64,000 bases of DNA from NCBI GenBank assembly GCA_039881145.1, contig JAYKKI010000006.1:15197001-15261000 (forward strand), written 5' to 3'. This document shows positions 1 to 64,000 of the stretch, one piece after another (position 1 is the stretch's first letter; each line of letters starts with the position of its first letter). The notes below the pieces were generated by a model. That model was not told the DNA's origin. It did no database searches and saw nothing but the letters and a program-made list of their open reading frames with translations. Made by a program: the position numbers and the translations under genes. The stretch comes from Druceiella hillmani. Its lineage: Eukaryota > Arthropoda > Insecta > Lepidoptera > Hepialidae.

Positions 1-1597
1 ACGAAAATTATTATTTACATTTAGCGTTTTTTTTGCCATGTGCTTGCTGTTTGATTTCACATTTTGATGGAACATTAGTATCCTTTTCCAAAGTATTGCT
101 TTGGATTTCAACAGTATTTTTAAAATAATCGTACACTTCATAGATTTATTTTATTAACTTTGTACTATCTTGTAGTAATAATATGGGATACATGCATCGA
201 TTTGATCCATTCACTTCATGGTTTCCAAATAAAAGAATATAATGGCGCCGAATGTTACGAAACCCTCGCACAGCACCAGGCACCGAAATCTCATTACTAA
301 AGGATTTGCACTACGAACGTAAATTCAACTAAATACATCCGAGGTCCTAAAATGTTATCCACATATCCTACAAAAACCAAACAATTTGAAGATAAACATA
401 GTAACTGACAAATTCAAGGTCAAACGCCTAAGAGAAAAGCAGGATAGACCAATGGTACCCGGAAGGGTCACAATAAAATAAAGTATTCTAATAGAATAGT
501 TATCTTGCAAGTGAATTAAATAAAACTACAATTACTTGCCACTTGGTTACGGACGCGCAGAGGTAACGTTCGTCCAAGCTAAAAATATTCTATCTGTCCT
601 ATCGAGCCTTATCGTGCCCTATCGAGGAGGCCTTCATTGTGAAGGAATAAAAGTATATTAATCTCAGCAATAATATGTTTATATTCATTGTAAATTTTAT
701 ACATATGTTGCAACCGAAACGTTTTAATATCTTTATTTTTGGCTTCAGTAGCTTCCTGGGATAATTCTCATATCGATAAAATATCATGCTGCAGAAGTCG
801 AAAAGTAAAAAGTATTGAAAAGTCTCTAAATTTATCGATATTAATTTTATATCCTGAGGAATGAGCCTACAAAACTAGCCGATCATACGGTAGTGGGCAG
901 AATAGGTTTTCAAATACCGGGCACTATTTACACGGCCGTTTGACTTAGACTTTGGGGACTTTGACTCTGTTCTTACTTGAGATAAATATGTAAAATTATA
1001 CTTGACATAAATACACACCATTTCGCTAGTCCTCGTGCAGATATTAATTAGCATAGATTAAATAGATCCTGAGATATTAATCTAAGAAATACTTAAATTG
1101 GGCACTCTCTAACTACTCGCTCACTGACGATCAATTTTAATAATACTCGTACTACGAAATTTGCCACAGAGGGAGTGCCTTATATGAAGTTTGTGAAATA
1201 ATTATGAAAACAGTCAAATGTGAATAGGTTTGGTAGCAGCCCTTTAACAAATTATATATTGATGTAATTTTTTACTTAAACGGTAAATGACATAGTGGTA
1301 CCTAATGATATTTTTGATATAACTGAATGCACGAAAATCTTTCAAGTTCAAAGCTGATAGCATTTTAATTCCAGAGTTTACCACAATTTAAGTTTGGTGG
1401 AGAAGTGTGTTCAAACTTGACATTGCTTTCGTTTTCAATAATTTTTGTTAGTCCAACAATTTAATATTCTTCAAATACAACTTCATCCGACTTTTCTAAC
1501 ATTTGTGTCTTTTGCGAAATAGAATATCCATGCGTTAAAACCGCGTCTATCTCAATAATTTTAGAATCTACGTCGATATATAACTTATTTGTTTTAA

Positions 1598-1740
1598 TAA
1601 TGCAGAATTAATATGCACGAATTAGGCGCGCAATTATCTTAATAATATTAGAATAATGCAGAATTGATATACACGAATTAGGCGCGCAATTATCTTATAA
1701 TATGCACGAATTAGACGCGCAATTATCTTAATAATATTAG
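1598..1740. repeat. Short tandem array, about 45-57 bp units
   Basis: Two and a half units containing the core GCACGAATTAGGCGCGCAAT follow each other directly; the later units differ by a few bases (GATATACACGAATTAG, ATTAGACGCGC). A more diverged copy lies near 1840-1900 (CACGTATTAGGCGTGCG followed by a GCTGCCTCG tail like that at 1743). The GCGCGC core stands out in AT-rich surroundings. Confidence 0.7.
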
Positions 1741-2589
1741 AAGCTGCCTCGACAATAATTTACTTTTTTAATAAATACCTAATCTCTTTAAAACATGCAA
1801 AAACATGAAAACGTCGATTCAAATATTCATCATGGAATTGAATATACACGTATTAGGCGTGCGTCTATCTTAATAATTTTAGTGGCTGCCTCGAAAATAA
1901 TATATAATCTATATAAAATCTATATATATAAAAATAATACTATTTTAATAGATATATAAACTATAAGTATAATATATAAGTATATAAGTAATAAATCACC
2001 AAAAATTCAACATTCGCTGAGAATTGTTAAAATTTTCTCTGCAAGTAAATGAGATTTATTATAACTAAAATAAATGATCACCTATTGAGAGTTGAAATAA
2101 AACTATTATTTGTGCCGAAATTGGTCTGCAACCGGAGCATGAATATACCTGAAGAATGAAAAGGTCTATGACCAGTTGTTCCTAATAGTAGCGAGGTTCA
2201 TCACAACTCTGGAAGTTCAAAGTACTCTTAGACTGAGGCCTATGCCAACACTAGTTAAACCAATGACCACATGAAAATAAAAGATCTAAACTTTTAACTA
2301 GCACTCCCATAAAAGAACAATGGCAAACATTTAAGAACAGTAACAAACGGAAAAATATTATTTAGAATCTAGATATACGTGGGCGAAGTTCAAATTTAAC
2401 ATTAATATAATAATATAAAAATGAAAAACTAAAAGCTAAATAGGAAATGAAAATAAAAAGTTTTTGGATATGAATTATTGATCATTAATATAAAAACTAC
2501 TACTTATTTACAATACGGTAGTTGACTCATTCTAAATTTTGATATTTTTCATACAATATTGTGAAATATAAGTTAATTAAAAACCAGTC

Positions 2590-2960
2590 TTGAAAAAAAT
2601 TCAAAAATTGATTGAAAAATAAGCCAGTTGTAGGCTTTTAAATTTGAAGATACGGATAGAGTTGGGTATATCCCTGTCTCTTTTCCTCTCGTAGAATATA
2701 ATGTGCAATATTAAAAATGACTTCACAACACAGTATTGCCGTCCTTCTCTAAAGGTTAAATTTAAACTTTTATAACTCGGTCAATTTTTAAGATTATTAA
2801 AAAAAATTTTCACTCTTCATCAGCTCGTACCTTGAAATTATGATTAATGAAATAAAAAAAATTTAGTCAAATACCCAATTGCTAATTTGGGCATATGAGA
2901 GCAGAGGTTAAACATTTTATAAATTTGATACTTGAACAAACATTTTGATACCATTTTGTT
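2590..2960. repeat. Dispersed repeat, copy 1 (CTCGTAGAATATAAT family)
   Basis: Shares the core CTCGTAGAATATAATGTGC, and then TTTAAACTTTTATAACTCGG and a TTGAAATTATGATTA block, with the stretch at 33170-33420; the core also occurs at about 3608. It is a non-coding family of unknown class; ends are not clear. Confidence 0.5.
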
Positions 2961-3234
2961 CATTTTACTTTCTAAAAATACTGCTGCTAATTAGTTAATT
3001 AGAGGAAGCACTGACATACCACGGGAAAAACATTTAAAAAAAGTTAAAAACAACTTCTTTTTAAAATCGTGATATGTGCTCATTGCCCATAAGACTCTTT
3101 CTGTTGACCAGTTACAGTTTACTTATGGTAACAAAAAGCACGGAATCATGCTTGTCCTTGACTTTTTGCATTTATATCACTTGCCTTCGTTTCTAGCTTT
3201 ATGGCTTTTTCGTTTCTATTTTTATTAAAAACAG

Positions 3235-3494
3235 TCACAATTAAATGAAACTACGTGATGTAGTATTATTTCTACATTCTTTAATTTCTTTACCACGACC
3301 TAGGTTTCGTTGTATTACATCTTCAGGTGGGATATTAGCAAAGATCTTTGCTAATATCCCACCTGAAGATGTTGTAATACAACGAAACCTAGGTCGTGGT
3401 AAAGAAATTAAAGATAGTAGAAATAATACTACATCACGTAGTTTCATTTAATTGCGAATAATAAATTTCTACAAAATTAACGCCAAATATATTC
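3235..3494. mobile_element. Foldback element, copy 1
   Basis: A long hairpin: a left arm starting TCACAATTAAATGAAAC and a right arm ending GTTTCATTTAATTG pair over roughly 100 bp with very few mismatches around a centre at about 3344 (AAGATCTT). A 3' tail follows that is present in other copies and ends CCAAATATATTC at 3494. Because the DNA is palindromic, both strands carry an almost identical 68-codon open frame; I take this as a by-product, not a gene. No flanking direct duplication was seen at this copy. It lies about 230 bp upstream of the first exon in the window. Confidence 0.85.
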
Positions 3495-3499
3495 AATAT

Positions 3500-3700
3500 T
3501 GGAAAAATTATAAAAATTAATTAAAAAATGTACGAGTCAAGAGCTTCTGAATTTAATGGCCCTAGCATTAAATTCAAATAGTGGGGATATGTCACCTTTC
3601 CCCATTCGCTCTCGTAGAATATAATGAGCGTTATTAAAAATGAGTGCACAGTTTAGTATAACTGTCCTAGTATAAACTTTACAAAAAATAGCTTTTACAC
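3500..3700. repeat. Dispersed repeat, copy 2 (CTCGTAGAATATAAT family)
   Basis: Contains CTCTCGTAGAATATAATGAG then TTATTAAAAATGAGTGCACA, matching the copies at 2590-2960 and 33040-33420. It directly adjoins the 3' tail of the foldback element at 3494 and ends close to the acceptor of the first exon. Confidence 0.5.
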
Positions 3701-3721
3701 TTAAAATTCTAATTGTTTCAG

Positions 3722-3846
3722 AAAACAATACTACTTGTGCCATTGGTTGGCATAGATGTTCTAATGGTCGCTGTATCAACCCCAGCTGGATATGCAACGC
3801 GGAGCGTGATTGTGAAGATGGAAGCGATGAAAAGAATTGTCAGAAT
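3722..3846 (+). CDS. VgR: VgR-like exon 1 of window: LDLa module
   Basis: Acceptor TTTCAG before 3722; donor GTATGT after 3846. Reads in with phase 1 and out with phase 0. Encodes one complete LDLa module (residues 1-42) with six cysteines and the calcium-site motif [10 protein letters not shown]. It belongs to ligand-binding cluster I; the phase-1 entry implies at least one exon further upstream. Confidence 0.85.
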
Positions 3847-4155
3847 GTATGTTACTCTACGTTTCATAAATGAATATCTGACCAAGAAGTTTAAAAAGTC
3901 TCTCACACGTTCTCACAAAATCAAATCACAGATTATAATGTGTTTTATGTACCTCCCATTATAATGAAAAAAAAGATTAGTTAACATTTTTACCTAAAAG
4001 GAGGTTAAAAAAAAGAATATTTCAGCTATAGTTTAAGGAATATTTTATATAAAAAATATTAAGGAACCAAAAAAACGTTCTTTTTCTATTAAATATTTCT
4101 TATATTCTCTTAGTATACAATTACTGTAAGCAAACATTGATTATTGTGAATCATG

Positions 4156-4225
<70 letters not shown>

Positions 4226-7200
4226 ATAGCCATGTTTTTATTTACAATTGTCAACGATTAAAACTTATATTTACATATTTCCATGCAGAAAACATGCACT
4301 GGGTTTTTATGTAAGAATGGTCAATGTGTGGATCGCACTTGGCGCTGTGACGCTGGATATGATTGTGATGATGCCAGTGATGAAGAAGGGTGTAGTAAGT
4401 TTATTTTTTTTTATTTTGATTCTAATGGTAATAATTTTTTTTTTGTATTTATTTATTTCTTGAAAACCCCATACCCAACTTACAGTATTACCCAAATCGT
4501 TGTGCATGTAGAACATATAACAAAGAGTTATAAAACAATGGCAAATAGGACAATACACTCACAGAGAAATACCATACAATTGAAAAACAAATACACAGTG
4601 ATTTGGATGAATATCATTTAGCAATCAGTCGTGAACTACTAAGCAACTCTATGACTCCATTTCTGAAACGATCAATGGAGAAGAAAAAAATATCTAGACC
4701 GGGCACATCTCGCAACACTGCATTGAGTGCACGAGAAACAGGCGAATGCTATAGAATATTCGTACGTGCTCTAAAGAGGTAAAATAAACAAACGGAAATA
4801 ATGTAATTATGTAAATAAGTCAGAAGATTTATTACATAATTACTTTAATTTATCCTCTGATGAATAATTATGGAAATAAGACAGAGGATAAATTAAAAGA
4901 AAAAAAAACCATAAATTTAAAATTTTTTTAAATTCTTTCATTAAGAGAAGATGATTAAAAACTAAAGCTGCTACATCTCTTTAATCCTTCCTTTGATGTT
5001 TTACTTCTAAAATTATTGTCTCCTCCAAATTCCTTAAATCATTTGTAAACTCAGAACCACATATTTTAAAAGAATATGATTTATAGTTACTCAATATATT
5101 TAAAAAAAATAATAATAATGAAAGTTAATGTAAAGGAGGAATGTTCAAATTTAAAAGAAAATTTAATATTAAAAGTGTTATCCTAAGACAACAGCAAGGT
5201 TAGATATTTTAAAACTAATTGTGTGACGTGAAATAAACTAGTGTTCATGGTTTTAAAAGGCTAATTTTAAGAAAGGTTTTTGTTTGAATTTCAGAAATAT
5301 CCACAGTACTGCGGAATTTTTAATCCTTTAAATTAATTTTGTTATTGATAAACGTAATGAGATGGAGCAAGCTAAGTTGCACATTCAAGTATCCTTTCAG
5401 TTGTATGAGGGTTCCTATATTATTAATTTCTTTAGATGTTATAAAAAAATCTATATTATTCAAATCTTATTAAGGATAAGAGAACTTTTTAATTGCTTCA
5501 TTTATAGTTCTTCTTTGAAGTTGTCTTCCCTAGTGAGAAAATACGATGGTGCATTGACAAGTTTACAGTCTCGCACAGAACTATTATTAATATTCATATT
5601 GATCTAATTATATTCACCAATTCTTTAGTTGTCAATATGCAAAGTTTCATTATAGTGTTGTTTTTGGTTTTGACTTTATAGCGATTAATCGGTGATGGGT
5701 GATGAATTTTTTGAATGTAATTACAATTGGAACATCACATTGTTATTAAATATCTATTGACAAAAGGGTTAATACCAAAGATCGATGAAGATATGGTGAT
5801 GACGCTAGAAGAATCTGCTCTGTCATAAAAAGTTGTTAAAATGCAGTCAGCTGAATTTATAAGTGGTCGGCAGGGAATTAAAGATGACCTTCGTACTGGA
5901 CAGCTGTTAGTAGTGGCTACTGGAAAAACGATGGATAATCTGCAATTTGGTCATGGGAGATCGCAGATTGAAAATGATAGATATCTGACATATAGATGTC
6001 TCTTATGAGTGAACTGAAAATATTATTTAAATAAGGGATTTTGAAAATATTAAAAAAGGGATTTTCTAAGGTGTTTGCGAGATGGGTGATTAGAACAAAG
6101 ATGGTGAAGAAAGATTTGAAAACATTTATTTTTTAAAATCTAAATTATATTTAAAAGTAAGGAATATTAATGAAAAGTTTATATTGTGTTACATTATATC
6201 AATCCTTATTAGAAAATAATATTTGCCATAAATGATATTACACAAGACTTGATTGACCTTCATAGTGCTGAATGGGCTGTAATGAAACAGCCGAAATGCT
6301 CAAACCTCTATTTCTTTAGGTTTAACAGCTGAATACGATAGAGTTTTGTGAATAGGTTCTCGAAAAAAAAGAACCTTTGCCAGTATTTATCTCATTAGAC
6401 GAATTTGATGTTATAAAAGCTGTCCGTCAATCGACGGAACACAATTTGGAAACGTTTGTTTAGTTTTAGCTATGTTTTCATCTAGAGAACAATTGAATTT
6501 TTGCAATAAAATTAGACGCAATGTGATGGCACAAACCTGAATATACTATTTTTAGAGCTGCGTAGCTGAAAAGGAAAAGGGAATTCTCATAAAATCACTC
6601 ACATGTCTGTTCATCCTTCAGTCACAGCCAGCTTTCGTAAGAAACGCTTGGCGTAGATATTTAAAATTTGGCATAGTAATAAAAATATAGCTCCAATAAT
6701 AAAACATATACCTGATTATTGCTTAATAAAATAAAAGTCAAAATATTAATTTGGAAATTTTGGGGCTGGGGATGAACAAAGTAATAATTTTTTTTTAAAT
6801 TCCATGTATGGTGTAGGGTATTGTTCAGTTTGGTGTTCCTTCCACTCAAACGTAAATGTAACCCATTCACGATTTTGTGTAACTGTTTGGAGTAATTTAA
6901 AGCTGTTTTACAAGAATTTTGGTACAGTTTTGTGACTTATAAAACTTAGATCCCCCACTATATACCCAGAGTGAAAACAGCAGCAAAGATATAAAGAAAT
7001 CCAGGGGCACCAGTGTCAAGGAAGACCGAAGTGATTTTGTCGGCAAATAAAACAATAATGGCATCAGTTTTCTGGGACTTGAAAGGTGTCATTATGGTAG
7101 ATTATCTACCAAAGGATACCAATATAAACTCCATTTACTATGGCACACTTTATGTCGATTGTATGAATAGATAATGAAAAAACAGAGAGGAAAGTGAATA

Positions 7201-10200
7201 AAACGGATTTTGTTTCATTAAGACAAAATGTGTGTTCAGAAACAGAAACCATGATTAAAATCTATAATCGTGAGTCCGAATTACTACCATATCCCCTTAT
7301 TCACCAAATCTAATTTGCATCTCTTTCTCAGTTTAAGAAAACATTAAAATAAAAAGAAATTTACAACAAATAAAGTAGCCGAAACTGAAGTCAAACATAT
7401 TTTGAAGACGTGAGGAAACATTTTTTAAAAGTGGTGTAATGACTTTAGAAATCAGGTGACAGAAGTGCATAGAGTTAGGTAGTGACTATGTTGAGAAATA
7501 AAAATGATTTGATAAACATCTCTATTTAGTTTCATATCCAGGCTGTGAACTTTTCAAACTCATCTAATATTTGTATGTAAGATTTATTTGAACACTCTTA
7601 GGCCAATTTCCATTTACTATTTGTTACACGATAGGAAGTACTCGATATCACTGCATTTACATAGTTCTATGTTGAGGACAGCTTATAATATGTTTTGCAT
7701 ATGTGAAATTCATTCTTCTAATCACAGAATTTTCTGTGTCTATATTAAATCTAAAGGTAATATTAGTTAATTAAATACATTGTTTTCACCACGCTTACAG
7801 CTTTTGACAAAAAGCTTCATATGCCACCACCCGATAGCTCATTCTGTATTTTGGAAGATGGATACTTCCCGTGTGTGGATAAGTCATTCTGTTTGTCAGC
7901 CAAGCAGTTGTGTAACAGGAAGAATGACTGCAATGATGGCTCAGATGAGGGCGGACTTTGTTTTACACGTAAGTCACTATTAATATATATTTTATAAATT
8001 AATAATTAATTTCAATGAACATTCTCCACAGTGAATACCTAAGGATCTAGAATTAAACGATAGTAGGTAAACATATAAGTGAAAAGCTAAGTAACATATT
8101 TTAAAAAAAAAAGGAGACAAAATTAGAAAGAGACAAAATGAATGGAAACAAAGGATTTTGAAGATAAATAATCCCTTATCTTTAACAATTTTAGACACAA
8201 CAATTGCACATAGCCAGGGGTGGGCAGGGAGGGCTAGCTTGTATTTGGTACTGTACGTAGGCATACGTACTGTTGTAATAATAAAATCGTTCAATACTCA
8301 CGTTTCAGCCATATTACGACTTATGATTATGTTAAGTATGAGTTAATTTTATTAAAAAATGGTGCTACATCCAAGCGAGTTGCATACAATAAGCTAGCGC
8401 CTCACTCCGCCGTGCTTCGAAGCCGCACGCCACGCTGACTAAGGACAAAAACGATCAAGTCCATCCGATCGCATATTCTCAATTGCAAGATCGACCAAAA
8501 TGGGCCAGGAATTACAAACGGCTTGCGTTTATTTGTTGTGATTGTTTCGAAGGAGTTTATGACGAAGCTGTAGAGAATTGCGAAAAAATCTATCTAGGTT
8601 TATATTGTGTTGTGCAACTGTTTTAATTTTTTATTTGCAAAAGGAGACAATGTTTTTGTATGTACCTTGATGTAAATACCCAGTTACCTATGCAAATGCG
8701 ATGTTTTGGAAGTTGTCATTATCAAAATGATTCTTAATTGAACCCTAATTTTTAGGTTAACCTGGTTTTTTTATTTTTAATGATCTGCAGCAACAAAACC
8801 AAAAATAGGAAAATTACAAGTAAATATGATGATTAAAGTGGCTGTAAATCTATTGAAGTGGATTGAGCGACAGTTACACAACCTCATCCTGATCATCCGG
8901 TAGATAAAAATATTAAAAACATGAATAACTTCTTACTGAACCCAGTAGATGAATCGGAATCCATAAACTCTGAAAATATTATTGACGAGGTAGCTTCTCA
9001 GATTCATGCGTCTGAATCTCTATCACTTCTTGGAGACGGAGATGATTGTCATGAAAATGGTATCGGGCGATGTGTTTGACAATTTTTTGTAATGACTACT
9101 GAAAAGCGAATGGAAATGTTACACCAGCCAAACATACACCCAGCATCGTGGGTGCCTCCAGAAAATTATGATTTTGCTGGTGATTTGCGGAACTCATAAT
9201 TTGCTATTAAAAGGAAAAGAAAATGATGAAGGAGTCTTCCAAGTTTTGCTTAAACTAAAAATTGGTTCTGGTGATGAAATAATGAAGAAACTTAATTAGA
9301 GAAAAAGCTTATTCGCTGATAAATAAGCTAGTATATCGGGAAAGAAACAGATATCAACAATAGGACTTAGATTTTACGACCAAAGAGGAAAAAATGTACG
9401 GAAAGAAATTATGGGTTTTGTTGAGTTAGAAGAAACACATTAAATATTGATGTTAACAAATGTGTGGGGCAGGATTACGATGCATGTACTATGATGGCGG
9501 GAAAAGATAGTTGGGTCCAAACACATTGAGAGCAACATATAAAAATGTTTCAAATTTTCATTGCGCCTGTCATAAATTAAATCTTGTAGTAAACAAATTT
9601 AATAATGTTCCTGAGTGTATTGAAACTGTGAAAGATACGATTAATTTTTTGGACCGAAAATATATAACCAAAATACCATAGCTGTGTGAAACAAGGTGGT
9701 CTCATAAATATCAAATAATTGGATATTTAAGATGCATTTTGTTGAAATTGCCGGAGGCCTGGAGAAACTTTCTCAGGAAGGGAAAATTGGGACAAGAAAA
9801 GAAGCCTTCTAGTTGTTATTTGCAGTTGAACAAACTACATTTATATTGGCATTATGTATTATAGACAAGTACAATTCCCTCATGCAAACAGTTATAAATT
9901 TATTACAGTCTAAAACCCTGGATGTGATCAAGTGTGTAGAGCAAATCTAAACAATATGAACTGCAATTGCAGAATACAGGTATATACTCGGTCAAAGAAC
10001 ACTGTGAGGAATTATTAAAATAGCTGAAGCTTTAAAATTAGAGCTGCGTCTTCCATGGACAGTAGGACACTAACAATAGAGGGCAAATCATCCAGCTGCT
10101 TCTTTAAGTGAGTATTTTCACTGCTCGCAATACGTGTGCTATTTCAACTTGTTATTTGCAAGATTTAACAACGATCAGTTGCCAGCATTTGCTCTTCCAT

Positions 10201-13200
10201 TGTCACACCCTGCTCAGTTAACAAATATTACAACTTCAGATTTAAAAATTCATATGGAAGAAGTCTTAAAATTTTATGAATCAGAGGAGATTAGATCAAA
10301 AGCTGAGCTGTGGCGCATTTTTTGGATACAAACAAGACGGAGAATTTTGAAACTTTCAAGATAACAGAAGTGATTCAACTCGTAGAATGTTTCTATCTAA
10401 AGGTTTAAAGCATCACAAATTTTATTAGTAATACTCTACAGCTATTCTACAGCTACTATTACAATGACATTAGTACTCTTAAACGCATAAAAACTTGGCT
10501 GAGATCAACAATGATTGAAGACAGACCGTAAACGGACTTCGTATGCTGAGTGTACACAGAAAACTTGTCAATAGCGTGGGCGATTCTTTCACGACACACA
10601 TCATAAACTGCTTTTCTGAAAAGCTACAAAAATTACTTTATAAATAAACATTTAAACTCTTAACTAATAAATGCACACTTTTTTAATTTATGTTCAGTTT
10701 TTTTTACTCTTTTTTCTTCTAGTTAAAAAGTAGAGATTATTTACTCAGTGCTCCTAATGTTATCCCGTTTCCTAACCTATCGAGTCCTACTTCCTAAACC
10801 TGGGGATTTGGCAAAGATGCTGGTTTCTAGATGGAGCGACTGTCATCAGATCCCCACAACCCATATGCGAAATCAGGCTTTTTTCAGGTTATGTACACAC
10901 ACGTCTTTTAAAATATAATTTCATGGAAGTGCAGGCTTCCTCATGATGTTTTCCTTCACTACCATGCAACGTACAAGTGGTAATTAGAAATCTGAACATA
11001 AATTCAATAAAACAAATTTAGTAGAAAAGGCCCTGAATTTACACCTGCAACCTTTTGGTTACAGGCTGACTGACTATCCACTAGGCTATCGTTTGTCTCA
11101 TGTTGAATTATTTAGAGCGACTGCCATCAGATCGCCACAACCCATACCCAAAAGAAATTCCTGATTTGATGTTATTACAGAGTGCAGAGTGTTACAGAAT
11201 ACGGCTGGACTGTATTGCCAGAAAGAGGAAAAAAAATGGGGAAATAAATATAAATAGGAAGGGAAACATGGAGATTGAGAACAGGTTTGGAGGAACTAGA
11301 TAGAGAATGGAAGCAAACAAGTTTATAGAAAATGTTACATATTCTGTCTTAGAATAGAATAAAGTAAAGTAGTTGTTAAATGCATATATGGGTGATTAAA
11401 AAGTCCCCATTTCTTCTTTTGTAACTTGAAATACCTATAATGTATTAAAACTTGTTTATTAATTGCTTGATATATAAATATAAAGTTTTGTACTAAGAAA
11501 ATATTTGCATTAGACATAATTTCATTGTATAATGAAATATTAATGTGATGCTGATTTTGTAGCTAACAACACCTGTGTAAACTCACCATGCTCACATGGA
11601 TGTGCTATCACACCGACTGGCTTGTACTGTCCATGCATGGGAGCCGGCTACCGCCATGTGACCAATACGACCTGTGTGGATGTGGATGAATGTGCCGAGG
11701 GAACAGATCACTGCTCGCAACGTTGCGTCAATGGTCCTGGCTATTATCTGTGCGAGTGCGTTGAAGGTTTTAAGCTGACTAATGATCATCATGGATGCAA
11801 CGCTACTGGTGAGTAAATCATTGACACTGTTTAGTGGTAATAAGTAATAAGAATGATTTAATTATTAAGTACGAAAAAATGACGGGTCACTTTTTTCAGT
11901 TGAATTAATAACTTGTCTCCTTTTTTACGCTGAAAATGGTTTGCGTGGTTATTGTAATCACGTTATTTGGGCATTGCTAGTTGAAACAAGAACTTGAATC
12001 TTGGCATTTAGAGAATGAGGTACGGATACCTGTGACATGAGTTATAGATAGCTGGAAAAATGTTTAGTTAGATTTTATTAATTTTTCTGAAAAAACAAAT
12101 GACTTTTCACGAAAAAACAAATGACTTTACAGCATCAGAGGCTTTGGCACTGATTCAGTACACAGAGCAATTTGAATTCATACTTCAGTGGTGCCTTGAT
12201 ATGATATATTGTTTCAGATTAACATTGTAAGAGAAGCTATGCATTCTGAAACTGTGAATTTACCAATGCATCGTAAATTCACAGTTTCAGAATGCATAGC
12301 TTCTCACGGATTTATTGCTCTGCTCTAATCACAGCTAACATTATATTTTCTTAAGCTGGGTTAAATCCTGTTTTGAAATCAGTCCTACTCCGAAGAAAAA
12401 AAAGCTTATTAGAGTATGACGCACAACCTAGGCTTCGTTGTATTACAACATCTTTAGGTGAGATGACCTGATCCACCTGAAGATGTAATACATCGAAACC
12501 TAGGTTGTGGTAAAGAATTTAAAGAAGTAGAAATAATACTACATCACATAGTTTCATTTAATTGTGAATGGTGAAACATGTGACGTACCAGGTTGTAAAT
12601 TGATTAAGGAACTTTTGAGTCAGCAAAGTTTCGCCTGGTTGTATATTGGTAAAGGAACAGAATAAGTACAAAAATTAGTGGCAGGTAATTTTGTACAAAA
12701 TAAGTGGCACGATATTTTATAGTATATGCAGACAGAGTAGTACATGCATTTCGAGTCTTGCTAACCATGCCTGTAACTGTCGCCAAAGGGGAACAAACTT
12801 TTTTTAAAATGTATTTAGTTTTTGGTTGAAAATTTCAATAATCCTTATCATGTTTCACCTTTATATTCCAAATACTAGGGAAATTAAAAAAATTATACTT
12901 TGATTTTTTATAAACTTTAATGTATTCATGGAGTACAAATATTTTCCCAAAGCAACTGAATCAAAGCATTTCGAAATATGTCTTTTTTAATTCTTGTATA
13001 ATTTTAATGACTCATGTGTCAATGTAAAAAAGGCACTTTGACTTGGATTTTTTGGAATAATATTATAATAATCGACAGCATGTCATTAAAGAGGTGAAAG
13101 TATCCCCTTCAAAATGCTTTATATGTTTTTAATCAATTAAAAGTTTTTTTCAGTAATTTTACTTTGAAATACATGTTAAAAACAATCTTTTCTTAGTAAC

Positions 13201-14655
13201 TTTATTACAGTATTGTGGAAAGTAGCGGAATATTCAATGTTTACATGTTTTTTTAAAGTAATAATATAAAAAAAAACCTGACAATTTCAAGTTGTTGCAA
13301 TTTTTTCTTCCTTCGTGTCTACAGCTGTCAAATAATTGATTTAATTATAGTGTAAATTTCTTTTTTCTTTAACAAGAAAAACAATAGGTATTAAAAAAAT
13401 TTTAAATTGCTGTATCACTATAAAATATAATTGAATTTCAATTAATCATTTCAAATTTTCATCAATTTTCCGCTGCTCCGTGCTACATTGCAAATCAGTA
13501 TAAGATTACGTCATGGCAATACTACTATTTGTTCTTTCGCATAGTATATTCAGTGAACATAAAGGACTTAACATAAAACTTGGTTTGTTCTTTTGTGACA
13601 CAAATTTCCAATGAGCTTTAGCTTATTCAAATCTAATCTTTTAGTGTTATAATCATTTAAAAATTAAACGTATTTTTGAATTTATTGTTCTATTGTGGGG
13701 AAACCCCTGTGATGTAGGACCCAGAACTAACTGGTACATGCGTAGAGACAACATTATGTGTATATCAATTGTTTTGTAAGGATGATAAAAAGATTATCTT
13801 TTAGTTAGAAAAATGTATTAATTATCACCTAAACTTAATTCCAATTAAATAACGACACCAACATCTAAATCACATAAGAGATACTTTCATTGCACAGTAT
13901 ATATAATTCTTTGGTTAGATGGTTGTTATATTTAAATAAATTTTTGCTGGATTGCATCTTAATTGAAACGAAAAATATGTTTGGAATATATTCAGTTACT
14001 GGTATTTGTATAACAGTAACAGAACATTGAACTGCTGATTCATTTGTTTTACATTTTTGGTTCGTCAGTTGTTTGATTAAATTTCTAAGCACAATTTAAA
14101 GTTGGTAATAAACAAAATATCTTTTAATATTTAACCCATATTGTAAGTCAGCCTAACGGAACATTTTTAAACATTTAACCTAAATTGTGTGTCCCTAGTC
14201 CTAGGTCCAACACAAACTATCCTTTTGAAAAAGATTTTTTTGTGTAATTATTATATTTTGTGTGTTTTTCGTTTAAGCATGAAAATTAGGGTTCGATTCA
14301 CATCATGAAACCACTCTTGGTTCATACCAAATATTTAATATTATTTACATTAATGGTTCGCACTCTGCGAATAAATATTTAAAAATGATTTTTATATGAT
14401 CCTAACCATTTGCACATTGCTGCAAATGTTTAGGATCATATAAAAATCATTTTTAAAAATAAGAATATTTTAGTTTTAATCTGTCCATGACTTTATCGAA
14501 AGTAGTTTATTAAATTATATTTTTTTATTAATAATAAGAAGAGTTGTAGTAGTAATGGTAAATTCATTATTAACTAATTAATTAACTATTTTAATGTATT
14601 ATTTTTGCTCTTAGAAATTTAATAATATAGTGTGTGTGTCAAACCTTCCTTCCCA

Positions 14656-14716
<61 letters not shown>

Positions 14717-17700
14717 AATAGACACCCCACTGGATAGATGGTATCATTAAATGGTTTGATTCATAATATTGTGTTTTTAGAATAATATTAATAATACTAT
14801 AGTCTGATTTTCTCTACACCAAATTCAACAATGAATTTGGTACAGTGACAGTGTTTAGTGCATTTTACTAAACGGATACCAAGAAATAAAAAAAATATTT
14901 AAAACAAGATGCGTTTGCATTTGAGAGAAACTAAGGAGAAATAATAAAAAACATATTTTAACACATGATATGTTTTAGATTAAAAATGTATTTCCACCTA
15001 AAATCTCTATATTACTTCATTTTTCAATGATGGAAAATGATTACAATCAATTATTTGTCGAGTTATTGATTGGAAGCTTTTTTCCATCATTTTCCATTAC
15101 ATATTCTTCACAAAATTTATGGTTTATCCTCACATTCAAAAGAAAAATATATTTTATTGATACTAGTTTTAATTATGAAAAAATATTTGAAATAAAAAAA
15201 TTTAATAAATTGTTTAAAGATAAGTAATTTTATTTACTATTTAATTTGTCATTTTTGTTTCCTGATTTGATTAGATGGTGAGGCGGTACTTATCTACAGC
15301 ACAAGGAAGGAAATCTATGCAAAGTATCTACAATCTGGTAAAAATGTAACAGTTGCCAAAGATTTGCACATGGTAAGTCTATTTTAAAAGCTTTATGCGC
15401 TTTCGCAATACAAGTGAGTGTTGAGGCAATTTATCAAAAATCGAACTAAAAATTATCTCCATTCCAGGCAATAGGAGTTTCTTATGATGGATATCATGTT
15501 TACTGGACTGATGTACAAGATGGATATGAAACTATAATGCGTTCCGATATCAATGGTCAAGATAGGGAGGTATTTTTTAAAATATTTAACATTTTTAATT
15601 TTCAACTTTTTAATTAGAAATGATTGTATCTTAAAACTTTATTAATATTTTTTAAATGTAAGGTAGTGATAGATCCTATTATATTCACAAATGTACTTAC
15701 CTAGCATTATTTTATTTTAAAATTGTATTTCAATTAGAAATACAAACGTGCAAAAAAATAAAACCCAAAAATTAATGTAAAAAATTGTTTCAAACCTGTT
15801 AGGTACAGGTAAAACTTGAACTGCGAGGTTCCTGTATACTACTCTTAGGTACCTATGAAAGTTCAAACATTTAGGTGTACATAGGATTTCTAATTATTAA
15901 AAAAAACATGGTTGCACTAGGAATTTATAAGTTTTTTGCATCGGCTTAAAAATAATGGATGAAGACATCCATTTGATGGGTGAAGATGGATGATAGATGA
16001 ATGGATGAAGAAATCCAGATGAAGACATAGACTTTGAAGCTTAACATTTCATAAATGAGGATTTAGAGTAAAAAATGGTCTAAAGAGTGAATTTTATTTA
16101 AAAAAACTGATTCAATGACTTCCCACTGGATGGAGCACGCGAGAAAAAAATGTTTGGTCCCTATTTGCTTGTGATCCACATACCATTTATTTGTGATGCC
16201 GAAATAAGCATATCCTATAATTTTGTCATTGCATTAGTCATCCGTTTTTGGGTCCTTTTTATGGTGAATGTTCCATAAATATAACAAAAGTCAGTCGGCA
16301 AATTGGTATATTGAAAATCGCAATTTTCATAATGTTTTCTAATATGTTTGCACGTTATAACTTAGTAAATAATCCAAATTAACTTTAAAAAGTATATCAA
16401 TGTCAATGATTATGATAAAGCATTAATTAGTAAATTGATTAACAGAGTGCGTTTATCTAATCTGTGTGTCTTTCAAATGAAAATTAAACTTTTAATTATG
16501 TATTCAAGAGAGACGCAATGTGAGCTATTTTTTGAATTATATTTTCTGTTTCCTTTGAATCAAATTCCATTCAAAATAGTTATTAAGATTATTAAGAAAT
16601 TGTTTAAAAACCTGGTTGTGGTGATCGGTTGTCCGTTTTGATTATAATGTAACCATACCTGGATACAGTAAAAAAGACTTTTCAGGTCATTAAAATAAAA
16701 AGTCAGAAAATAGAATTTAGTTCTGTTGGAAACAAGTCAACGGTTTTGTAATTTTTTCCCATAACACCAGGCCATTGTGGAGACGGGTCTGGAATCCCCT
16801 GAGGATGTTACCGTAGACTGGCTCACGGGCAACATCTACTTTACAGACGCTCGCCTCATGCACATCGGTGTGTGCTCATTCAACGGTGACCATTGTACTG
16901 TGTTATCACAACTGCTTATGAAAAAACCCAGGGCTATCGTGTTGCATCCTGATATGGGGTGGGTAATGTCCTCACATTTATATTATTAATTTTATTTGAA
17001 GCAGTTTTAAGTAACGAGGTCTATTTTGGAGTGGTTTTTAAAGTTTCCCTAAAATTTCCATATAAGATAGTGGCTTATGCTGCATTATATCGTGGAAACC
17101 TAAATGTAATGTTTACTTCTGTTTTCTCATAATTTTGGTTTCAGTATTAGGATTAGGTCTCTGAATTAGGAAGCACTATTTTCTAAATACCTAAAATCAT
17201 TAAAACCAGATTTACGTTTATGACAAGTCATTTCAAACTTTTATGATAAGTCATTTCACCCTATGTATGGAATCAAAAATATTTCGAGGTCTTTTTCCCC
17301 ATCATCCTTCCCAAAAATTTAGATATGAATATGTTTGAGTATTGTGTGGTTGATATAATTTACTACCATAACAAATTTTAAGTTTTTACATCAAACGGTT
17401 TCTGTAAAATAACAGCTGAAAGAGACAAACTAATATATATGTGAGTGATCCTATAAGGTTTCAGTGTTTACTTTTTTAGTATTATATATATATTTATATA
17501 TATATATATATATTATATATATATATATTATATATATATATCGTAAGCACCATTCAACGGTTAAATATAAATCTTAAAGTAATATATATAAAGAAATAAA
17601 ATATTTCAATTATATAAAATTATTTATCATGGCTACGAATGGTGAATTCGATTATAATTAAACTAACAATGTAAAAAGACATCTCAAATATTTTTATTTG

Positions 17701-20700
17701 AGATGTCTTTTTACATTGTTAGTGTAATTATACAGTCGATATTAAAAGTGTATGGGAGAAACTTTTTAAATAAATATTTTTATTTTTCTCTTTTGTTATT
17801 GCGTCAATCTAAATTATTTTAATACAAATTAACCGTTTTAGTGCCTTTGTTTTTTACTCATATATACTTAAAAATGCCAAAGAAATCGTTTGTTTTTGAT
17901 GTCATTTACCCTTGTCTCGAAAATATTTTTTTCGGTGTTTTCTTAATAAAAACTTGTACAAGGTTAATAAAACACAAAGAAAATTATGGAAATATATATT
18001 GTGAACAAAAATTATAACAAAAAGGTCACATCATATTTTCGCAGTCCGGTACATCCTCCGTATCAGCAAAATAATTTTTATCGTCACTATTTTCACTATT
18101 ACTCAAAATTTGCATTACGCCAAATTGTGAGCATACCACAGTGTCACTCCCACTATCGCTTTCTTCACAACTTGTAAAACGATCATTTTCATTAGAATTA
18201 TTTGCGTATTCCGACATTATGGGTTAAAAATTTTCTTTTTCTGAATCCTTTTTATATTGTAATTACCAATAATATTATAATTTGAACTTTATGTAACGCG
18301 TAGAAAGATAAAAAAATTAGCAACGTGTGCGAGCGACCTCCCCTACCGCACGCTAAACAGCAACTGATTTCGCGAGCACCATCGCGCTCGTGGCCTATTT
18401 AGTTAGTATGCGCACGAGCGCGATGGTGCTCGTCGGAATTCAAACGGTTAAAGAAGATGAAGTGAGCATATTACTCCTTTTATCACATTTCAAGTTTTTT
18501 TTAAAAATAACTGACCTGGTCAGTTATGTAATTATTTAATTTAAATTTATAAATAATGTGAGAGTAGAATTTCATAAAATTTTATTATAAGTTATAAATC
18601 AATGTTGGGAAGCAAAACGGTGTCAGTTATTTTATTATAAATCAGAAATCTATTAGAATGTTCTTATTTTAGGTGTTTACTTTGTTTTACATTATTTTAA
18701 AATCTACCCTATTGTCGTAATACCACATTTTACATCCATTTTCAGTAACTATTTAAAAATATTTCTGATAGCTATGTAAATTAAAAACTATTTATGAGAC
18801 ATAACATTTTACATATCTTAACTCTTTTTATATATTAATTTACTCTTTGTTGTTTTTACCTGTAATCGTAAACAAATTTTTGTTTTTACCTATAATAGTA
18901 AATAGTTAAAAAAATTACAACGGGTGGTTAAATTATTATACTCAAGGTAAACTTTATGTAAATCTTGTATTTCTGCTAATAATTATCAAAAAATTAGATT
19001 AATTGTTTATTTCATTATTATTTAACTTTCTATAAATAATTTGGTTTTTATATCAACAATATTTAAGAGAGTTTTATTTATTTAAGATTAATTATAATAA
19101 TTACAATTATCTATTATATTTAATTAATTTAAAAAACCAAAACCTTTTAGACCTACTGTTGATCAAAAATTATTTTATCTACCTTAATTTTAACCTTCTA
19201 GTTCTGGGAGCTTTTTTAAATTTATTCTGCTATGCACTCAGATATCTGATGTAAATATACCAATTGATAATTTTTTTTATAATACTATTATATGTAGTTC
19301 TTATAGGAGCTGAATGACACCATAAAGCATAAACAATACAAACATATCATTTCATAGAAATGTTGTCTTTGTGCCATTATTTATTAGATTGAAAATCAAA
19401 GTGAAAGAATTACAAGCTGAAAATAAAAGTGAAAAACAATTGAATGAAAAAAAAATATTATCCAACTTCATGAAAGTTTATCACTATAAGATTATAAATC
19501 TTTTGAATAATTCAGTAAACAATTTCTTAAAATCGTTCACATACTACATTGAATATTTTTTTAAAAAGTGATGATAATGTTACCGCAGACAATTGTACTG
19601 GACGGACTGGGGAAGTCGGCCAGTGATAGGGCGTGCGAACATGGATGGCAGTGAGGGTGTTGACTTTGTGAGCACTGACCTCACGTGGCCCAATGGACTC
19701 TGTCTCGATTATCACAATGACCGCCTTTATTGGGCTGATGGATATGCCGGTGGTCTCGAGAGTATTAAGCTTGATGGGTCCAATAGAAGGGTATGTATTT
19801 TAGGTATTTGAACGCTTCACTAAATTCAAGTTACCAGATACTGACAAGTTTCCAGATTAGAGTTATTACCACAGTTGTTATGTTACACATTCAATGTAAA
19901 TTATGTCTTAGCAGTAGTGGGTAAGCTAGTTATTTTATGTAACATGTATGTTAATTGTGAAATCAGTATGTTTGCGAGAAATGGAGCGTCGTGTTGGAAT
20001 ATATATATATATATATATATATATTTGTGGGTTTTGGTGCTCTTTCATCACTGTCAACCCCGCATCTTTAGTAAATAGCTTTAACGTATGTGCATCTCCT
20101 ATTTTAGTATTTACATATGAACATCTTTACATATGAGCAAAAAAAGCTATAATGAAAATTAATATTATAAAGAATATTAAGAAAATATTGTCAAAATTTG
20201 TTGAAAAGATTGGATATGAAAGAATAAACTAAAGCAAAATCCATAACCTAATTTACCTGTTATTCGTGTTGCCGTAAATTAAACTCTTCAAAAAATTCAT
20301 AGAATATTTTCTGGTAGAAAGCTAATAAGTTTTTTATTTTATTTTTTTAGTAGTAAAATACATCTTTTTCAATTCTGATCTATAAATCTGTATTGCGCAG
20401 TGAAATGATGAAGAAAGGATGTAGAATCATAATAAAGACATTTTTTGAACTTTGACTTAGCAGTATTGTATGAAAAACCTTTAACTTTTAACTTTGCCGT
20501 TTACATTGCAATATTTATACTTTAGTTTTTTATTTATTGTTTTGAAATCAAAAAATAAAAAACTAAAGTATAAATAGCAAGAGGGAATACTATCTGCAAT
20601 TGATGCTCAGTTGCGTATAGTATTCCCTCTTGCTTCTTCTAATAGCTTTCTAGTAGCTTAATTGTTCTTTCTTTGTTTTTGCTTGTTATATAATTTCTTT

Positions 20701-23700
20701 GTATTAATAATTGAAGGAACTGTTTATAACAGAAAAACCATAAGTCAGATATTACTTTTAATAGCAAATAAGAATTTGTATTCTAAGTTTTAAAGTGGAA
20801 TAGTAACATTATTTAGAGAATAACTTCTCTCAGATTCAATCATTTTTGTCATATTTTATTAGCTTAATATTTTTTATGTAGAAAGTGCTTCAAGACTCGG
20901 TGCACCATCCGTACAGTTTGGCAGTCTTTGCTAATACACTATTCTGGAGCGATTGGGGCACAGATAATCTGCATGCTTGCAACAAGTTCACTGGCAAGCG
21001 TTCACACTCACTTGTTAACAAGCAGATTTATGGTATGTTTGTTGATTTTGTTTATAAGGGGTAAAGTTAAAATCTGAGCTTTCATGATTAGAAATGATTG
21101 TCTGTTTGTTACAAATACTCATCTTGTGAGTCATTTTTTTAAGATAATGGGGTGGATGAACCGATGAACAGGATGTAAAAGAATTTCTCTTTAAATTAAT
21201 TAGTATACATGTAAAATTTTATAAAAAGTCGCTGTTCTGCAATAATTGACAACAAAAAAGGCTACATTTAAAGATAATCACATTCTTTATATTTAAGAAA
21301 ATATCTAACTTTTTCATTTTCAGATGAATTAAACAAAGAAATTATGCACGATGATATTCTTATATATGTAATACCATCAATATATATTACATGGTAAACA
21401 AATTTGTGTCAATATACAAGTAATTGAAAGTAGATATATAGCACAATTCTTTAAAATTAAAGGTAATCATAAAAGAAAATTAAAATAAAAGTTTTAAGGC
21501 TTTCTTTATGGTCATCGTCCTTAAAGTCATTACGTATCTATATACATACATATTAACATATATATATATATATACATATATATGTGTGTGTATAAATATA
21601 ACACATATATAATATGAATCTGATGTGTTTTTGCTTTTTCTTCCGCAATAGATGATTGGGCTTTAAATAAAATTTAACACGAAAGTTACTGATTCAAGCA
21701 ACGATATTAAGATAACAGGAGAGTCCCTTTAGAGCTAACCTATAGGACTTAACATTGTTTGAGTACACCAGCAGTTTCATGAGATATTATTTTTAAATTG
21801 CATTCAACAAAATAAAATTCGGCTCACTTTTTATCAAACGAAACACGGCAAACACCTATAAGAATAATTTTATTTACGAAAATGAAGGGAAGTCTTAAAT
21901 TTAGAAATGTGTTACAACACAACTTTTCCTAACTGGGCAGAATTGCTAGCTTCAAAAGAAAATTTCGTTATCTAATTGATAACATTTTTCTGTTTATTTT
22001 TATTTCGATTCAAAATCAAGTTAATTCTACAAAAATGTTTTCATTTGTTTTGAAAAATTTCTCCTTATGTTTTCAAATGTAATGTTTAGGCTAGTTTCAG
22101 TGCTGAACCGACTCTTACTGCTCATTTCAGTTATATACTGTAATATATGAAACCTCAATAGATATATATGAAACTGTTGTAACGTTGTGTTTATACTATG
22201 CGATAAAAAAGTTGTTACGGGTAGAATGACATTGTGGACCACAGGTGGAATACAAGCAAACACTTCATTGTAAGAAAATTCGAAGTTGTAAGTTGATTGA
22301 TATAGATACTGTATGTAATACATTCTATATTGTCAATGCAATTTAACAGGTGTAAAACATTCAAAATATCAAGATTGTTTCTTACTTATATGATTATCAT
22401 GTGGATGCAGCATTGAAAGTAATAGAGTATTGGTTGGTTGACTATTCAAATATTCAATTTTATTATAAAATGTTATCCTTCATTAGGTAAAATTTTATTA
22501 AATGAAAACCTTTTTCCCAGTTTTCCCATTTACTTTATCCAAATAAAAAAATTTTTTATAAATATCACTTAGATAGGAAGAAAAAAGATAAATTTCAACA
22601 TCATCAGATATTAACAATGAATTATCAATGCAGGAGTGTCAATTTACCATCAGTCGGTGCAAAAGAGGCATAGGCATGCCTGCGAACATAACCCCTGTAG
22701 CCACCTGTGCCTACTACGAGGCAATGCATCTTACTCATGTGCCTGCCCAGAAGAGAAGACGCTTGCATTAAACAAACGTGATTGTAACGGTACTATTGCA
22801 TTTTTATTAGTCATATTAATAGTCTAGCTTATTTGCGTAAAAAACTTAAAAAGAGTTACACAATTTGTGCGCTTAAACTCTTCTTATATTTTCTATTAAA
22901 ATCCATGAACTATATTAAATGTAGTTTGTACTTATATTGCTTATTAGTTAGATTGTCATATTAATAGTCTAGCTTATTTGCGTAAAAGCAAAAAACTTAA
23001 AAAGTGTTACACAATTTGTGCGCTGAAACTGTTCTTATATTCTCTGTTGAAATCCTTGAACTGTATAGGCCAGGTTTGAGAAAATTTTACACGAAAATTG
23101 TACATTAATACATATTAATAATAATAGGTTAAATATAGTTGTACTTATGTTACTTATTAGTTAGATAGTCATATTAATAGTCTAGCTTATTTGTGTAAAA
23201 GCAAAAAAAACTTAAAAAGTGTTACACAGTTTGTGCGCTGAAACTCTTCTTATATTCTCTATTGAAATCCTTGAACTACATAGGCCAGGTTTGAGAAAAT
23301 TTTACACGAAAATTGTATATTAATTTGTAATAATAAGTTAAATGTAGTTCGTACTTATATTACTTATTAGTTAAATTGTCATATTAATAGTCTAGCTTAT
23401 TTGTGTCAAAGCAAAAAAAACTTAAAAAGTGTTACACAGTTTGTGCGCTGAAACTCTTCTTATATTCTCTATTGAAATCCTTGAACTACATAGGCCAGGT
23501 TTGAGAAAATTTTACACGAAAATTGTATATTAATTTGTAATAATAAGTTAAATGTAGTTCGTACTTATATTACTTATTAGTTAAATTGTCATATTAATAG
23601 TCTAGCTTATTTGCGTCAAAGCAAAAAAAACTTAAAAAGTGTTACACAGTTTGTGCGCTGAAACTCTTCTTATATTCTCTATTGAAATCCTTGAACTACA

Positions 23701-26700
23701 TAGGCCAGGTTTGAGAAAATCTTACACGAAAATTGTACATTGATATGGAATAATAAGTTAAATGTAGTTTGTATTTATATTACTTTGAGTACTTTTTATA
23801 TTTTGTTTATGCCGCATGCTGGGTAGGCTCTCCATTTTATTAGAGTAAAAGCACTGCAGCCTCTCAACTGACAATGAATTGCTACTCTTTTTGAGGCTTG
23901 AGTTTTGAATAAATTTATAAATTTTGATAGCACTTCAATTGATGTTTACTGAATTTACAAAGAAAAGTAACAAAAGTCACTTAATTATTAAATTGCTTCT
24001 TACAATGTTTTATGTAGAAAATATGTATCCACTCCCATAGACTTTTATGTGGTATTATTAAATATCTGCTCTATACTTCTGCCTCTTGTATATTGTTTTA
24101 AAATATTCTCTTTGATTTTAGGTATTACCAGTGTTAACTTTTACATTATTATTGATTAGTATATAATACTTTGTAATATTTATGTTTGTTATTTTACTTT
24201 GGGCAAGAGACAATTAGTTTAATGCACAACTAATTATATTAATGTCATCGAAGTTAACGAAAACTTTTTTATACTCGGATTAGTATTACTTGCTACAAAT
24301 GAATTAGTCATGAATTGAAAAAAAATGTTGACCATTTTTTAATCGCATAATGATCAATTTAGTAAGTGAAACTTCCAAATATTATTATTGCAGATGCATT
24401 GAAACCAATGTATTTCCTTTTGGGAGCAGGATCTCTTCTCATTAAAGTACATCACCAGGTGCTGGGTCGCCATAAAACAACGACTGCGTATTTACAATCA
24501 GTTTTTATCAATGCTTTAGTCTACGACAATCTGCATGGTATTTTTTTTCTTATATTCTTTTCTATTTTTATTTAAATTACTAAGTTGAAATTTTACTACA
24601 CACTAATAGCTTTTTCAAAGTGTCTTCTTTATTTTAATTAAATAATATGTTCATTACAAGTTAAAAATAAGTAAAGATATATATATACACAGTGTCCGGG
24701 AATAATATACACGGTGTCCGGAATATAAGGGAAATAAAATATTTCTAATCGAGTGCAAAAAAAATGACATATAAATCTATTTAACACACGCAATAGTTGC
24801 CTGGAGCGTGGAGCTTAACCGGGCAGCTAGATGTCTTCGCAGCTGTTCGCGGGTTATACCCCTGAATGTTGCTGAAAAATGTGCGCAAATATTGTGTGTA
24901 CGAAAAAGATAACAAATAATTATGAATATTATTTTGCAATTTTCTGAAAAAAGTTATCTTTTAAATTTTATTTTAATGACAATCAATTATTTTTAGTCAA
25001 CGAATATCGTCTTTCTTCATCAGACACTTATTCCTGGACACGGTGTATATACCTACCATCATATGAGTGCCATACTTAATGTTAATTAAAATGGTAATAA
25101 TTCAATGTAATAACAATAGCAACACATCTTAATTTTACATCTTTAAATTTTGTGCAACATAATATTAATAACATCAGTTATTTATTATACAAATAATTTA
25201 ACAAAAAATATAAAAAGAATATTTATTATAGTTGACGCAAAACCTCTCAAATATGTTTTTTAAATCATGATAATTGTCATTAGCTACACTGTTTAAAATA
25301 TTGAATAAAAATTAATTTACCACTTTATATTTATTTCAGACTCGGCCATCATCTACGATGAAAATGCCAATCGCATATGTGTCATACACATGAGTGATAT
25401 GGTATTGGGTGTGTCCGATATTCTGGTGTATTCAGATTTGGGGAAAGTAGAGGATATGGCTTATGGTATTATTGCACCTTTTTTTCTTAACTTTTTGATA
25501 TGAATACGTCTTTAAATTTACTTCCATAATGGGAAGCATTTCAGAAAACTTGATGATAACAAAATCGGGGGATGCAGTTTAGCATTGCAGCTACGTAACT
25601 GTCATCTACGTCCAAAATTTAATTACAGCATTCTATAGGTAAAGGGTCAAAGAATTTGTTACGTTGAGTGGGGACTGTGATGCATCGCATACAGCGAGGA
25701 GAATGCGCCGCCATTTTGAAGTACGTTTGCCGCTTCAGTTTAGTATAAATTTTGGCTCTGCGAAGCTACAATGCTCGTTTGAGTTTCATTCGACAATTAT
25801 CCGTGGATAAAACGTTATCGTGGAATGGTTATCGTGAAAATGTATGGTGTTAAAATTAAAAAGTAAGAAAATTTAATACAATGTCGGCCTATAATCAAAA
25901 TATAGAAATCTTATATGGTTTGAGAGAGCTTCTCAAGAAAAATGATATCGATAAAACACAATATAATAAAATGAAGCGATGCTGGGAATGTAAAATATAT
26001 TACCCGTTAATGTACACATGTATTTATGTAAAACACGGCCATGTCCCCAACACAGCCACACCATGAATTTTTTATTTTCATCTGAAACTGTATCTGTAAT
26101 AATTACAGAAGTCATCATAGTAAAAGATTTATTATGGGGAGATTTAAACGCCTGATTCAATGTATTAGTAAAATTTGTATCTACGCACCATAGAAAATAT
26201 TTTTTTTCTTATGTCTTTAGAAACTTTTACTAACCTTGCTCTCATTTGGCTGCATTCTCTCTATTTTCATGAAAATACACTATGGAAATTATGCATTTAA
26301 GTTAATTAAATAAATTATTTGGAAAGATCTATCTTTCGGTAATACACTATTATGAATAATATACGAACAAACTATTGATGGATTGGTTTCAGTAGAGGAT
26401 GATAACATATTGTTTTATATAAGAACGAAATTATAATTTTTGATAATGATATATTTAAAGTATGACTAAAATATACCATGTTTGCCAATACTTTCTCATT
26501 ATTAAAGGATATTCAATTGGTAGATCCTCTGGCAAACAACTTGTACTGGGTCGACTCATTGCGAGGCACGTTGGAGGTCTTCTCGCTTACCAACAAGCAT
26601 CGTGCCATTCTGCTGAAGGAGGAAGGTTTAATCAGCCTTTGTCTCGTGCCCGAAATAGGGTACTGCTATTTATACTATTTATACAAAAATATACCATTTC

Positions 26701-29700
26701 TACGATAATTAACAACGAAAGCCTTTAGAATCCCTAAAATAGAACCAATTAGCAAGTTTATAATTTATTTGTTGGCAACTCTTCTTTGGACGTTTCTTCC
26801 ACATCTTTTTTGAAGGCGGTCACCACTGCTTTGGCATCCAAGAATCATGTTTTTAGCAGTTTATCTTTTATTTTTGCAAATAAATAGAAATTGCATGGTA
26901 TGAGATCGAAGCTGTATAGCGTTTGTCCAATAATTTCTGTACCTTCTCTAGTCAAAAATCTAGTCAAAATTCAGTTATTCATTTAGCTGAGTGCACAGGG
27001 GCATTGTCATGATGAAATACAATTCTGCTACGAGGGAATTGCTATTGAATTTTTCTAAAGCACAATTGCTACAACTGCTGGTATACCAGTCTGCAGTCAC
27101 TGTTTTTTTTAATTTTTGATAACAATAGTTTCTTAACAGCCTATCCATCTGAAGAACGAGGAGACCATAATTTTCCTGCTCTTCATCTTTTTTCATTTTT
27201 GTAGAAAACCATTCAGAGGAAACAATTGCTTAGTAAACCCACTAGAGTAGACTGCCTCCCAGTTTTGGGTTCGTAAGAGTTCATACAGCTTTCGTCATTT
27301 GCGACAATTTTGGATACAAATTAGAGTGACATCAATCATATTTTTTTTTAATTTTGCCACAATATAAATATATATAAAGCAGTGATAATATTTGTACTTT
27401 AGTTAACTTTTGTCAGCTTATTAGTTTCTAAATTTAATTCAATACATTAAAATCCTGTAATGTCTTTATTAATATTGGACGTTGTGTTTTTCCTTTATTA
27501 CTTACTAATGGAACTCATTTCTGACTAGGTTAATGTACTTGGTAAAAAAGACCTATGACGGGGATATTCACATCGATAGCATGAGCATGGATGGAAAAGG
27601 AGATAGGAGGCATCTTATTGAAGAAGGACTTAAAGGTTTGAGCTTAATTCTTAAGGTCTTATTAATAAACAGGGTTTAGCGTGAACGTAACTTTACACAG
27701 AGGTTAATCGCAGTATATATTAAAATTAATTTTAATAAACACAATGTAAAAAGACATTACTTTAATACACGGTTAGTCTCAGAGTAAAATTTAATCCAAG
27801 GATGGATTAAGTTTATCCTTGGCATAATCTAAAAAAGTTTTACTTTGACGTGAGTTGTTGACTTAAATAATATCAACGGAGACAATTATTTCGATGATAT
27901 AAGATTAACACAAGATGTAAATGATATTGAGAACCAACGGATTAGGTGAACGAAATGCCATTAAGCAAATAAAATTTTATAAATATCATCAGAGCCCTAT
28001 CGGAAGCTTGAAGAAAAGCAAATTCGGGCAGAATATTGCTATTTATATAAAGGATTTAATAAAAAACGATTCAGTTCATGAAACAATGCAAGGATTGGTA
28101 AATATTTTACTTCTATTATACTTTTGCATGTTTCGTTTTCAATGTATGATTCATATTAATAGGAATTTTTTTCCCGGCATGGACTTTAACCTGTAAAGAT
28201 TAAAGATGATCAGAGACTTATCCGGCATGAGTCGGCACTGCTTTTACATTCAAATACCAAAAATGAGCAGCTACGTTTCTCAATTCTATATAAGAAGAAA
28301 GGGTATATAATGGCTCATTGAATATTCCAGTAAATTATGTGTTATACATGTAAATAAACATACATATAAATATATTGTAGAAATATTCTGTTATTTGGTT
28401 GTAATTTTAAAAATACCTAATGATGATATACTACATTTGAGTACTTTTTATTCTAACTATACAGGTAGATCACAATTATTAATCACCTATTAATATCCCC
28501 TTAGGGGGTTTGCAAAGCAAATCTAGTGATTATGGATATTGAATATATTTGGCGTTAATTTTGTAGATATTCATTATTCACAATTAAATGAAACTATGTG
28601 ATGTAGTATTATTTCTACTTTCTTTAAGTTCTTTACCACAACCTAGGTTTGGTTGTATTACAACACCTTCAGGTGGGCTGTTAGCAAATATATATATAAT
28701 GGCTCATTCTTTGCTAACAGCCCTCATGAAGATGTTGTAACACAACGAAACCTAGGTTGTGGTAAAGAACTTAAAGAAAGTAGAAATAATACTACATCAC
28801 GTAGTTTAATTTAATTGTGGATTATGGATATTTTAGCTTGATGGAGAGGAAGCATTCATAATATTTTTACGTTCAATGAGAGCATTAAAAATGAATTTAA
28901 ATCTGAAGAATTTAAGGGAAAAATTACTTAGAGGTCACATTTTAAAAGGGAATAGAGCAGAGCGCATTGTTTACAGGGAAGTTTTACCACAAACCTAGAA
29001 AATACAAAATTACATAGTGTTGACATTACTTTGTAACATTGGATTGTCAACACATTTTACGTAATATGAAAGAAGAAAATATTGGAATAGCTGAAATGGA
29101 TGTTAACTCTGCTACAAATGATAATAATGTAAAGAATTTATTGAATGTAATGTATGGTATTTATTGCAGATAATTTTCAAAATAAATATTTTTTGTTTTT
29201 TTTTTGGATTTTTTTAAATTAAATAAATCAAATGATTTATATAATTTATTAAGTATTAATTAATTTAAATTGTAAGTTTTCAAATTCTGATTCGATTACT
29301 TTTTTATACTCTATTTTCTCTTTTAATCTCTACCCATTTTATTATTTCATTTTCAATTTTCATTTCTATCGAGGGCTCCTCCTCCACTGCATCCATACCT
29401 GTTTTATGCTCACTGTCTTTTAAGAACTTAAATGACTCGAAATTATTATTGTTGCGTAATTAAATTCCTTTAAAAGTTTAAGAAATTGTTTAGTACAATC
29501 ATAGCATACAGCTGTGAAATACTTTTTAGTGTGTACTTTCATTAATTTTTAAAGTTATTTTTTTCTTTTCCATTAGTAATTAAAAAATGTTCTATATAAC
29601 TGGTTATACAGGCCAGTTGTTGTTATTTTTACACGAAGTTTACGAAGTTTATTCAACAAAAATTAGTTTTATTTTCAACTTCATTTTTTTCGTTATCCAG

Positions 29701-32700
29701 TAGGTGATTTTCTTTATTTGAATTATACTTATATTTATATGATTTTTTCCTATACATTGGATAAATTTATCTTTATCGACCATACAAAATTAACCCATAA
29801 AGAATTATGATGAAGACAATTTTTTGATTCGGCAATTAATACGAAATAGAAGTAAAAGACGACATTGTGCTCATCCTTACCAAGTGTATCAAGTGTTGGT
29901 AATTTTAAAATTGCTAAAGAAGTAATAAATTATGGAACATAAAATTATTACTGGACCAAGTTTAAAGGAACAAAGTGCACATTATAGAGAAACTTATTTG
30001 ATAGTAAAATAGTACGTAGCTTGGTAATTAAAGACTATTGAACAATGTTGATCGATATTGTCACAGCCGCAACAGTTATGTTGTAAAACACATGTGGTTG
30101 GAAGGTTATCTGATCTATTACAATAAAATATGTGCATGGCGTTAACCACTTAGAAGTGAGTACGATTCCCTTGTCCCCTCAAATTTTGATACTATTTGGT
30201 TCATAGTCAATTTGTTTAATTACTCTTCCAGTTGTTATTAGGTCCATGTATACATCCCATGTACTATTCTTTTTACTTTTTTTACCTGATCGATAATCAT
30301 CACTATTACTTTGCAAAATATTTGTACATTTTAATTAAAACTTAACTTTTCTTTCTCATTCTAATTTATTTTGATTCACTTTTCATTAATTTTTAAGCTA
30401 AAATGTAAAATGTTATACCGCCAATTGAAACTTTGAAGACTGCCAGTAGTGCCAAATTCATTTTTTTTTGACAATATATAATGAAATACTCCCAATTCAA
30501 AATTATTATGTTAGTGATTACATCTGGGTTGCCATTATTCATGGCTAAAGTGAGGTGTAACAAATGTTAGTTCATCGCTAACCTGTATATTAATAATGTT
30601 TTTAAAATTAAATTAAAGCTTTAGTAATCTGAAATAAAGAAAGAGGTACTCCAGTAAAAGTATAAATGCAAGTGTCATGAATCCATTATTAATTAAAGTT
30701 TAATACAGTTTTATTTTCAAAAAGAAGAAGGAGCCGTTAAAGGTGTTAAAATTTTGAACATTAAGGATAAGTAAGAAAACGGGAGATATGTATAATTAGT
30801 GCCATAACTTTGTTCTAACTTTCAGATACCCTTGCTATTGTATAAATATATTACTGAGAATAATATTCATTTCATTTTATTACATATACAGAAATATTTG
30901 CATTATTTAACCTAATAGAATAACATCAATTTAATTTATTACCCTCACTAAAATACGTGTAAATTGTATAACTTTCGAAAGTATTATAAAATCTACACCG
31001 CTCCCTTATAATAAACTCACTAATGTAAGCAGTGGGAAAACCCACACAAACCCAGCTTCAGCTATTGTTTTTGTAATATGTAAATGCTGTTGGATGTTCC
31101 TAAGAGTCAATTTTTGCCAATAGGTCACCTGAAGATGTTGTAATACAACGAAACCTAGGTCGTGATAAAGAACTTAAAGAAAGTATAATAATACTACATC
31201 ACGTAGTTTCATTTAATAGTGAATAATGAATTTCTACAAAATTAACGCCAAATATATTCAATAGTCAGTTTATAATACAGAATTTTTTAAAAGATAGAAT
31301 AACTAAAATAACAGGGAAACTTTGAATGTATGCAGAATGTAAGCGTAATAATTTATACATAAAATGAACATTACCATAAGAAAAATCAATAGAAATAAGA
31401 ATATACATTACTTTTATAATAGAACCAAAAGGACATATGCACACACTGCTCCAAAGCAACTCAAACATTCTCACATTTTTTGGATTTTTAAAGGTTTTTA
31501 AGAATAATGAATCCTGCACCTGAATTACTCATAATATAAAATATGAAATTAATATGTCATAAAACATATGTTATAAAAGAACAAATTGCTACAATTTTCT
31601 ATCAATCAAATTATTTTAAAAATTATTATGAACTGTTATGTTTTAATTGTACATATACCTGTATATATTGTTCTTTAATTTGAATAGTTTGAAAATTCAA
31701 ATTTTTTGACGTTGGAGTGAATCTAGTGATACCCCCTTTATTAAAATCAATCTAACTGTTGAAGCTCTATTATGGTATAAAGGAACATACCTCCCTGTTA
31801 CCCCCTTTTGGGTTTTGCGGTAATCAGATAAAAAGAAGTATTATTAATATTGAACTATCTTTATTGCTGTGGTCACATAAATTAAAATATAGAAATGAAA
31901 AATATTTTTGATATATAAACTTCTTTCATTTAATTATAGTCATTATACAATTTATACAAAAAGAAAATCTGTAGTTAATAAAATTGTGATAAATAATTGT
32001 ATTTAGCTTACATTATATACATTCATTAAAGGTCCCAACGTCAACATTCGCTATGATCCGGAATCAGAGCTTGTGTTCATTGCTGATTCTGGATATCACA
32101 AGATAGAAAAGATGCATCGAGAAGGTATATATTTCTTTGTTCTAACACTAGTACGTGGAGTCATAGTCTTGATAACAACACACACACTTGGAATCACAGT
32201 TATGTTCATAAACAGTGATATTAATGGAACTATGTTTCTAAGTGTAGTGAAAACTGTTATATTTATATAAAAGTATTATGAAAAATACATTTATATAAGT
32301 ATGAAGAGACAAAACCAAATAATTGTAAAATGTTCTTTTTTATTCTCCTTCAGTTCTAAATGTTACCAGATGAAAATTGTCAATTTTCAATGTTTTATGC
32401 TCTTTCACAGTATAATTGATTAATATATATAATTTTGAATGTAGAAATATATTATTTTAGTATTATAATCTAATTACACCATTAGGGTCGGGCCATATGG
32501 GTTATCGCCAGCTGAAGACAGGTGTGAGGAGCATGACCGTTGCTGGTACCGATGTGATCTGGACCAATGAGGATGACAAGTACATATACTGGGCCAACAA
32601 GATGGAGAATGGAAACAGTTACAAGAAGTTTTCTTTAGGTTAATGAGAATATGTATATAATATTGAATAGCCTTAATAATTTTCTACTGTGGCACTAATG

Positions 32701-35700
32701 ATTTCTCCATTTTTACCATAAAATAATATCCAATTGTTACGATTGATAACATTTAAACATCTGATCTCGGACTTAAAAATGTGTTACTCTGTGTTACTTC
32801 ACGCAAGTACAGTTATTTATTTCATCAAATCAGTTACGACAACACATATTTATACAAATATGTAGCTCATAACTTAGATTCCTAGCTGTACACTCTTTGT
32901 ACTTTTTACTAAATGTATTTTATAACTCCTTAACTGGAACATAACTTGAAACACTGTACAATGTTAGAGAAAAATAATTAGCAAAATGTTATTATATTTA
33001 ATAACGAAGTATACATAGGTGCGATAGGACAACACTAGGGTTGTTGACTTTTTCTAAATTTGCTGCTTTTAGTGAAATATTACGAAAATTTTAATCAATT
33101 AAAATCAATAGTAAAAAATTGACAAAACTTTATTAAAAAATTGACGAGTTAAATATAAGCTTCTAATTTTAATAATAGGAACAAAATGGGCAATCTCTCC
33201 CTACTCCCTGTTTCATTCACTCTTGTAGAATATAATATGTATAAATAAAAATAGGTTTTTAAGTCTTAAGTTTAAACCTTATAAGTTGGTAAATTTTTAA
33301 GATTTCTCAGAAATTATTTTATTCCTCATGTGTTTATATCTTAAAATTATGATTTACAGGCTAAAAATAATTAATTAAACACTCTATTATTTTGCGAACT
33401 TAGTTTAAAAGCCTTGTGTATGCTAAGTCTCTAAAATTTAAACTCTATTTTAATTCATGACACATAGTTTATACAAGAACATTTTTTTTTATATTGGTTA
33501 CAAGTAGCACATTTATCAGAAACACCTTATAAAATTTCCATAAGTATTGTATATGCCATTGACAATTGATTTTTCAGACTTATATGTCTTATAATAATAT
33601 TCAGGATATTATGATATTCAAGATGTCCAATCATTTCATGGTAAATGATATTTTTGCCATTTCTAATTTACATCTTAACCAGTGCCGTGATATGCAATTG
33701 TGCATCACGTTGTATTCAATACATGCTGTGGTAGATCCACTATAATTTACTTGAAATAAATCGTTGTGACAATTCACAAACCTATGCTTGGCTTAGTCCA
33801 CCTATACTATAAATTTTACACACACATTAATTGTTTTTGGAATAAAAGAATTATGTCTGAGAAATGCCTTATTAATTTTTAGGGTCGCATAGTAAAATAA
33901 GGCACCTTTACAACTTAGTCATGTCCATCTATCTGTAAATACATCGGTTCATCACAGACACACAATTTCTACAGATTTAGATGAAAGTGCGAGAAATTTT
34001 GCATCAGTTAGAGAACACGTTACACAATTCAAACTATTAAAACAAAAAACTTTATGTGGAAACATCATACATGGAAAATCAGAGCAATAATTTTTCTCCC
34101 GCACTATATAGTGTGACATATCAAAATGAAACAACTTAAGTTTCAATTTCCTAGAAATCTCAGTACCGAGCCTATATATCGATTTTTACAAAAAATACCT
34201 TTATTCATTATATTTGTTTTTGTAATTTTCAATACAATGACGGCCTACATGGTGGGGTCAATTTTAACAAAATGAATTTTAACATGTTTACCCTCTTAAA
34301 ACTTTATAATTTATGAAAGTATAGGTCAAAGGTAGAATACATTTTTTAAAATTAGTTTATTTTTCTTAAAAACAAAGATAATTTCGTGCTCTTTGTTACA
34401 TAATTTTAAAATGTACGTAGTATTATAAAAGAAAAAATGATTTTAAGAGAAAGAAAAGAAAGAATACTTTCCATAAATTTAAGTTTATAATTAATAGTGG
34501 AAAAGAAAGGAAGTTTTCTCTTTAGGAAGGAAGTTTTCTCTTTAGCTTCTTTAATTATATTAAATTAGAAACATAAGTATATTCACTAGTTTGCATCATA
34601 ATTAGGGACACAATATCAAATCAAATGTGTCGATATTGTACTCATGAGCAGTATGGAATAAAGTATCATACAGATAAAAGTATGGAAAGAAAAGTATTGA
34701 TTCTTAAAGGTATTAATATTGTTGCTAAATGTTGCGTTGCTTATTTCTTTTCTGAATCTTGTAAGATTGTTAATATTTAAGATTGTTTATATGTTTGTCT
34801 ATATTTCAAATCCATATATATTTGTTGCTGCCTTTATGATGTTTTATCAACTTCTATCCATCAAGAATTTTATGAACGCAGTACAACACTGCTCATGGAA
34901 ATAAGAAATTTAATAAATAGAATAAATTTTAGTTGTAAAAGTATAAAACAAAAATTAAGTAACGTTTTTATTTACGTATAAACCAATGTAACAAAATGGA
35001 AAACTAAACAGGGTAACAAAATATTTAGAGCTGAGAATGAACAAGAATAAGGTTCTAAACTTCCCACTCTTTTTTATTTTATTTAAAAATAACATATGTT
35101 GAATTTATTATTGTGAAATTTGTTTGCTCATTGTTGGACACTAAACAATGGGTTACTGGTAAGTTTGTTGTCTTGCTTAGAACATAACAAACAAATGACA
35201 TATTTTCTCAAATTACAAACTGTATGTGGTCCAATATAACAATACTCAAAAAATTTTTTTCGTAGTATCATATTAAGAACAGAATTTCAGGGAAGATTCT
35301 ATATGATACTTACAGTAAGATACTCATATGAATAAAAGTCAAAATATACACCAGATGCCTTGCCTTAGTTAAGTTGATCTTTTAAGTAAACAAGGCACTG
35401 TATTACTCAGTAAATTATGTTGTTATATCTTTTGTCATGACTCCATGAAAAAATAGAAAAAATAACTTGTGAAACTTATATGTATACTTATGTTTATTAT
35501 CTATTTTAACTCATCAAATCTATATCTACCTTGGATCCACCATCTTTAACACCGGAGATCGCTAAGAGATCAAAATGTTCTTTGACTAGATCAACATTAG
35601 ACTTATAGTCATTTTATTTCAAAAATATTGTGACAGATTTGTAAAGCACAACTCAGAACGACAATTATCAACTTGGGGAAACGATATGGAGACATTAACT

Positions 35701-38700
35701 TAGGCACAACTTTTGTCATAACTATTCATGCTGCCAGTTTTACATATATACATCATGTTTTCAATTACAGACATAGTAGCCCACCTACATGAAGTGCATC
35801 TGACGGCTGTACATCCACCTCCCGGCCATATGGCTCAGCAGCACTCATGCGCTCGTCCCATGTCACCTTGCTCTCATATATGTGTACAGAGTGAAGCGCG
35901 AGCTACTAATAGGAACCCTGCTGTACCTGTCTTTCATGTCAATTACAGTTGTCTCTGCCCAGCCGGTTATATACTGGGTGCAGATAACAGGACATGTTCA
36001 GAACGGGTTATTTGTGACATGACCAAAGAAGTTTACTGTCATAAGAGTAATACATGCATTGACTTCAAGAGACGATGTGACTTAGTATCTGATTGCCAAT
36101 TTGGTGAAGATGAAGATGATTGTGCTGGTAAGTTATTTGTTATCTTATAGAGAAGAAATATAGATTTTAAAATCATTTGATAGTCTATTAGTACGGGGTA
36201 ATGAGTAATGGCAAAGTGACAGCATATATTTGTGTACAAATATAAATAACGCTCTGTCATTTTATGATGTATAGTACTCAACTTTGTATAATAGTTTGTC
36301 AACTTTGTATAATAGTTTGACAACTTTGTATAATAGTTTGTCATCTTTGTATAATAGTTTGTCAACTTTGTATAATAGTTTGTCAACTTTGTTTGGAAAG
36401 TGTTCCACACTCCATTATAGTAATAATTCAAGTTAGATGTTTGTTAAACATAAATGTCATATTATTATTTTTTGTTTCCAACTCGGATTTCTATTTTAAG
36501 TACATTGTTATGTATCTATTTTTATTTTGTTTACTCTTATACAAATAAATCTGAGAGATTCATAGCAGCTATAGTTTTGTCTTCCAAAATAATGACAAGG
36601 ATATCTTCACAGGGAATAAAATGCTTTTTCTATTTGAGAAAAATGTAATTAAAATTATTTAATTATTTTCATTCAAGAAATTATATAAAACTAATTAAGT
36701 TGTTTCCATGAAAAATATGGTAAAATAATCAATAATTTGTAGGTTATAACAATTTAAATAGATTGTCTGCTTCTAGCTTTATATTCCTTTATACAATGTA
36801 ATTTTGAAAGTAAGAGACAAGCTAATCGTTTTCATAATTAATGATAACCTTTCGAAAGATTTTTCCAGAGATGTGAAAAATCCCAGTTGTTTTTCTAGGT
36901 TTTTGTAGTGGTGTGGGAAAAGCTTTGTATAAAAGTAAATTTCGAAGTATTCTTTTAGAAAATTTTATATAAAATGTAGAAATGAAAGCAAATAATCAAT
37001 CGTTGCAGTCTTATATGTAACAAGAGGCATGTGTTGATATACTATGTACAGTTATTTGCAGTACACTTTTCTAAATAGAATAATTATAGTGTTTTGTGAA
37101 TTTTTAGTGTTTTTTCAAGGGTTATAATTTAATAACCATGTATAAATTTTATAACCAAGATAAATTTTAGATTACTTTTGTTAATTAAAGTTTGAATCTT
37201 GAAATCCAAGTTCTTTCAAATATGAAAAAGTTTTAAAAAGAAACTCAATAAATTTATAATCCTATACTTACATTAAAGAGACACAGAAGAGTTAAACACT
37301 GTTAATTAATTTCACTATATATTCACAGATGCAAAAAGCGATACTTGCCAATCGAGCGAATTCATGTGTCGCAATCGTGAGTGCATTGATAGCATACGCC
37401 GCTGTGATCATCGGCATGACTGTCTCGATCATTCTGATGAGGATAACTGCACTTACAAGGGTAATTAAAATGTTTTGTGCCCGTTTGCATATTTTTTGTT
37501 TTATGTAAGCTTTAGCAGATGTATAATATGGTTTTTCATTAAGAAAAATTTATGAGATAATTTTGAGATGAATGCTTTTGAAATTACATCATTCGATAAG
37601 TAAAAAGTGTACATTGTTTTTTTCTTCCTTGTCAGAATATAAAACTAACAAGTGTCATAAAAACAATTATGAATTTCAGTTAGTTGTTCTTGGTTATGGG
37701 TAAGAAAATAAATAGAAGTTGAATTTATCAAGAATTATAAATTTTAGATAATTATTCTGCAGAAAACAATTCCCAGACATCATAAAAATTCTTTTAAAGC
37801 TTAGAAATTAAAGTGTTATTGATATATATTTAATGATGACATAAACAATAATTTAGTAGATAGCAATAGTTTGACACTTTAAATTTGAAAACGAACTTCA
37901 CTTGTTTTAGTTATAAAGATCTTTATTTCCTATCTAGATTGCCATAGAAACTGTCAAGCGAAGTTGAAAGGTTTTTCTCTGCTAGATTATTTCATTATTA
38001 TTTTCATGGTATTCTGCCTATTTTTTTGCAATATATTATCTATTATTAATATTTTATTCAATCAATTATTATAGTCAATGTTCTATATAGTAAGTTTCTT
38101 CTTTTGTTTATTTTTATTGTATTATTTACTTTTGTCAAATTAAATCTGCTTCAGCTTCATGAAAATAGATTTAGCTATTCCTCCTAAACCAACAGACCCT
38201 TCTAAGTCATATTCAATGGTGAAAAATACTTTACAATCTACCTGATGGTATCTTCTATACCTCATCATATGTTCAAATCAGGTTATATTCCAAAGTCATG
38301 AAAAACTCAAATAATAATTTCCATTCTAAAACCTCATAAAGATCCCAATGTATGTTCATCCTACAGACCCATAGCTTTTTCTTTTGTTTTATTGAAGATT
38401 ATGGAACACCGAATTAAGAATTTATTGGAATAGCTTACAGAACACATCTTCCCAAGCAACCAATTTGGGTTCAGGAGAGCTAAAATTAGATGGACATTTC
38501 TAACCACTGATTTTCTTCAGCCTATGATAATGTAAATTCCATTCCTCACTACAATTCTTCATAATCTTGGAATTCCGATCAAGATTATAAATTTCTTACT
38601 CAATTTTTTTAGAAAGACTCTCATTCTTAGAAACTCTTCTTTAATAAAAACTATATGGAGAGGACTTCCAAGGCTTTGCTTTAAGTGTCTTACTTTTCAA

Positions 38701-41700
38701 TATTTACTCCTATATGATCCATTCAACAGTAAATCGCTTCTGTCATGTTTTACAATACGTTGATGATCTGCTTTTATATTCTTCTGATAATTCAATAATC
38801 GTTGCCAAAAATGCTTTGAACTCTGCTCTTGTTAACCTAAACATATGTCTTAACTTTCATGGTATGGATTTATTCTCTTCCAAAAACGCTGCGGTGGTCT
38901 TCTGGAGAAGGAGACTTACTCCATCTTTTATCTATTTCTTATAATTCCTCCTCGATCCCTAATCTTTCCAATACCAAATTCTTAGATATGTTCTTAGATT
39001 CAAAATTATCCTGGAACATTCATATTGAACATGTCATCTCCCGATGCCAGGCTAATTCTGGAGTGTGATGGGGCTCACACGTAGGGTGTGAGCCCCATCA
39101 CATCAATCAGAGTTCAAAGCACATTAAAATTAATATATAACGCTCTAGTCCGTAGTCATCTAGACTATGGTTCATTTCTCTTTGATTCCATTTCCAAATC
39201 CAATGCTTAGTGCATTGTATTTGGAAATGGAATTTGAAATTGAACCGCATTCAGTCTCAAGCACTGAGGATCATAGTGAGTGCAGTAAAATCTAGTCCCT
39301 TAAATGCCCTACAAGTAAAATGTATTGATCCTCCTTTAAACCTTCGGCTACAATACTTAGTTGATATGTTTCTATCTTCTCTTGATGTTATGTTTCTAAA
39401 ACTCGCCCTCCTCCTTATTGAACATACTCCTTTTTGGCATTCTAAGACCCGACCTCTTCTTATCATTAGCTTCCAAAGATTCAAATCCTTCTCTAACTCC
39501 ATTTATCAAAATTCCCCTCTCACTCTCTATATTTTCCCATTTGACTCGGTATTTCACAGGCCAAATATAAATTTGTGTTTTGGAATTAATAAGGAGTCCA
39601 AAAATGCCAATTCGCTATTCAATTCTATCTTGAATTCTTTTTGGATTGATTGGACGTGATTACATATAGATGCATCAAAAATCCTGAGAGGTGGCTATGT
39701 TGGAGCACCATTTTACTGTCCTACCACCACTCATTCGGCATACTTCCGCCTTCCTAAGTAATGTTTGGTGTTCTCTGGGGAATGCCGTGCTATTGTGGAG
39801 GCCTTGAATTATGCTCTACTCAAAAAAATTCGCAGACTCCTGATCTTCTCTGATTCCTTAAGTTGTTTGCAGTTCCTTCTCGCTAATCCTTATTGTGTAA
39901 CTGTAGCTTCCTGATTCTCTGAAAACTGTAGTTTCCTGATTCTCCAGATCAACCAACTTATTCTTGACTTGAACAGATCGGGATCCAATGTCGTTCTTGC
40001 ATGGATCCCTAGTCATTGTGGCATAGTAGGTAATGATATAGTTGACACAAAAGCTCGATTCGTCGCCGTGAACGAGGATCCATATTTCACTATTAATATC
40101 ATTGAAGATTCCCATGACTCATTCCTGGATGACATCTGACTGGAAGAGGGCATGGGAAAGATCATCCCAGATTACAGGTGCGGAATATTTCTAGATCCAA
40201 TCTTTTTTACCCTTAAAACCTTGATTTTTAAAATACTCTTTTTCTCGAAAGAAAACCTCTGTGGTATCTCACATGCATTTGGGTCATTGTTCTATTTCTA
40301 CCCATTTGGCTAGGCGTGTGTCAGAGAATTTCCAATTTGCGACTGTGGGTTTGGAAAAAGTGATATAAATCATCAAGTCCATTAAATAATAGATTCTAGG
40401 ATTAATTATTCGTACATAAGAAAGAACAACATCAAAATATAGAATCATTCATATTTATATTCTTGTTTATTTTTGTTTTTATGTTTGTTTGCATATTTAG
40501 TACTCTTTTATATATTGTACTCTTTTATATATTGTAATTTAATTTTTTTTTTACATTTTATTTAACACCAGTAAACTTCTTACTTTTGTTTTACTACATA
40601 GTTTATTTTTTTGTTAACAAGCAACAATAACAGATATCCAAAATATGATTTAATCAGTGTTGCATAATCTTTTTTCCACACTTGACATGGGAAAAGTTCT
40701 CAATGGAGAGAACGAACGCCATATAATGAAAGATAAAGATAAAGACTTTACTATATGATGCATTAAATAATAGAGTAAAATGGTATGTTTTTTGAACTAA
40801 TAGATCTCTCCCACAACGTTACTCTTGTCATACAGCTTTGTCCAATAATAATAAAGAAGGGTTGAAGCAGATTTTTTCTTTTACAATTTATGCAAGTTAA
40901 TTATCTTTACTGATTGATAATATAAGCAATAGTTATTCAATAGTTATTTTGGTATTAAATTCTTTAAGTTAAATGGTAGAAAAAATACTTAATTTTGCTT
41001 TATAATCCATATTTCAAGTTTTAATGAAATGCTATCCGTATTGAATAAGGACGTGTTTACAAAATACTGCACCTCAAGAACGGTTATTTACTAGTCGTAA
41101 ACTCACTAATATACATGTAGTGATGCTGCTTGTTGGTGTACAATAACTTTAAAGTCGATTCGCCGTATCTTGAACTTGAATGTTATTGAGTTGGCTAAGA
41201 AATAAGGAGCGGTCATTAATGTTATAATTGTTTATTACGTTTCCAATTTAAAATTAATTAATTGTCAATGTAATAGTCGCCATCATTTTGTAGTACATGT
41301 CTCCAACGCACTAGCAGGGAGTGGATAGCATCTGCGTAAAGTTCAGGTGGTTTTGAATGAAAAAATTGGCCTATGAACTGTCATAGGTGGTCTTCATCAT
41401 CAAAGTTTTTTTCATATAAGGCATTGCTGAGCGATCTAAACAAACAATAATCAGTCGGTGCAAGGTCTGGGAAATATTGCGGGAGCGGGATGTGCCAACT
41501 AAAATTCAAAACTTAAAGGTGGACCTGTTTGGCGAAATGAGGACTGGGCTACAGCTACGGCTGGTCCTGGCTAAGTTCACGTGGAATCCAAGCACCGTTT
41601 TTCAAACTTTTTCCCAAGGGGTGTGAGCACCCAAGCTCAGTTGCTCAGTTGGGTGGGAGCACCAAGCTCAGTTGCTAGACAGTGTGTCGTTAATCAGTTA

Positions 41701-44700
41701 TGTTCTTCAATTAACAATATTAACCTGTCGCCTGAAACCTTTATTTATTTCGTAATATTAAAATTACATTGACACAACAATAAGAAATATTAGTATTATT
41801 CCAGTTTTCATTCAGATTTTATCCCTTGACCATTGTACACAGCCATCCTCATCATTTTATCTTTCACATGTGGCTTTATCGAGGCAGCAATAATTTGTGA
41901 TTGCTAATTAATGTTTGCTATATTGCAGCAACCAATTAGATCAAGCCTTTGAACATGAATAAGAGTTTAAATACAAAGAGTCATCCTCCGTCCTTTCCAA
42001 AATGCAAATAGTCAGAAAGAAGTAAACAATTCAGAATATATTTAATATAAATAATTGAATTTAGTAACAACAGTAAATAGAAAAATTAAGCATCCAGGTA
42101 TTTTACGGCCAGCCTGTTGTTAACTAACATACAACTGTGTTCTTTTAATTTATCATGATAAACAATATCAATAAACCCATATTGAAGGGGTAAAAAATAT
42201 GACATTTGTTGCTTTCATTCATAGTACAGATCAGTGGCGTAGCTTGAGTGTCGGCTGCCCGGGGCGGAAGACAATTTTGCCGCCCTCTTATTTAGGTATT
42301 TTAATTTAATGTATACTATACATTACATAAATTAATTATAGAGAACTTTTCTGCGAGAACAGTCATCATTATTTTGCATTATACAGGTTAGATTTTAAAT
42401 AAAAAAGTTAATCTAAGTTTTACAATCACGTTTATTAATACAAAAATTCTTTTATTTAACCACTTAGATACATTGATATAACTTAAGTTAGGTACCTATC
42501 ACTTAAGATTAGGTACACCTTGACGATCGACAAGGTTAAATAAAATAAATTTTTAATTAGAACTAGAACGATACTATAATGTTATATTTTTATTTTTATT
42601 GAAAAGTGATATGAGTATTTGTTAGAATTAAAAACAAAACTTCCGTCTTCAATTAAAAATTTATACGTCTACTTTTTTTAAGAGCAAAGTCTTTTATTGC
42701 ACCGTTAATGTCTATCGCATCACACACCTCTTGCTCAATAGACAAAATAGCCAAATTAGTTAGTCTTAGAGTACTCATTGTCGATCTTAAATAATTTTTA
42801 ATCAATTTCAATTTTGAAAAACTTCTCTCACAGCTGGCATTGATTATGGCAGCTGTGAAAAATATTCGGAACATTATTAAAATATTGGGCAGAGTATCTT
42901 CCAGCTTGGATTTAACAATAAATTTCAATAATTCAAGTGAGTCTGCATTAATCAATTTATTTTCGTTGCCTGTAGAAGCAACGAAAGTCCGCAGTCAAAG
43001 TCTTTCCAGCTTGAAATCCTGCTCGTCAATTTCGTCAGATGCGTAGTCTAGATTACATTCAGTGTTGTCTGGATCTAATAATATAGCCGGCGTTAGATAA
43101 GCAAACTTATCCGTTGAATTCTGTAGCTGTTGAAAACGCTCACGAATTTCTACAATAACTCTATCTAACGAAGAAGACAGCTTTCGTCTCAATTCATTTT
43201 CATAAGACAAGTTAGCATCTCTAGTTCCGTCATCAAAAATATGCTTTCTTGTTATGCGCCTGCCGCCTCCGAGGTTTTATGGAAATTCTTCACACATATT
43301 TTTTGCATAACCTACAGCGCGATTTGCCCATTCCTCTCTTTTCTCTGTCAATATCATCTGCAAAGCATTTACTTTCTGAGCGCACAATCTTATGTCAAGT
43401 CCCCTTGTTTGTAAATATTTTTGTGCATCATTCACTTCATGTAGCACCGGTTGCCACAGGCCCAAAAAACAAAGAAAGGAAAATGACTCCATCGAAACTA
43501 GTAAAGCACCTGCATCTGTCCTAGTGTTTAAGCTTTCACCTGCCTCTGTCAGTTTTTCCAAAGTGACGAAAATGTCTTTGTAATGATGCCATGTCACATT
43601 TACGGCATCGCTTCTTGCACTCCACCGCGTGTCTTGAACCCTTTTTAAGCTTTTGCCTGTAGGTGCTATCAGAACTTCCCAATGATGTGTCGGTGAGGAA
43701 AAAAAAGAATAGCAACGTTCTAAAGTGCCGAAAAAAGTTATTGAATCCAACTCAACTGAGGCAGCGTGTAAACAAACTAGGTTTAACGAATGATTTGAGC
43801 AAGGTTCATGTCTGGACATTCATGTCTATTCATAGGTCCATGTCTGGACATACAGATGGAGACACTAATGCAGTAGATGTTGTTGGAATTTGATCTTTAG
43901 GAACAGTGTCAAGTTCTTGTATTTTTTCAGCTTGTTCTGGGTTTGAAGGCCCAGTTGTCTGTGATGAATTTAAGCCTAACGAGGAATCTGACGTCTCAGG
44001 AACAACACTTTTCACATAAGTAAAGCTCCTTCATTTGCTCTAATATTTTCCAACTTAGCTCTTCTCTTATTACGGTTATTCTTTTCATTTTTGATGCTAA
44101 AATAAAAAAATATTAAATGATAAAAGTACAAGTTAGAGTTGTAAACAAAACTATCGAACATTTGAAAAAAGTACCTAGTAGATTTAAAAAAAACCTTGCT
44201 TTACTGAAATTTTCCATTTTTATGGTTTTGTACCTCAAAAGGAAAAAATTGAACCTTTATCTATCTTTACTTTTATTAAATCATTTCATTGACCGTCTGT
44301 CTGTCTGTCAAGACCTTTTTTCATAGGAACGAGTACGTACTTACACATATTAAATTGAAATTTATATCAGAGTTTCCGGTCTAGATCCCTTTAAAATGTG
44401 AAAACACTTTATGCACTTGGGCGGTTTTTTTTATTTTAATAAATTAAAGTTTGAACAACATATCAGGTAGTCCAACATACAATTAGATATATATAATATT
44501 TAATACTCACACAGTTGAAAGTTGTTCAATAATTTCACAACCACTACACGTACTTATTTGCACAAAAATCACAATTTGGAAAGCGTAACATCATTAAAAT
44601 ACGAGACAATGTGAATTGGACAACTGACGATCCATCAATAAAACTTTGAATTGTCAAACTTTGTCAAAGCACGTAATTCCCCGTACCTTAAAGAGGCTTC

Positions 44701-47700
44701 CCCGTACGTGTAATAAACTATATTGAACTTAATATATATGTAATAGAAGTCATTCTCGCTGATTGTTAGTCATAAACGGGGAATTCCCACAAGTCAGTAT
44801 AGACGTTGTTGCCAGTCGCTACAAAATATCATTCAAAGAAAAGGAATTCCCCAATCGGTCCGAATTTGTAGTTGCGATAAAAATATAAAATGGTTCAAAT
44901 ATTTACAAAATGTTTTTATTATGTATTGTTAAATTTTGCCGCCCCCTAAAAAGTGCCGCCCGGGGCGGGCCGCCCCTGCTGCCCCCACTACGCTACGCCA
45001 CTGGTACAGATATTGCTTTAAAGTCATCTCTCGACTCTCTTTAAAATAATACAGCATCACATCACATATGTTAGAAAATATCCTTATACTTCATTAATTT
45101 TAGCCTTTAATAATAAAACCTAGAGTAAAATATTTTTACACCTTTGGATATCGCCTATTCTTTGTTCATGAATTTTTGAACTTAATGATCTGCACATAAA
45201 ACCTACGAATGTTTGAACTTAATGATCTGCCAATAAAACCATGCGGCTAATGATTTATTTTCTAACTAGTTTTACCCTCTTTAGAAAGAATTATTAAGTT
45301 AATTGTAAGAAGCATAATATGACAAGCTTGTTAGACGTAATGTTCAACAGGTTCCAAGCAATCATGAAAGACATGATAGACAGCATGATGAATTAGATGA
45401 TCAAACTAATCTCATCACTAGCTCCGCTGAGGGACTGAATATCCATATCATCACCTGGAACGCCAACAGGTTGACTGACATACAGCAAGTGCTTGAATTG
45501 TTCATGAATAATGAGAATATTGATGTTGCCTTGATATCAGAAACAAGACTTACACACATACAATTTCATAAATACACAATCTATAGGACCGACCACCCCT
45601 CCGGTAACTCTCATTGCGGGACTGCTGTAACATTAAAAACAATTTCAAACATTATTTCCTTGAGCCTTACAGAACAGAAAAAATCCAAGCAACTTCGATC
45701 AAAACACAAAGAAAGAGTACTGAGACAACAATTGCTGCAACTTACTGCCCACGACGACACTCAATTCGGGCTGATAAATTCAAGTTTTTAACCAACTGGG
45801 TTCCGTATTTATCTGTAGAGGAGACTGGAACTCCAAACATACTTATCGGGGATCAAGACTGATCAACCCAAGGGGCAGACAGCTATATAAAGCAACACTA
45901 GACCTCAATCTGGAATACATTTCACACGGAGAGCCAACATACTACAGATCAGAATAATATACCAGATCTGTTAGATTTCTATATAACAAAGAATCTTAGG
46001 CATAACTACTTAAAAATTGAGAAATGTGAGGATCTGTCATCAGATCATACTCCAGTCATTTTAAATTTATTCAAACAAGTCATCCCCCTTGAGCCACATT
46101 CCAATATTCACAACAAAAATACAAACTGGGACCTTTATAGAGAAATTATCTCAAGTAATATAGATAATTATCTTAAGAATTAAGAAGATCTTCTGACTAA
46201 CTGAAAAGTTCTACTGTACAATACACTTGACAGCTACTGCCTCTACACTTAAAAATAGAAAAACCAAGACCGGATAAAAGGAATTTCCAAAAAACATAAT
46301 TGAGAAGGTCTGCGAACGACACAAATTAAGAAGAGAATGGCATAGAACTAGATATCCCTCTGACAAAACTACGTTTAACAGAGCAACAGAAGAACTGAAA
46401 GACATGACCAAAGAGTATGGGAACCTCTGCCTACAAAGTCACCAGGCTCAACTCACCCCAAATAAGGATACTAATCACTCACTATGGTGAGTAACCAAGA
46501 AACTAAAGTGACTCAAAAACCACATCCCGCCTTTAGAACAACAGAATAGAGGATGGGCTAGATCTGATACTGAGAAAGCAACTACATTTACAAAATGTCT
46601 TCACACTTTTGAATTGTATTGACCTCAATAACGATGATGAAATAATAGTTTACCTACAGTCACCAAATCAGTTATGCTTTCCTCTAAAGACAGAAAGTCT
46701 CAGAGAAATAACTTGAGAGATTAAAGTCCTACCACCCAAGAAAGCACCTGGTTATGATTTGCTAGATTCTGTACTGCTAAGCAACCTTCCAAAGAAAAGC
46801 ATAATATTTTTCGTAATACTCTTTAATGAATGTCTGAGACTCTCCCACTACCCATTCCAATGGAAACTTGCTAAAGTTATCTTGATAAACCTGGCAAATA
46901 GTCAAACAAAGTTTCATCCTACAGACCAATTAGTCTCCCTTTGATTGGCAAACTTTTTGAAAAAGTTATCCTGAACAGAATGCGTCCTGATACTATTCTT
47001 CCTGGGCTCCAACTTGAATTCAGACAAAAACAATGCACGATTGAGTAGGTACATAGGTTAACAGATACTATTAGCCTCACCCTCACATTTTGCTAATGTA
47101 CTTGCTTATATTTTTTTCACATAGGTTAATTCCAGAGTGCTTTTACTTATAATTAGACTCTAAGAATCTCTGCAAAATTAGCTAAACAAACAAGAATCAG
47201 TGGGTAAAATATGTTAAGACAATTTATTACCTAACTCTTCAAAATATTTTTTCGGCCTTGTGTACTCTCCAAATCATTTCTAGTTTTTTAATTAGATTCT
47301 TATTGTTAAATAGGCTGTTTGCTAGTTTTCGATTAAGAAATTTCGTTCTTCTTTGTGCGAATTAGTGTAATTTTTATGTACACAATATTTTTTAATAATG
47401 CACAAGAGATTTTAAACGGTATCTCTTACTTGGTTGTCTCTCAATCTGTCTGTCACTGCTCTCTAACTTCCAAATTATAAATGCCATGTGCAAAAAAATT
47501 ATCATTTTCATAATTTTTTCTTACTTTTGCAAAATATATCTTTTATTTTATTTTGCTTTAAAAATTGTGACATTTTATTAAACTGACACATAACATTCAA
47601 TTTTTATAGGGGTTTTGTTTTCCAATCTTTGGTATCAAATCCTAATGAGACCAGAAAAAACTAAATAAAAATCCTATCGATTGCTGAATTCATTATCAAA

Positions 47701-50700
47701 AGTATCTTATTACAGATGAGTTATGTACAAAAAATCAATTCCTATGTGCCAACAACCGCACTTGCATCGACTTCAGACTAGTCTGTGATGGCACGATACA
47801 TTGTCCGGACCGCTCCGATGAGATGGTCTGCGAGCACCATACCTGCAGTGACCAATTCTTTCAGTTAGTATTATCAATCATCATACCTGCATGCCTGACA
47901 AGATACACAGTGCTTTTCACATCTCTAATTCAAATTTTTTTTCAGTTTTTATTATACCATTATGATTTATTGATTATATCTTCATCTAATACAGTTCACT
48001 TTGATCTCTACCAAGAAATACATTTTTTGTCATTTGTAATAAAAGTTGAAGCAATTTCAAATTTACAAAATTTAGAATCACTGGTTAAAGGAAAGTAAAA
48101 TACAATTTTTTAAATATTTTATTAATATTTGTTTTAATTACCAAAAGATGCAGAGTTATTGTTTGTTTTGTAATTAATTAGGGATCTTAAAAAATTCATT
48201 TTTATAGGTCTTTACTATTATGTACATGCTGGAATGGCAAAAAGTTTCCAGACTGAAAAAATGCAAGTCATATTAAAAAAATAAAAGGTTTTTAATTTTA
48301 TTACAAAAAAATATTCTACATGCCAATGACGAGTATCAAAGTTTTTTTATCAAAGAAACCTTCCTTGTAAAATATAACTTTTTTGATTAAATGTGGACTT
48401 CTTTTAAGAAGTTTTTTCACAAATAGGATTTGAATATTATTTCACTAGGTATGAAATACCTCCGAAATATGTGCTAGAGGAATCATATTCACTTTATTTA
48501 TTTTCTGATTGAGTTCATCCATAACAGCTCAGTGGGATTAAGATCCGGGAGATTGAGAGGCCCTTTTATCAATTGGAAGTCTTTATCGTATGCACGATAA
48601 TTAATATAGAGTTCGGTGATGGGTTTGGAATCATTTAAAGGTCAACCCATGACCGATCAAAAGGAATAGTATGTTTTGTCAGTATATAATGATAGCATTT
48701 TTTGTCAAGAATTTCCTTAACTCTGTAAATATCTCCTACATCAAGAAAAACATCTCCATACCATACTTAGTTAACAGTTGATGTTAAATAATCAAGATGA
48801 TATATTTCTGAAGATAAATTCTGTGCTTTGCCTGAACAACATAGATTCATCAGTCCACAGTACACATTTCCAATTATCAGCTGTTCGTTGTTTATCATTT
48901 TCAGCCCACTTTAGTTTTTTTCATCGACTTCCACATTCCAAAAGCAGTTTATTCACAGAAACTCTAGCCCAAAGACGAGCTTTACAAAAAAATAGTTAAA
49001 TTCAGATTCGCTCATTATTGCTCACTGAACAGCAATTTTTTTTCCGGGCAGTAAGCCCCCTGTCCATTTTATGTAAAACAAATCTTGGCCGATCCTTAAA
49101 AATAGAGTCCTCCCACTACGAGAATACAAGGCTTCAAGCTATCAGCATTATCTTGGTTACAAACATATTGTAAAGCCTTCATTATGAAGGGAAGGCTTCA
49201 CAATATGTTACATAGCAGAACTAATTCACGTTTTTCTAAGTTCAGAGACATTTTGTCTTAAAAGAAAAAGTATATTTTTAAAAAATTAACATAAATTTAA
49301 TAAACCATGGTGATTTCATTAGTTTTCTTTCCTCGTCCTTATTTTAAACGATGAAGAAATAACAGAAAGAAATATCTTATTATATAACTTTCAGTTACAT
49401 AGAAATATGTGATAATACTAGCAACAATTTGTCATATATATAGTTTGCTGCACACATAAACATAACGACTGATAGGTCCCAGTACAAAGTGTACCCGTCC
49501 ATAATTGTTGACCATGAGAAAATGCAAATGCATACGCCATACTACATGTCTGTTACCATAGGTACTTTGTTTATATTTTTATCATAAAACCATTTGTAAT
49601 AATTAGTCGTCTGAAAACTTTGCACCACCAGTTTATAATTACATTCGTAATGAGAACAATACTCGACGCCTTAGTACAATTTGGCTGGAATAGAAGTTCT
49701 TCTCTGTGTTTCTAGGTTGTAGTTCCTACAATATTGATGTATTGGTTAAGGGGCTCAAATTTGCTATTCCCTTCCTAAACCATTACTATTTTCTATTTAC
49801 ATTGCTAATGTTTCACAGGTGCTTGACTGGCAATTGCATACCAAAACCCTGGGAGTGTGACGGTGACATTGACTGTATTGATTCTTCAGACGAGCATGAT
49901 AAATGTCGTAAGTACACATATTTTGGATTAGTATTTCGGTTAATAAATTTTTTCTTTCCAATGTTATATTGCTTCTCTCTATCACTGCTCTCTGGGGGAA
50001 ATTAGAGTAAAACCTCTTACCAATTTTGTGAACTGGAAGAAGATTGTTTTCTGTCTTACTGTTTGTCAGTTCAGTCCAGGTAGATAGGGGTAAAATAAAA
50101 GAATCTTAATCTCTGTTCCAATTTGTATAGTGCTGTCCCAACATTGAGTAATGAACTAAAGCCGTAATACACAAAATAAACACGGTTAAGTGCACTGTAC
50201 ACTTTTTTATATTGCTGTTTCAGAAATAAAAAAAATTTTACTTTTCTGTAAGTTTCTAACCAATATGAAATGAATTGTACTTATTATAAAAATATTTCCA
50301 TAAATTTTGTGTCGCATAGCACGCAAGGTCTGCCCAGCGGGTATGTTCCACTGTTTATCGAATGTTTGCGTGGAGCAATCACGACGCTGTGATGCTGTCG
50401 ACGACTGCGGTGATAACAGTGACGAGCAAGGCTGTCCCAAGCCTCAACATACCGTGAGACTTTTAGTTATAATACCTGATTGATTCACAATTGTATGTGT
50501 ATTTAAATTTTTTTCATGTTTGGTTTGTATAGTTTAAGGCCCCGTTACCACAATATGGCAGAATATGTTCTTTTTTACATAATGAAAATATCAAAAATCT
50601 TCTTAATAATGTATGCGATGTAAATGGTTGTAATATTAATATTTAGCAAATTTCTTCATCTATCACCTCTCACAGCTACTTTTTGTATTTGTCTCTTAGA

Positions 50701-53700
50701 ATAGCAAAGGTATGATAAACCACCCAAATTAAAGTTACAATAAATCTATATTCAAAGATGTAAATATATATGGATTTATTTAATCTTTAATATAATCTTG
50801 GTAACATTAATTGTAGAAATTACAAATTTGGATCTTACCACCAATAATGAAATTTTAAAAACCCACAATTCTCACAAAAAAATTCCCTACAATAGATCAT
50901 CCGAAATTGTCAATAAAAGTAAATTCTCAAATTACAGCCAATCGATTGGTCACAGTAGGTTGTTGACTGAATATGTTCTAGGCGCTTTGGCGTACAAAAT
51001 ATTTCTGGATACCTTAAAATCTTGACAATTTTTTTTATATTTTCTAATGATATTGGAAGTGATTCAGGTGGGATGGACAATTGTGATCAACGGGATGCCC
51101 AATTCTGGAAAGAAAGAATAGAGCCAAAATTTGTAAACTATTACAAAGATCGTTTTAATTATATTTTAGATTTTTTTATAATTTCGATCAAAATTTTATT
51201 TATTTCATTATGTTTTTTATTTAATATGTTACTATGAGATATATACAAATTTGGCTGTTACAGTACCCAAAAACTATAGAAATCGATTATAAATATATTT
51301 AAATTGATATATTTACAATCGAGCTACCTAAAAACTATAGAAATAAATTGTAAATATATTTAAATTTATATATTTACAATTGAGTTATGGTTACTTGCAT
51401 AACTTTTACAGCTTTATAATATTACCTATCAGCTATAATTTGCTGTATCACCACTAAACTATATGCTTTTATTAATTACACGTAATGCAAAATACAATTA
51501 TAAAATATCATGATTTTCCACATGCGTAAAATCACTTACTTACAGTATTGAAATTTGAAAGATTATTTTATGGTGGAATGTTACATGCTCTAAATATTTT
51601 ATCTTTGTCACTGAATGTACTGTTGTACATTGAACTTTGTGTCTTTGTCGGTCCACTTTAGTATTGGCTATGCATTTAGCAACTTGCGGTACGAGAATAC
51701 CTAAAAAAATGGTGAAGAAGCCTTGAATTATATGATATCCATAATTGAAAAGCGGACACAGATCTAAAAATTAATTTTTATGGATCATCTACCTATATGG
51801 ATATTCAGCCCGTAAACCATGTAACTTGTGATGCAAACTTAAATCTCTCATGTAAAAATCATTAACGAAAAATAATTAATACAAAGTTTCAAGATATTTT
51901 CATTCATATTTTTTTAATCTGCACTGCGTCACAAGAACTTGGGCTTCCTCAAATTAAGTTACACTAAATCAAAATCGGTAACGGGGCCTTAAAGAAATTT
52001 TATTGTGAGGTTAGTGTGAAAAAAATTAACAATTCATTAAAATTTCATTCTGGTCTTGAAGTTTAAAATTTAATTTTTAGGTTAAAGTCTCCACTATATT
52101 TATATTTCACTACTCACAATTAAATAAAACTACGTGATGTAGTAAAGATAGATCTTTGCTAATAGCGCACCTAAAGATGTTGTAATACAATGAAACCTAG
52201 TTTGTGGTAAAGTACTTAAAGATAGTAGAAATAATACTACATCACATAGTTTCATTTAATTATGAATAATGAATTTCTACAAAATTAACGCCAAATATAT
52301 TTAATATTTCACTACGCACTTAAGCTGCTTCATATTACTATTGAAATACTAAACTAATTCTTATGACATTATTAGTAGACATTATACAGTACTAATTAAT
52401 GACAATTTAATAATTTAATCAAGATCTATTATTTTGTTTGTTAATTGCTAATAAATAATAACAAAATTTTTGGAATTTACAGCTTGAATGCAAGGACGAT
52501 GAATACAGCTGCCCAACAGATACTAGTGTATGTCTTCCATATACATCACGGTGCGTAATGATAATGAAAACTCTTTATACCTTTACTGCGTAATTTTTAT
52601 CTTGCAGAAAAGTAATTTTAGGTATCCACTCTCCTCATTAACCCGTAGATTGCATTATCCTCATTAACCCGTAAAAGTGTCCTTGTAACTTTATACACTC
52701 GACATTTCACAAAAACAAAATAGATGATGTAGTTTTTTTCATCAACTTGGTCACAATAAACTTGTCCCACTCTTCACTCTTCATTGTTTAGTGTTGTATA
52801 TCTTATAACTTAACAGATGCAATGGTGTAGCGGACTGTCCAGGTGCAACAGATGAACTCGACTGTGTAGACCTAAGTAGTGGATGCAATGACCAGGAGTT
52901 CCCATGTGGAAATGGGCGTTGTCTGCCACGCGTGTGGCTCTGTGATGGTGCCACCGATTGCTCTGATGGCAGTGATGAGAATCCAGAAATGTGTCATGAG
53001 AGTGCGTCTTGGACTTCATACTATTTAGAAGTCTTAATTTTTATCTCTATACCTCATGACTTACTAATCGAAAAGTATATATTATTGAGGTCCAAAATTT
53101 TTCAGCATACTCACCTTGTAAAATCATTTAGAAAATTGAAAATCACATTATGCATTGAAAAGAAAATCAATATATGAGTTACAGAATTAGCTTTTCAGAT
53201 GGATTAAAACTACCTCAGGCTGGAAAGTTTTGGACACTATTAATATATCACTGTAGCTACATATAGGATGATATAACAAATAATGTGATCACCAAGAATA
53301 AGTTTTAAGAAGGCACAAAGAAGTCTACTATGGACAATGATAGGTATCCTACCTATCATTGTCTATGTTGTTTAATTAAAATTTGCTCCTGTCTACATTA
53401 TTCAATGAAAATCTTCTGGTCTTTCTTAGTACGAAATTGAATTGTTGATAATTTTTTTGCTTGCATTCAAATATTTTGATGCAAAATTCCTAAATATATA
53501 ATTAAGTATAGTACTAGAAATTAATTTAAAAAACTTTATTAAAATCATTATATTATTCACAATTAAATGAAACTATGTAATGTAGTATTATTTCTACTTT
53601 CTTTAATTTCGTTAACAACAACCTAGGTTTCGTTGTATTACAACATCTTCAGGTGGGATATTAGCAAAGATCTTCTTTCTAATATCCCACCTGAAGATGT

Positions 53701-56700
53701 TGTAATACAACTAAACCTAGGTCGTGGTAAAGAAATTAAAGAAAGTAGAAATAATACTACATCACGTAGTTTCATTTAATTGTGAATAATGAATTTCTAC
53801 AAAACTAACGCCAAATATATTCAATCATTATATTATCTTTTTTTGTTAATAAATTCAAGTCTGTAATAAAGGAAATAAATGTTTGTTTATAGAAAACAAA
53901 ACAATCACACAGCACATTCCAACGTCAGAGCTGTGCACAAATGGGTATACATGTGATAGTGGGGAATGTCTTGATTATCTCTACGTCTGTAATGGGCTGC
54001 CTAACTGCTACGATGGTAGCGATGAGAACGGATTGTGTAGTAAGTAATATTTGGACACTTCTAAAAATAGTTACGAAATTTTTATACTTACTTTTATGTA
54101 TGTATCTCCTCATAACAAATATACGGATCTACCACAATCAGATGTCGAACGTCTCAGTGTGGTAGTGTTAAATTATGTAGTGTTGCTAACAGTATAGTCA
54201 TTAATTGAAATGGACAAAGAATTATCGGAACAATAATTTTTCCGTGGTTTATATTTTCTAAATCAAGTAAAGAAATAAAACCTAATGTGTGTGATACAAA
54301 TATAATCACAATTGACCAATGGAGTAAGACTATGACATTACAATTGATTATACTTCTTTGGACAAATTGCACGAAAATCTACAAACAGCAATGAGAAACT
54401 CATTGTTACCGACATGGTTGAAGGCAGAGACGTGAGCGACGCTGTCATAGAAGCTGGACGGACCAGATATGAGTAATATTTGATAATCCGTTACATAATG
54501 TAATCTATACATATATCCGTTACACAGCTTTGAGAATAGGAACCTATGGCGAAATGTCACCAAAGAGAAGATGTTATCAAGAGGAAGACACTGTCCTCAA
54601 CAGAGAAGGACTGACTCCAGAAGAAGAATTTATTCTCCTACCAATTCCAAAATAATTTACCGCGGTCCCAATACCTGTGATATATACATATTGCTGCCTA
54701 GCTTTACATAATATTGAAAATAGTATTCAAAAAAGCCTAAAATCTTAAATTCCATACAGTGCGTAGCATTCCAAACATGTTATCACATGTTTTGTCTAAT
54801 TATACTGTTTAGTAATAATATTGGGATTAAAGGAAGTATGTTTGTTACACAACCATTGTTATTATTCAAATTATAAAGAAAAGAGAAAATAGCGAACAAA
54901 GATTGTATATTAAATTTTTGTTCAAATTCAACATTAACATTGGTATAATGTGTGTTGGTACTTGCCAACTTGTTGGTACTTTTCTAAAAACTTGTAATGG
55001 TAGATTTTCTCTCAAATTCTAGTAACAGGAACTAATTGCAACTTTCGCAGACAAGGGCTGTGACAATCGGAAGTGTACTTCCATCTGTAAGCCGACACCG
55101 CGTGGAGCAGTCTGCCTGTGCAGCGAGGGTTTTGAACTGGCCTCGGACGGCCGATCTTGTCGCGATGTCAATGAATGTGCTCGACATAACAGCCCTTGCT
55201 CACATGCGTGCCTCAACACCTATGGAAAATATATTTGTTCCTGTTACTGGGGATATGTCCTGAGGTTAGATGCTAATTTTACATTCAAATATTTATGAAT
55301 ATTGCTCACAATTAGGATGTTACTTTTTTATTAGAAGCAGGAAAAAATGTTTCCACATATCCAGTTGTACAGTTTCAGAATTTAAGTATTATTTAAAATA
55401 TAAACACCGAAAGATTCTATTACTTGTCATTAGATTAGTATTTACCATCCTTTGAAGTTGAACGTCTTTAAAAGCTATTATTCAAGTTGATACTAGTAGT
55501 AGGAGTATAAAATAAAGCACTCATTTGAGTCATCAGTTCACTGATGTTTGCTTGTGATTATTTAAGTATATATAGTCTAGATTATAGGACAGCTACTACC
55601 ATATGGGCTGTATACCATCTCAATTGCATTTTTATACTAAATACTAAATGTGAGGATACCACCAAAATGATTTATGTATATTGTAATAGCTTACACATAC
55701 ACAGTTTAACTATATTTATGTACTCTCTAATTGCTCTCCAATGCTAATGAAAATTAGATTTTGTATAAGCATTTTTCTTCTGTTACTTTTCTAGATCGGA
55801 TCATAAATCATGTAAAGCAGTAGGGGATCCATTGTCTATCCTGTATTCAGGAGATGGAGAGATTCGACGTCTCACTCGCCAACCCGGTCACGAGGTTATG
55901 AGTACTCTCAGAAATAGCGTTGACCGGAGCAAAGTAACCGGGCTTGGTTCTATTTATGCTAAACAAGTGCTTTACTACACAATTGAGGTTTGTACATTTT
56001 TACCATATTAAAGATTACTAAAATAGAACCAAAGATGATGAAACGCAGTACATATACAAACTGTGTATTCGTTCTGAATGTAAAATGTTTTTGGTGTATG
56101 AGAAAAAATCAAATCATTTTAAGATTGGCCTTCAAGTTTCGAAATTTATAAGTGTTCAATTTTTTTTTAAAGAGAAAGCCAAATTTTATTTTCTGCTTGT
56201 TTTTCAGAGATTATCTAGTTGAATTCTTAGCAGCTGCAATGTCTTGTTTCGTTTTATTGAGTACAATAGTTTCTTCTTCATTTTGGTTACTATTTGATGG
56301 ATGTATATAATCTAAATTCGTACGGTTTTGCTTTCTTTTACGCTTTCTCCCTTGATAATATTATAATGAACAATATATTACATTACCCATCATGCTAGTC
56401 ACACGTGGCTTGGTGAAGGAACGAGGGAGAGAGGAAGAGGACATTCATATACTATCCTGTGGCCCATTTTCCACCCCTCATTACAGAGATTTATTATCTT
56501 TACCAATTCATACTAGCTATTATGAATAACAACTAATACAGTTAGTATGGTTGGATCTAAGTAGATAAATAAATAATATCTGGAAAAGTAAGTAATTATG
56601 AAATTAACTGGACAATATGCGTTTTAATCACTCTGATTGTGATACATACATACACACGCAAATGTAATACACTGAGAAATATGTATATGGTTTCTGCAGA

Positions 56701-56900
56701 GTGAGCAGCGGCTCTACATTATAAACCTGACAGATGGCAGCAAGCAGTGGGTATCTGGCCTGGGAAAACCAAGCAAGTTGACCCTCGACTGGATAGAGGA
56801 CAATGTGTATGTAGTGGATACAGAAAACCACTCTATACATGTTTGCAATATACCACTCAAGCGTTGTGCCACTTTGCAACGATTGGAACATAACGTTGAA
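3722..56900 (+). CDS. VgR: Vitellogenin receptor-like LDLR-family receptor, partial gene, 27 exons
   Basis: Large endocytic receptor of the LDL receptor family, probably the insect vitellogenin receptor that brings yolk protein into the oocyte through clathrin-coated pits. The 27 exons described below join without a stop and keep phase at every junction; they encode about 1,390 residues, entering in phase 1 and leaving in phase 0. Domain order (residues of this partial protein): LDLa x3 (about 5-130), EGF and cbEGF (135-215), YWTD propeller 1 (216-462), EGF (475-515), eroded propeller 2 (516-767), EGF (790-840), LDLa x8 (845-1187), EGF and cbEGF (1188-1258), start of propeller 3 (1264-1390). 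VgR has 4-5 LDLa in cluster I and 7-8 in cluster II, so one or two LDLa plus the signal peptide should lie upstream; the rest of propeller 3, transmembrane segment and tail lie downstream. Phrases such as SCNKFTG-like [18 protein letters not shown] and [15 protein letters not shown] recall VgR. LRP2 also has 8 LDLa in cluster II, so LRP1/LRP2 cannot be fully excluded. Confidence 0.78.
4154..4222. repeat. (TA)n microsatellite
   Basis: Almost uninterrupted TA dinucleotides for about 70 bp in the intron just upstream of exon 4289. Confidence 0.9.
4289..4394 (+). CDS. VgR: VgR-like exon 2: LDLa module
   Basis: Acceptor CATGCAG, donor GTAAGT (A|GTAAGT). Phase 0 in, phase 1 out. One LDLa module (residues 43-77) with motif [10 protein letters not shown]; the usual glycine of D-G-S-D-E is alanine here, which is tolerated in the family. 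The preceding exon ends in QN and this one begins KTC, so linker spacing between modules is short, as in the family. Confidence 0.85.
4844..4897. repeat. Short snap-back palindrome, 16-bp arms
   Basis: TTTAATTTATCCTCTG at 4844-4859 is exactly reverse-complemented at 4882-4897, with a 22-nt spacer. The spacer also partly repeats the sequence just before the left arm (TAATTATG.AAATAAG). Confidence 0.8.
5830..7230 (+). pseudogene. Decayed mariner transposase
   Basis: Two + strand blocks look like one mariner transposase broken by stops and an insertion. At about 5840-5935 the frame reads [19 protein letters not shown], like the end of the mariner helix-turn-helix region (GRxxIxDDxRxGRP). At about 7040-7165 it reads [19 protein letters not shown], which matches the catalytic core around the W-D-xxG-V motif, followed by [14 protein letters not shown]. 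Between them lies an unrelated repeat (6544-6860). Stops and frame changes make it non-functional. The catalytic DD(34)D set cannot be shown complete. Confidence 0.7.
6544..6860. repeat. Dispersed repeat, copy 1 (ATCACTCACATGT family)
   Basis: Contains AAAATCACTCACATGTCTGT, a CAGTCACAGCC block, GTAAGAAACGCTTGGCGTAG and a late AAATTCC.TATATGGTG.AGGGTAT block, in the same order as 63719-63990. It splits the mariner relic, so it inserted later. Confidence 0.6.
7801..7968 (+). CDS. VgR: VgR-like exon 3: LDLa module
   Basis: Acceptor GCTTACAG, donor GTAAGT; phase 1 in and out. Residues 78-133. A short linker ([14 protein letters not shown]) precedes one LDLa module with motif [11 protein letters not shown]. 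It is the last module of cluster I, directly before the EGF pair of exon 11563. Confidence 0.88.
8215..10640 (+). pseudogene. Decayed hAT transposon with transposase remnants
   Basis: CAGGGGTGGGCAGGG at 8215 has the look of a hAT terminal inverted repeat; I did not find a matching right end. Downstream + strand frames, broken by many stops, carry hAT landmarks: [14 protein letters not shown] near 9150, [15 protein letters not shown] near 9560, [12 protein letters not shown] near 9690 and, at the end near 10540, [11 protein letters not shown] followed by DSFTTHIIN, the C-terminal dimerisation end seen in ZMYM-like hAT proteins. It is a dead copy. Confidence 0.7.
10790..11095 (-). mobile_element. 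tRNA-derived SINE
   Basis: Read on the - strand from 11095 the sequence begins with a tRNA-like head: an A-box-like TAGCCTAGTGGATAG (11074-11089) and a B-box-like GGTTGCAGGTGTAAATTC (about 11035-11052). The body that follows includes GAAGGAAAACATCATGAGG near 10950, a motif I associate with insect SINEs. Not a working tRNA: there is no acceptor-stem pairing. Part of the tail (GCGACTGTCATCAGATC near 10840) recurs as GCGACTGCCATCAGATC at about 11117. Confidence 0.7.
11563..11808 (+). CDS. VgR: VgR-like exon 4: EGF and calcium-binding EGF
   Basis: Acceptor TTTTGTAG, donor GTGAGT; phase 1 in and out. Residues 134-215. First an EGF module ([10 protein letters not shown] ... [16 protein letters not shown]), then a calcium-binding EGF module opening with DVDEC and containing the [12 protein letters not shown] hairpin. 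This EGF pair links cluster I to the first propeller, as in VgR, LRP1 and LRP2. Confidence 0.9.
12231..12305. repeat. Perfect snap-back palindrome, 32-bp arms
   Basis: Left arm 12231-12262 (starts GAGAAGCTATGCATTCTG) is matched without error by its reverse complement at 12274-12305, with an 11-nt loop. Such exact pairing in intron sequence implies recent origin. Confidence 0.92.
12422..12567. mobile_element. Foldback element, copy 2 (truncated)
   Basis: Left arm cut down to CACAACCTAGGCTTCGTTG onward; right arm runs through CGAAACCTAGGTTGTGG to TTTCATTTAATTGTGAAT. It lacks the outer left arm and the CCAAATATATTC tail. The sequence TGACG occurs on both sides, too short to call a target duplication. 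Confidence 0.8.
14381..14454. repeat. Snap-back palindrome, 34-bp arms
   Basis: Arms 14381-14414 and 14421-14454 pair at 33 of 34 positions around a 6-nt loop (CATTGC). The arm includes ATTTTTATATGATCCTAA. Confidence 0.9.
14660..14714. repeat. (TA)n microsatellite
   Basis: About 27 uninterrupted TA units after a CTCTC stretch. Confidence 0.92.
15275..15372 (+). CDS. VgR: VgR-like exon 5: start of propeller 1
   Basis: Acceptor TGATTAG, donor GTAAGT; phase 1 in, phase 0 out. Residues 216-248. [19 protein letters not shown] is the opening strand of a YWTD beta-propeller, equivalent to the LLY/LIYS-x-xxEI block found there in the family. Confidence 0.85.
15468..15569 (+). CDS. VgR: VgR-like exon 6: propeller 1, first YWTD repeat
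   Basis: Acceptor ATTCCAG, donor GTATTT; phase 0 on both sides. Residues 249-282, [19 protein letters not shown] with an intact YWTD, followed by [12 protein letters not shown]. One blade-forming LY repeat. Confidence 0.88.
15570..16770 (+). other. Intron, nothing recognised
   Basis: A 1.2-kb phase-0 intron. A low-complexity run of ATGAAGACATCC-like words lies at about 15955-16030. No transposon or coding signal was recognised; open frames here are short and AT-driven. Confidence 0.5.
16771..16958 (+). CDS. VgR: VgR-like exon 7: propeller 1, second LY repeat
   Basis: Acceptor AACACCAG. Phase 0 in, phase 2 out. Residues 283-344: [18 protein letters not shown] (YFTD variant) then [12 protein letters not shown]. 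Two GT donors lie 4 nt apart, GTGGGT at 16959 and GTAATG at 16963; only the first keeps frame and rebuilds the HPxxGxxYWTDW motif with the next exon. Confidence 0.88.
17480..17542. repeat. TA-rich microsatellite
   Basis: Interrupted TA runs with occasional TTTATA and TATTATA. Confidence 0.85.
17662..17723. repeat. Perfect snap-back palindrome, 29-bp arms
   Basis: ACTAACAATGTAAAAAGACA and onward (17662-17690) pairs perfectly with 17695-17723; the loop is four T residues. Confidence 0.92.
18026..18217 (-). pseudogene. Remnant N-terminus of a piggyBac-type transposase
   Basis: A 63-codon open frame from ATG at 18217. The peptide is acidic and serine-rich ([13 protein letters not shown]), as the leader of piggyBac transposases often is, and starts about 230 bp inside the element end, where the transposase start is expected. 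No catalytic aspartates or zinc-binding C-terminus remain. The assignment rests on context and composition, not on a conserved motif. Confidence 0.5.
18373..18432. repeat. GC-rich inverted repeat, 20-bp arms
   Basis: CGAGCACCATCGCGCTCGTG at 18373-18392 is exactly reverse-complemented at 18413-18432, spacer 20 nt. Strongly GC-rich against an AT-rich background; likely a subterminal binding repeat of the piggyBac derivative. Confidence 0.9.
19589..19790 (+). CDS. VgR: VgR-like exon 8: propeller 1, third and fourth YWTD repeats
   Basis: Acceptor TACCGCAG, donor GTATGT; phase 2 in, phase 0 out. Residues 345-412: [20 protein letters not shown], then [20 protein letters not shown] and IKLDGSNRR. 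The WPNGL and LYWAD motifs are canonical for this position. Confidence 0.92.
20514..20574. repeat. Snap-back palindrome, 22-bp arms
   Basis: TTTATACTTTAGTTTTTTAT and onward (20514-20535) pairs with 20553-20574; spacer 17 nt. Confidence 0.88.
20577..20633. repeat. Snap-back palindrome, 17-bp arms
   Basis: GCAAGAGGGAATACTAT (20577-20593) pairs exactly with 20617-20633. It starts 3 nt after the previous palindrome ends, so two hairpins stand side by side. Confidence 0.9.
20882..21032 (+). CDS. VgR: VgR-like exon 9: propeller 1, fifth LY repeat
   Basis: Acceptor TTATGTAG, donor GTATGT; phase 0 in, phase 1 out. Residues 413-462: [20 protein letters not shown], then [13 protein letters not shown] and VNKQIY. 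The CNKFTGK block closes the propeller; I associate this wording with insect VgR, though NKFTGK-like closings also occur in LRPs. Confidence 0.88.
21033..22633 (+). other. Intron, nothing recognised
   Basis: A 1.6-kb phase-1 intron, AT-rich, with a mixed TA/CA/TG microsatellite at about 21540-21610. A 98-codon frame on the - strand at 22027-22323 has no recognisable domain. Confidence 0.5.
22634..22789 (+). CDS. VgR: VgR-like exon 10: EGF module between propellers 1 and 2
   Basis: Acceptor ATGCAG, donor GTACTA; phase 1 in and out. Residues 463-514. [17 protein letters not shown] opens the EGF module, then [20 protein letters not shown] and a final cysteine in KRDCN. All six cysteines are present. 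The PCSHLCLL wording is typical of the EGF that follows a propeller. Confidence 0.9.
22811..23790. repeat. Tandem array, five units of about 210 bp
   Basis: Units begin TCATATTAATAGTCTAGCTT at about 22811, 22956, 23169, 23379 and 23589. The first unit is only about 145 bp and lacks the AGGCCAGGTTTGAGAAAAT part; the others are 210-213 bp. The units at 23379 and 23589 are nearly identical, pointing to recent unequal exchange. The array begins about 20 bp past the end of exon 22634-22789. Confidence 0.92.
23791..24393 (+). other. Rest of intron after the tandem array
   Basis: About 600 bp of AT-rich intron sequence up to the acceptor of exon 24394. I recognise nothing in it. Confidence 0.5.
24394..24537 (+). 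CDS. VgR: VgR-like exon 11: start of propeller 2
   Basis: Acceptor TATTGCAG, donor GTATTT; phase 1 in and out. Residues 515-562: [19 protein letters not shown], then [12 protein letters not shown]. This matches the opening strand of a propeller but shows no YWTD motif and a degraded consensus. Confidence 0.8.
24684..25051. mobile_element. MITE with CACRGTGTCC-type terminal inverted repeats
   Basis: Left end TATATACACAGTGTCCGGGA and right end TCCTGGACACGGTGTATATA are imperfect inverted repeats of about 22 bp. The left end also carries a second ACACGGTGTCCGGAAT copy just inside (24709). No coding capacity. The family is not assigned; the TA-rich ends prevent calling the target duplication. Confidence 0.7.
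25340..25465 (+). CDS. VgR: VgR-like exon 12: propeller 2, degenerate LY repeat
   Basis: Acceptor TATTTCAG, donor GTATTA; phase 1 in and out. Residues 563-604: [19 protein letters not shown] replaces a YWTD repeat by IIYDEN; the exon closes with LGKVEDMAY, which continues into DPLANNLYW of the next exon. Confidence 0.82.
25466..26523 (+). other. Intron, possible transposon remnant
   Basis: A 1.06-kb phase-1 intron. Around 25620-25830 the base composition rises (GCATCGCATACAGCGAGG, GCCGCCATTTTG), as in a decayed transposon end, but I could not assign it. Short frames at 25881-26066 (+) and 25933-26160 (-) have no clear domain. Confidence 0.4.
26524..26659 (+). CDS. VgR: VgR-like exon 13: propeller 2, YWVD repeat
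   Basis: Acceptor AATTGGTAG at 26521-26523; phase 1 in, phase 2 out. Residues 605-649: [20 protein letters not shown], then [20 protein letters not shown]. An earlier AG at 26506-26507 would add 16 nt and break the frame, so the weaker AG is chosen. Donor GTACTG. Confidence 0.85.
26760..27330 (-). pseudogene. Decayed mariner transposase
   Basis: On the - strand the frames read [11 protein letters not shown] (about 27000-27030) and then [20 protein letters not shown] (about 26860-26940), the C-terminal catalytic HDNAxxH and (P)xDLxPCDFxLF motifs of mariner transposase; the last catalytic D is N here. Frame breaks separate the blocks. A non-functional relic about 100 bp past exon 26524-26659. 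Confidence 0.8.
27529..27635 (+). CDS. VgR: VgR-like exon 14: propeller 2, degenerate LY repeat
   Basis: Acceptor CTGACTAG, donor GTTTGA; phase 2 in, phase 1 out. Residues 650-685: [20 protein letters not shown] then [19 protein letters not shown] stands where YWTD is expected, while the DG-K-RR-LI closing of the repeat is retained. Confidence 0.83.
28541..28819. mobile_element. Foldback element, copy 3, with 13-bp duplication
   Basis: The element sits in the opposite orientation: its tail is on the left (GAATATATTTGGCGTTAATT), followed by the hairpin arms and ending TTTAATTTAATTGTG. GATTATGGATATT stands directly before (28528-28540) and directly after (28820-28832), a 13-bp direct repeat. 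The hairpin centre carries TATATATATAATGGC. Arm differences from copy 1 are mostly matched by the opposite arm. Confidence 0.88.
31124..31259. mobile_element. Foldback element, copy 4, 5'-truncated
   Basis: Only the right arm and tail are present, from GTCACCTGAAGATGTTGTAA to CCAAATATATTC; the whole left arm and centre are missing. The tail end is intact and is followed by AATAG, which also precedes the truncated start. Truncation at the 5' end with an intact 3' tail is how retroposed copies usually look. Confidence 0.85.
32032..32124 (+). CDS. VgR: VgR-like exon 15: propeller 2, LY repeat
   Basis: Acceptor CATTAAAG, donor GTATAT; phase 1 in and out. Residues 686-716: [20 protein letters not shown], then [16 protein letters not shown] stands for YWTD, but IRYDP-E-LVF-AD-G-HKIE keeps the strand pattern. 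Confidence 0.83.
32486..32638 (+). CDS. VgR: VgR-like exon 16: last blades of propeller 2
   Basis: Acceptor ACCATTAG, donor GTTAAT (weak); phase 1 in and out. Residues 717-767: [20 protein letters not shown], then [20 protein letters not shown]. The [13 protein letters not shown] and YWANK wording is far from canonical LRP repeats and closer to what I know of VgR propeller 2. Confidence 0.83.
32639..35770 (+). other. Intron, mostly unrecognised
   Basis: A 3.1-kb phase-1 intron. It holds the third copy of the CTCGTAGAATATAAT family (33040-33420). The stretch 33880-34200 includes a short - strand frame (33952-34146) without known domain. Nothing else recognised in 34200-35770. Confidence 0.5.
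33040..33420. repeat. Dispersed repeat, copy 3 (CTCGTAGAATATAAT family)
   Basis: Contains CTCTTGTAGAATATAATATG, AGTTTAAACCTTATAAGTTGG and CTTAAAATTATGATTTACAG, aligning in order with 2650-2850; it also shares an AATTGACGAGTTAA-like block with 3510-3545. Confidence 0.55.
35771..36127 (+). CDS. VgR: VgR-like exon 17: EGF plus first LDLa of cluster II
   Basis: Acceptor CAATTACAG, donor GTAAGT; phase 1 in and out. Residues 768-886, the largest exon. Linker [20 protein letters not shown] is followed by an EGF module ([14 protein letters not shown] ... [17 protein letters not shown]) with a long first loop, then an LDLa module ([15 protein letters not shown] ... [16 protein letters not shown]). 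Its calcium site reads FGEDEDD instead of DGSDE. Confidence 0.9.
36279..36392. repeat. 21-bp minisatellite, five units
   Basis: CAACTTTGTATAATAGTTTGT is repeated head to tail from 36279, with single-base variants in units two and four, and a partial sixth unit. It starts about 150 bp after the exon and accounts for a 130-codon - strand open frame, which is not a gene. Confidence 0.95.
36393..37328 (+). other. Intron remainder, nothing recognised
   Basis: AT-rich sequence between the minisatellite and the next acceptor; no coding or known repeat seen. Confidence 0.5.
37329..37460 (+). CDS. VgR: VgR-like exon 18: LDLa, cluster II second module
   Basis: Acceptor ATTCACAG, donor GTAATT; phase 1 in and out. 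Residues 887-930. One LDLa module, [16 protein letters not shown] then [18 protein letters not shown], with intact SDE. Confidence 0.9.
39064..39102. repeat. Perfect palindrome inside LINE relic, 17-bp arms
   Basis: TGTGATGGGGCTCACAC at 39064-39080 pairs exactly with 39086-39102; loop 5 nt. It stands where the LINE frame should continue, so the second arm is an inserted inverted copy of the first. Confidence 0.92.
39186..39232. repeat. Palindrome inside LINE relic, 21-bp arms
   Basis: TTCCATTTCCAAATCCAATG and onward (39186-39206) pairs with 39212-39232 at 20 of 21 positions; loop 5 nt. It precedes the [10 protein letters not shown] block and again breaks the LINE frame. Confidence 0.9.
41220..41500 (-). 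pseudogene. Mariner transposase C-terminal relic
   Basis: The - strand frame reads [20 protein letters not shown] and DGDYYID at its end, the usual close of a mariner transposase (RWxxCIxxxGDYF). Upstream in that direction, CRPGAPTD-like and YCLF words are visible with breaks. Only the last third of the protein remains. Confidence 0.65.
42224..42231. repeat. hAT target-site duplication, left
   Basis: GTACAGAT, identical to the eight bases at 45004-45011 directly after the right end of the element. Eight base pairs is the duplication length of hAT elements. Confidence 0.95.
42232..45003 (-). mobile_element. hAT transposon, 2.77 kb, with perfect 8-bp duplication
   Basis: Ends CAGTGGCGTAGC at 42232 and GCTACGCCACTG at 45003 are inverted repeats, followed inward by GC-rich subterminal stretches (GCCCGGGGCGGAAG; GCCGCCCGGGGCGGGC). 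GTACAGAT flanks both ends. The transposase is on the - strand and broken (see 42653-44015). Its perfect target duplication argues for an insertion younger than the LINE relics around it. Confidence 0.92.
42653..44015 (-). pseudogene. Broken hAT transposase (ZMYM-like)
   Basis: Four - strand blocks in order: 44015-43830, a low-complexity acidic leader; 43819-43277, 180 codons with [10 protein letters not shown] and [14 protein letters not shown], the conserved central hAT region; 43210-42995; and 42955-42653, with [20 protein letters not shown] and LAILSIEQ, the hAT dimerisation end. Stops and frame changes separate them. A GGTCCATGTCTGGACAT duplication near 43830 joins leader and core, and the stretch between is shorter than in full-length relatives, so a central deletion is likely. 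Confidence 0.85.
45300..47080 (+). pseudogene. Decayed jockey-type LINE, 3'-truncated
   Basis: Broken + strand frames carry an endonuclease ([20 protein letters not shown], then [10 protein letters not shown]; later [14 protein letters not shown] near 46030) and the start of a reverse transcriptase ([20 protein letters not shown] near 46740, [10 protein letters not shown] near 46860, [12 protein letters not shown] near 46950, [11 protein letters not shown] near 47010). It stops before the YxDD active site. Typical of the jockey clade. Confidence 0.85.
47716..47863 (+). CDS. VgR: VgR-like exon 19: LDLa plus start of the next
   Basis: Acceptor TATTACAG, donor GTTAGT; phase 1 in, phase 2 out. 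Residues 931-979. A complete LDLa ([14 protein letters not shown] ... [10 protein letters not shown]) and the first part of a second, [10 protein letters not shown]. The split module is completed by exon 49819, which proves the phase-2 junction. Confidence 0.88.
48480..49060 (-). pseudogene. Decayed Tc1-like transposase
   Basis: On the - strand frames read [15 protein letters not shown] words near 48830-48870, [12 protein letters not shown] near 48650 and [16 protein letters not shown] near 48530-48580. These are the W(T/S)DES, D-xx-KH and PDLNPIExLW motifs of the Tc1 catalytic domain. Frames change between them, so it is dead. Confidence 0.8.
49162..49209. repeat. Snap-back palindrome, 19-bp arms
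   Basis: AACATATTGTAAAGCCTTC (49162-49180) pairs with 49191-49209 at 18 of 19 positions around a 10-nt loop. Confidence 0.85.
49819..49907 (+). CDS. VgR: VgR-like exon 20: rest of LDLa, cluster II fourth module
   Basis: Acceptor TTTCACAG, donor GTAAGT; phase 2 in, phase 1 out. Residues 980-1009: [19 protein letters not shown] and [10 protein letters not shown], completing the module begun in exon 47716. [13 protein letters not shown] is a textbook LDLa core. Confidence 0.9.
50320..50453 (+). CDS. VgR: VgR-like exon 21: LDLa, cluster II fifth module
   Basis: Acceptor GTCGCATAG, donor GTGAGA; phase 1 in, phase 0 out. Residues 1010-1054: [20 protein letters not shown] then [16 protein letters not shown], followed by a short PKPQHT linker. 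Confidence 0.9.
50538..51988. mobile_element. piggyBac-type nonautonomous element with TTAA duplication
   Basis: GGCCCCGTTACC at 50538-50549 and GGTAACGGGGCC at 51977-51988 are perfect 12-bp terminal inverted repeats, flanked by TTAA at 50534-50537 and 51989-51992. A TTAA duplication is characteristic of piggyBac. Frames inside (50798-51025 and 51022-51237, both +) show no transposase motif I know. A tandem duplication of about 70 bp (AAAACTATAGAAAT.GATT and TATTTACAAT) lies at 51270-51385. Confidence 0.85.
52114..52303. mobile_element. Foldback element, copy 5, with 12-bp duplication
   Basis: Starts TCACAATTAAATAAAAC, has lost most of the left arm (about 80 bp missing between GATGTAGT and AAAGATAGATC), retains the full right arm and a tail ending CCAAATATATTTA. 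ATATTTCACTAC lies directly before (52102-52113) and after (52304-52315). Confidence 0.85.
52483..52550 (+). CDS. VgR: VgR-like exon 22: first half of LDLa
   Basis: Acceptor ATTTACAG, donor GTGCGT; phase 0 in, phase 2 out. Residues 1055-1076: [20 protein letters not shown] then TS-R. At 68 nt it is the smallest exon; the module is completed by exon 52817, the split arginine codon giving RCNGVADC. Confidence 0.85.
52817..53001 (+). CDS. VgR: VgR-like exon 23: rest of LDLa six and LDLa seven
   Basis: Acceptor TTAACAG, donor GTGCGT; phase 2 in, phase 1 out. Residues 1077-1138: [16 protein letters not shown] finishes module six (calcium site PGATDE), then [20 protein letters not shown] and [17 protein letters not shown] give module seven. 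The ideal [17 protein letters not shown] core makes the frame certain. Confidence 0.92.
53333..53363. repeat. Short snap-back palindrome, 14-bp arms
   Basis: GACAATGATAGGTA (53333-53346) and its exact reverse complement (53350-53363) with a 3-nt loop. Confidence 0.85.
53556..53822. mobile_element. Foldback element, copy 6, with 13-bp duplication
   Basis: Starts TTCACAATTAAATG and ends with the tail CCAAATATATTC. Arms of about 110 bp pair around a centre near 53666. AATCATTATATTA is directly before (53543-53555) and directly after (53823-53835), a 13-bp direct repeat that begins AAT, as do the bases after the tail in the other copies. Confidence 0.9.
53893..54039 (+). CDS. VgR: VgR-like exon 24: LDLa, cluster II eighth module
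   Basis: Acceptor GTTTATAG, donor GTAAGT; phase 1 in and out. Residues 1139-1187: linker [13 protein letters not shown], then [20 protein letters not shown] and [16 protein letters not shown]. The module has a short first loop (CTNGYTC) but all six cysteines. It closes cluster II. Confidence 0.9.
54040..55050 (+). other. Intron, nothing recognised
   Basis: A 1-kb phase-1 intron. Short frames on both strands show no domain. AT-rich, no repeat boundary seen. Confidence 0.5.
55051..55264 (+). CDS. VgR: VgR-like exon 25: EGF and calcium-binding EGF
   Basis: Acceptor TTTCGCAG, donor GTTAGA; phase 1 in, phase 2 out. Residues 1188-1258: [19 protein letters not shown] and [15 protein letters not shown], then the cbEGF opening [17 protein letters not shown] with [16 protein letters not shown]. 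An EGF pair between cluster II and propeller 3 fits VgR. Confidence 0.92.
55265..55794 (+). other. Intron, nothing recognised
   Basis: A 530-bp phase-2 intron, AT-rich, with no coding or repeat structure seen. Confidence 0.6.
55795..55987 (+). CDS. VgR: VgR-like exon 26: start of propeller 3
   Basis: Acceptor CTTTTCTAG, donor GTTTGT; phase 2 in, phase 0 out. Residues 1259-1323: end of the cbEGF ([10 protein letters not shown]), then [19 protein letters not shown], the opening strand of a propeller, and [19 protein letters not shown], where YYTI replaces YWTD. Confidence 0.87.
55988..56699 (+). other. Intron, nothing recognised
   Basis: A 0.7-kb phase-0 intron. A stretch around 56395-56470 is less AT-rich (CACACGTGGCTTGGTGAAGG) and could be a repeat remnant, but I cannot assign it. 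Confidence 0.5.
56700..56900 (+). CDS. VgR: VgR-like exon 27: propeller 3, last exon in window
   Basis: Acceptor TTTCTGCAG, donor GTAAGT; phase 0 on both sides. Residues 1324-1390: [20 protein letters not shown], then [20 protein letters not shown] and [17 protein letters not shown]. The KPxKLxxDW-x-DNVYxVD and VCN...KRCA pattern is the wording I know from VgR propeller 3. The next exon must enter in phase 0 and lies outside the window. Confidence 0.88.
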
Positions 56901-58188
56901 GTAAGTTCGGCTTTATATTACATCACAAATTATGCTTGACTTAAAAAAAGAAACTTGCAGTTAATAAGTTATGTTTGTTCATTTATACTAACTCAAAATT
57001 CATTAAGGATATTTTAAGAATGACCACAAAACGTTGTATTTTTATTAGATCGCTCACATTTATTATACACTACAATTTCAACTGCTTCTAAATACTAGTT
57101 AATTCACAATTAACTCCTCGAAGCAACACCCAAATATTCGTATATTGATTTTATCGTTGGTAATTAACAACTTGTCGTAAATAGTAGTCCCGTTTCTTCT
57201 ATTACGCGATACAGTAAGACTTACAAAACCAAGTGATATTCTTTGAATGATGAATATGAAGGACTTATTTTACTCAGATTGGGAGTAGTTGATGTGTCGG
57301 TTTCTGTTTTTCTAGTTAACGGATTTGTATCTCTGACTTGAATTAATAATGATACGCCAGTGATTTTTGAGGGAATGTTATATGTTTCACAGAGATTAAT
57401 ATGCAGTAACAATGCAAAATAAGAACAATAATGCAGCAATTGGCAAAAATAAAAACAACTCAATTGAGTGTAATTGTACTAGTATTTTGATTTTTGCAAT
57501 TTTTATTTATTTGTACTCGCGTCACTTTAAAACTACTTAGTAAATTTACGTTATTTTTTCACGGTTCTATTTAATCTTGATGTAACATCTAAAAGATACA
57601 AATTAAAAAAAAGTGTCGAACTTCTAACAGTCACAACAATAAATGAAGAACAAATTATTATTTATTCTTCAGTACGGTTAATCGTCCATATAGGCAGTAG
57701 GTAAGCACTCATAGCATAAGAACTTATGTAAGTAACGAAATTAATAAAAAAATTTTAAAACAAAGCAATTTTCCACTTTACCCTTTTTTGGATTCTCGGT
57801 GAAGGACAAATAAAAAAAAACATTTCAAAAACAGAATTAAATTGAGAGAAAAAGTGTAGATATTAAGAAAATAAAGAAAATGTGATGCAAACAGTACGGG
57901 AAGTTATAATAAAGAGATTATTATATGAATAACTTATTAAGAGATCATGTTATCAGTTGGCAAGAAATGATATACAATAAACTGAAAAATAAAAAAAATT
58001 GATTTAAATGTAAATAAATAGTAAAATAAATAAATTATACTTATGTATTAGTAAAATAAAAAATTTTAAAGATTAAAATTTTTTTAAATTAAAATGTTTT
58101 AGTAAAATAAACAATTCAATCTGAAGTAATGATAAACCAACAAGCAGAAATTGCCTATCTAAAGTGTGTATAAGTATCTCGCTTTCAA

Positions 58189-58236
58189 GAATTCTGAAAA
58201 AGTATGTAGATGAAACTACATACTATTTCAGAATTC
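58189..58236. repeat. Snap-back palindrome, 21-bp arms
   Basis: GAATTCTGAAAAAGTATGTA and onward (58189-58209) pairs with 58216-58236 at 20 of 21 positions, loop 6 nt. Confidence 0.88.
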
Positions 58237-58589
58237 AGTTTGCAGAAATATGTAAAAGAACTGTTTGGTGACGACTCGAACTCATTATTTGATATTTAGA
58301 TGCATTGGTGGAATATCTTGATGAAAATGGTGAAAGATTTTTAAAATTAAGAAATGCAACAAAAAGACTATCATTCATTCGAACATCCAAATGAAGTGAT
58401 GACAACATCTGCCTACTACAAGCTTTATTAAATATCTTAGATCCCATGAATTGTCTATTGAGGCACTATTGAGAAAAGATCACAGTTGTATGTGACATCA
58501 GATGTCAAAATAAATATATTGTTTGATGAATTACAGTGGATGAAAAATAATTTGGCTGAAACATTTTAAGATCTGTAAAAGTAAGATTA

Positions 58590-58760
58590 AAAAATATAAA
58601 ATGTAAACTTGATTTACAAAAATCTAATTATCTTCACAAGTTTTTTACATTTAATGACAATAAAAAAGATTTTATAACATGCAATTACTGTAAAACAGCT
58701 TTCATTAAATTTACCTCTAGCTCCTACGAGCACTTTGAATACAGCAGCAAAAATTAACAT
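58590..58760 (+). pseudogene. Possible BED-type zinc finger relic (hAT-like)
   Basis: A + strand frame reads NYLHKFFTFNDNKKDFITCN and continues YCKTAFIKFTSSSYEHFE, resembling a BED finger (aromatic start, C-x2-C, then a serine-rich stretch and H), though the second histidine is missing. Such fingers sit at the N-terminus of hAT transposases. Preceding frames near 58260-58560 (ELFGDDSNSLFDI, LLNILDPMNCLL) are broken and unassigned. Confidence 0.4.
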
Positions 58761-59394
58761 CAAGAACCAAGACCTAATTTCAAATACATAACTTTGGAGG
58801 GACAATTACAAAAAGCTATTCAGCGGCAATTATATCAAATCTCATATAGCAAAAAGGCTGATTAATAAAGAATTTTAGTTATTTGAAACGACAAAAAAAT
58901 GTACTACAAACCTAGAATACTTGTATTAGACAGCGATGACTGTAAAGCCAATTTCTCCAATAAAAGAATGTATTGTTTTTGTTACCTATAAATTTTGATT
59001 CATAGATACAAAATCGATTGTTCAGATGATGCAATAATTGCTTTCATATTTTGAAAATCATAGTTTGTTCAAAATAATAAGTAAGTTTGTTCTCTTTTTA
59101 GCATAATTATCTACTAACTTTATTCAAATTATAGTATTTAGAAAATGTGACATCACATTTGATCTCGACGTGTGTTCAATATGGTCTTGTTATTTTTTTA
59201 ATTATGTTTATTAGCTTATCTAAAAAAATCCATCTTAATTTGTCTGGGTAAATATGGGATATGATTAATTATTAATTGTTTCGAAGAAGGTTAACAATAA
59301 TGTTGATATCTGAAGAAAATATAAATAAACGGTTATGGATTGAGTTACTAGAAAATTATTATTACTATTTTACACCTTACTATACTCCATTTGG

Positions 59395-61343
59395 TTTGAA
59401 AAGAGAATCTTTGTAAACAAAGCAATTTGACAGTTCAGGTGTTGTAAACTTTTTTCTTATATTCGCATCAGTCATTTTACATGGTTTTTTTGGTATTTGA
59501 GATTAAAAATTAAACTTTTTCCTTTAGTGTACACATTTACATTATATACACACGATTATATAGATATTATTTACGTTTAAGGGAAATTCAATTAGAACAA
59601 TAAAGAAAAAATATAAATTACTAATTTTAATACTAGGTCATTTAGTAAAGTCATAGATATAAACTGTTATATATACTTGTAACTATGCAATGCTAATTTT
59701 ACTTCATTAAAATATTTTCATTCAGTTTAAACTACAGATATCTTGTTTTTTATTGTAACTTGAATTGGTTGTGTGTCCATACCCGTGTGAGTGATAAACA
59801 AAAGCAATGAACACAATGAATTAGTATTGAAAATTGACAATAGAAATACGTGCTATTTATAACCTAAAATAAAGTTTGGAAAGACTATGAACCTCGATGG
59901 AACGTATTTCAAGCAATGAAAATTCCATTTTACTTGCACCCTGCATGCAAAAGATTTAGATATCGACGCACCCAAACCAGAAATAAATGTGACTCAGTGG
60001 AACAAAGATGATGGAATGGCAATGTTAATAATAACATCAGCTATGGAACTTAAGCAAGTAGCACTCATCGAGAATTGCGAATCAGTGGTTGAGGTGATGA
60101 CTAAACTTGAGTCCATTTATGAACAAAAATCCAAGATGACTAAAATGATGTTACATGAATGTTTTTATCAATTTAAAATGTCACTGGCAGATAACATTGC
60201 TCAATATATAGCTAAAGTTGAAATTTGGGTAAACAATTGAAAGAAAATGGAGAGGATATCAGCGATACTGCAATCATAACTAAGATATTGAGTATGGCAC
60301 TGCCTCCCAAGTATAGATATCTTCGTCAGGCTTGGGTGCCACTTGATTCAAAGAAACAAGCCATAATCAATTTGACAGCTCGCTTATTAGATGAGGAGGC
60401 CAGCTTGAACATGGAAGAAGAGAATGAAACTATCTTATTAGTGACAAAACAAAGTAAACAAATAACAAATAAAAACAAAACTTTTCTATCTATGAAAACA
60501 AATAAAGTGTTAAAAGAAAAATCACATTGTTTTGTATGTTATAACTATGGGAAACGAGTTTATTATAAATTTTTTGAAAACGTAAAATAATATATACTAA
60601 TGTATAAAAACACACGAAATACATTAATATTTCACAAAAAATACACTACATACATCAAATATCATAATGCACCTGCGCCTCGACACTGGATTTTCACACT
60701 TATATCACTTAGAAATATACGTATCTAAAGTCATAGAGCTCGATGCCGATTTTCTAATAGTCATTATAAATCTATCTATTACATTGTTTACCAATATCAA
60801 TGTTCGTTTCAAGGTTTTTTCATTGGCGATAAAAATGATACAATTCCCTTCGTTTCTTACCAGGTATCTGCCATTTTAATTACAGAATGAAAACACACTT
60901 TAAAAATAATACATATTATTATATTATACACCCAAGTTAACACTGTAAAACACACAATATTATAATAAACTTAATATAATACAAAATAATAAAATAATTT
61001 TATGAGATGTCAAAAATTCAGAGAGCGATAATTGAGAATGGCAAGTCAAGTTAGCGCCTCGTGGTCTAAACAGCCATGTTGTCTTCACTCATCCGAAAGC
61101 GCTAAGTTGATATTCGTGTGCATATAATTGATCTCCTGAATCTATATGCATTTTTATGTAAAAAATGTGACCCTTGTAAACATATAAATAATGGGTATGG
61201 CAAATGATCATACCAGCTGTGCACTTGGATAATTCAGATCTTGATATAATAACAATGAGTTTTTTTATGATCGAATATATATTTGTGTCAATCATATTTG
61301 AACTGTCAAAGTTGTTTGTTTACAAAGATTCTCTTTTGAAATT
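59395..61343. mobile_element. Inverted-repeat-bounded element enclosing a copia gag
   Basis: Left AAAAGAGAATCTTTGTAAAC (from 59399) and TTTGACAGTTCA are matched in reverse complement by TGAACTGTCAAAG and GTTTACAAAGATTCTCTTTT (to about 61338); the arms extend about 40 bp with small gaps. Such ends are not expected of an LTR element, which has direct repeats. Either a DNA transposon captured the gag fragment or a second insertion created the inverted pair. Confidence 0.6.
59985..60590 (+). pseudogene. Copia-type gag fragment with frameshift
   Basis: Two overlapping + strand frames (59989-60240 and 60225-60590) read as one copia-family gag: VTQWNKDDGMAMLIITSAME-like start, then SVVEVMTKLESIYEQKSK, then, after a shift near 60225-60240, ISDTAIITKILSMALPPKYR and LTARLLDEEASL. 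A zinc knuckle follows as CFVCYNYGKR but lacks the later H and C. Protease, integrase and reverse transcriptase are absent. The frames are unusually intact for such old-looking surroundings. Confidence 0.85.
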
Positions 61344-61408
61344 GAATGGAATATAACAAAGTAAGTAAAAATAATTAGAATTAAGTTACCACAAAAGACG
61401 TTTTGGTT

Positions 61409-61457
61409 AATTTGATTAAAGAGCATAACTTAGGTAGTTATGCTCTTTAATTAAATT
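61409..61457. repeat. Snap-back palindrome, 22-bp arms
   Basis: AATTTGATTAAAGAGCATAA and onward (61409-61430) pairs with 61436-61457 at 21 of 22 positions; loop TAGGT. Confidence 0.9.
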
Positions 61458-61791
61458 CCAAATTCAAAAGAACAAACCTCTTTATTTTATGAAATAAATT
61501 TTGAAAATTCTAATCATGTGATCATGGATTATAACTGATTATCTAAGATCACACAAAAATTTATCGATGCCGAAACTCGTGTAAAATATATTTTTATAAC
61601 TTTTCATTTCATAGTAGTGTTATTGGATTAAAATGCTCATCTTCTCAAAGGTACAATGAGAGAGTACCTTAAAATAGCTTGTCATAAACAATAAGATTAT
61701 TACAATTTCAATACAATTGCAGAATAAATCCAAACTTTCTGGATTTTTTAATTATTTGTATATAATTCTATCTACATTCTCATGCCTTTTT

Positions 61792-62589
61792 TTAACAGAC
61801 TTCAAAAAAAGGAGGAGGTTCTCAGTTCTTCGGAATCTTTTTTATGTTTCTTCAATAATTCTTATTTGAGGGGTCCGATTTTGATGATTCTTTTTTCATT
61901 TGAAAGAAGGTACTTTAGAGGTGGTCCCATATAAATATGATGATGATGAAGTCCAGAAATGAACGATGGAACTCATTAACGAATGGCAGTAAATCAACTT
62001 TGATTCAATATATTTGCTAGGTGTAGTTGTTATTTTGCAAAGTAACTACACCACTTACCAGATCAGAGTCTGATGATAAGTTTTAAAGATGAACAATGGA
62101 ACTTCTTAACGGATGTTAATATATAAGCCGTGATTAAGTAGTTGTTACTTTGCAAAATAACTACACCCTCGACCAGGTCAGAGTCTGATGATGAGTTTTG
62201 GATATGAACCATAGAACTCCTTAATGGATGGCAGTAAATTAAACGTAATTCAAGATATTTACTTCTGATAGCTGCTACTTTGCAAAATAAGAATCAGAGT
62301 CTTATCTTATGCCAGAGTTTTATCGGATGGTAGGAGTCAAATGTAATTCAAGATAGTTTCTACCAGTAGCTTTTCCTTTGCAAAATAACTTTACAATTGA
62401 CCAGGTCAGAATCTGATAATGAGTTTTGAAGATGAATAATGATGCACCTTCTTAATGGATGGTAGTAAAATGGATGGTGGACAGTGCTGACACCAACTTC
62501 AAAAATAAGCAATTTAGTTACTTGTTGCGAATAAGTAGGTGCCTTATTTTTTTTCTTTTTAGTACCTTTTTTTTGAAGTCGGTTTTTTA
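61792..62589. mobile_element. MITE with GACTTCAAAAAAAGG ends and internal tandem repeats
   Basis: Left AACAGACTTCAAAAAAAGGA and right CCTTTTTTTTGAAGTCGGTT are inverted repeats. The left end with GGAGGAGGTTCTCAGTTC matches a repeat end I know to be common in insect genomes. Inside, about four diverged units of 115-130 bp repeat the words ATGAACNATGGAACT, TACTTTGCAAAATAACTA and CAGAGTCTGATGATGAG. No coding frame. Confidence 0.75.
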
Positions 62590-63718
62590 AAAGATATCTT
62601 GTTATTGATGAAGAGCATTGTCAATCCATTCATCTATATTGTGGCGTTGTATTTAGGAGGTAAGCCTAAATTCTTTTTCAGGCGGAGAATGATGTTTTCA
62701 CATTGAAGCAAGGATTACAAGAATGTGGTGAACAACCCTCACTGCATTAGTTAGTGCATTAATTGCTTACATGGCAAATCTGCTATATTTTGGCATTTCT
62801 GTATTATTTGAATTTGGAAAGTAAATCTGAAGAAAATCTATTGATACTGGAAATAAGAAAAAAATTTAGGCAAAAATAAAATAGTTTAAAAGAGTACTTA
62901 AAACCATTAAAACATTTATAAGATTCAGAGCAGAATCTAAAAATAGAGCTTTTTTATAAAAAAAACCTCTATTTTTGCCAATTTTACTCTAAACGTCTGG
63001 AATATGTAGTGTAAGGATATTGATATGAATAATTAGATGAAACCTTTATCTATAATTGAAACAGACTTCTTATTAGTTTCATGTATTTAATTCATGAAAA
63101 TCGGCTTTTTGCAACTCATTCCTCGGTAAAATCGCGAAATAGAGGCAAGTTCAGAGGATTAATTACAAAAAATTATACTATGATTTGAAATTTGAAAAAG
63201 GTTTTAAAATGGTCATTTCCTCTTCTTTAATTTGATTAAAAAAACAATTTTGCTTGACGCAATAGCAAAAGAGAAAAAAAATATGTTTATTCAACAACTT
63301 TTTCAATTTCCCATGTATTTTTAACACCGGCTAGTCATTCTGCACTTGGGTATACCCTAATTTGGTTGTATTGTGGTTGCTCTGAATAAAAATATTCGCG
63401 ATGTCCGCTACACTTATTGTTGTAATTATAGTTGGATTGACTATTCTTAGCTGAGGTAAAAAATTTTATCTAATTTATATATTTTATTTCCAATGTCTAT
63501 TACTATAACTTTTATATTTACAGCAGAATGCTGTTTACATAATAAACTATATATGTATATATAAACACATTATCAGATGTAATTGAAAATATTGCAAACT
63601 TCTTAATTAAACCTAATCCTTCCTTTTTATTTTACATATCCTGTCAATATGGAAATCCCAGAAAGGGTTTGCGTGCAGCCAGCAAAAATACACAATTGGC
63701 AAGATTATTTATTCTTTA

Positions 63719-63990
63719 GGTCTTTAGGGTTCCATATTTCAAAAGGAAAAACAAAACCCTTATAAGATCACTCACATGTTTGTCCGTCTGTCCATTACAG
63801 CCTTTTTTCTCAGAAACCGCTTGACATAGAAACTTAAAATGTGCATTCACAAACACACACTCATACACTCACAAAATATTATACTGGAAATTTCTAGGTA
63901 GGGGGAGAGACAAATTAAGAATTTAACTTTTTCTTTTAAATTCCCTATATAGTGCGGAGTATCGTTTCAAAAGACTAGTTATGAATTATG
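63719..63990. repeat. Dispersed repeat, copy 2 (ATCACTCACATGT family)
   Basis: Begins GGGTTCCATATTTCAAAAGG and includes AAGATCACTCACATGTTTGT, CCGTCTGTCCATTACAGCC, CAGAAACCGCTTGACATAG and later AAATTCCCTATATAGTGCGG, in the same order as 6544-6860. The GGGTTCC start and GTCCGTCTGTCC run are frequent in insect repeats. Confidence 0.65.
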
Positions 63991-64000
63991 ATAAATATTC

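Follow-up and report, generated by a model that had tools for sequence, protein, structure and literature searches.

Short foldback inserts in the moth Druceiella hillmani as probable products of two-ended target priming by a Penelope-like element

Results

Short foldback repeats and their parent element

The short foldback repeats of the moth Druceiella hillmani are, with a probability that we put at roughly four in five, inserts derived from some 152 nt of Penelope-like element (PLE) RNA, formed when both ends of a cut target prime reverse transcription and the two cDNAs are joined. This stretch of RNA is called M, and its coordinates are used below for all pieces. Under the proposed scheme, an endonuclease would cut both target strands about 12 bp apart, and each new 3' end would start reverse transcription at one of two RNA sites, near M152 or near M114, which lie 38 nt apart and enclose the interval seen as the tail. 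Each cDNA would either reach the 5' end of the RNA (the promoter start at M1 or a hammerhead cut at M54) or stop early, and the pair would be joined with short filler that becomes the loop. One far and one near start would give a one-sided tail, two far starts would give two tails, and two near starts would give none.

The window, a stretch of 64,000 nt of contig JAYKKI010000006.1, contains the repeat at all six places named in the original prediction (Table 1), and the tail core AATTAACGCCAAATATATTC occurs in it five times at three or fewer mismatches, against 0.03 expected. The common design of hairpin plus tail that had been ascribed to the six copies was borne out in part: hairpins are near perfect at 3235-3494, 28541-28819, and 53556-53822 (the last with a predicted folding energy of -150.8 kcal/mol, z -28), but the 12422 copy has no tail and a left arm that begins deep within the arm, the 52114 copy is asymmetric, and the 31124 copy belongs to a longer element. 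What is missing from the left arm at 52114 is the inner portion, the outer end being kept. The alignment of the 12422 copy runs on to 12575, probably by chance. The 31124 copy, formerly taken for a 5'-truncated hairpin, is part of an element that runs on leftwards to about 30767, an approximate boundary taken from an alignment of about 490 bp with loci L088, L095, and L098. Direct duplications of 12-13 bp are visible at 28541, 52114, and 53556, which agrees with the three described; the copy at 3235..3494 has no convincing one as judged by eye. The bases after the tail are also as described, with AAT following CCAAATATATTC/T in five of five tailed copies.

Table 1. Features of the repeat family in the window
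Feature	Position	Strand	Details
Foldback copy	3235..3494	+	Left inverted piece 3235-3345 (M115-2); right piece and tail 3344-3494 (M2-152)
Foldback copy without tail	12422..12567	+	Left piece 12422-12460 (M56-18); right piece from 12473 (M17) to about M115
13-bp target duplication adjoining tail of 28541 copy	28528..28540	.	AATATCCATAATC (minus strand)
Full foldback copy with tail	28541..28819	-	
13-bp target duplication, second copy, 28541 element	28820..28832	.	
Long Penelope-like copy, 3' part	30767..31259	+	M1 = 31109; tail end = 31259; contains the copy first placed at 31124
Hammerhead-like motif (M17-57)	31125..31165	+	Predicted cut after 31161; our own reading of sequence and consensus
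12-bp target duplication, 52114 copy	52102..52113	.	ATATTTCACTAC
Asymmetric foldback copy	52114..52303	+	Short left piece 52114-52144 (down to M85); full right piece 52152-52301 (M2-151)
12-bp target duplication, second copy, 52114 element	52304..52315	.	
13-bp target duplication, 53556 copy	53543..53555	.	AATCATTATATTA
Full foldback copy with tail	53556..53822	+	
13-bp target duplication, second copy, 53556 element	53823..53835	.	

A LINE had been suggested as the partner sharing the tail; the partner found, and the parent of the family, is a PLE, known here from incomplete elements, whose long form carries sequence for a reverse transcriptase and a GIY-YIG endonuclease. Locus L151 contains a 394-aa frame (2038-3222) with YVDD, in which matches to reverse transcriptase (RVT_1, E 2.6e-4, 21.2 bits, below the cut-off of 29.6) and GIY-YIG (PF01541, E 5.9e-4, 20.5 bits, just under the cut-off of 22.6) are accompanied by the motif SGIYKLKC..YIGQTGR, read by eye. 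That both scores lie under Pfam's curated cut-offs weighs against our best explanation. The frame has 266 homologs, and among the best 120 of these many carry RVT_1 and several carry PF01541. The best NCBIfam model, Drt3a, fell far below its cut-off, no solved structure matched the reverse transcriptase frame, and no PLE protein was confirmed in viral contigs. TATAAA, a promoter-like TATA box, lies 30 nt before M1 in L095 and L098 and is altered in the window copy. Inverted pieces, as in a pLTR arrangement, were seen. As read from the partial elements, the tail would be the start of the reading frame (ATG AAT TTC TAC AAA ATT AAC ...). The short copies have no promoter and are probably dead ends generated by the long element.

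Each palindrome is made anew

Exact matches to the 19-base tail core number 45,582 in the host assembly (2.59 Gb), and the first 100 listed of these places served as a tail sample. A 20-mer from the tail, which is 38 nt long, had no match in viral contigs and one in genome contigs (L001) that spans 21 bases only and looks like chance; an arm 23-mer had no match in viral contigs. Inverted pieces were present at 74 of the 100 places, and in 54 of those 74 the outer start of the left piece falls at M112-122. Two-tailed copies exist as well (L044 and L142/L143). A right piece with no left piece was found at 15 of the 100 places, a count that weighs against two-ended priming; these places fit a single cDNA with 5' truncation, whereas the 74 inverted ones do not.

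In a set of 42 full copies, chosen by similarity, the arms lie on average 3.6% from a perfectly pairing consensus, and all 42 loops are different. Since every loop is different and each arm ends without regard to the other, a new palindrome is formed with each insertion. The RNA template is one arm plus the tail, not the self-folding hairpin of the original prediction, in which a fixed hairpin RNA was reverse transcribed from its 3' tail in the style of a LINE or SINE. The duplications and the 3' tail are indeed LINE-like, but truncation of such a template should remove the outer left end first; most inverted copies keep that end and lack inner sequence instead, and the loops differ throughout, so that we consider a fixed hairpin very improbable.

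Duplications were scored against a threshold set at the 99th percentile of mismatched partners. They exceed it in 76 of 103 copies, with lengths of 9 to 19 bp and a median of 12 bp; the range of 12 to 13 bp given earlier thus describes the three window copies and not the genome as a whole. No above-threshold duplication was found in the other 27 of 103, which counts against two-ended priming. The target site is symmetric, the second base before it being A in 48 of 76 copies and the second base after it T in 53 of 76. A start of the left cDNA by ATT microhomology with the target was considered and rejected, as ATT stands at the end of the 3' duplication copy, which is independent evidence, in only 5 of 76 cases. 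ATT precedes CACAATT in 11 of 30 copies, against 1.4 expected. Long inverted arms might suggest a foldback or MITE-type DNA transposon, for which fixed-length duplications and two complete inverted termini had been named as the mark; what we found were duplications of variable length, a tail that is usually one-sided, unique loops, no two fixed termini, and a linked gene for reverse transcriptase and GIY-YIG, and we give a DNA transposon almost no credence. The original preference for target-primed reverse transcription over a DNA transposon therefore stands.

Independent ends of the two arms

The inner ends were compared in the 67 inverted rows whose outer start lies at or past M100. In 21 of these rows the left piece extends beyond the right one by 15 nt or more, in 14 the right piece extends beyond the left by as much, and in 32 the two are equal; in 22 of these 32 both inner ends lie at the RNA 5' end. 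The two inner ends vary independently of each other (Spearman 0.05, p 0.66). The published proposal for rotifer Penelope palindromes is self-priming, or snap-back, by which one cDNA or antisense RNA folds back and copies its own arm (PMC3846280). Near-perfect palindromes and the rows with equal inner ends, mostly at the RNA 5' end, would suit such a process, and 7 of 74 inverted rows (L054, L070, L094, L106, L125, L138, and L139), in which the left piece consists of the inner region only, are explained by it equally well or better and so speak against two-ended priming. However, a self-primed arm cannot exceed its template arm, yet either arm may be the longer one here, and snap-back offers no reason for the fixed outer start of the left piece. 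As a general account of the inserts we judge it unlikely.

The case for two RNA templates per event is suggestive only. At three subfamily sites, the arms of the 42 similarity-selected copies disagree in 7, 6, and 6 instances, where mutation would lead one to expect 0.66, 0.58, and 0.86. Among 73 inverted rows of the tail sample an excess is seen at M65 (5 against 0.68), but not clearly at M13 (2 against 0.43, P 0.07) or at M15 (0 against 0.40). In the tail sample the odd base is identical in both arms in 16 cells and differs between them in 4, indicating that most events use RNA of one source.

Joins at a predicted hammerhead cut

Stem I of the hammerhead-like motif reads UCAC/GUGA in the window copy and CCAC/GUGG in the consensus. 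Rfam Hammerhead_3 reached 15.4 bits (E 0.83), where the gathering score is 48.5, in a different alignment (31119-31159), and no Rfam model matched anywhere in the window at the gathering threshold. The motif is odd in having A at position 7 and an extra U after A9. Such an extra U is known from a viroid hammerhead; a literature search for it returned nothing.

Genome-wide, joins number 87 at M54 and 63 at the control position M66, and the first 50 listed of each were scored regardless of tail. At M54, 44 of 50 end precisely on the base that follows the predicted cut, and they do so on both arms. The control gives 3 of 50 at M66, where low complexity means that even perfectly exact ends would score 24%, compared with 77% at M54. 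The filler AGGTT of one join among the 44 could represent an extension altered by mutation; the verdict is the same with 43 of 50. This whole-genome test is strong; in small samples the M54 excess is weak (4 of 50 truncated ends, with an equal peak somewhere in 11% of simulations, and 4 of 60 in the tail sample). The joins resemble the footprint that hammerhead cutting of PLE RNA would leave in vivo. A pile-up could also arise with no ribozyme cutting if the enzyme met a structural stop at this base, or if a further promoter start lay there, and the unusual, subthreshold motif agrees with this, as does the lizard study, whose reported data include no RNA reads ending at its hammerhead cut (PMC11167929). 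Given that the joins of both arms coincide so exactly with the base following the predicted cut, we hold this account possible but distinctly the less likely of the two.

Discussion

The anatomy of these inserts is already known for PLEs, and the evidence on mechanism appears to be new. The original prediction could point to no named family; Pen2a and Pen3 of Adineta vaga had, in fact, been described with inverted pLTRs and a one-sided tail that is not always present (PMC3846280). As described there, these are endonuclease-containing Penelope elements with reverse transcriptase and GIY-YIG, a TATA-like box in the pLTR, head-to-head inverted pLTRs with palindromes, and an optional one-sided tail of 31 bp; the inverted pLTR is 37 bp shorter than full pLTRs, and duplications measure 8 to 10 bp. 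The moth family has in common with them the two enzymatic domains, the TATA-like pLTR, the inverted pLTRs with palindromes, the shorter inverted copy, and the optional one-sided tail. It differs in that its inserts are mostly about 150 nt per arm, lack a coding part, and number in the tens of thousands, and in the longer median duplication. Whereas the rotifer authors invoke self-priming, the end statistics in the moth favour two-ended priming.

According to the account of the Poseidon PLE of Anolis carolinensis (PAc; PMC11167929), the purified protein cuts both strands, with an AT-rich preference, and extends both of them; copying begins at either of two neighbouring internal sites that bound the tail, and a hammerhead motif lies near the frame start. 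We count the cutting of both strands and the two start sites in favour of two-ended priming. In the same account the strands do not differ in start site, none of the RNA reads ends at the hammerhead cut, and the template used in vitro is chiefly unprocessed RNA, all of which we count against our best explanation for the moth. PAc and the moth family would share the cutting and extension of both strands, two adjacent start sites bounding the tail, and a hammerhead motif, hammerhead-like in the moth. The PAc data come from in vitro work on the protein, with no joined insertion products described, and the moth data from genomic inserts; use of hammerhead-cut RNA was not seen for PAc, whereas in the moth the genomic joins pile up at the predicted cut. 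Retrozymes (PMC4918200), described as short nonautonomous retroelements with a hammerhead, resemble the moth inserts in all three respects (with the motif again hammerhead-like), but the machinery linked to the moth inserts is that of a PLE, and no tandem unit was seen among the moth copies looked at.

A search of the open-access literature found no paper on twin priming together with Penelope. In human LINE-1, twin priming means that the RNA is primed from either end of the target, which yields an inverted 5' piece. The moth inserts share the inverted piece and would share the priming at both target ends; in LINE-1, however, such inserts are a minority and the two cDNAs copy different parts of the RNA, whereas inverted pieces occur at most of the sampled moth places and both cDNAs cover the same stretch.

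The rotifer and lizard reports, in the parts that bear on the question, do not settle by what route Penelope elements enter chromosomes (PMC3846280, PMC11167929). We think it fairly probable, with less assurance than for the origin of the short repeats, that PLEs integrate by symmetric two-ended target priming, in which the enzyme would cut the two strands at equivalent sites, each 3' end would independently begin copying at either of two fixed sites, in some events on separate RNA molecules, and the cDNA ends would be joined; that inverted pLTRs would be the normal product; and that the hammerhead would cut the RNA in vivo, the cut RNA serving as template. Because tens of thousands of short inserts preserve the ends of both cDNAs, statistics on them can reveal the mechanism, as two start sites, two cDNAs, and symmetric cutting. 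Two-ended copying and joining, if true, would account for an old puzzle of Penelope element structure.

Foldbacks in the window and across the genome

The foldbacks are best read as short, two-ended inserts of a Penelope-like element (PLE). All six window copies named in the original prediction are genuine repeats, and five instances of the tail core lie in the window, where chance predicts 0.03. Direct duplications of 12-13 bp flank three copies, as had been proposed, and near-perfect folding holds for the three full copies. In copy 52114 (named by its start) the left arm is complete at its outer end and lacks the inner part; copy 31124 is part of a longer element extending leftwards to ~30767.

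Searching the host assembly (2.586 Gb, 181 contigs) with copy 28541 gave 3141 candidates, 40 of which were scored. The exact 19-base tail core lies at 45,582 places (22,709 + 22,873), compared with no exact occurrence of its reversed control in the same assembly. Three window copies and the 39 scored copies other than 28541, the latter the most similar to the query and thus biased to full length, were aligned (n = 42). Their consensus arms pair perfectly, and mean divergence from the consensus is 3.6%, loop excluded. Because the loops (11-41 letters, counting the flanking AAAG and TTTG) are unlike in 42 of 42 while the arms stay near consensus, the loop must be newly made at every insertion. 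A fixed hairpin RNA as template would not give such differences.

When 103 copies (64 sampled, 39 full) were scored for target duplications, 76 exceeded the 99th percentile of mismatched partners, with lengths of 9-19 bp and a median of 12. The 0-10 bases between tail and duplication, such as AATA or AATATTCAAC, we read as further RNA template with a slightly variable start. By base counts over the 76 duplications the target site is symmetric: 48 carry A two positions ahead of the duplication and 53 carry T two positions beyond it, as expected if a single enzyme cuts both strands alike.

Two ends, probably primed separately

From the list of tail places we took the first 100, which lie in positional order on one host contig. 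This sample was unselected for structure, but the exact-tail requirement favors young copies. We compared them with M, a 152-nt unit of right arm plus tail (last 38 nt). Inverted structures, in which oppositely oriented left and right pieces of M meet at the loop, made up 74 rows (two being both ends of one double-tailed insert, L142/L143); 15 had the right piece only and 11 were long forms. For the left piece, the start falls within M112-122 in 54 of the 74 rows and no lower than M100 in 67. Among these 67, the two pieces reach equally far in 32; one outreaches the other by 15 nt or more in the rest, the left in 21 and the right in 14. Both extend to M10 or lower in 22, and the positions of the two inner ends show no correlation (Spearman 0.05, p 0.66).

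Snap-back, or self-priming, in which one piece is made by copying the other, could explain the 7 of 74 inverted rows whose left piece is inner region only. In many copies, either piece has RNA sequence missing from its partner, so that there neither can have been copied from the other; we regard snap-back overall as quite improbable. For two-ended inserts, the tail usually stands on one side, with both sides (L044; L142/L143) and neither (window copy 12422) also seen. Beyond the tail of L039, its final 21 bases (AAATTAACGCCAAATATATTC) recur in several head-to-tail repeats, as though reverse transcription had slipped or begun again where it starts. In the 5' flank of L014 a second tail directly precedes the foldback, and therefore one insert lies beside or inside another.

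The parent element

Loci L088 and L098 share ~1.3 kb up to the tail, including a GIY-YIG-like frame. A 394-aa open frame in L151, upstream of the long form L115, matches the Pfam models RVT_1 and GIY-YIG weakly, scoring under the curated cutoff for each, and has 266 homologs, many of which, among the matches listed, carry RVT_1 or GIY-YIG domains; the named organisms seen among those listed are insects, at 50% identity or less. TATAAA lies 30 nt 5' of M1 in L095 and L098, which makes M1 the probable site of transcription initiation. Read from partial copies, the tail (ATG AAT TTC TAC AAA ATT AAC GCC AAA TAT ATT CAA) is probably the start of the PLE reading frame, a placement described for other PLEs in portions of PMC3846280 and PMC11167929. 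Reverse transcription starting near the 5' end of the PLE RNA would give the observed 150-nt pieces. In the long PLE copies L088 and L095 (oriented positions ~2700-3500), the 5' parts run in opposite directions relative to each other; long inserts may therefore be two-ended too.

A hammerhead-like motif

By our own reading, a hammerhead can be drawn from M17-M57, with stem I CCAC/GUGG, core CUGAAGA plus an extra U, stem II GUUGU/ACAAC, GAAA, and a short stem III ACC/GGU, a reading of M17-M57 that Rfam did not accept. The long window copy (31124) has a paired change in stem I, UCAC/GUGA. The predicted cut falls after C53, and RNA cut there should end both cDNAs at M54. Arms running outward from M54 with 0-6 bases between them were found at 87 places (reversed control, 1), and in 44 of the first 50 listed neither arm continued beyond M54, where smooth ends predict 8%. 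The corresponding count at control position M66 was 3 of the first 50 listed among 63 places, a control weaker than wished because its low-complexity sequence is simple. The M54 pile-up is an apparent in vivo footprint of the predicted cut; stalling of the enzyme on RNA structure at that base, or another promoter start there, is a less likely but plausible source.

Other features of the window

The short palindromes, ~48-86 bp each and unlike one another in sequence, are perhaps other palindromic elements or products of snap-back repair. The scattered receptor-type frames probably belong to a single LRP-like gene with repeats in its introns.

Other features of the window, by position
Feature	Position	Strand	Basis
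Near-perfect palindrome	12231-12305
Near-perfect palindrome	14375-14460
Near-perfect palindrome	17653-17732
Near-perfect palindrome	18373-18432
Two adjacent near-perfect palindromes	20512-20634
Near-perfect palindrome	39185-39233
Near-perfect palindrome	58189-58236
Near-perfect palindrome	61402-61462
Tandem array, 210-bp unit, 4.1 copies, 94% match	22915-23785
LDL-receptor class A/EGF-like exon-like frames	4262-4621, 35722-36150, 47688-48098, 49694-50005, 55026-55298
LDL-receptor class A/EGF-like exon-like frames	11544-11816, 52809-53177		Pfam-searched
hAT transposon region	42653-43819	minus
hAT dimerization domain	42653-42994	minus	Pfam
RVT_1 fragment	38648-38944		Pfam
Copia-type gag (transposon piece 59920-60590)	59920-60240		Pfam
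Further hAT and non-LTR endonuclease pieces	43277-43819, 45318-46183		By eye; no Pfam match

Relation to published elements

The anatomy of the foldbacks is of a known kind, that of Penelope-like elements. Inverted pLTRs (the repeats of Penelope elements) that lie in duplications of 8-10 bp and optionally carry a 31-bp tail on one side are described in part of PMC3846280, where self-priming on an antisense template is proposed for them. According to sections of PMC11167929, a lizard PLE in purified form cleaves each of the two DNA strands, preferring ATT, and extends both, from two adjacent internal start sites whose interval is the tail; its authors left the later steps of the scheme unvalidated. 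The present inserts, two-ended as a rule, are what that scheme would leave as its genomic outcome. However, the same sections report that no strand difference in start site was seen, that RNA ends at the lizard hammerhead cut were not seen, and that the main in vitro template was uncut RNA. We found no publication in the open-access literature combining twin priming with Penelope. What appears to be new is the size of the short foldback population, the statistical case favoring two-ended priming over self-priming, and the apparent in vivo hammerhead footprint.
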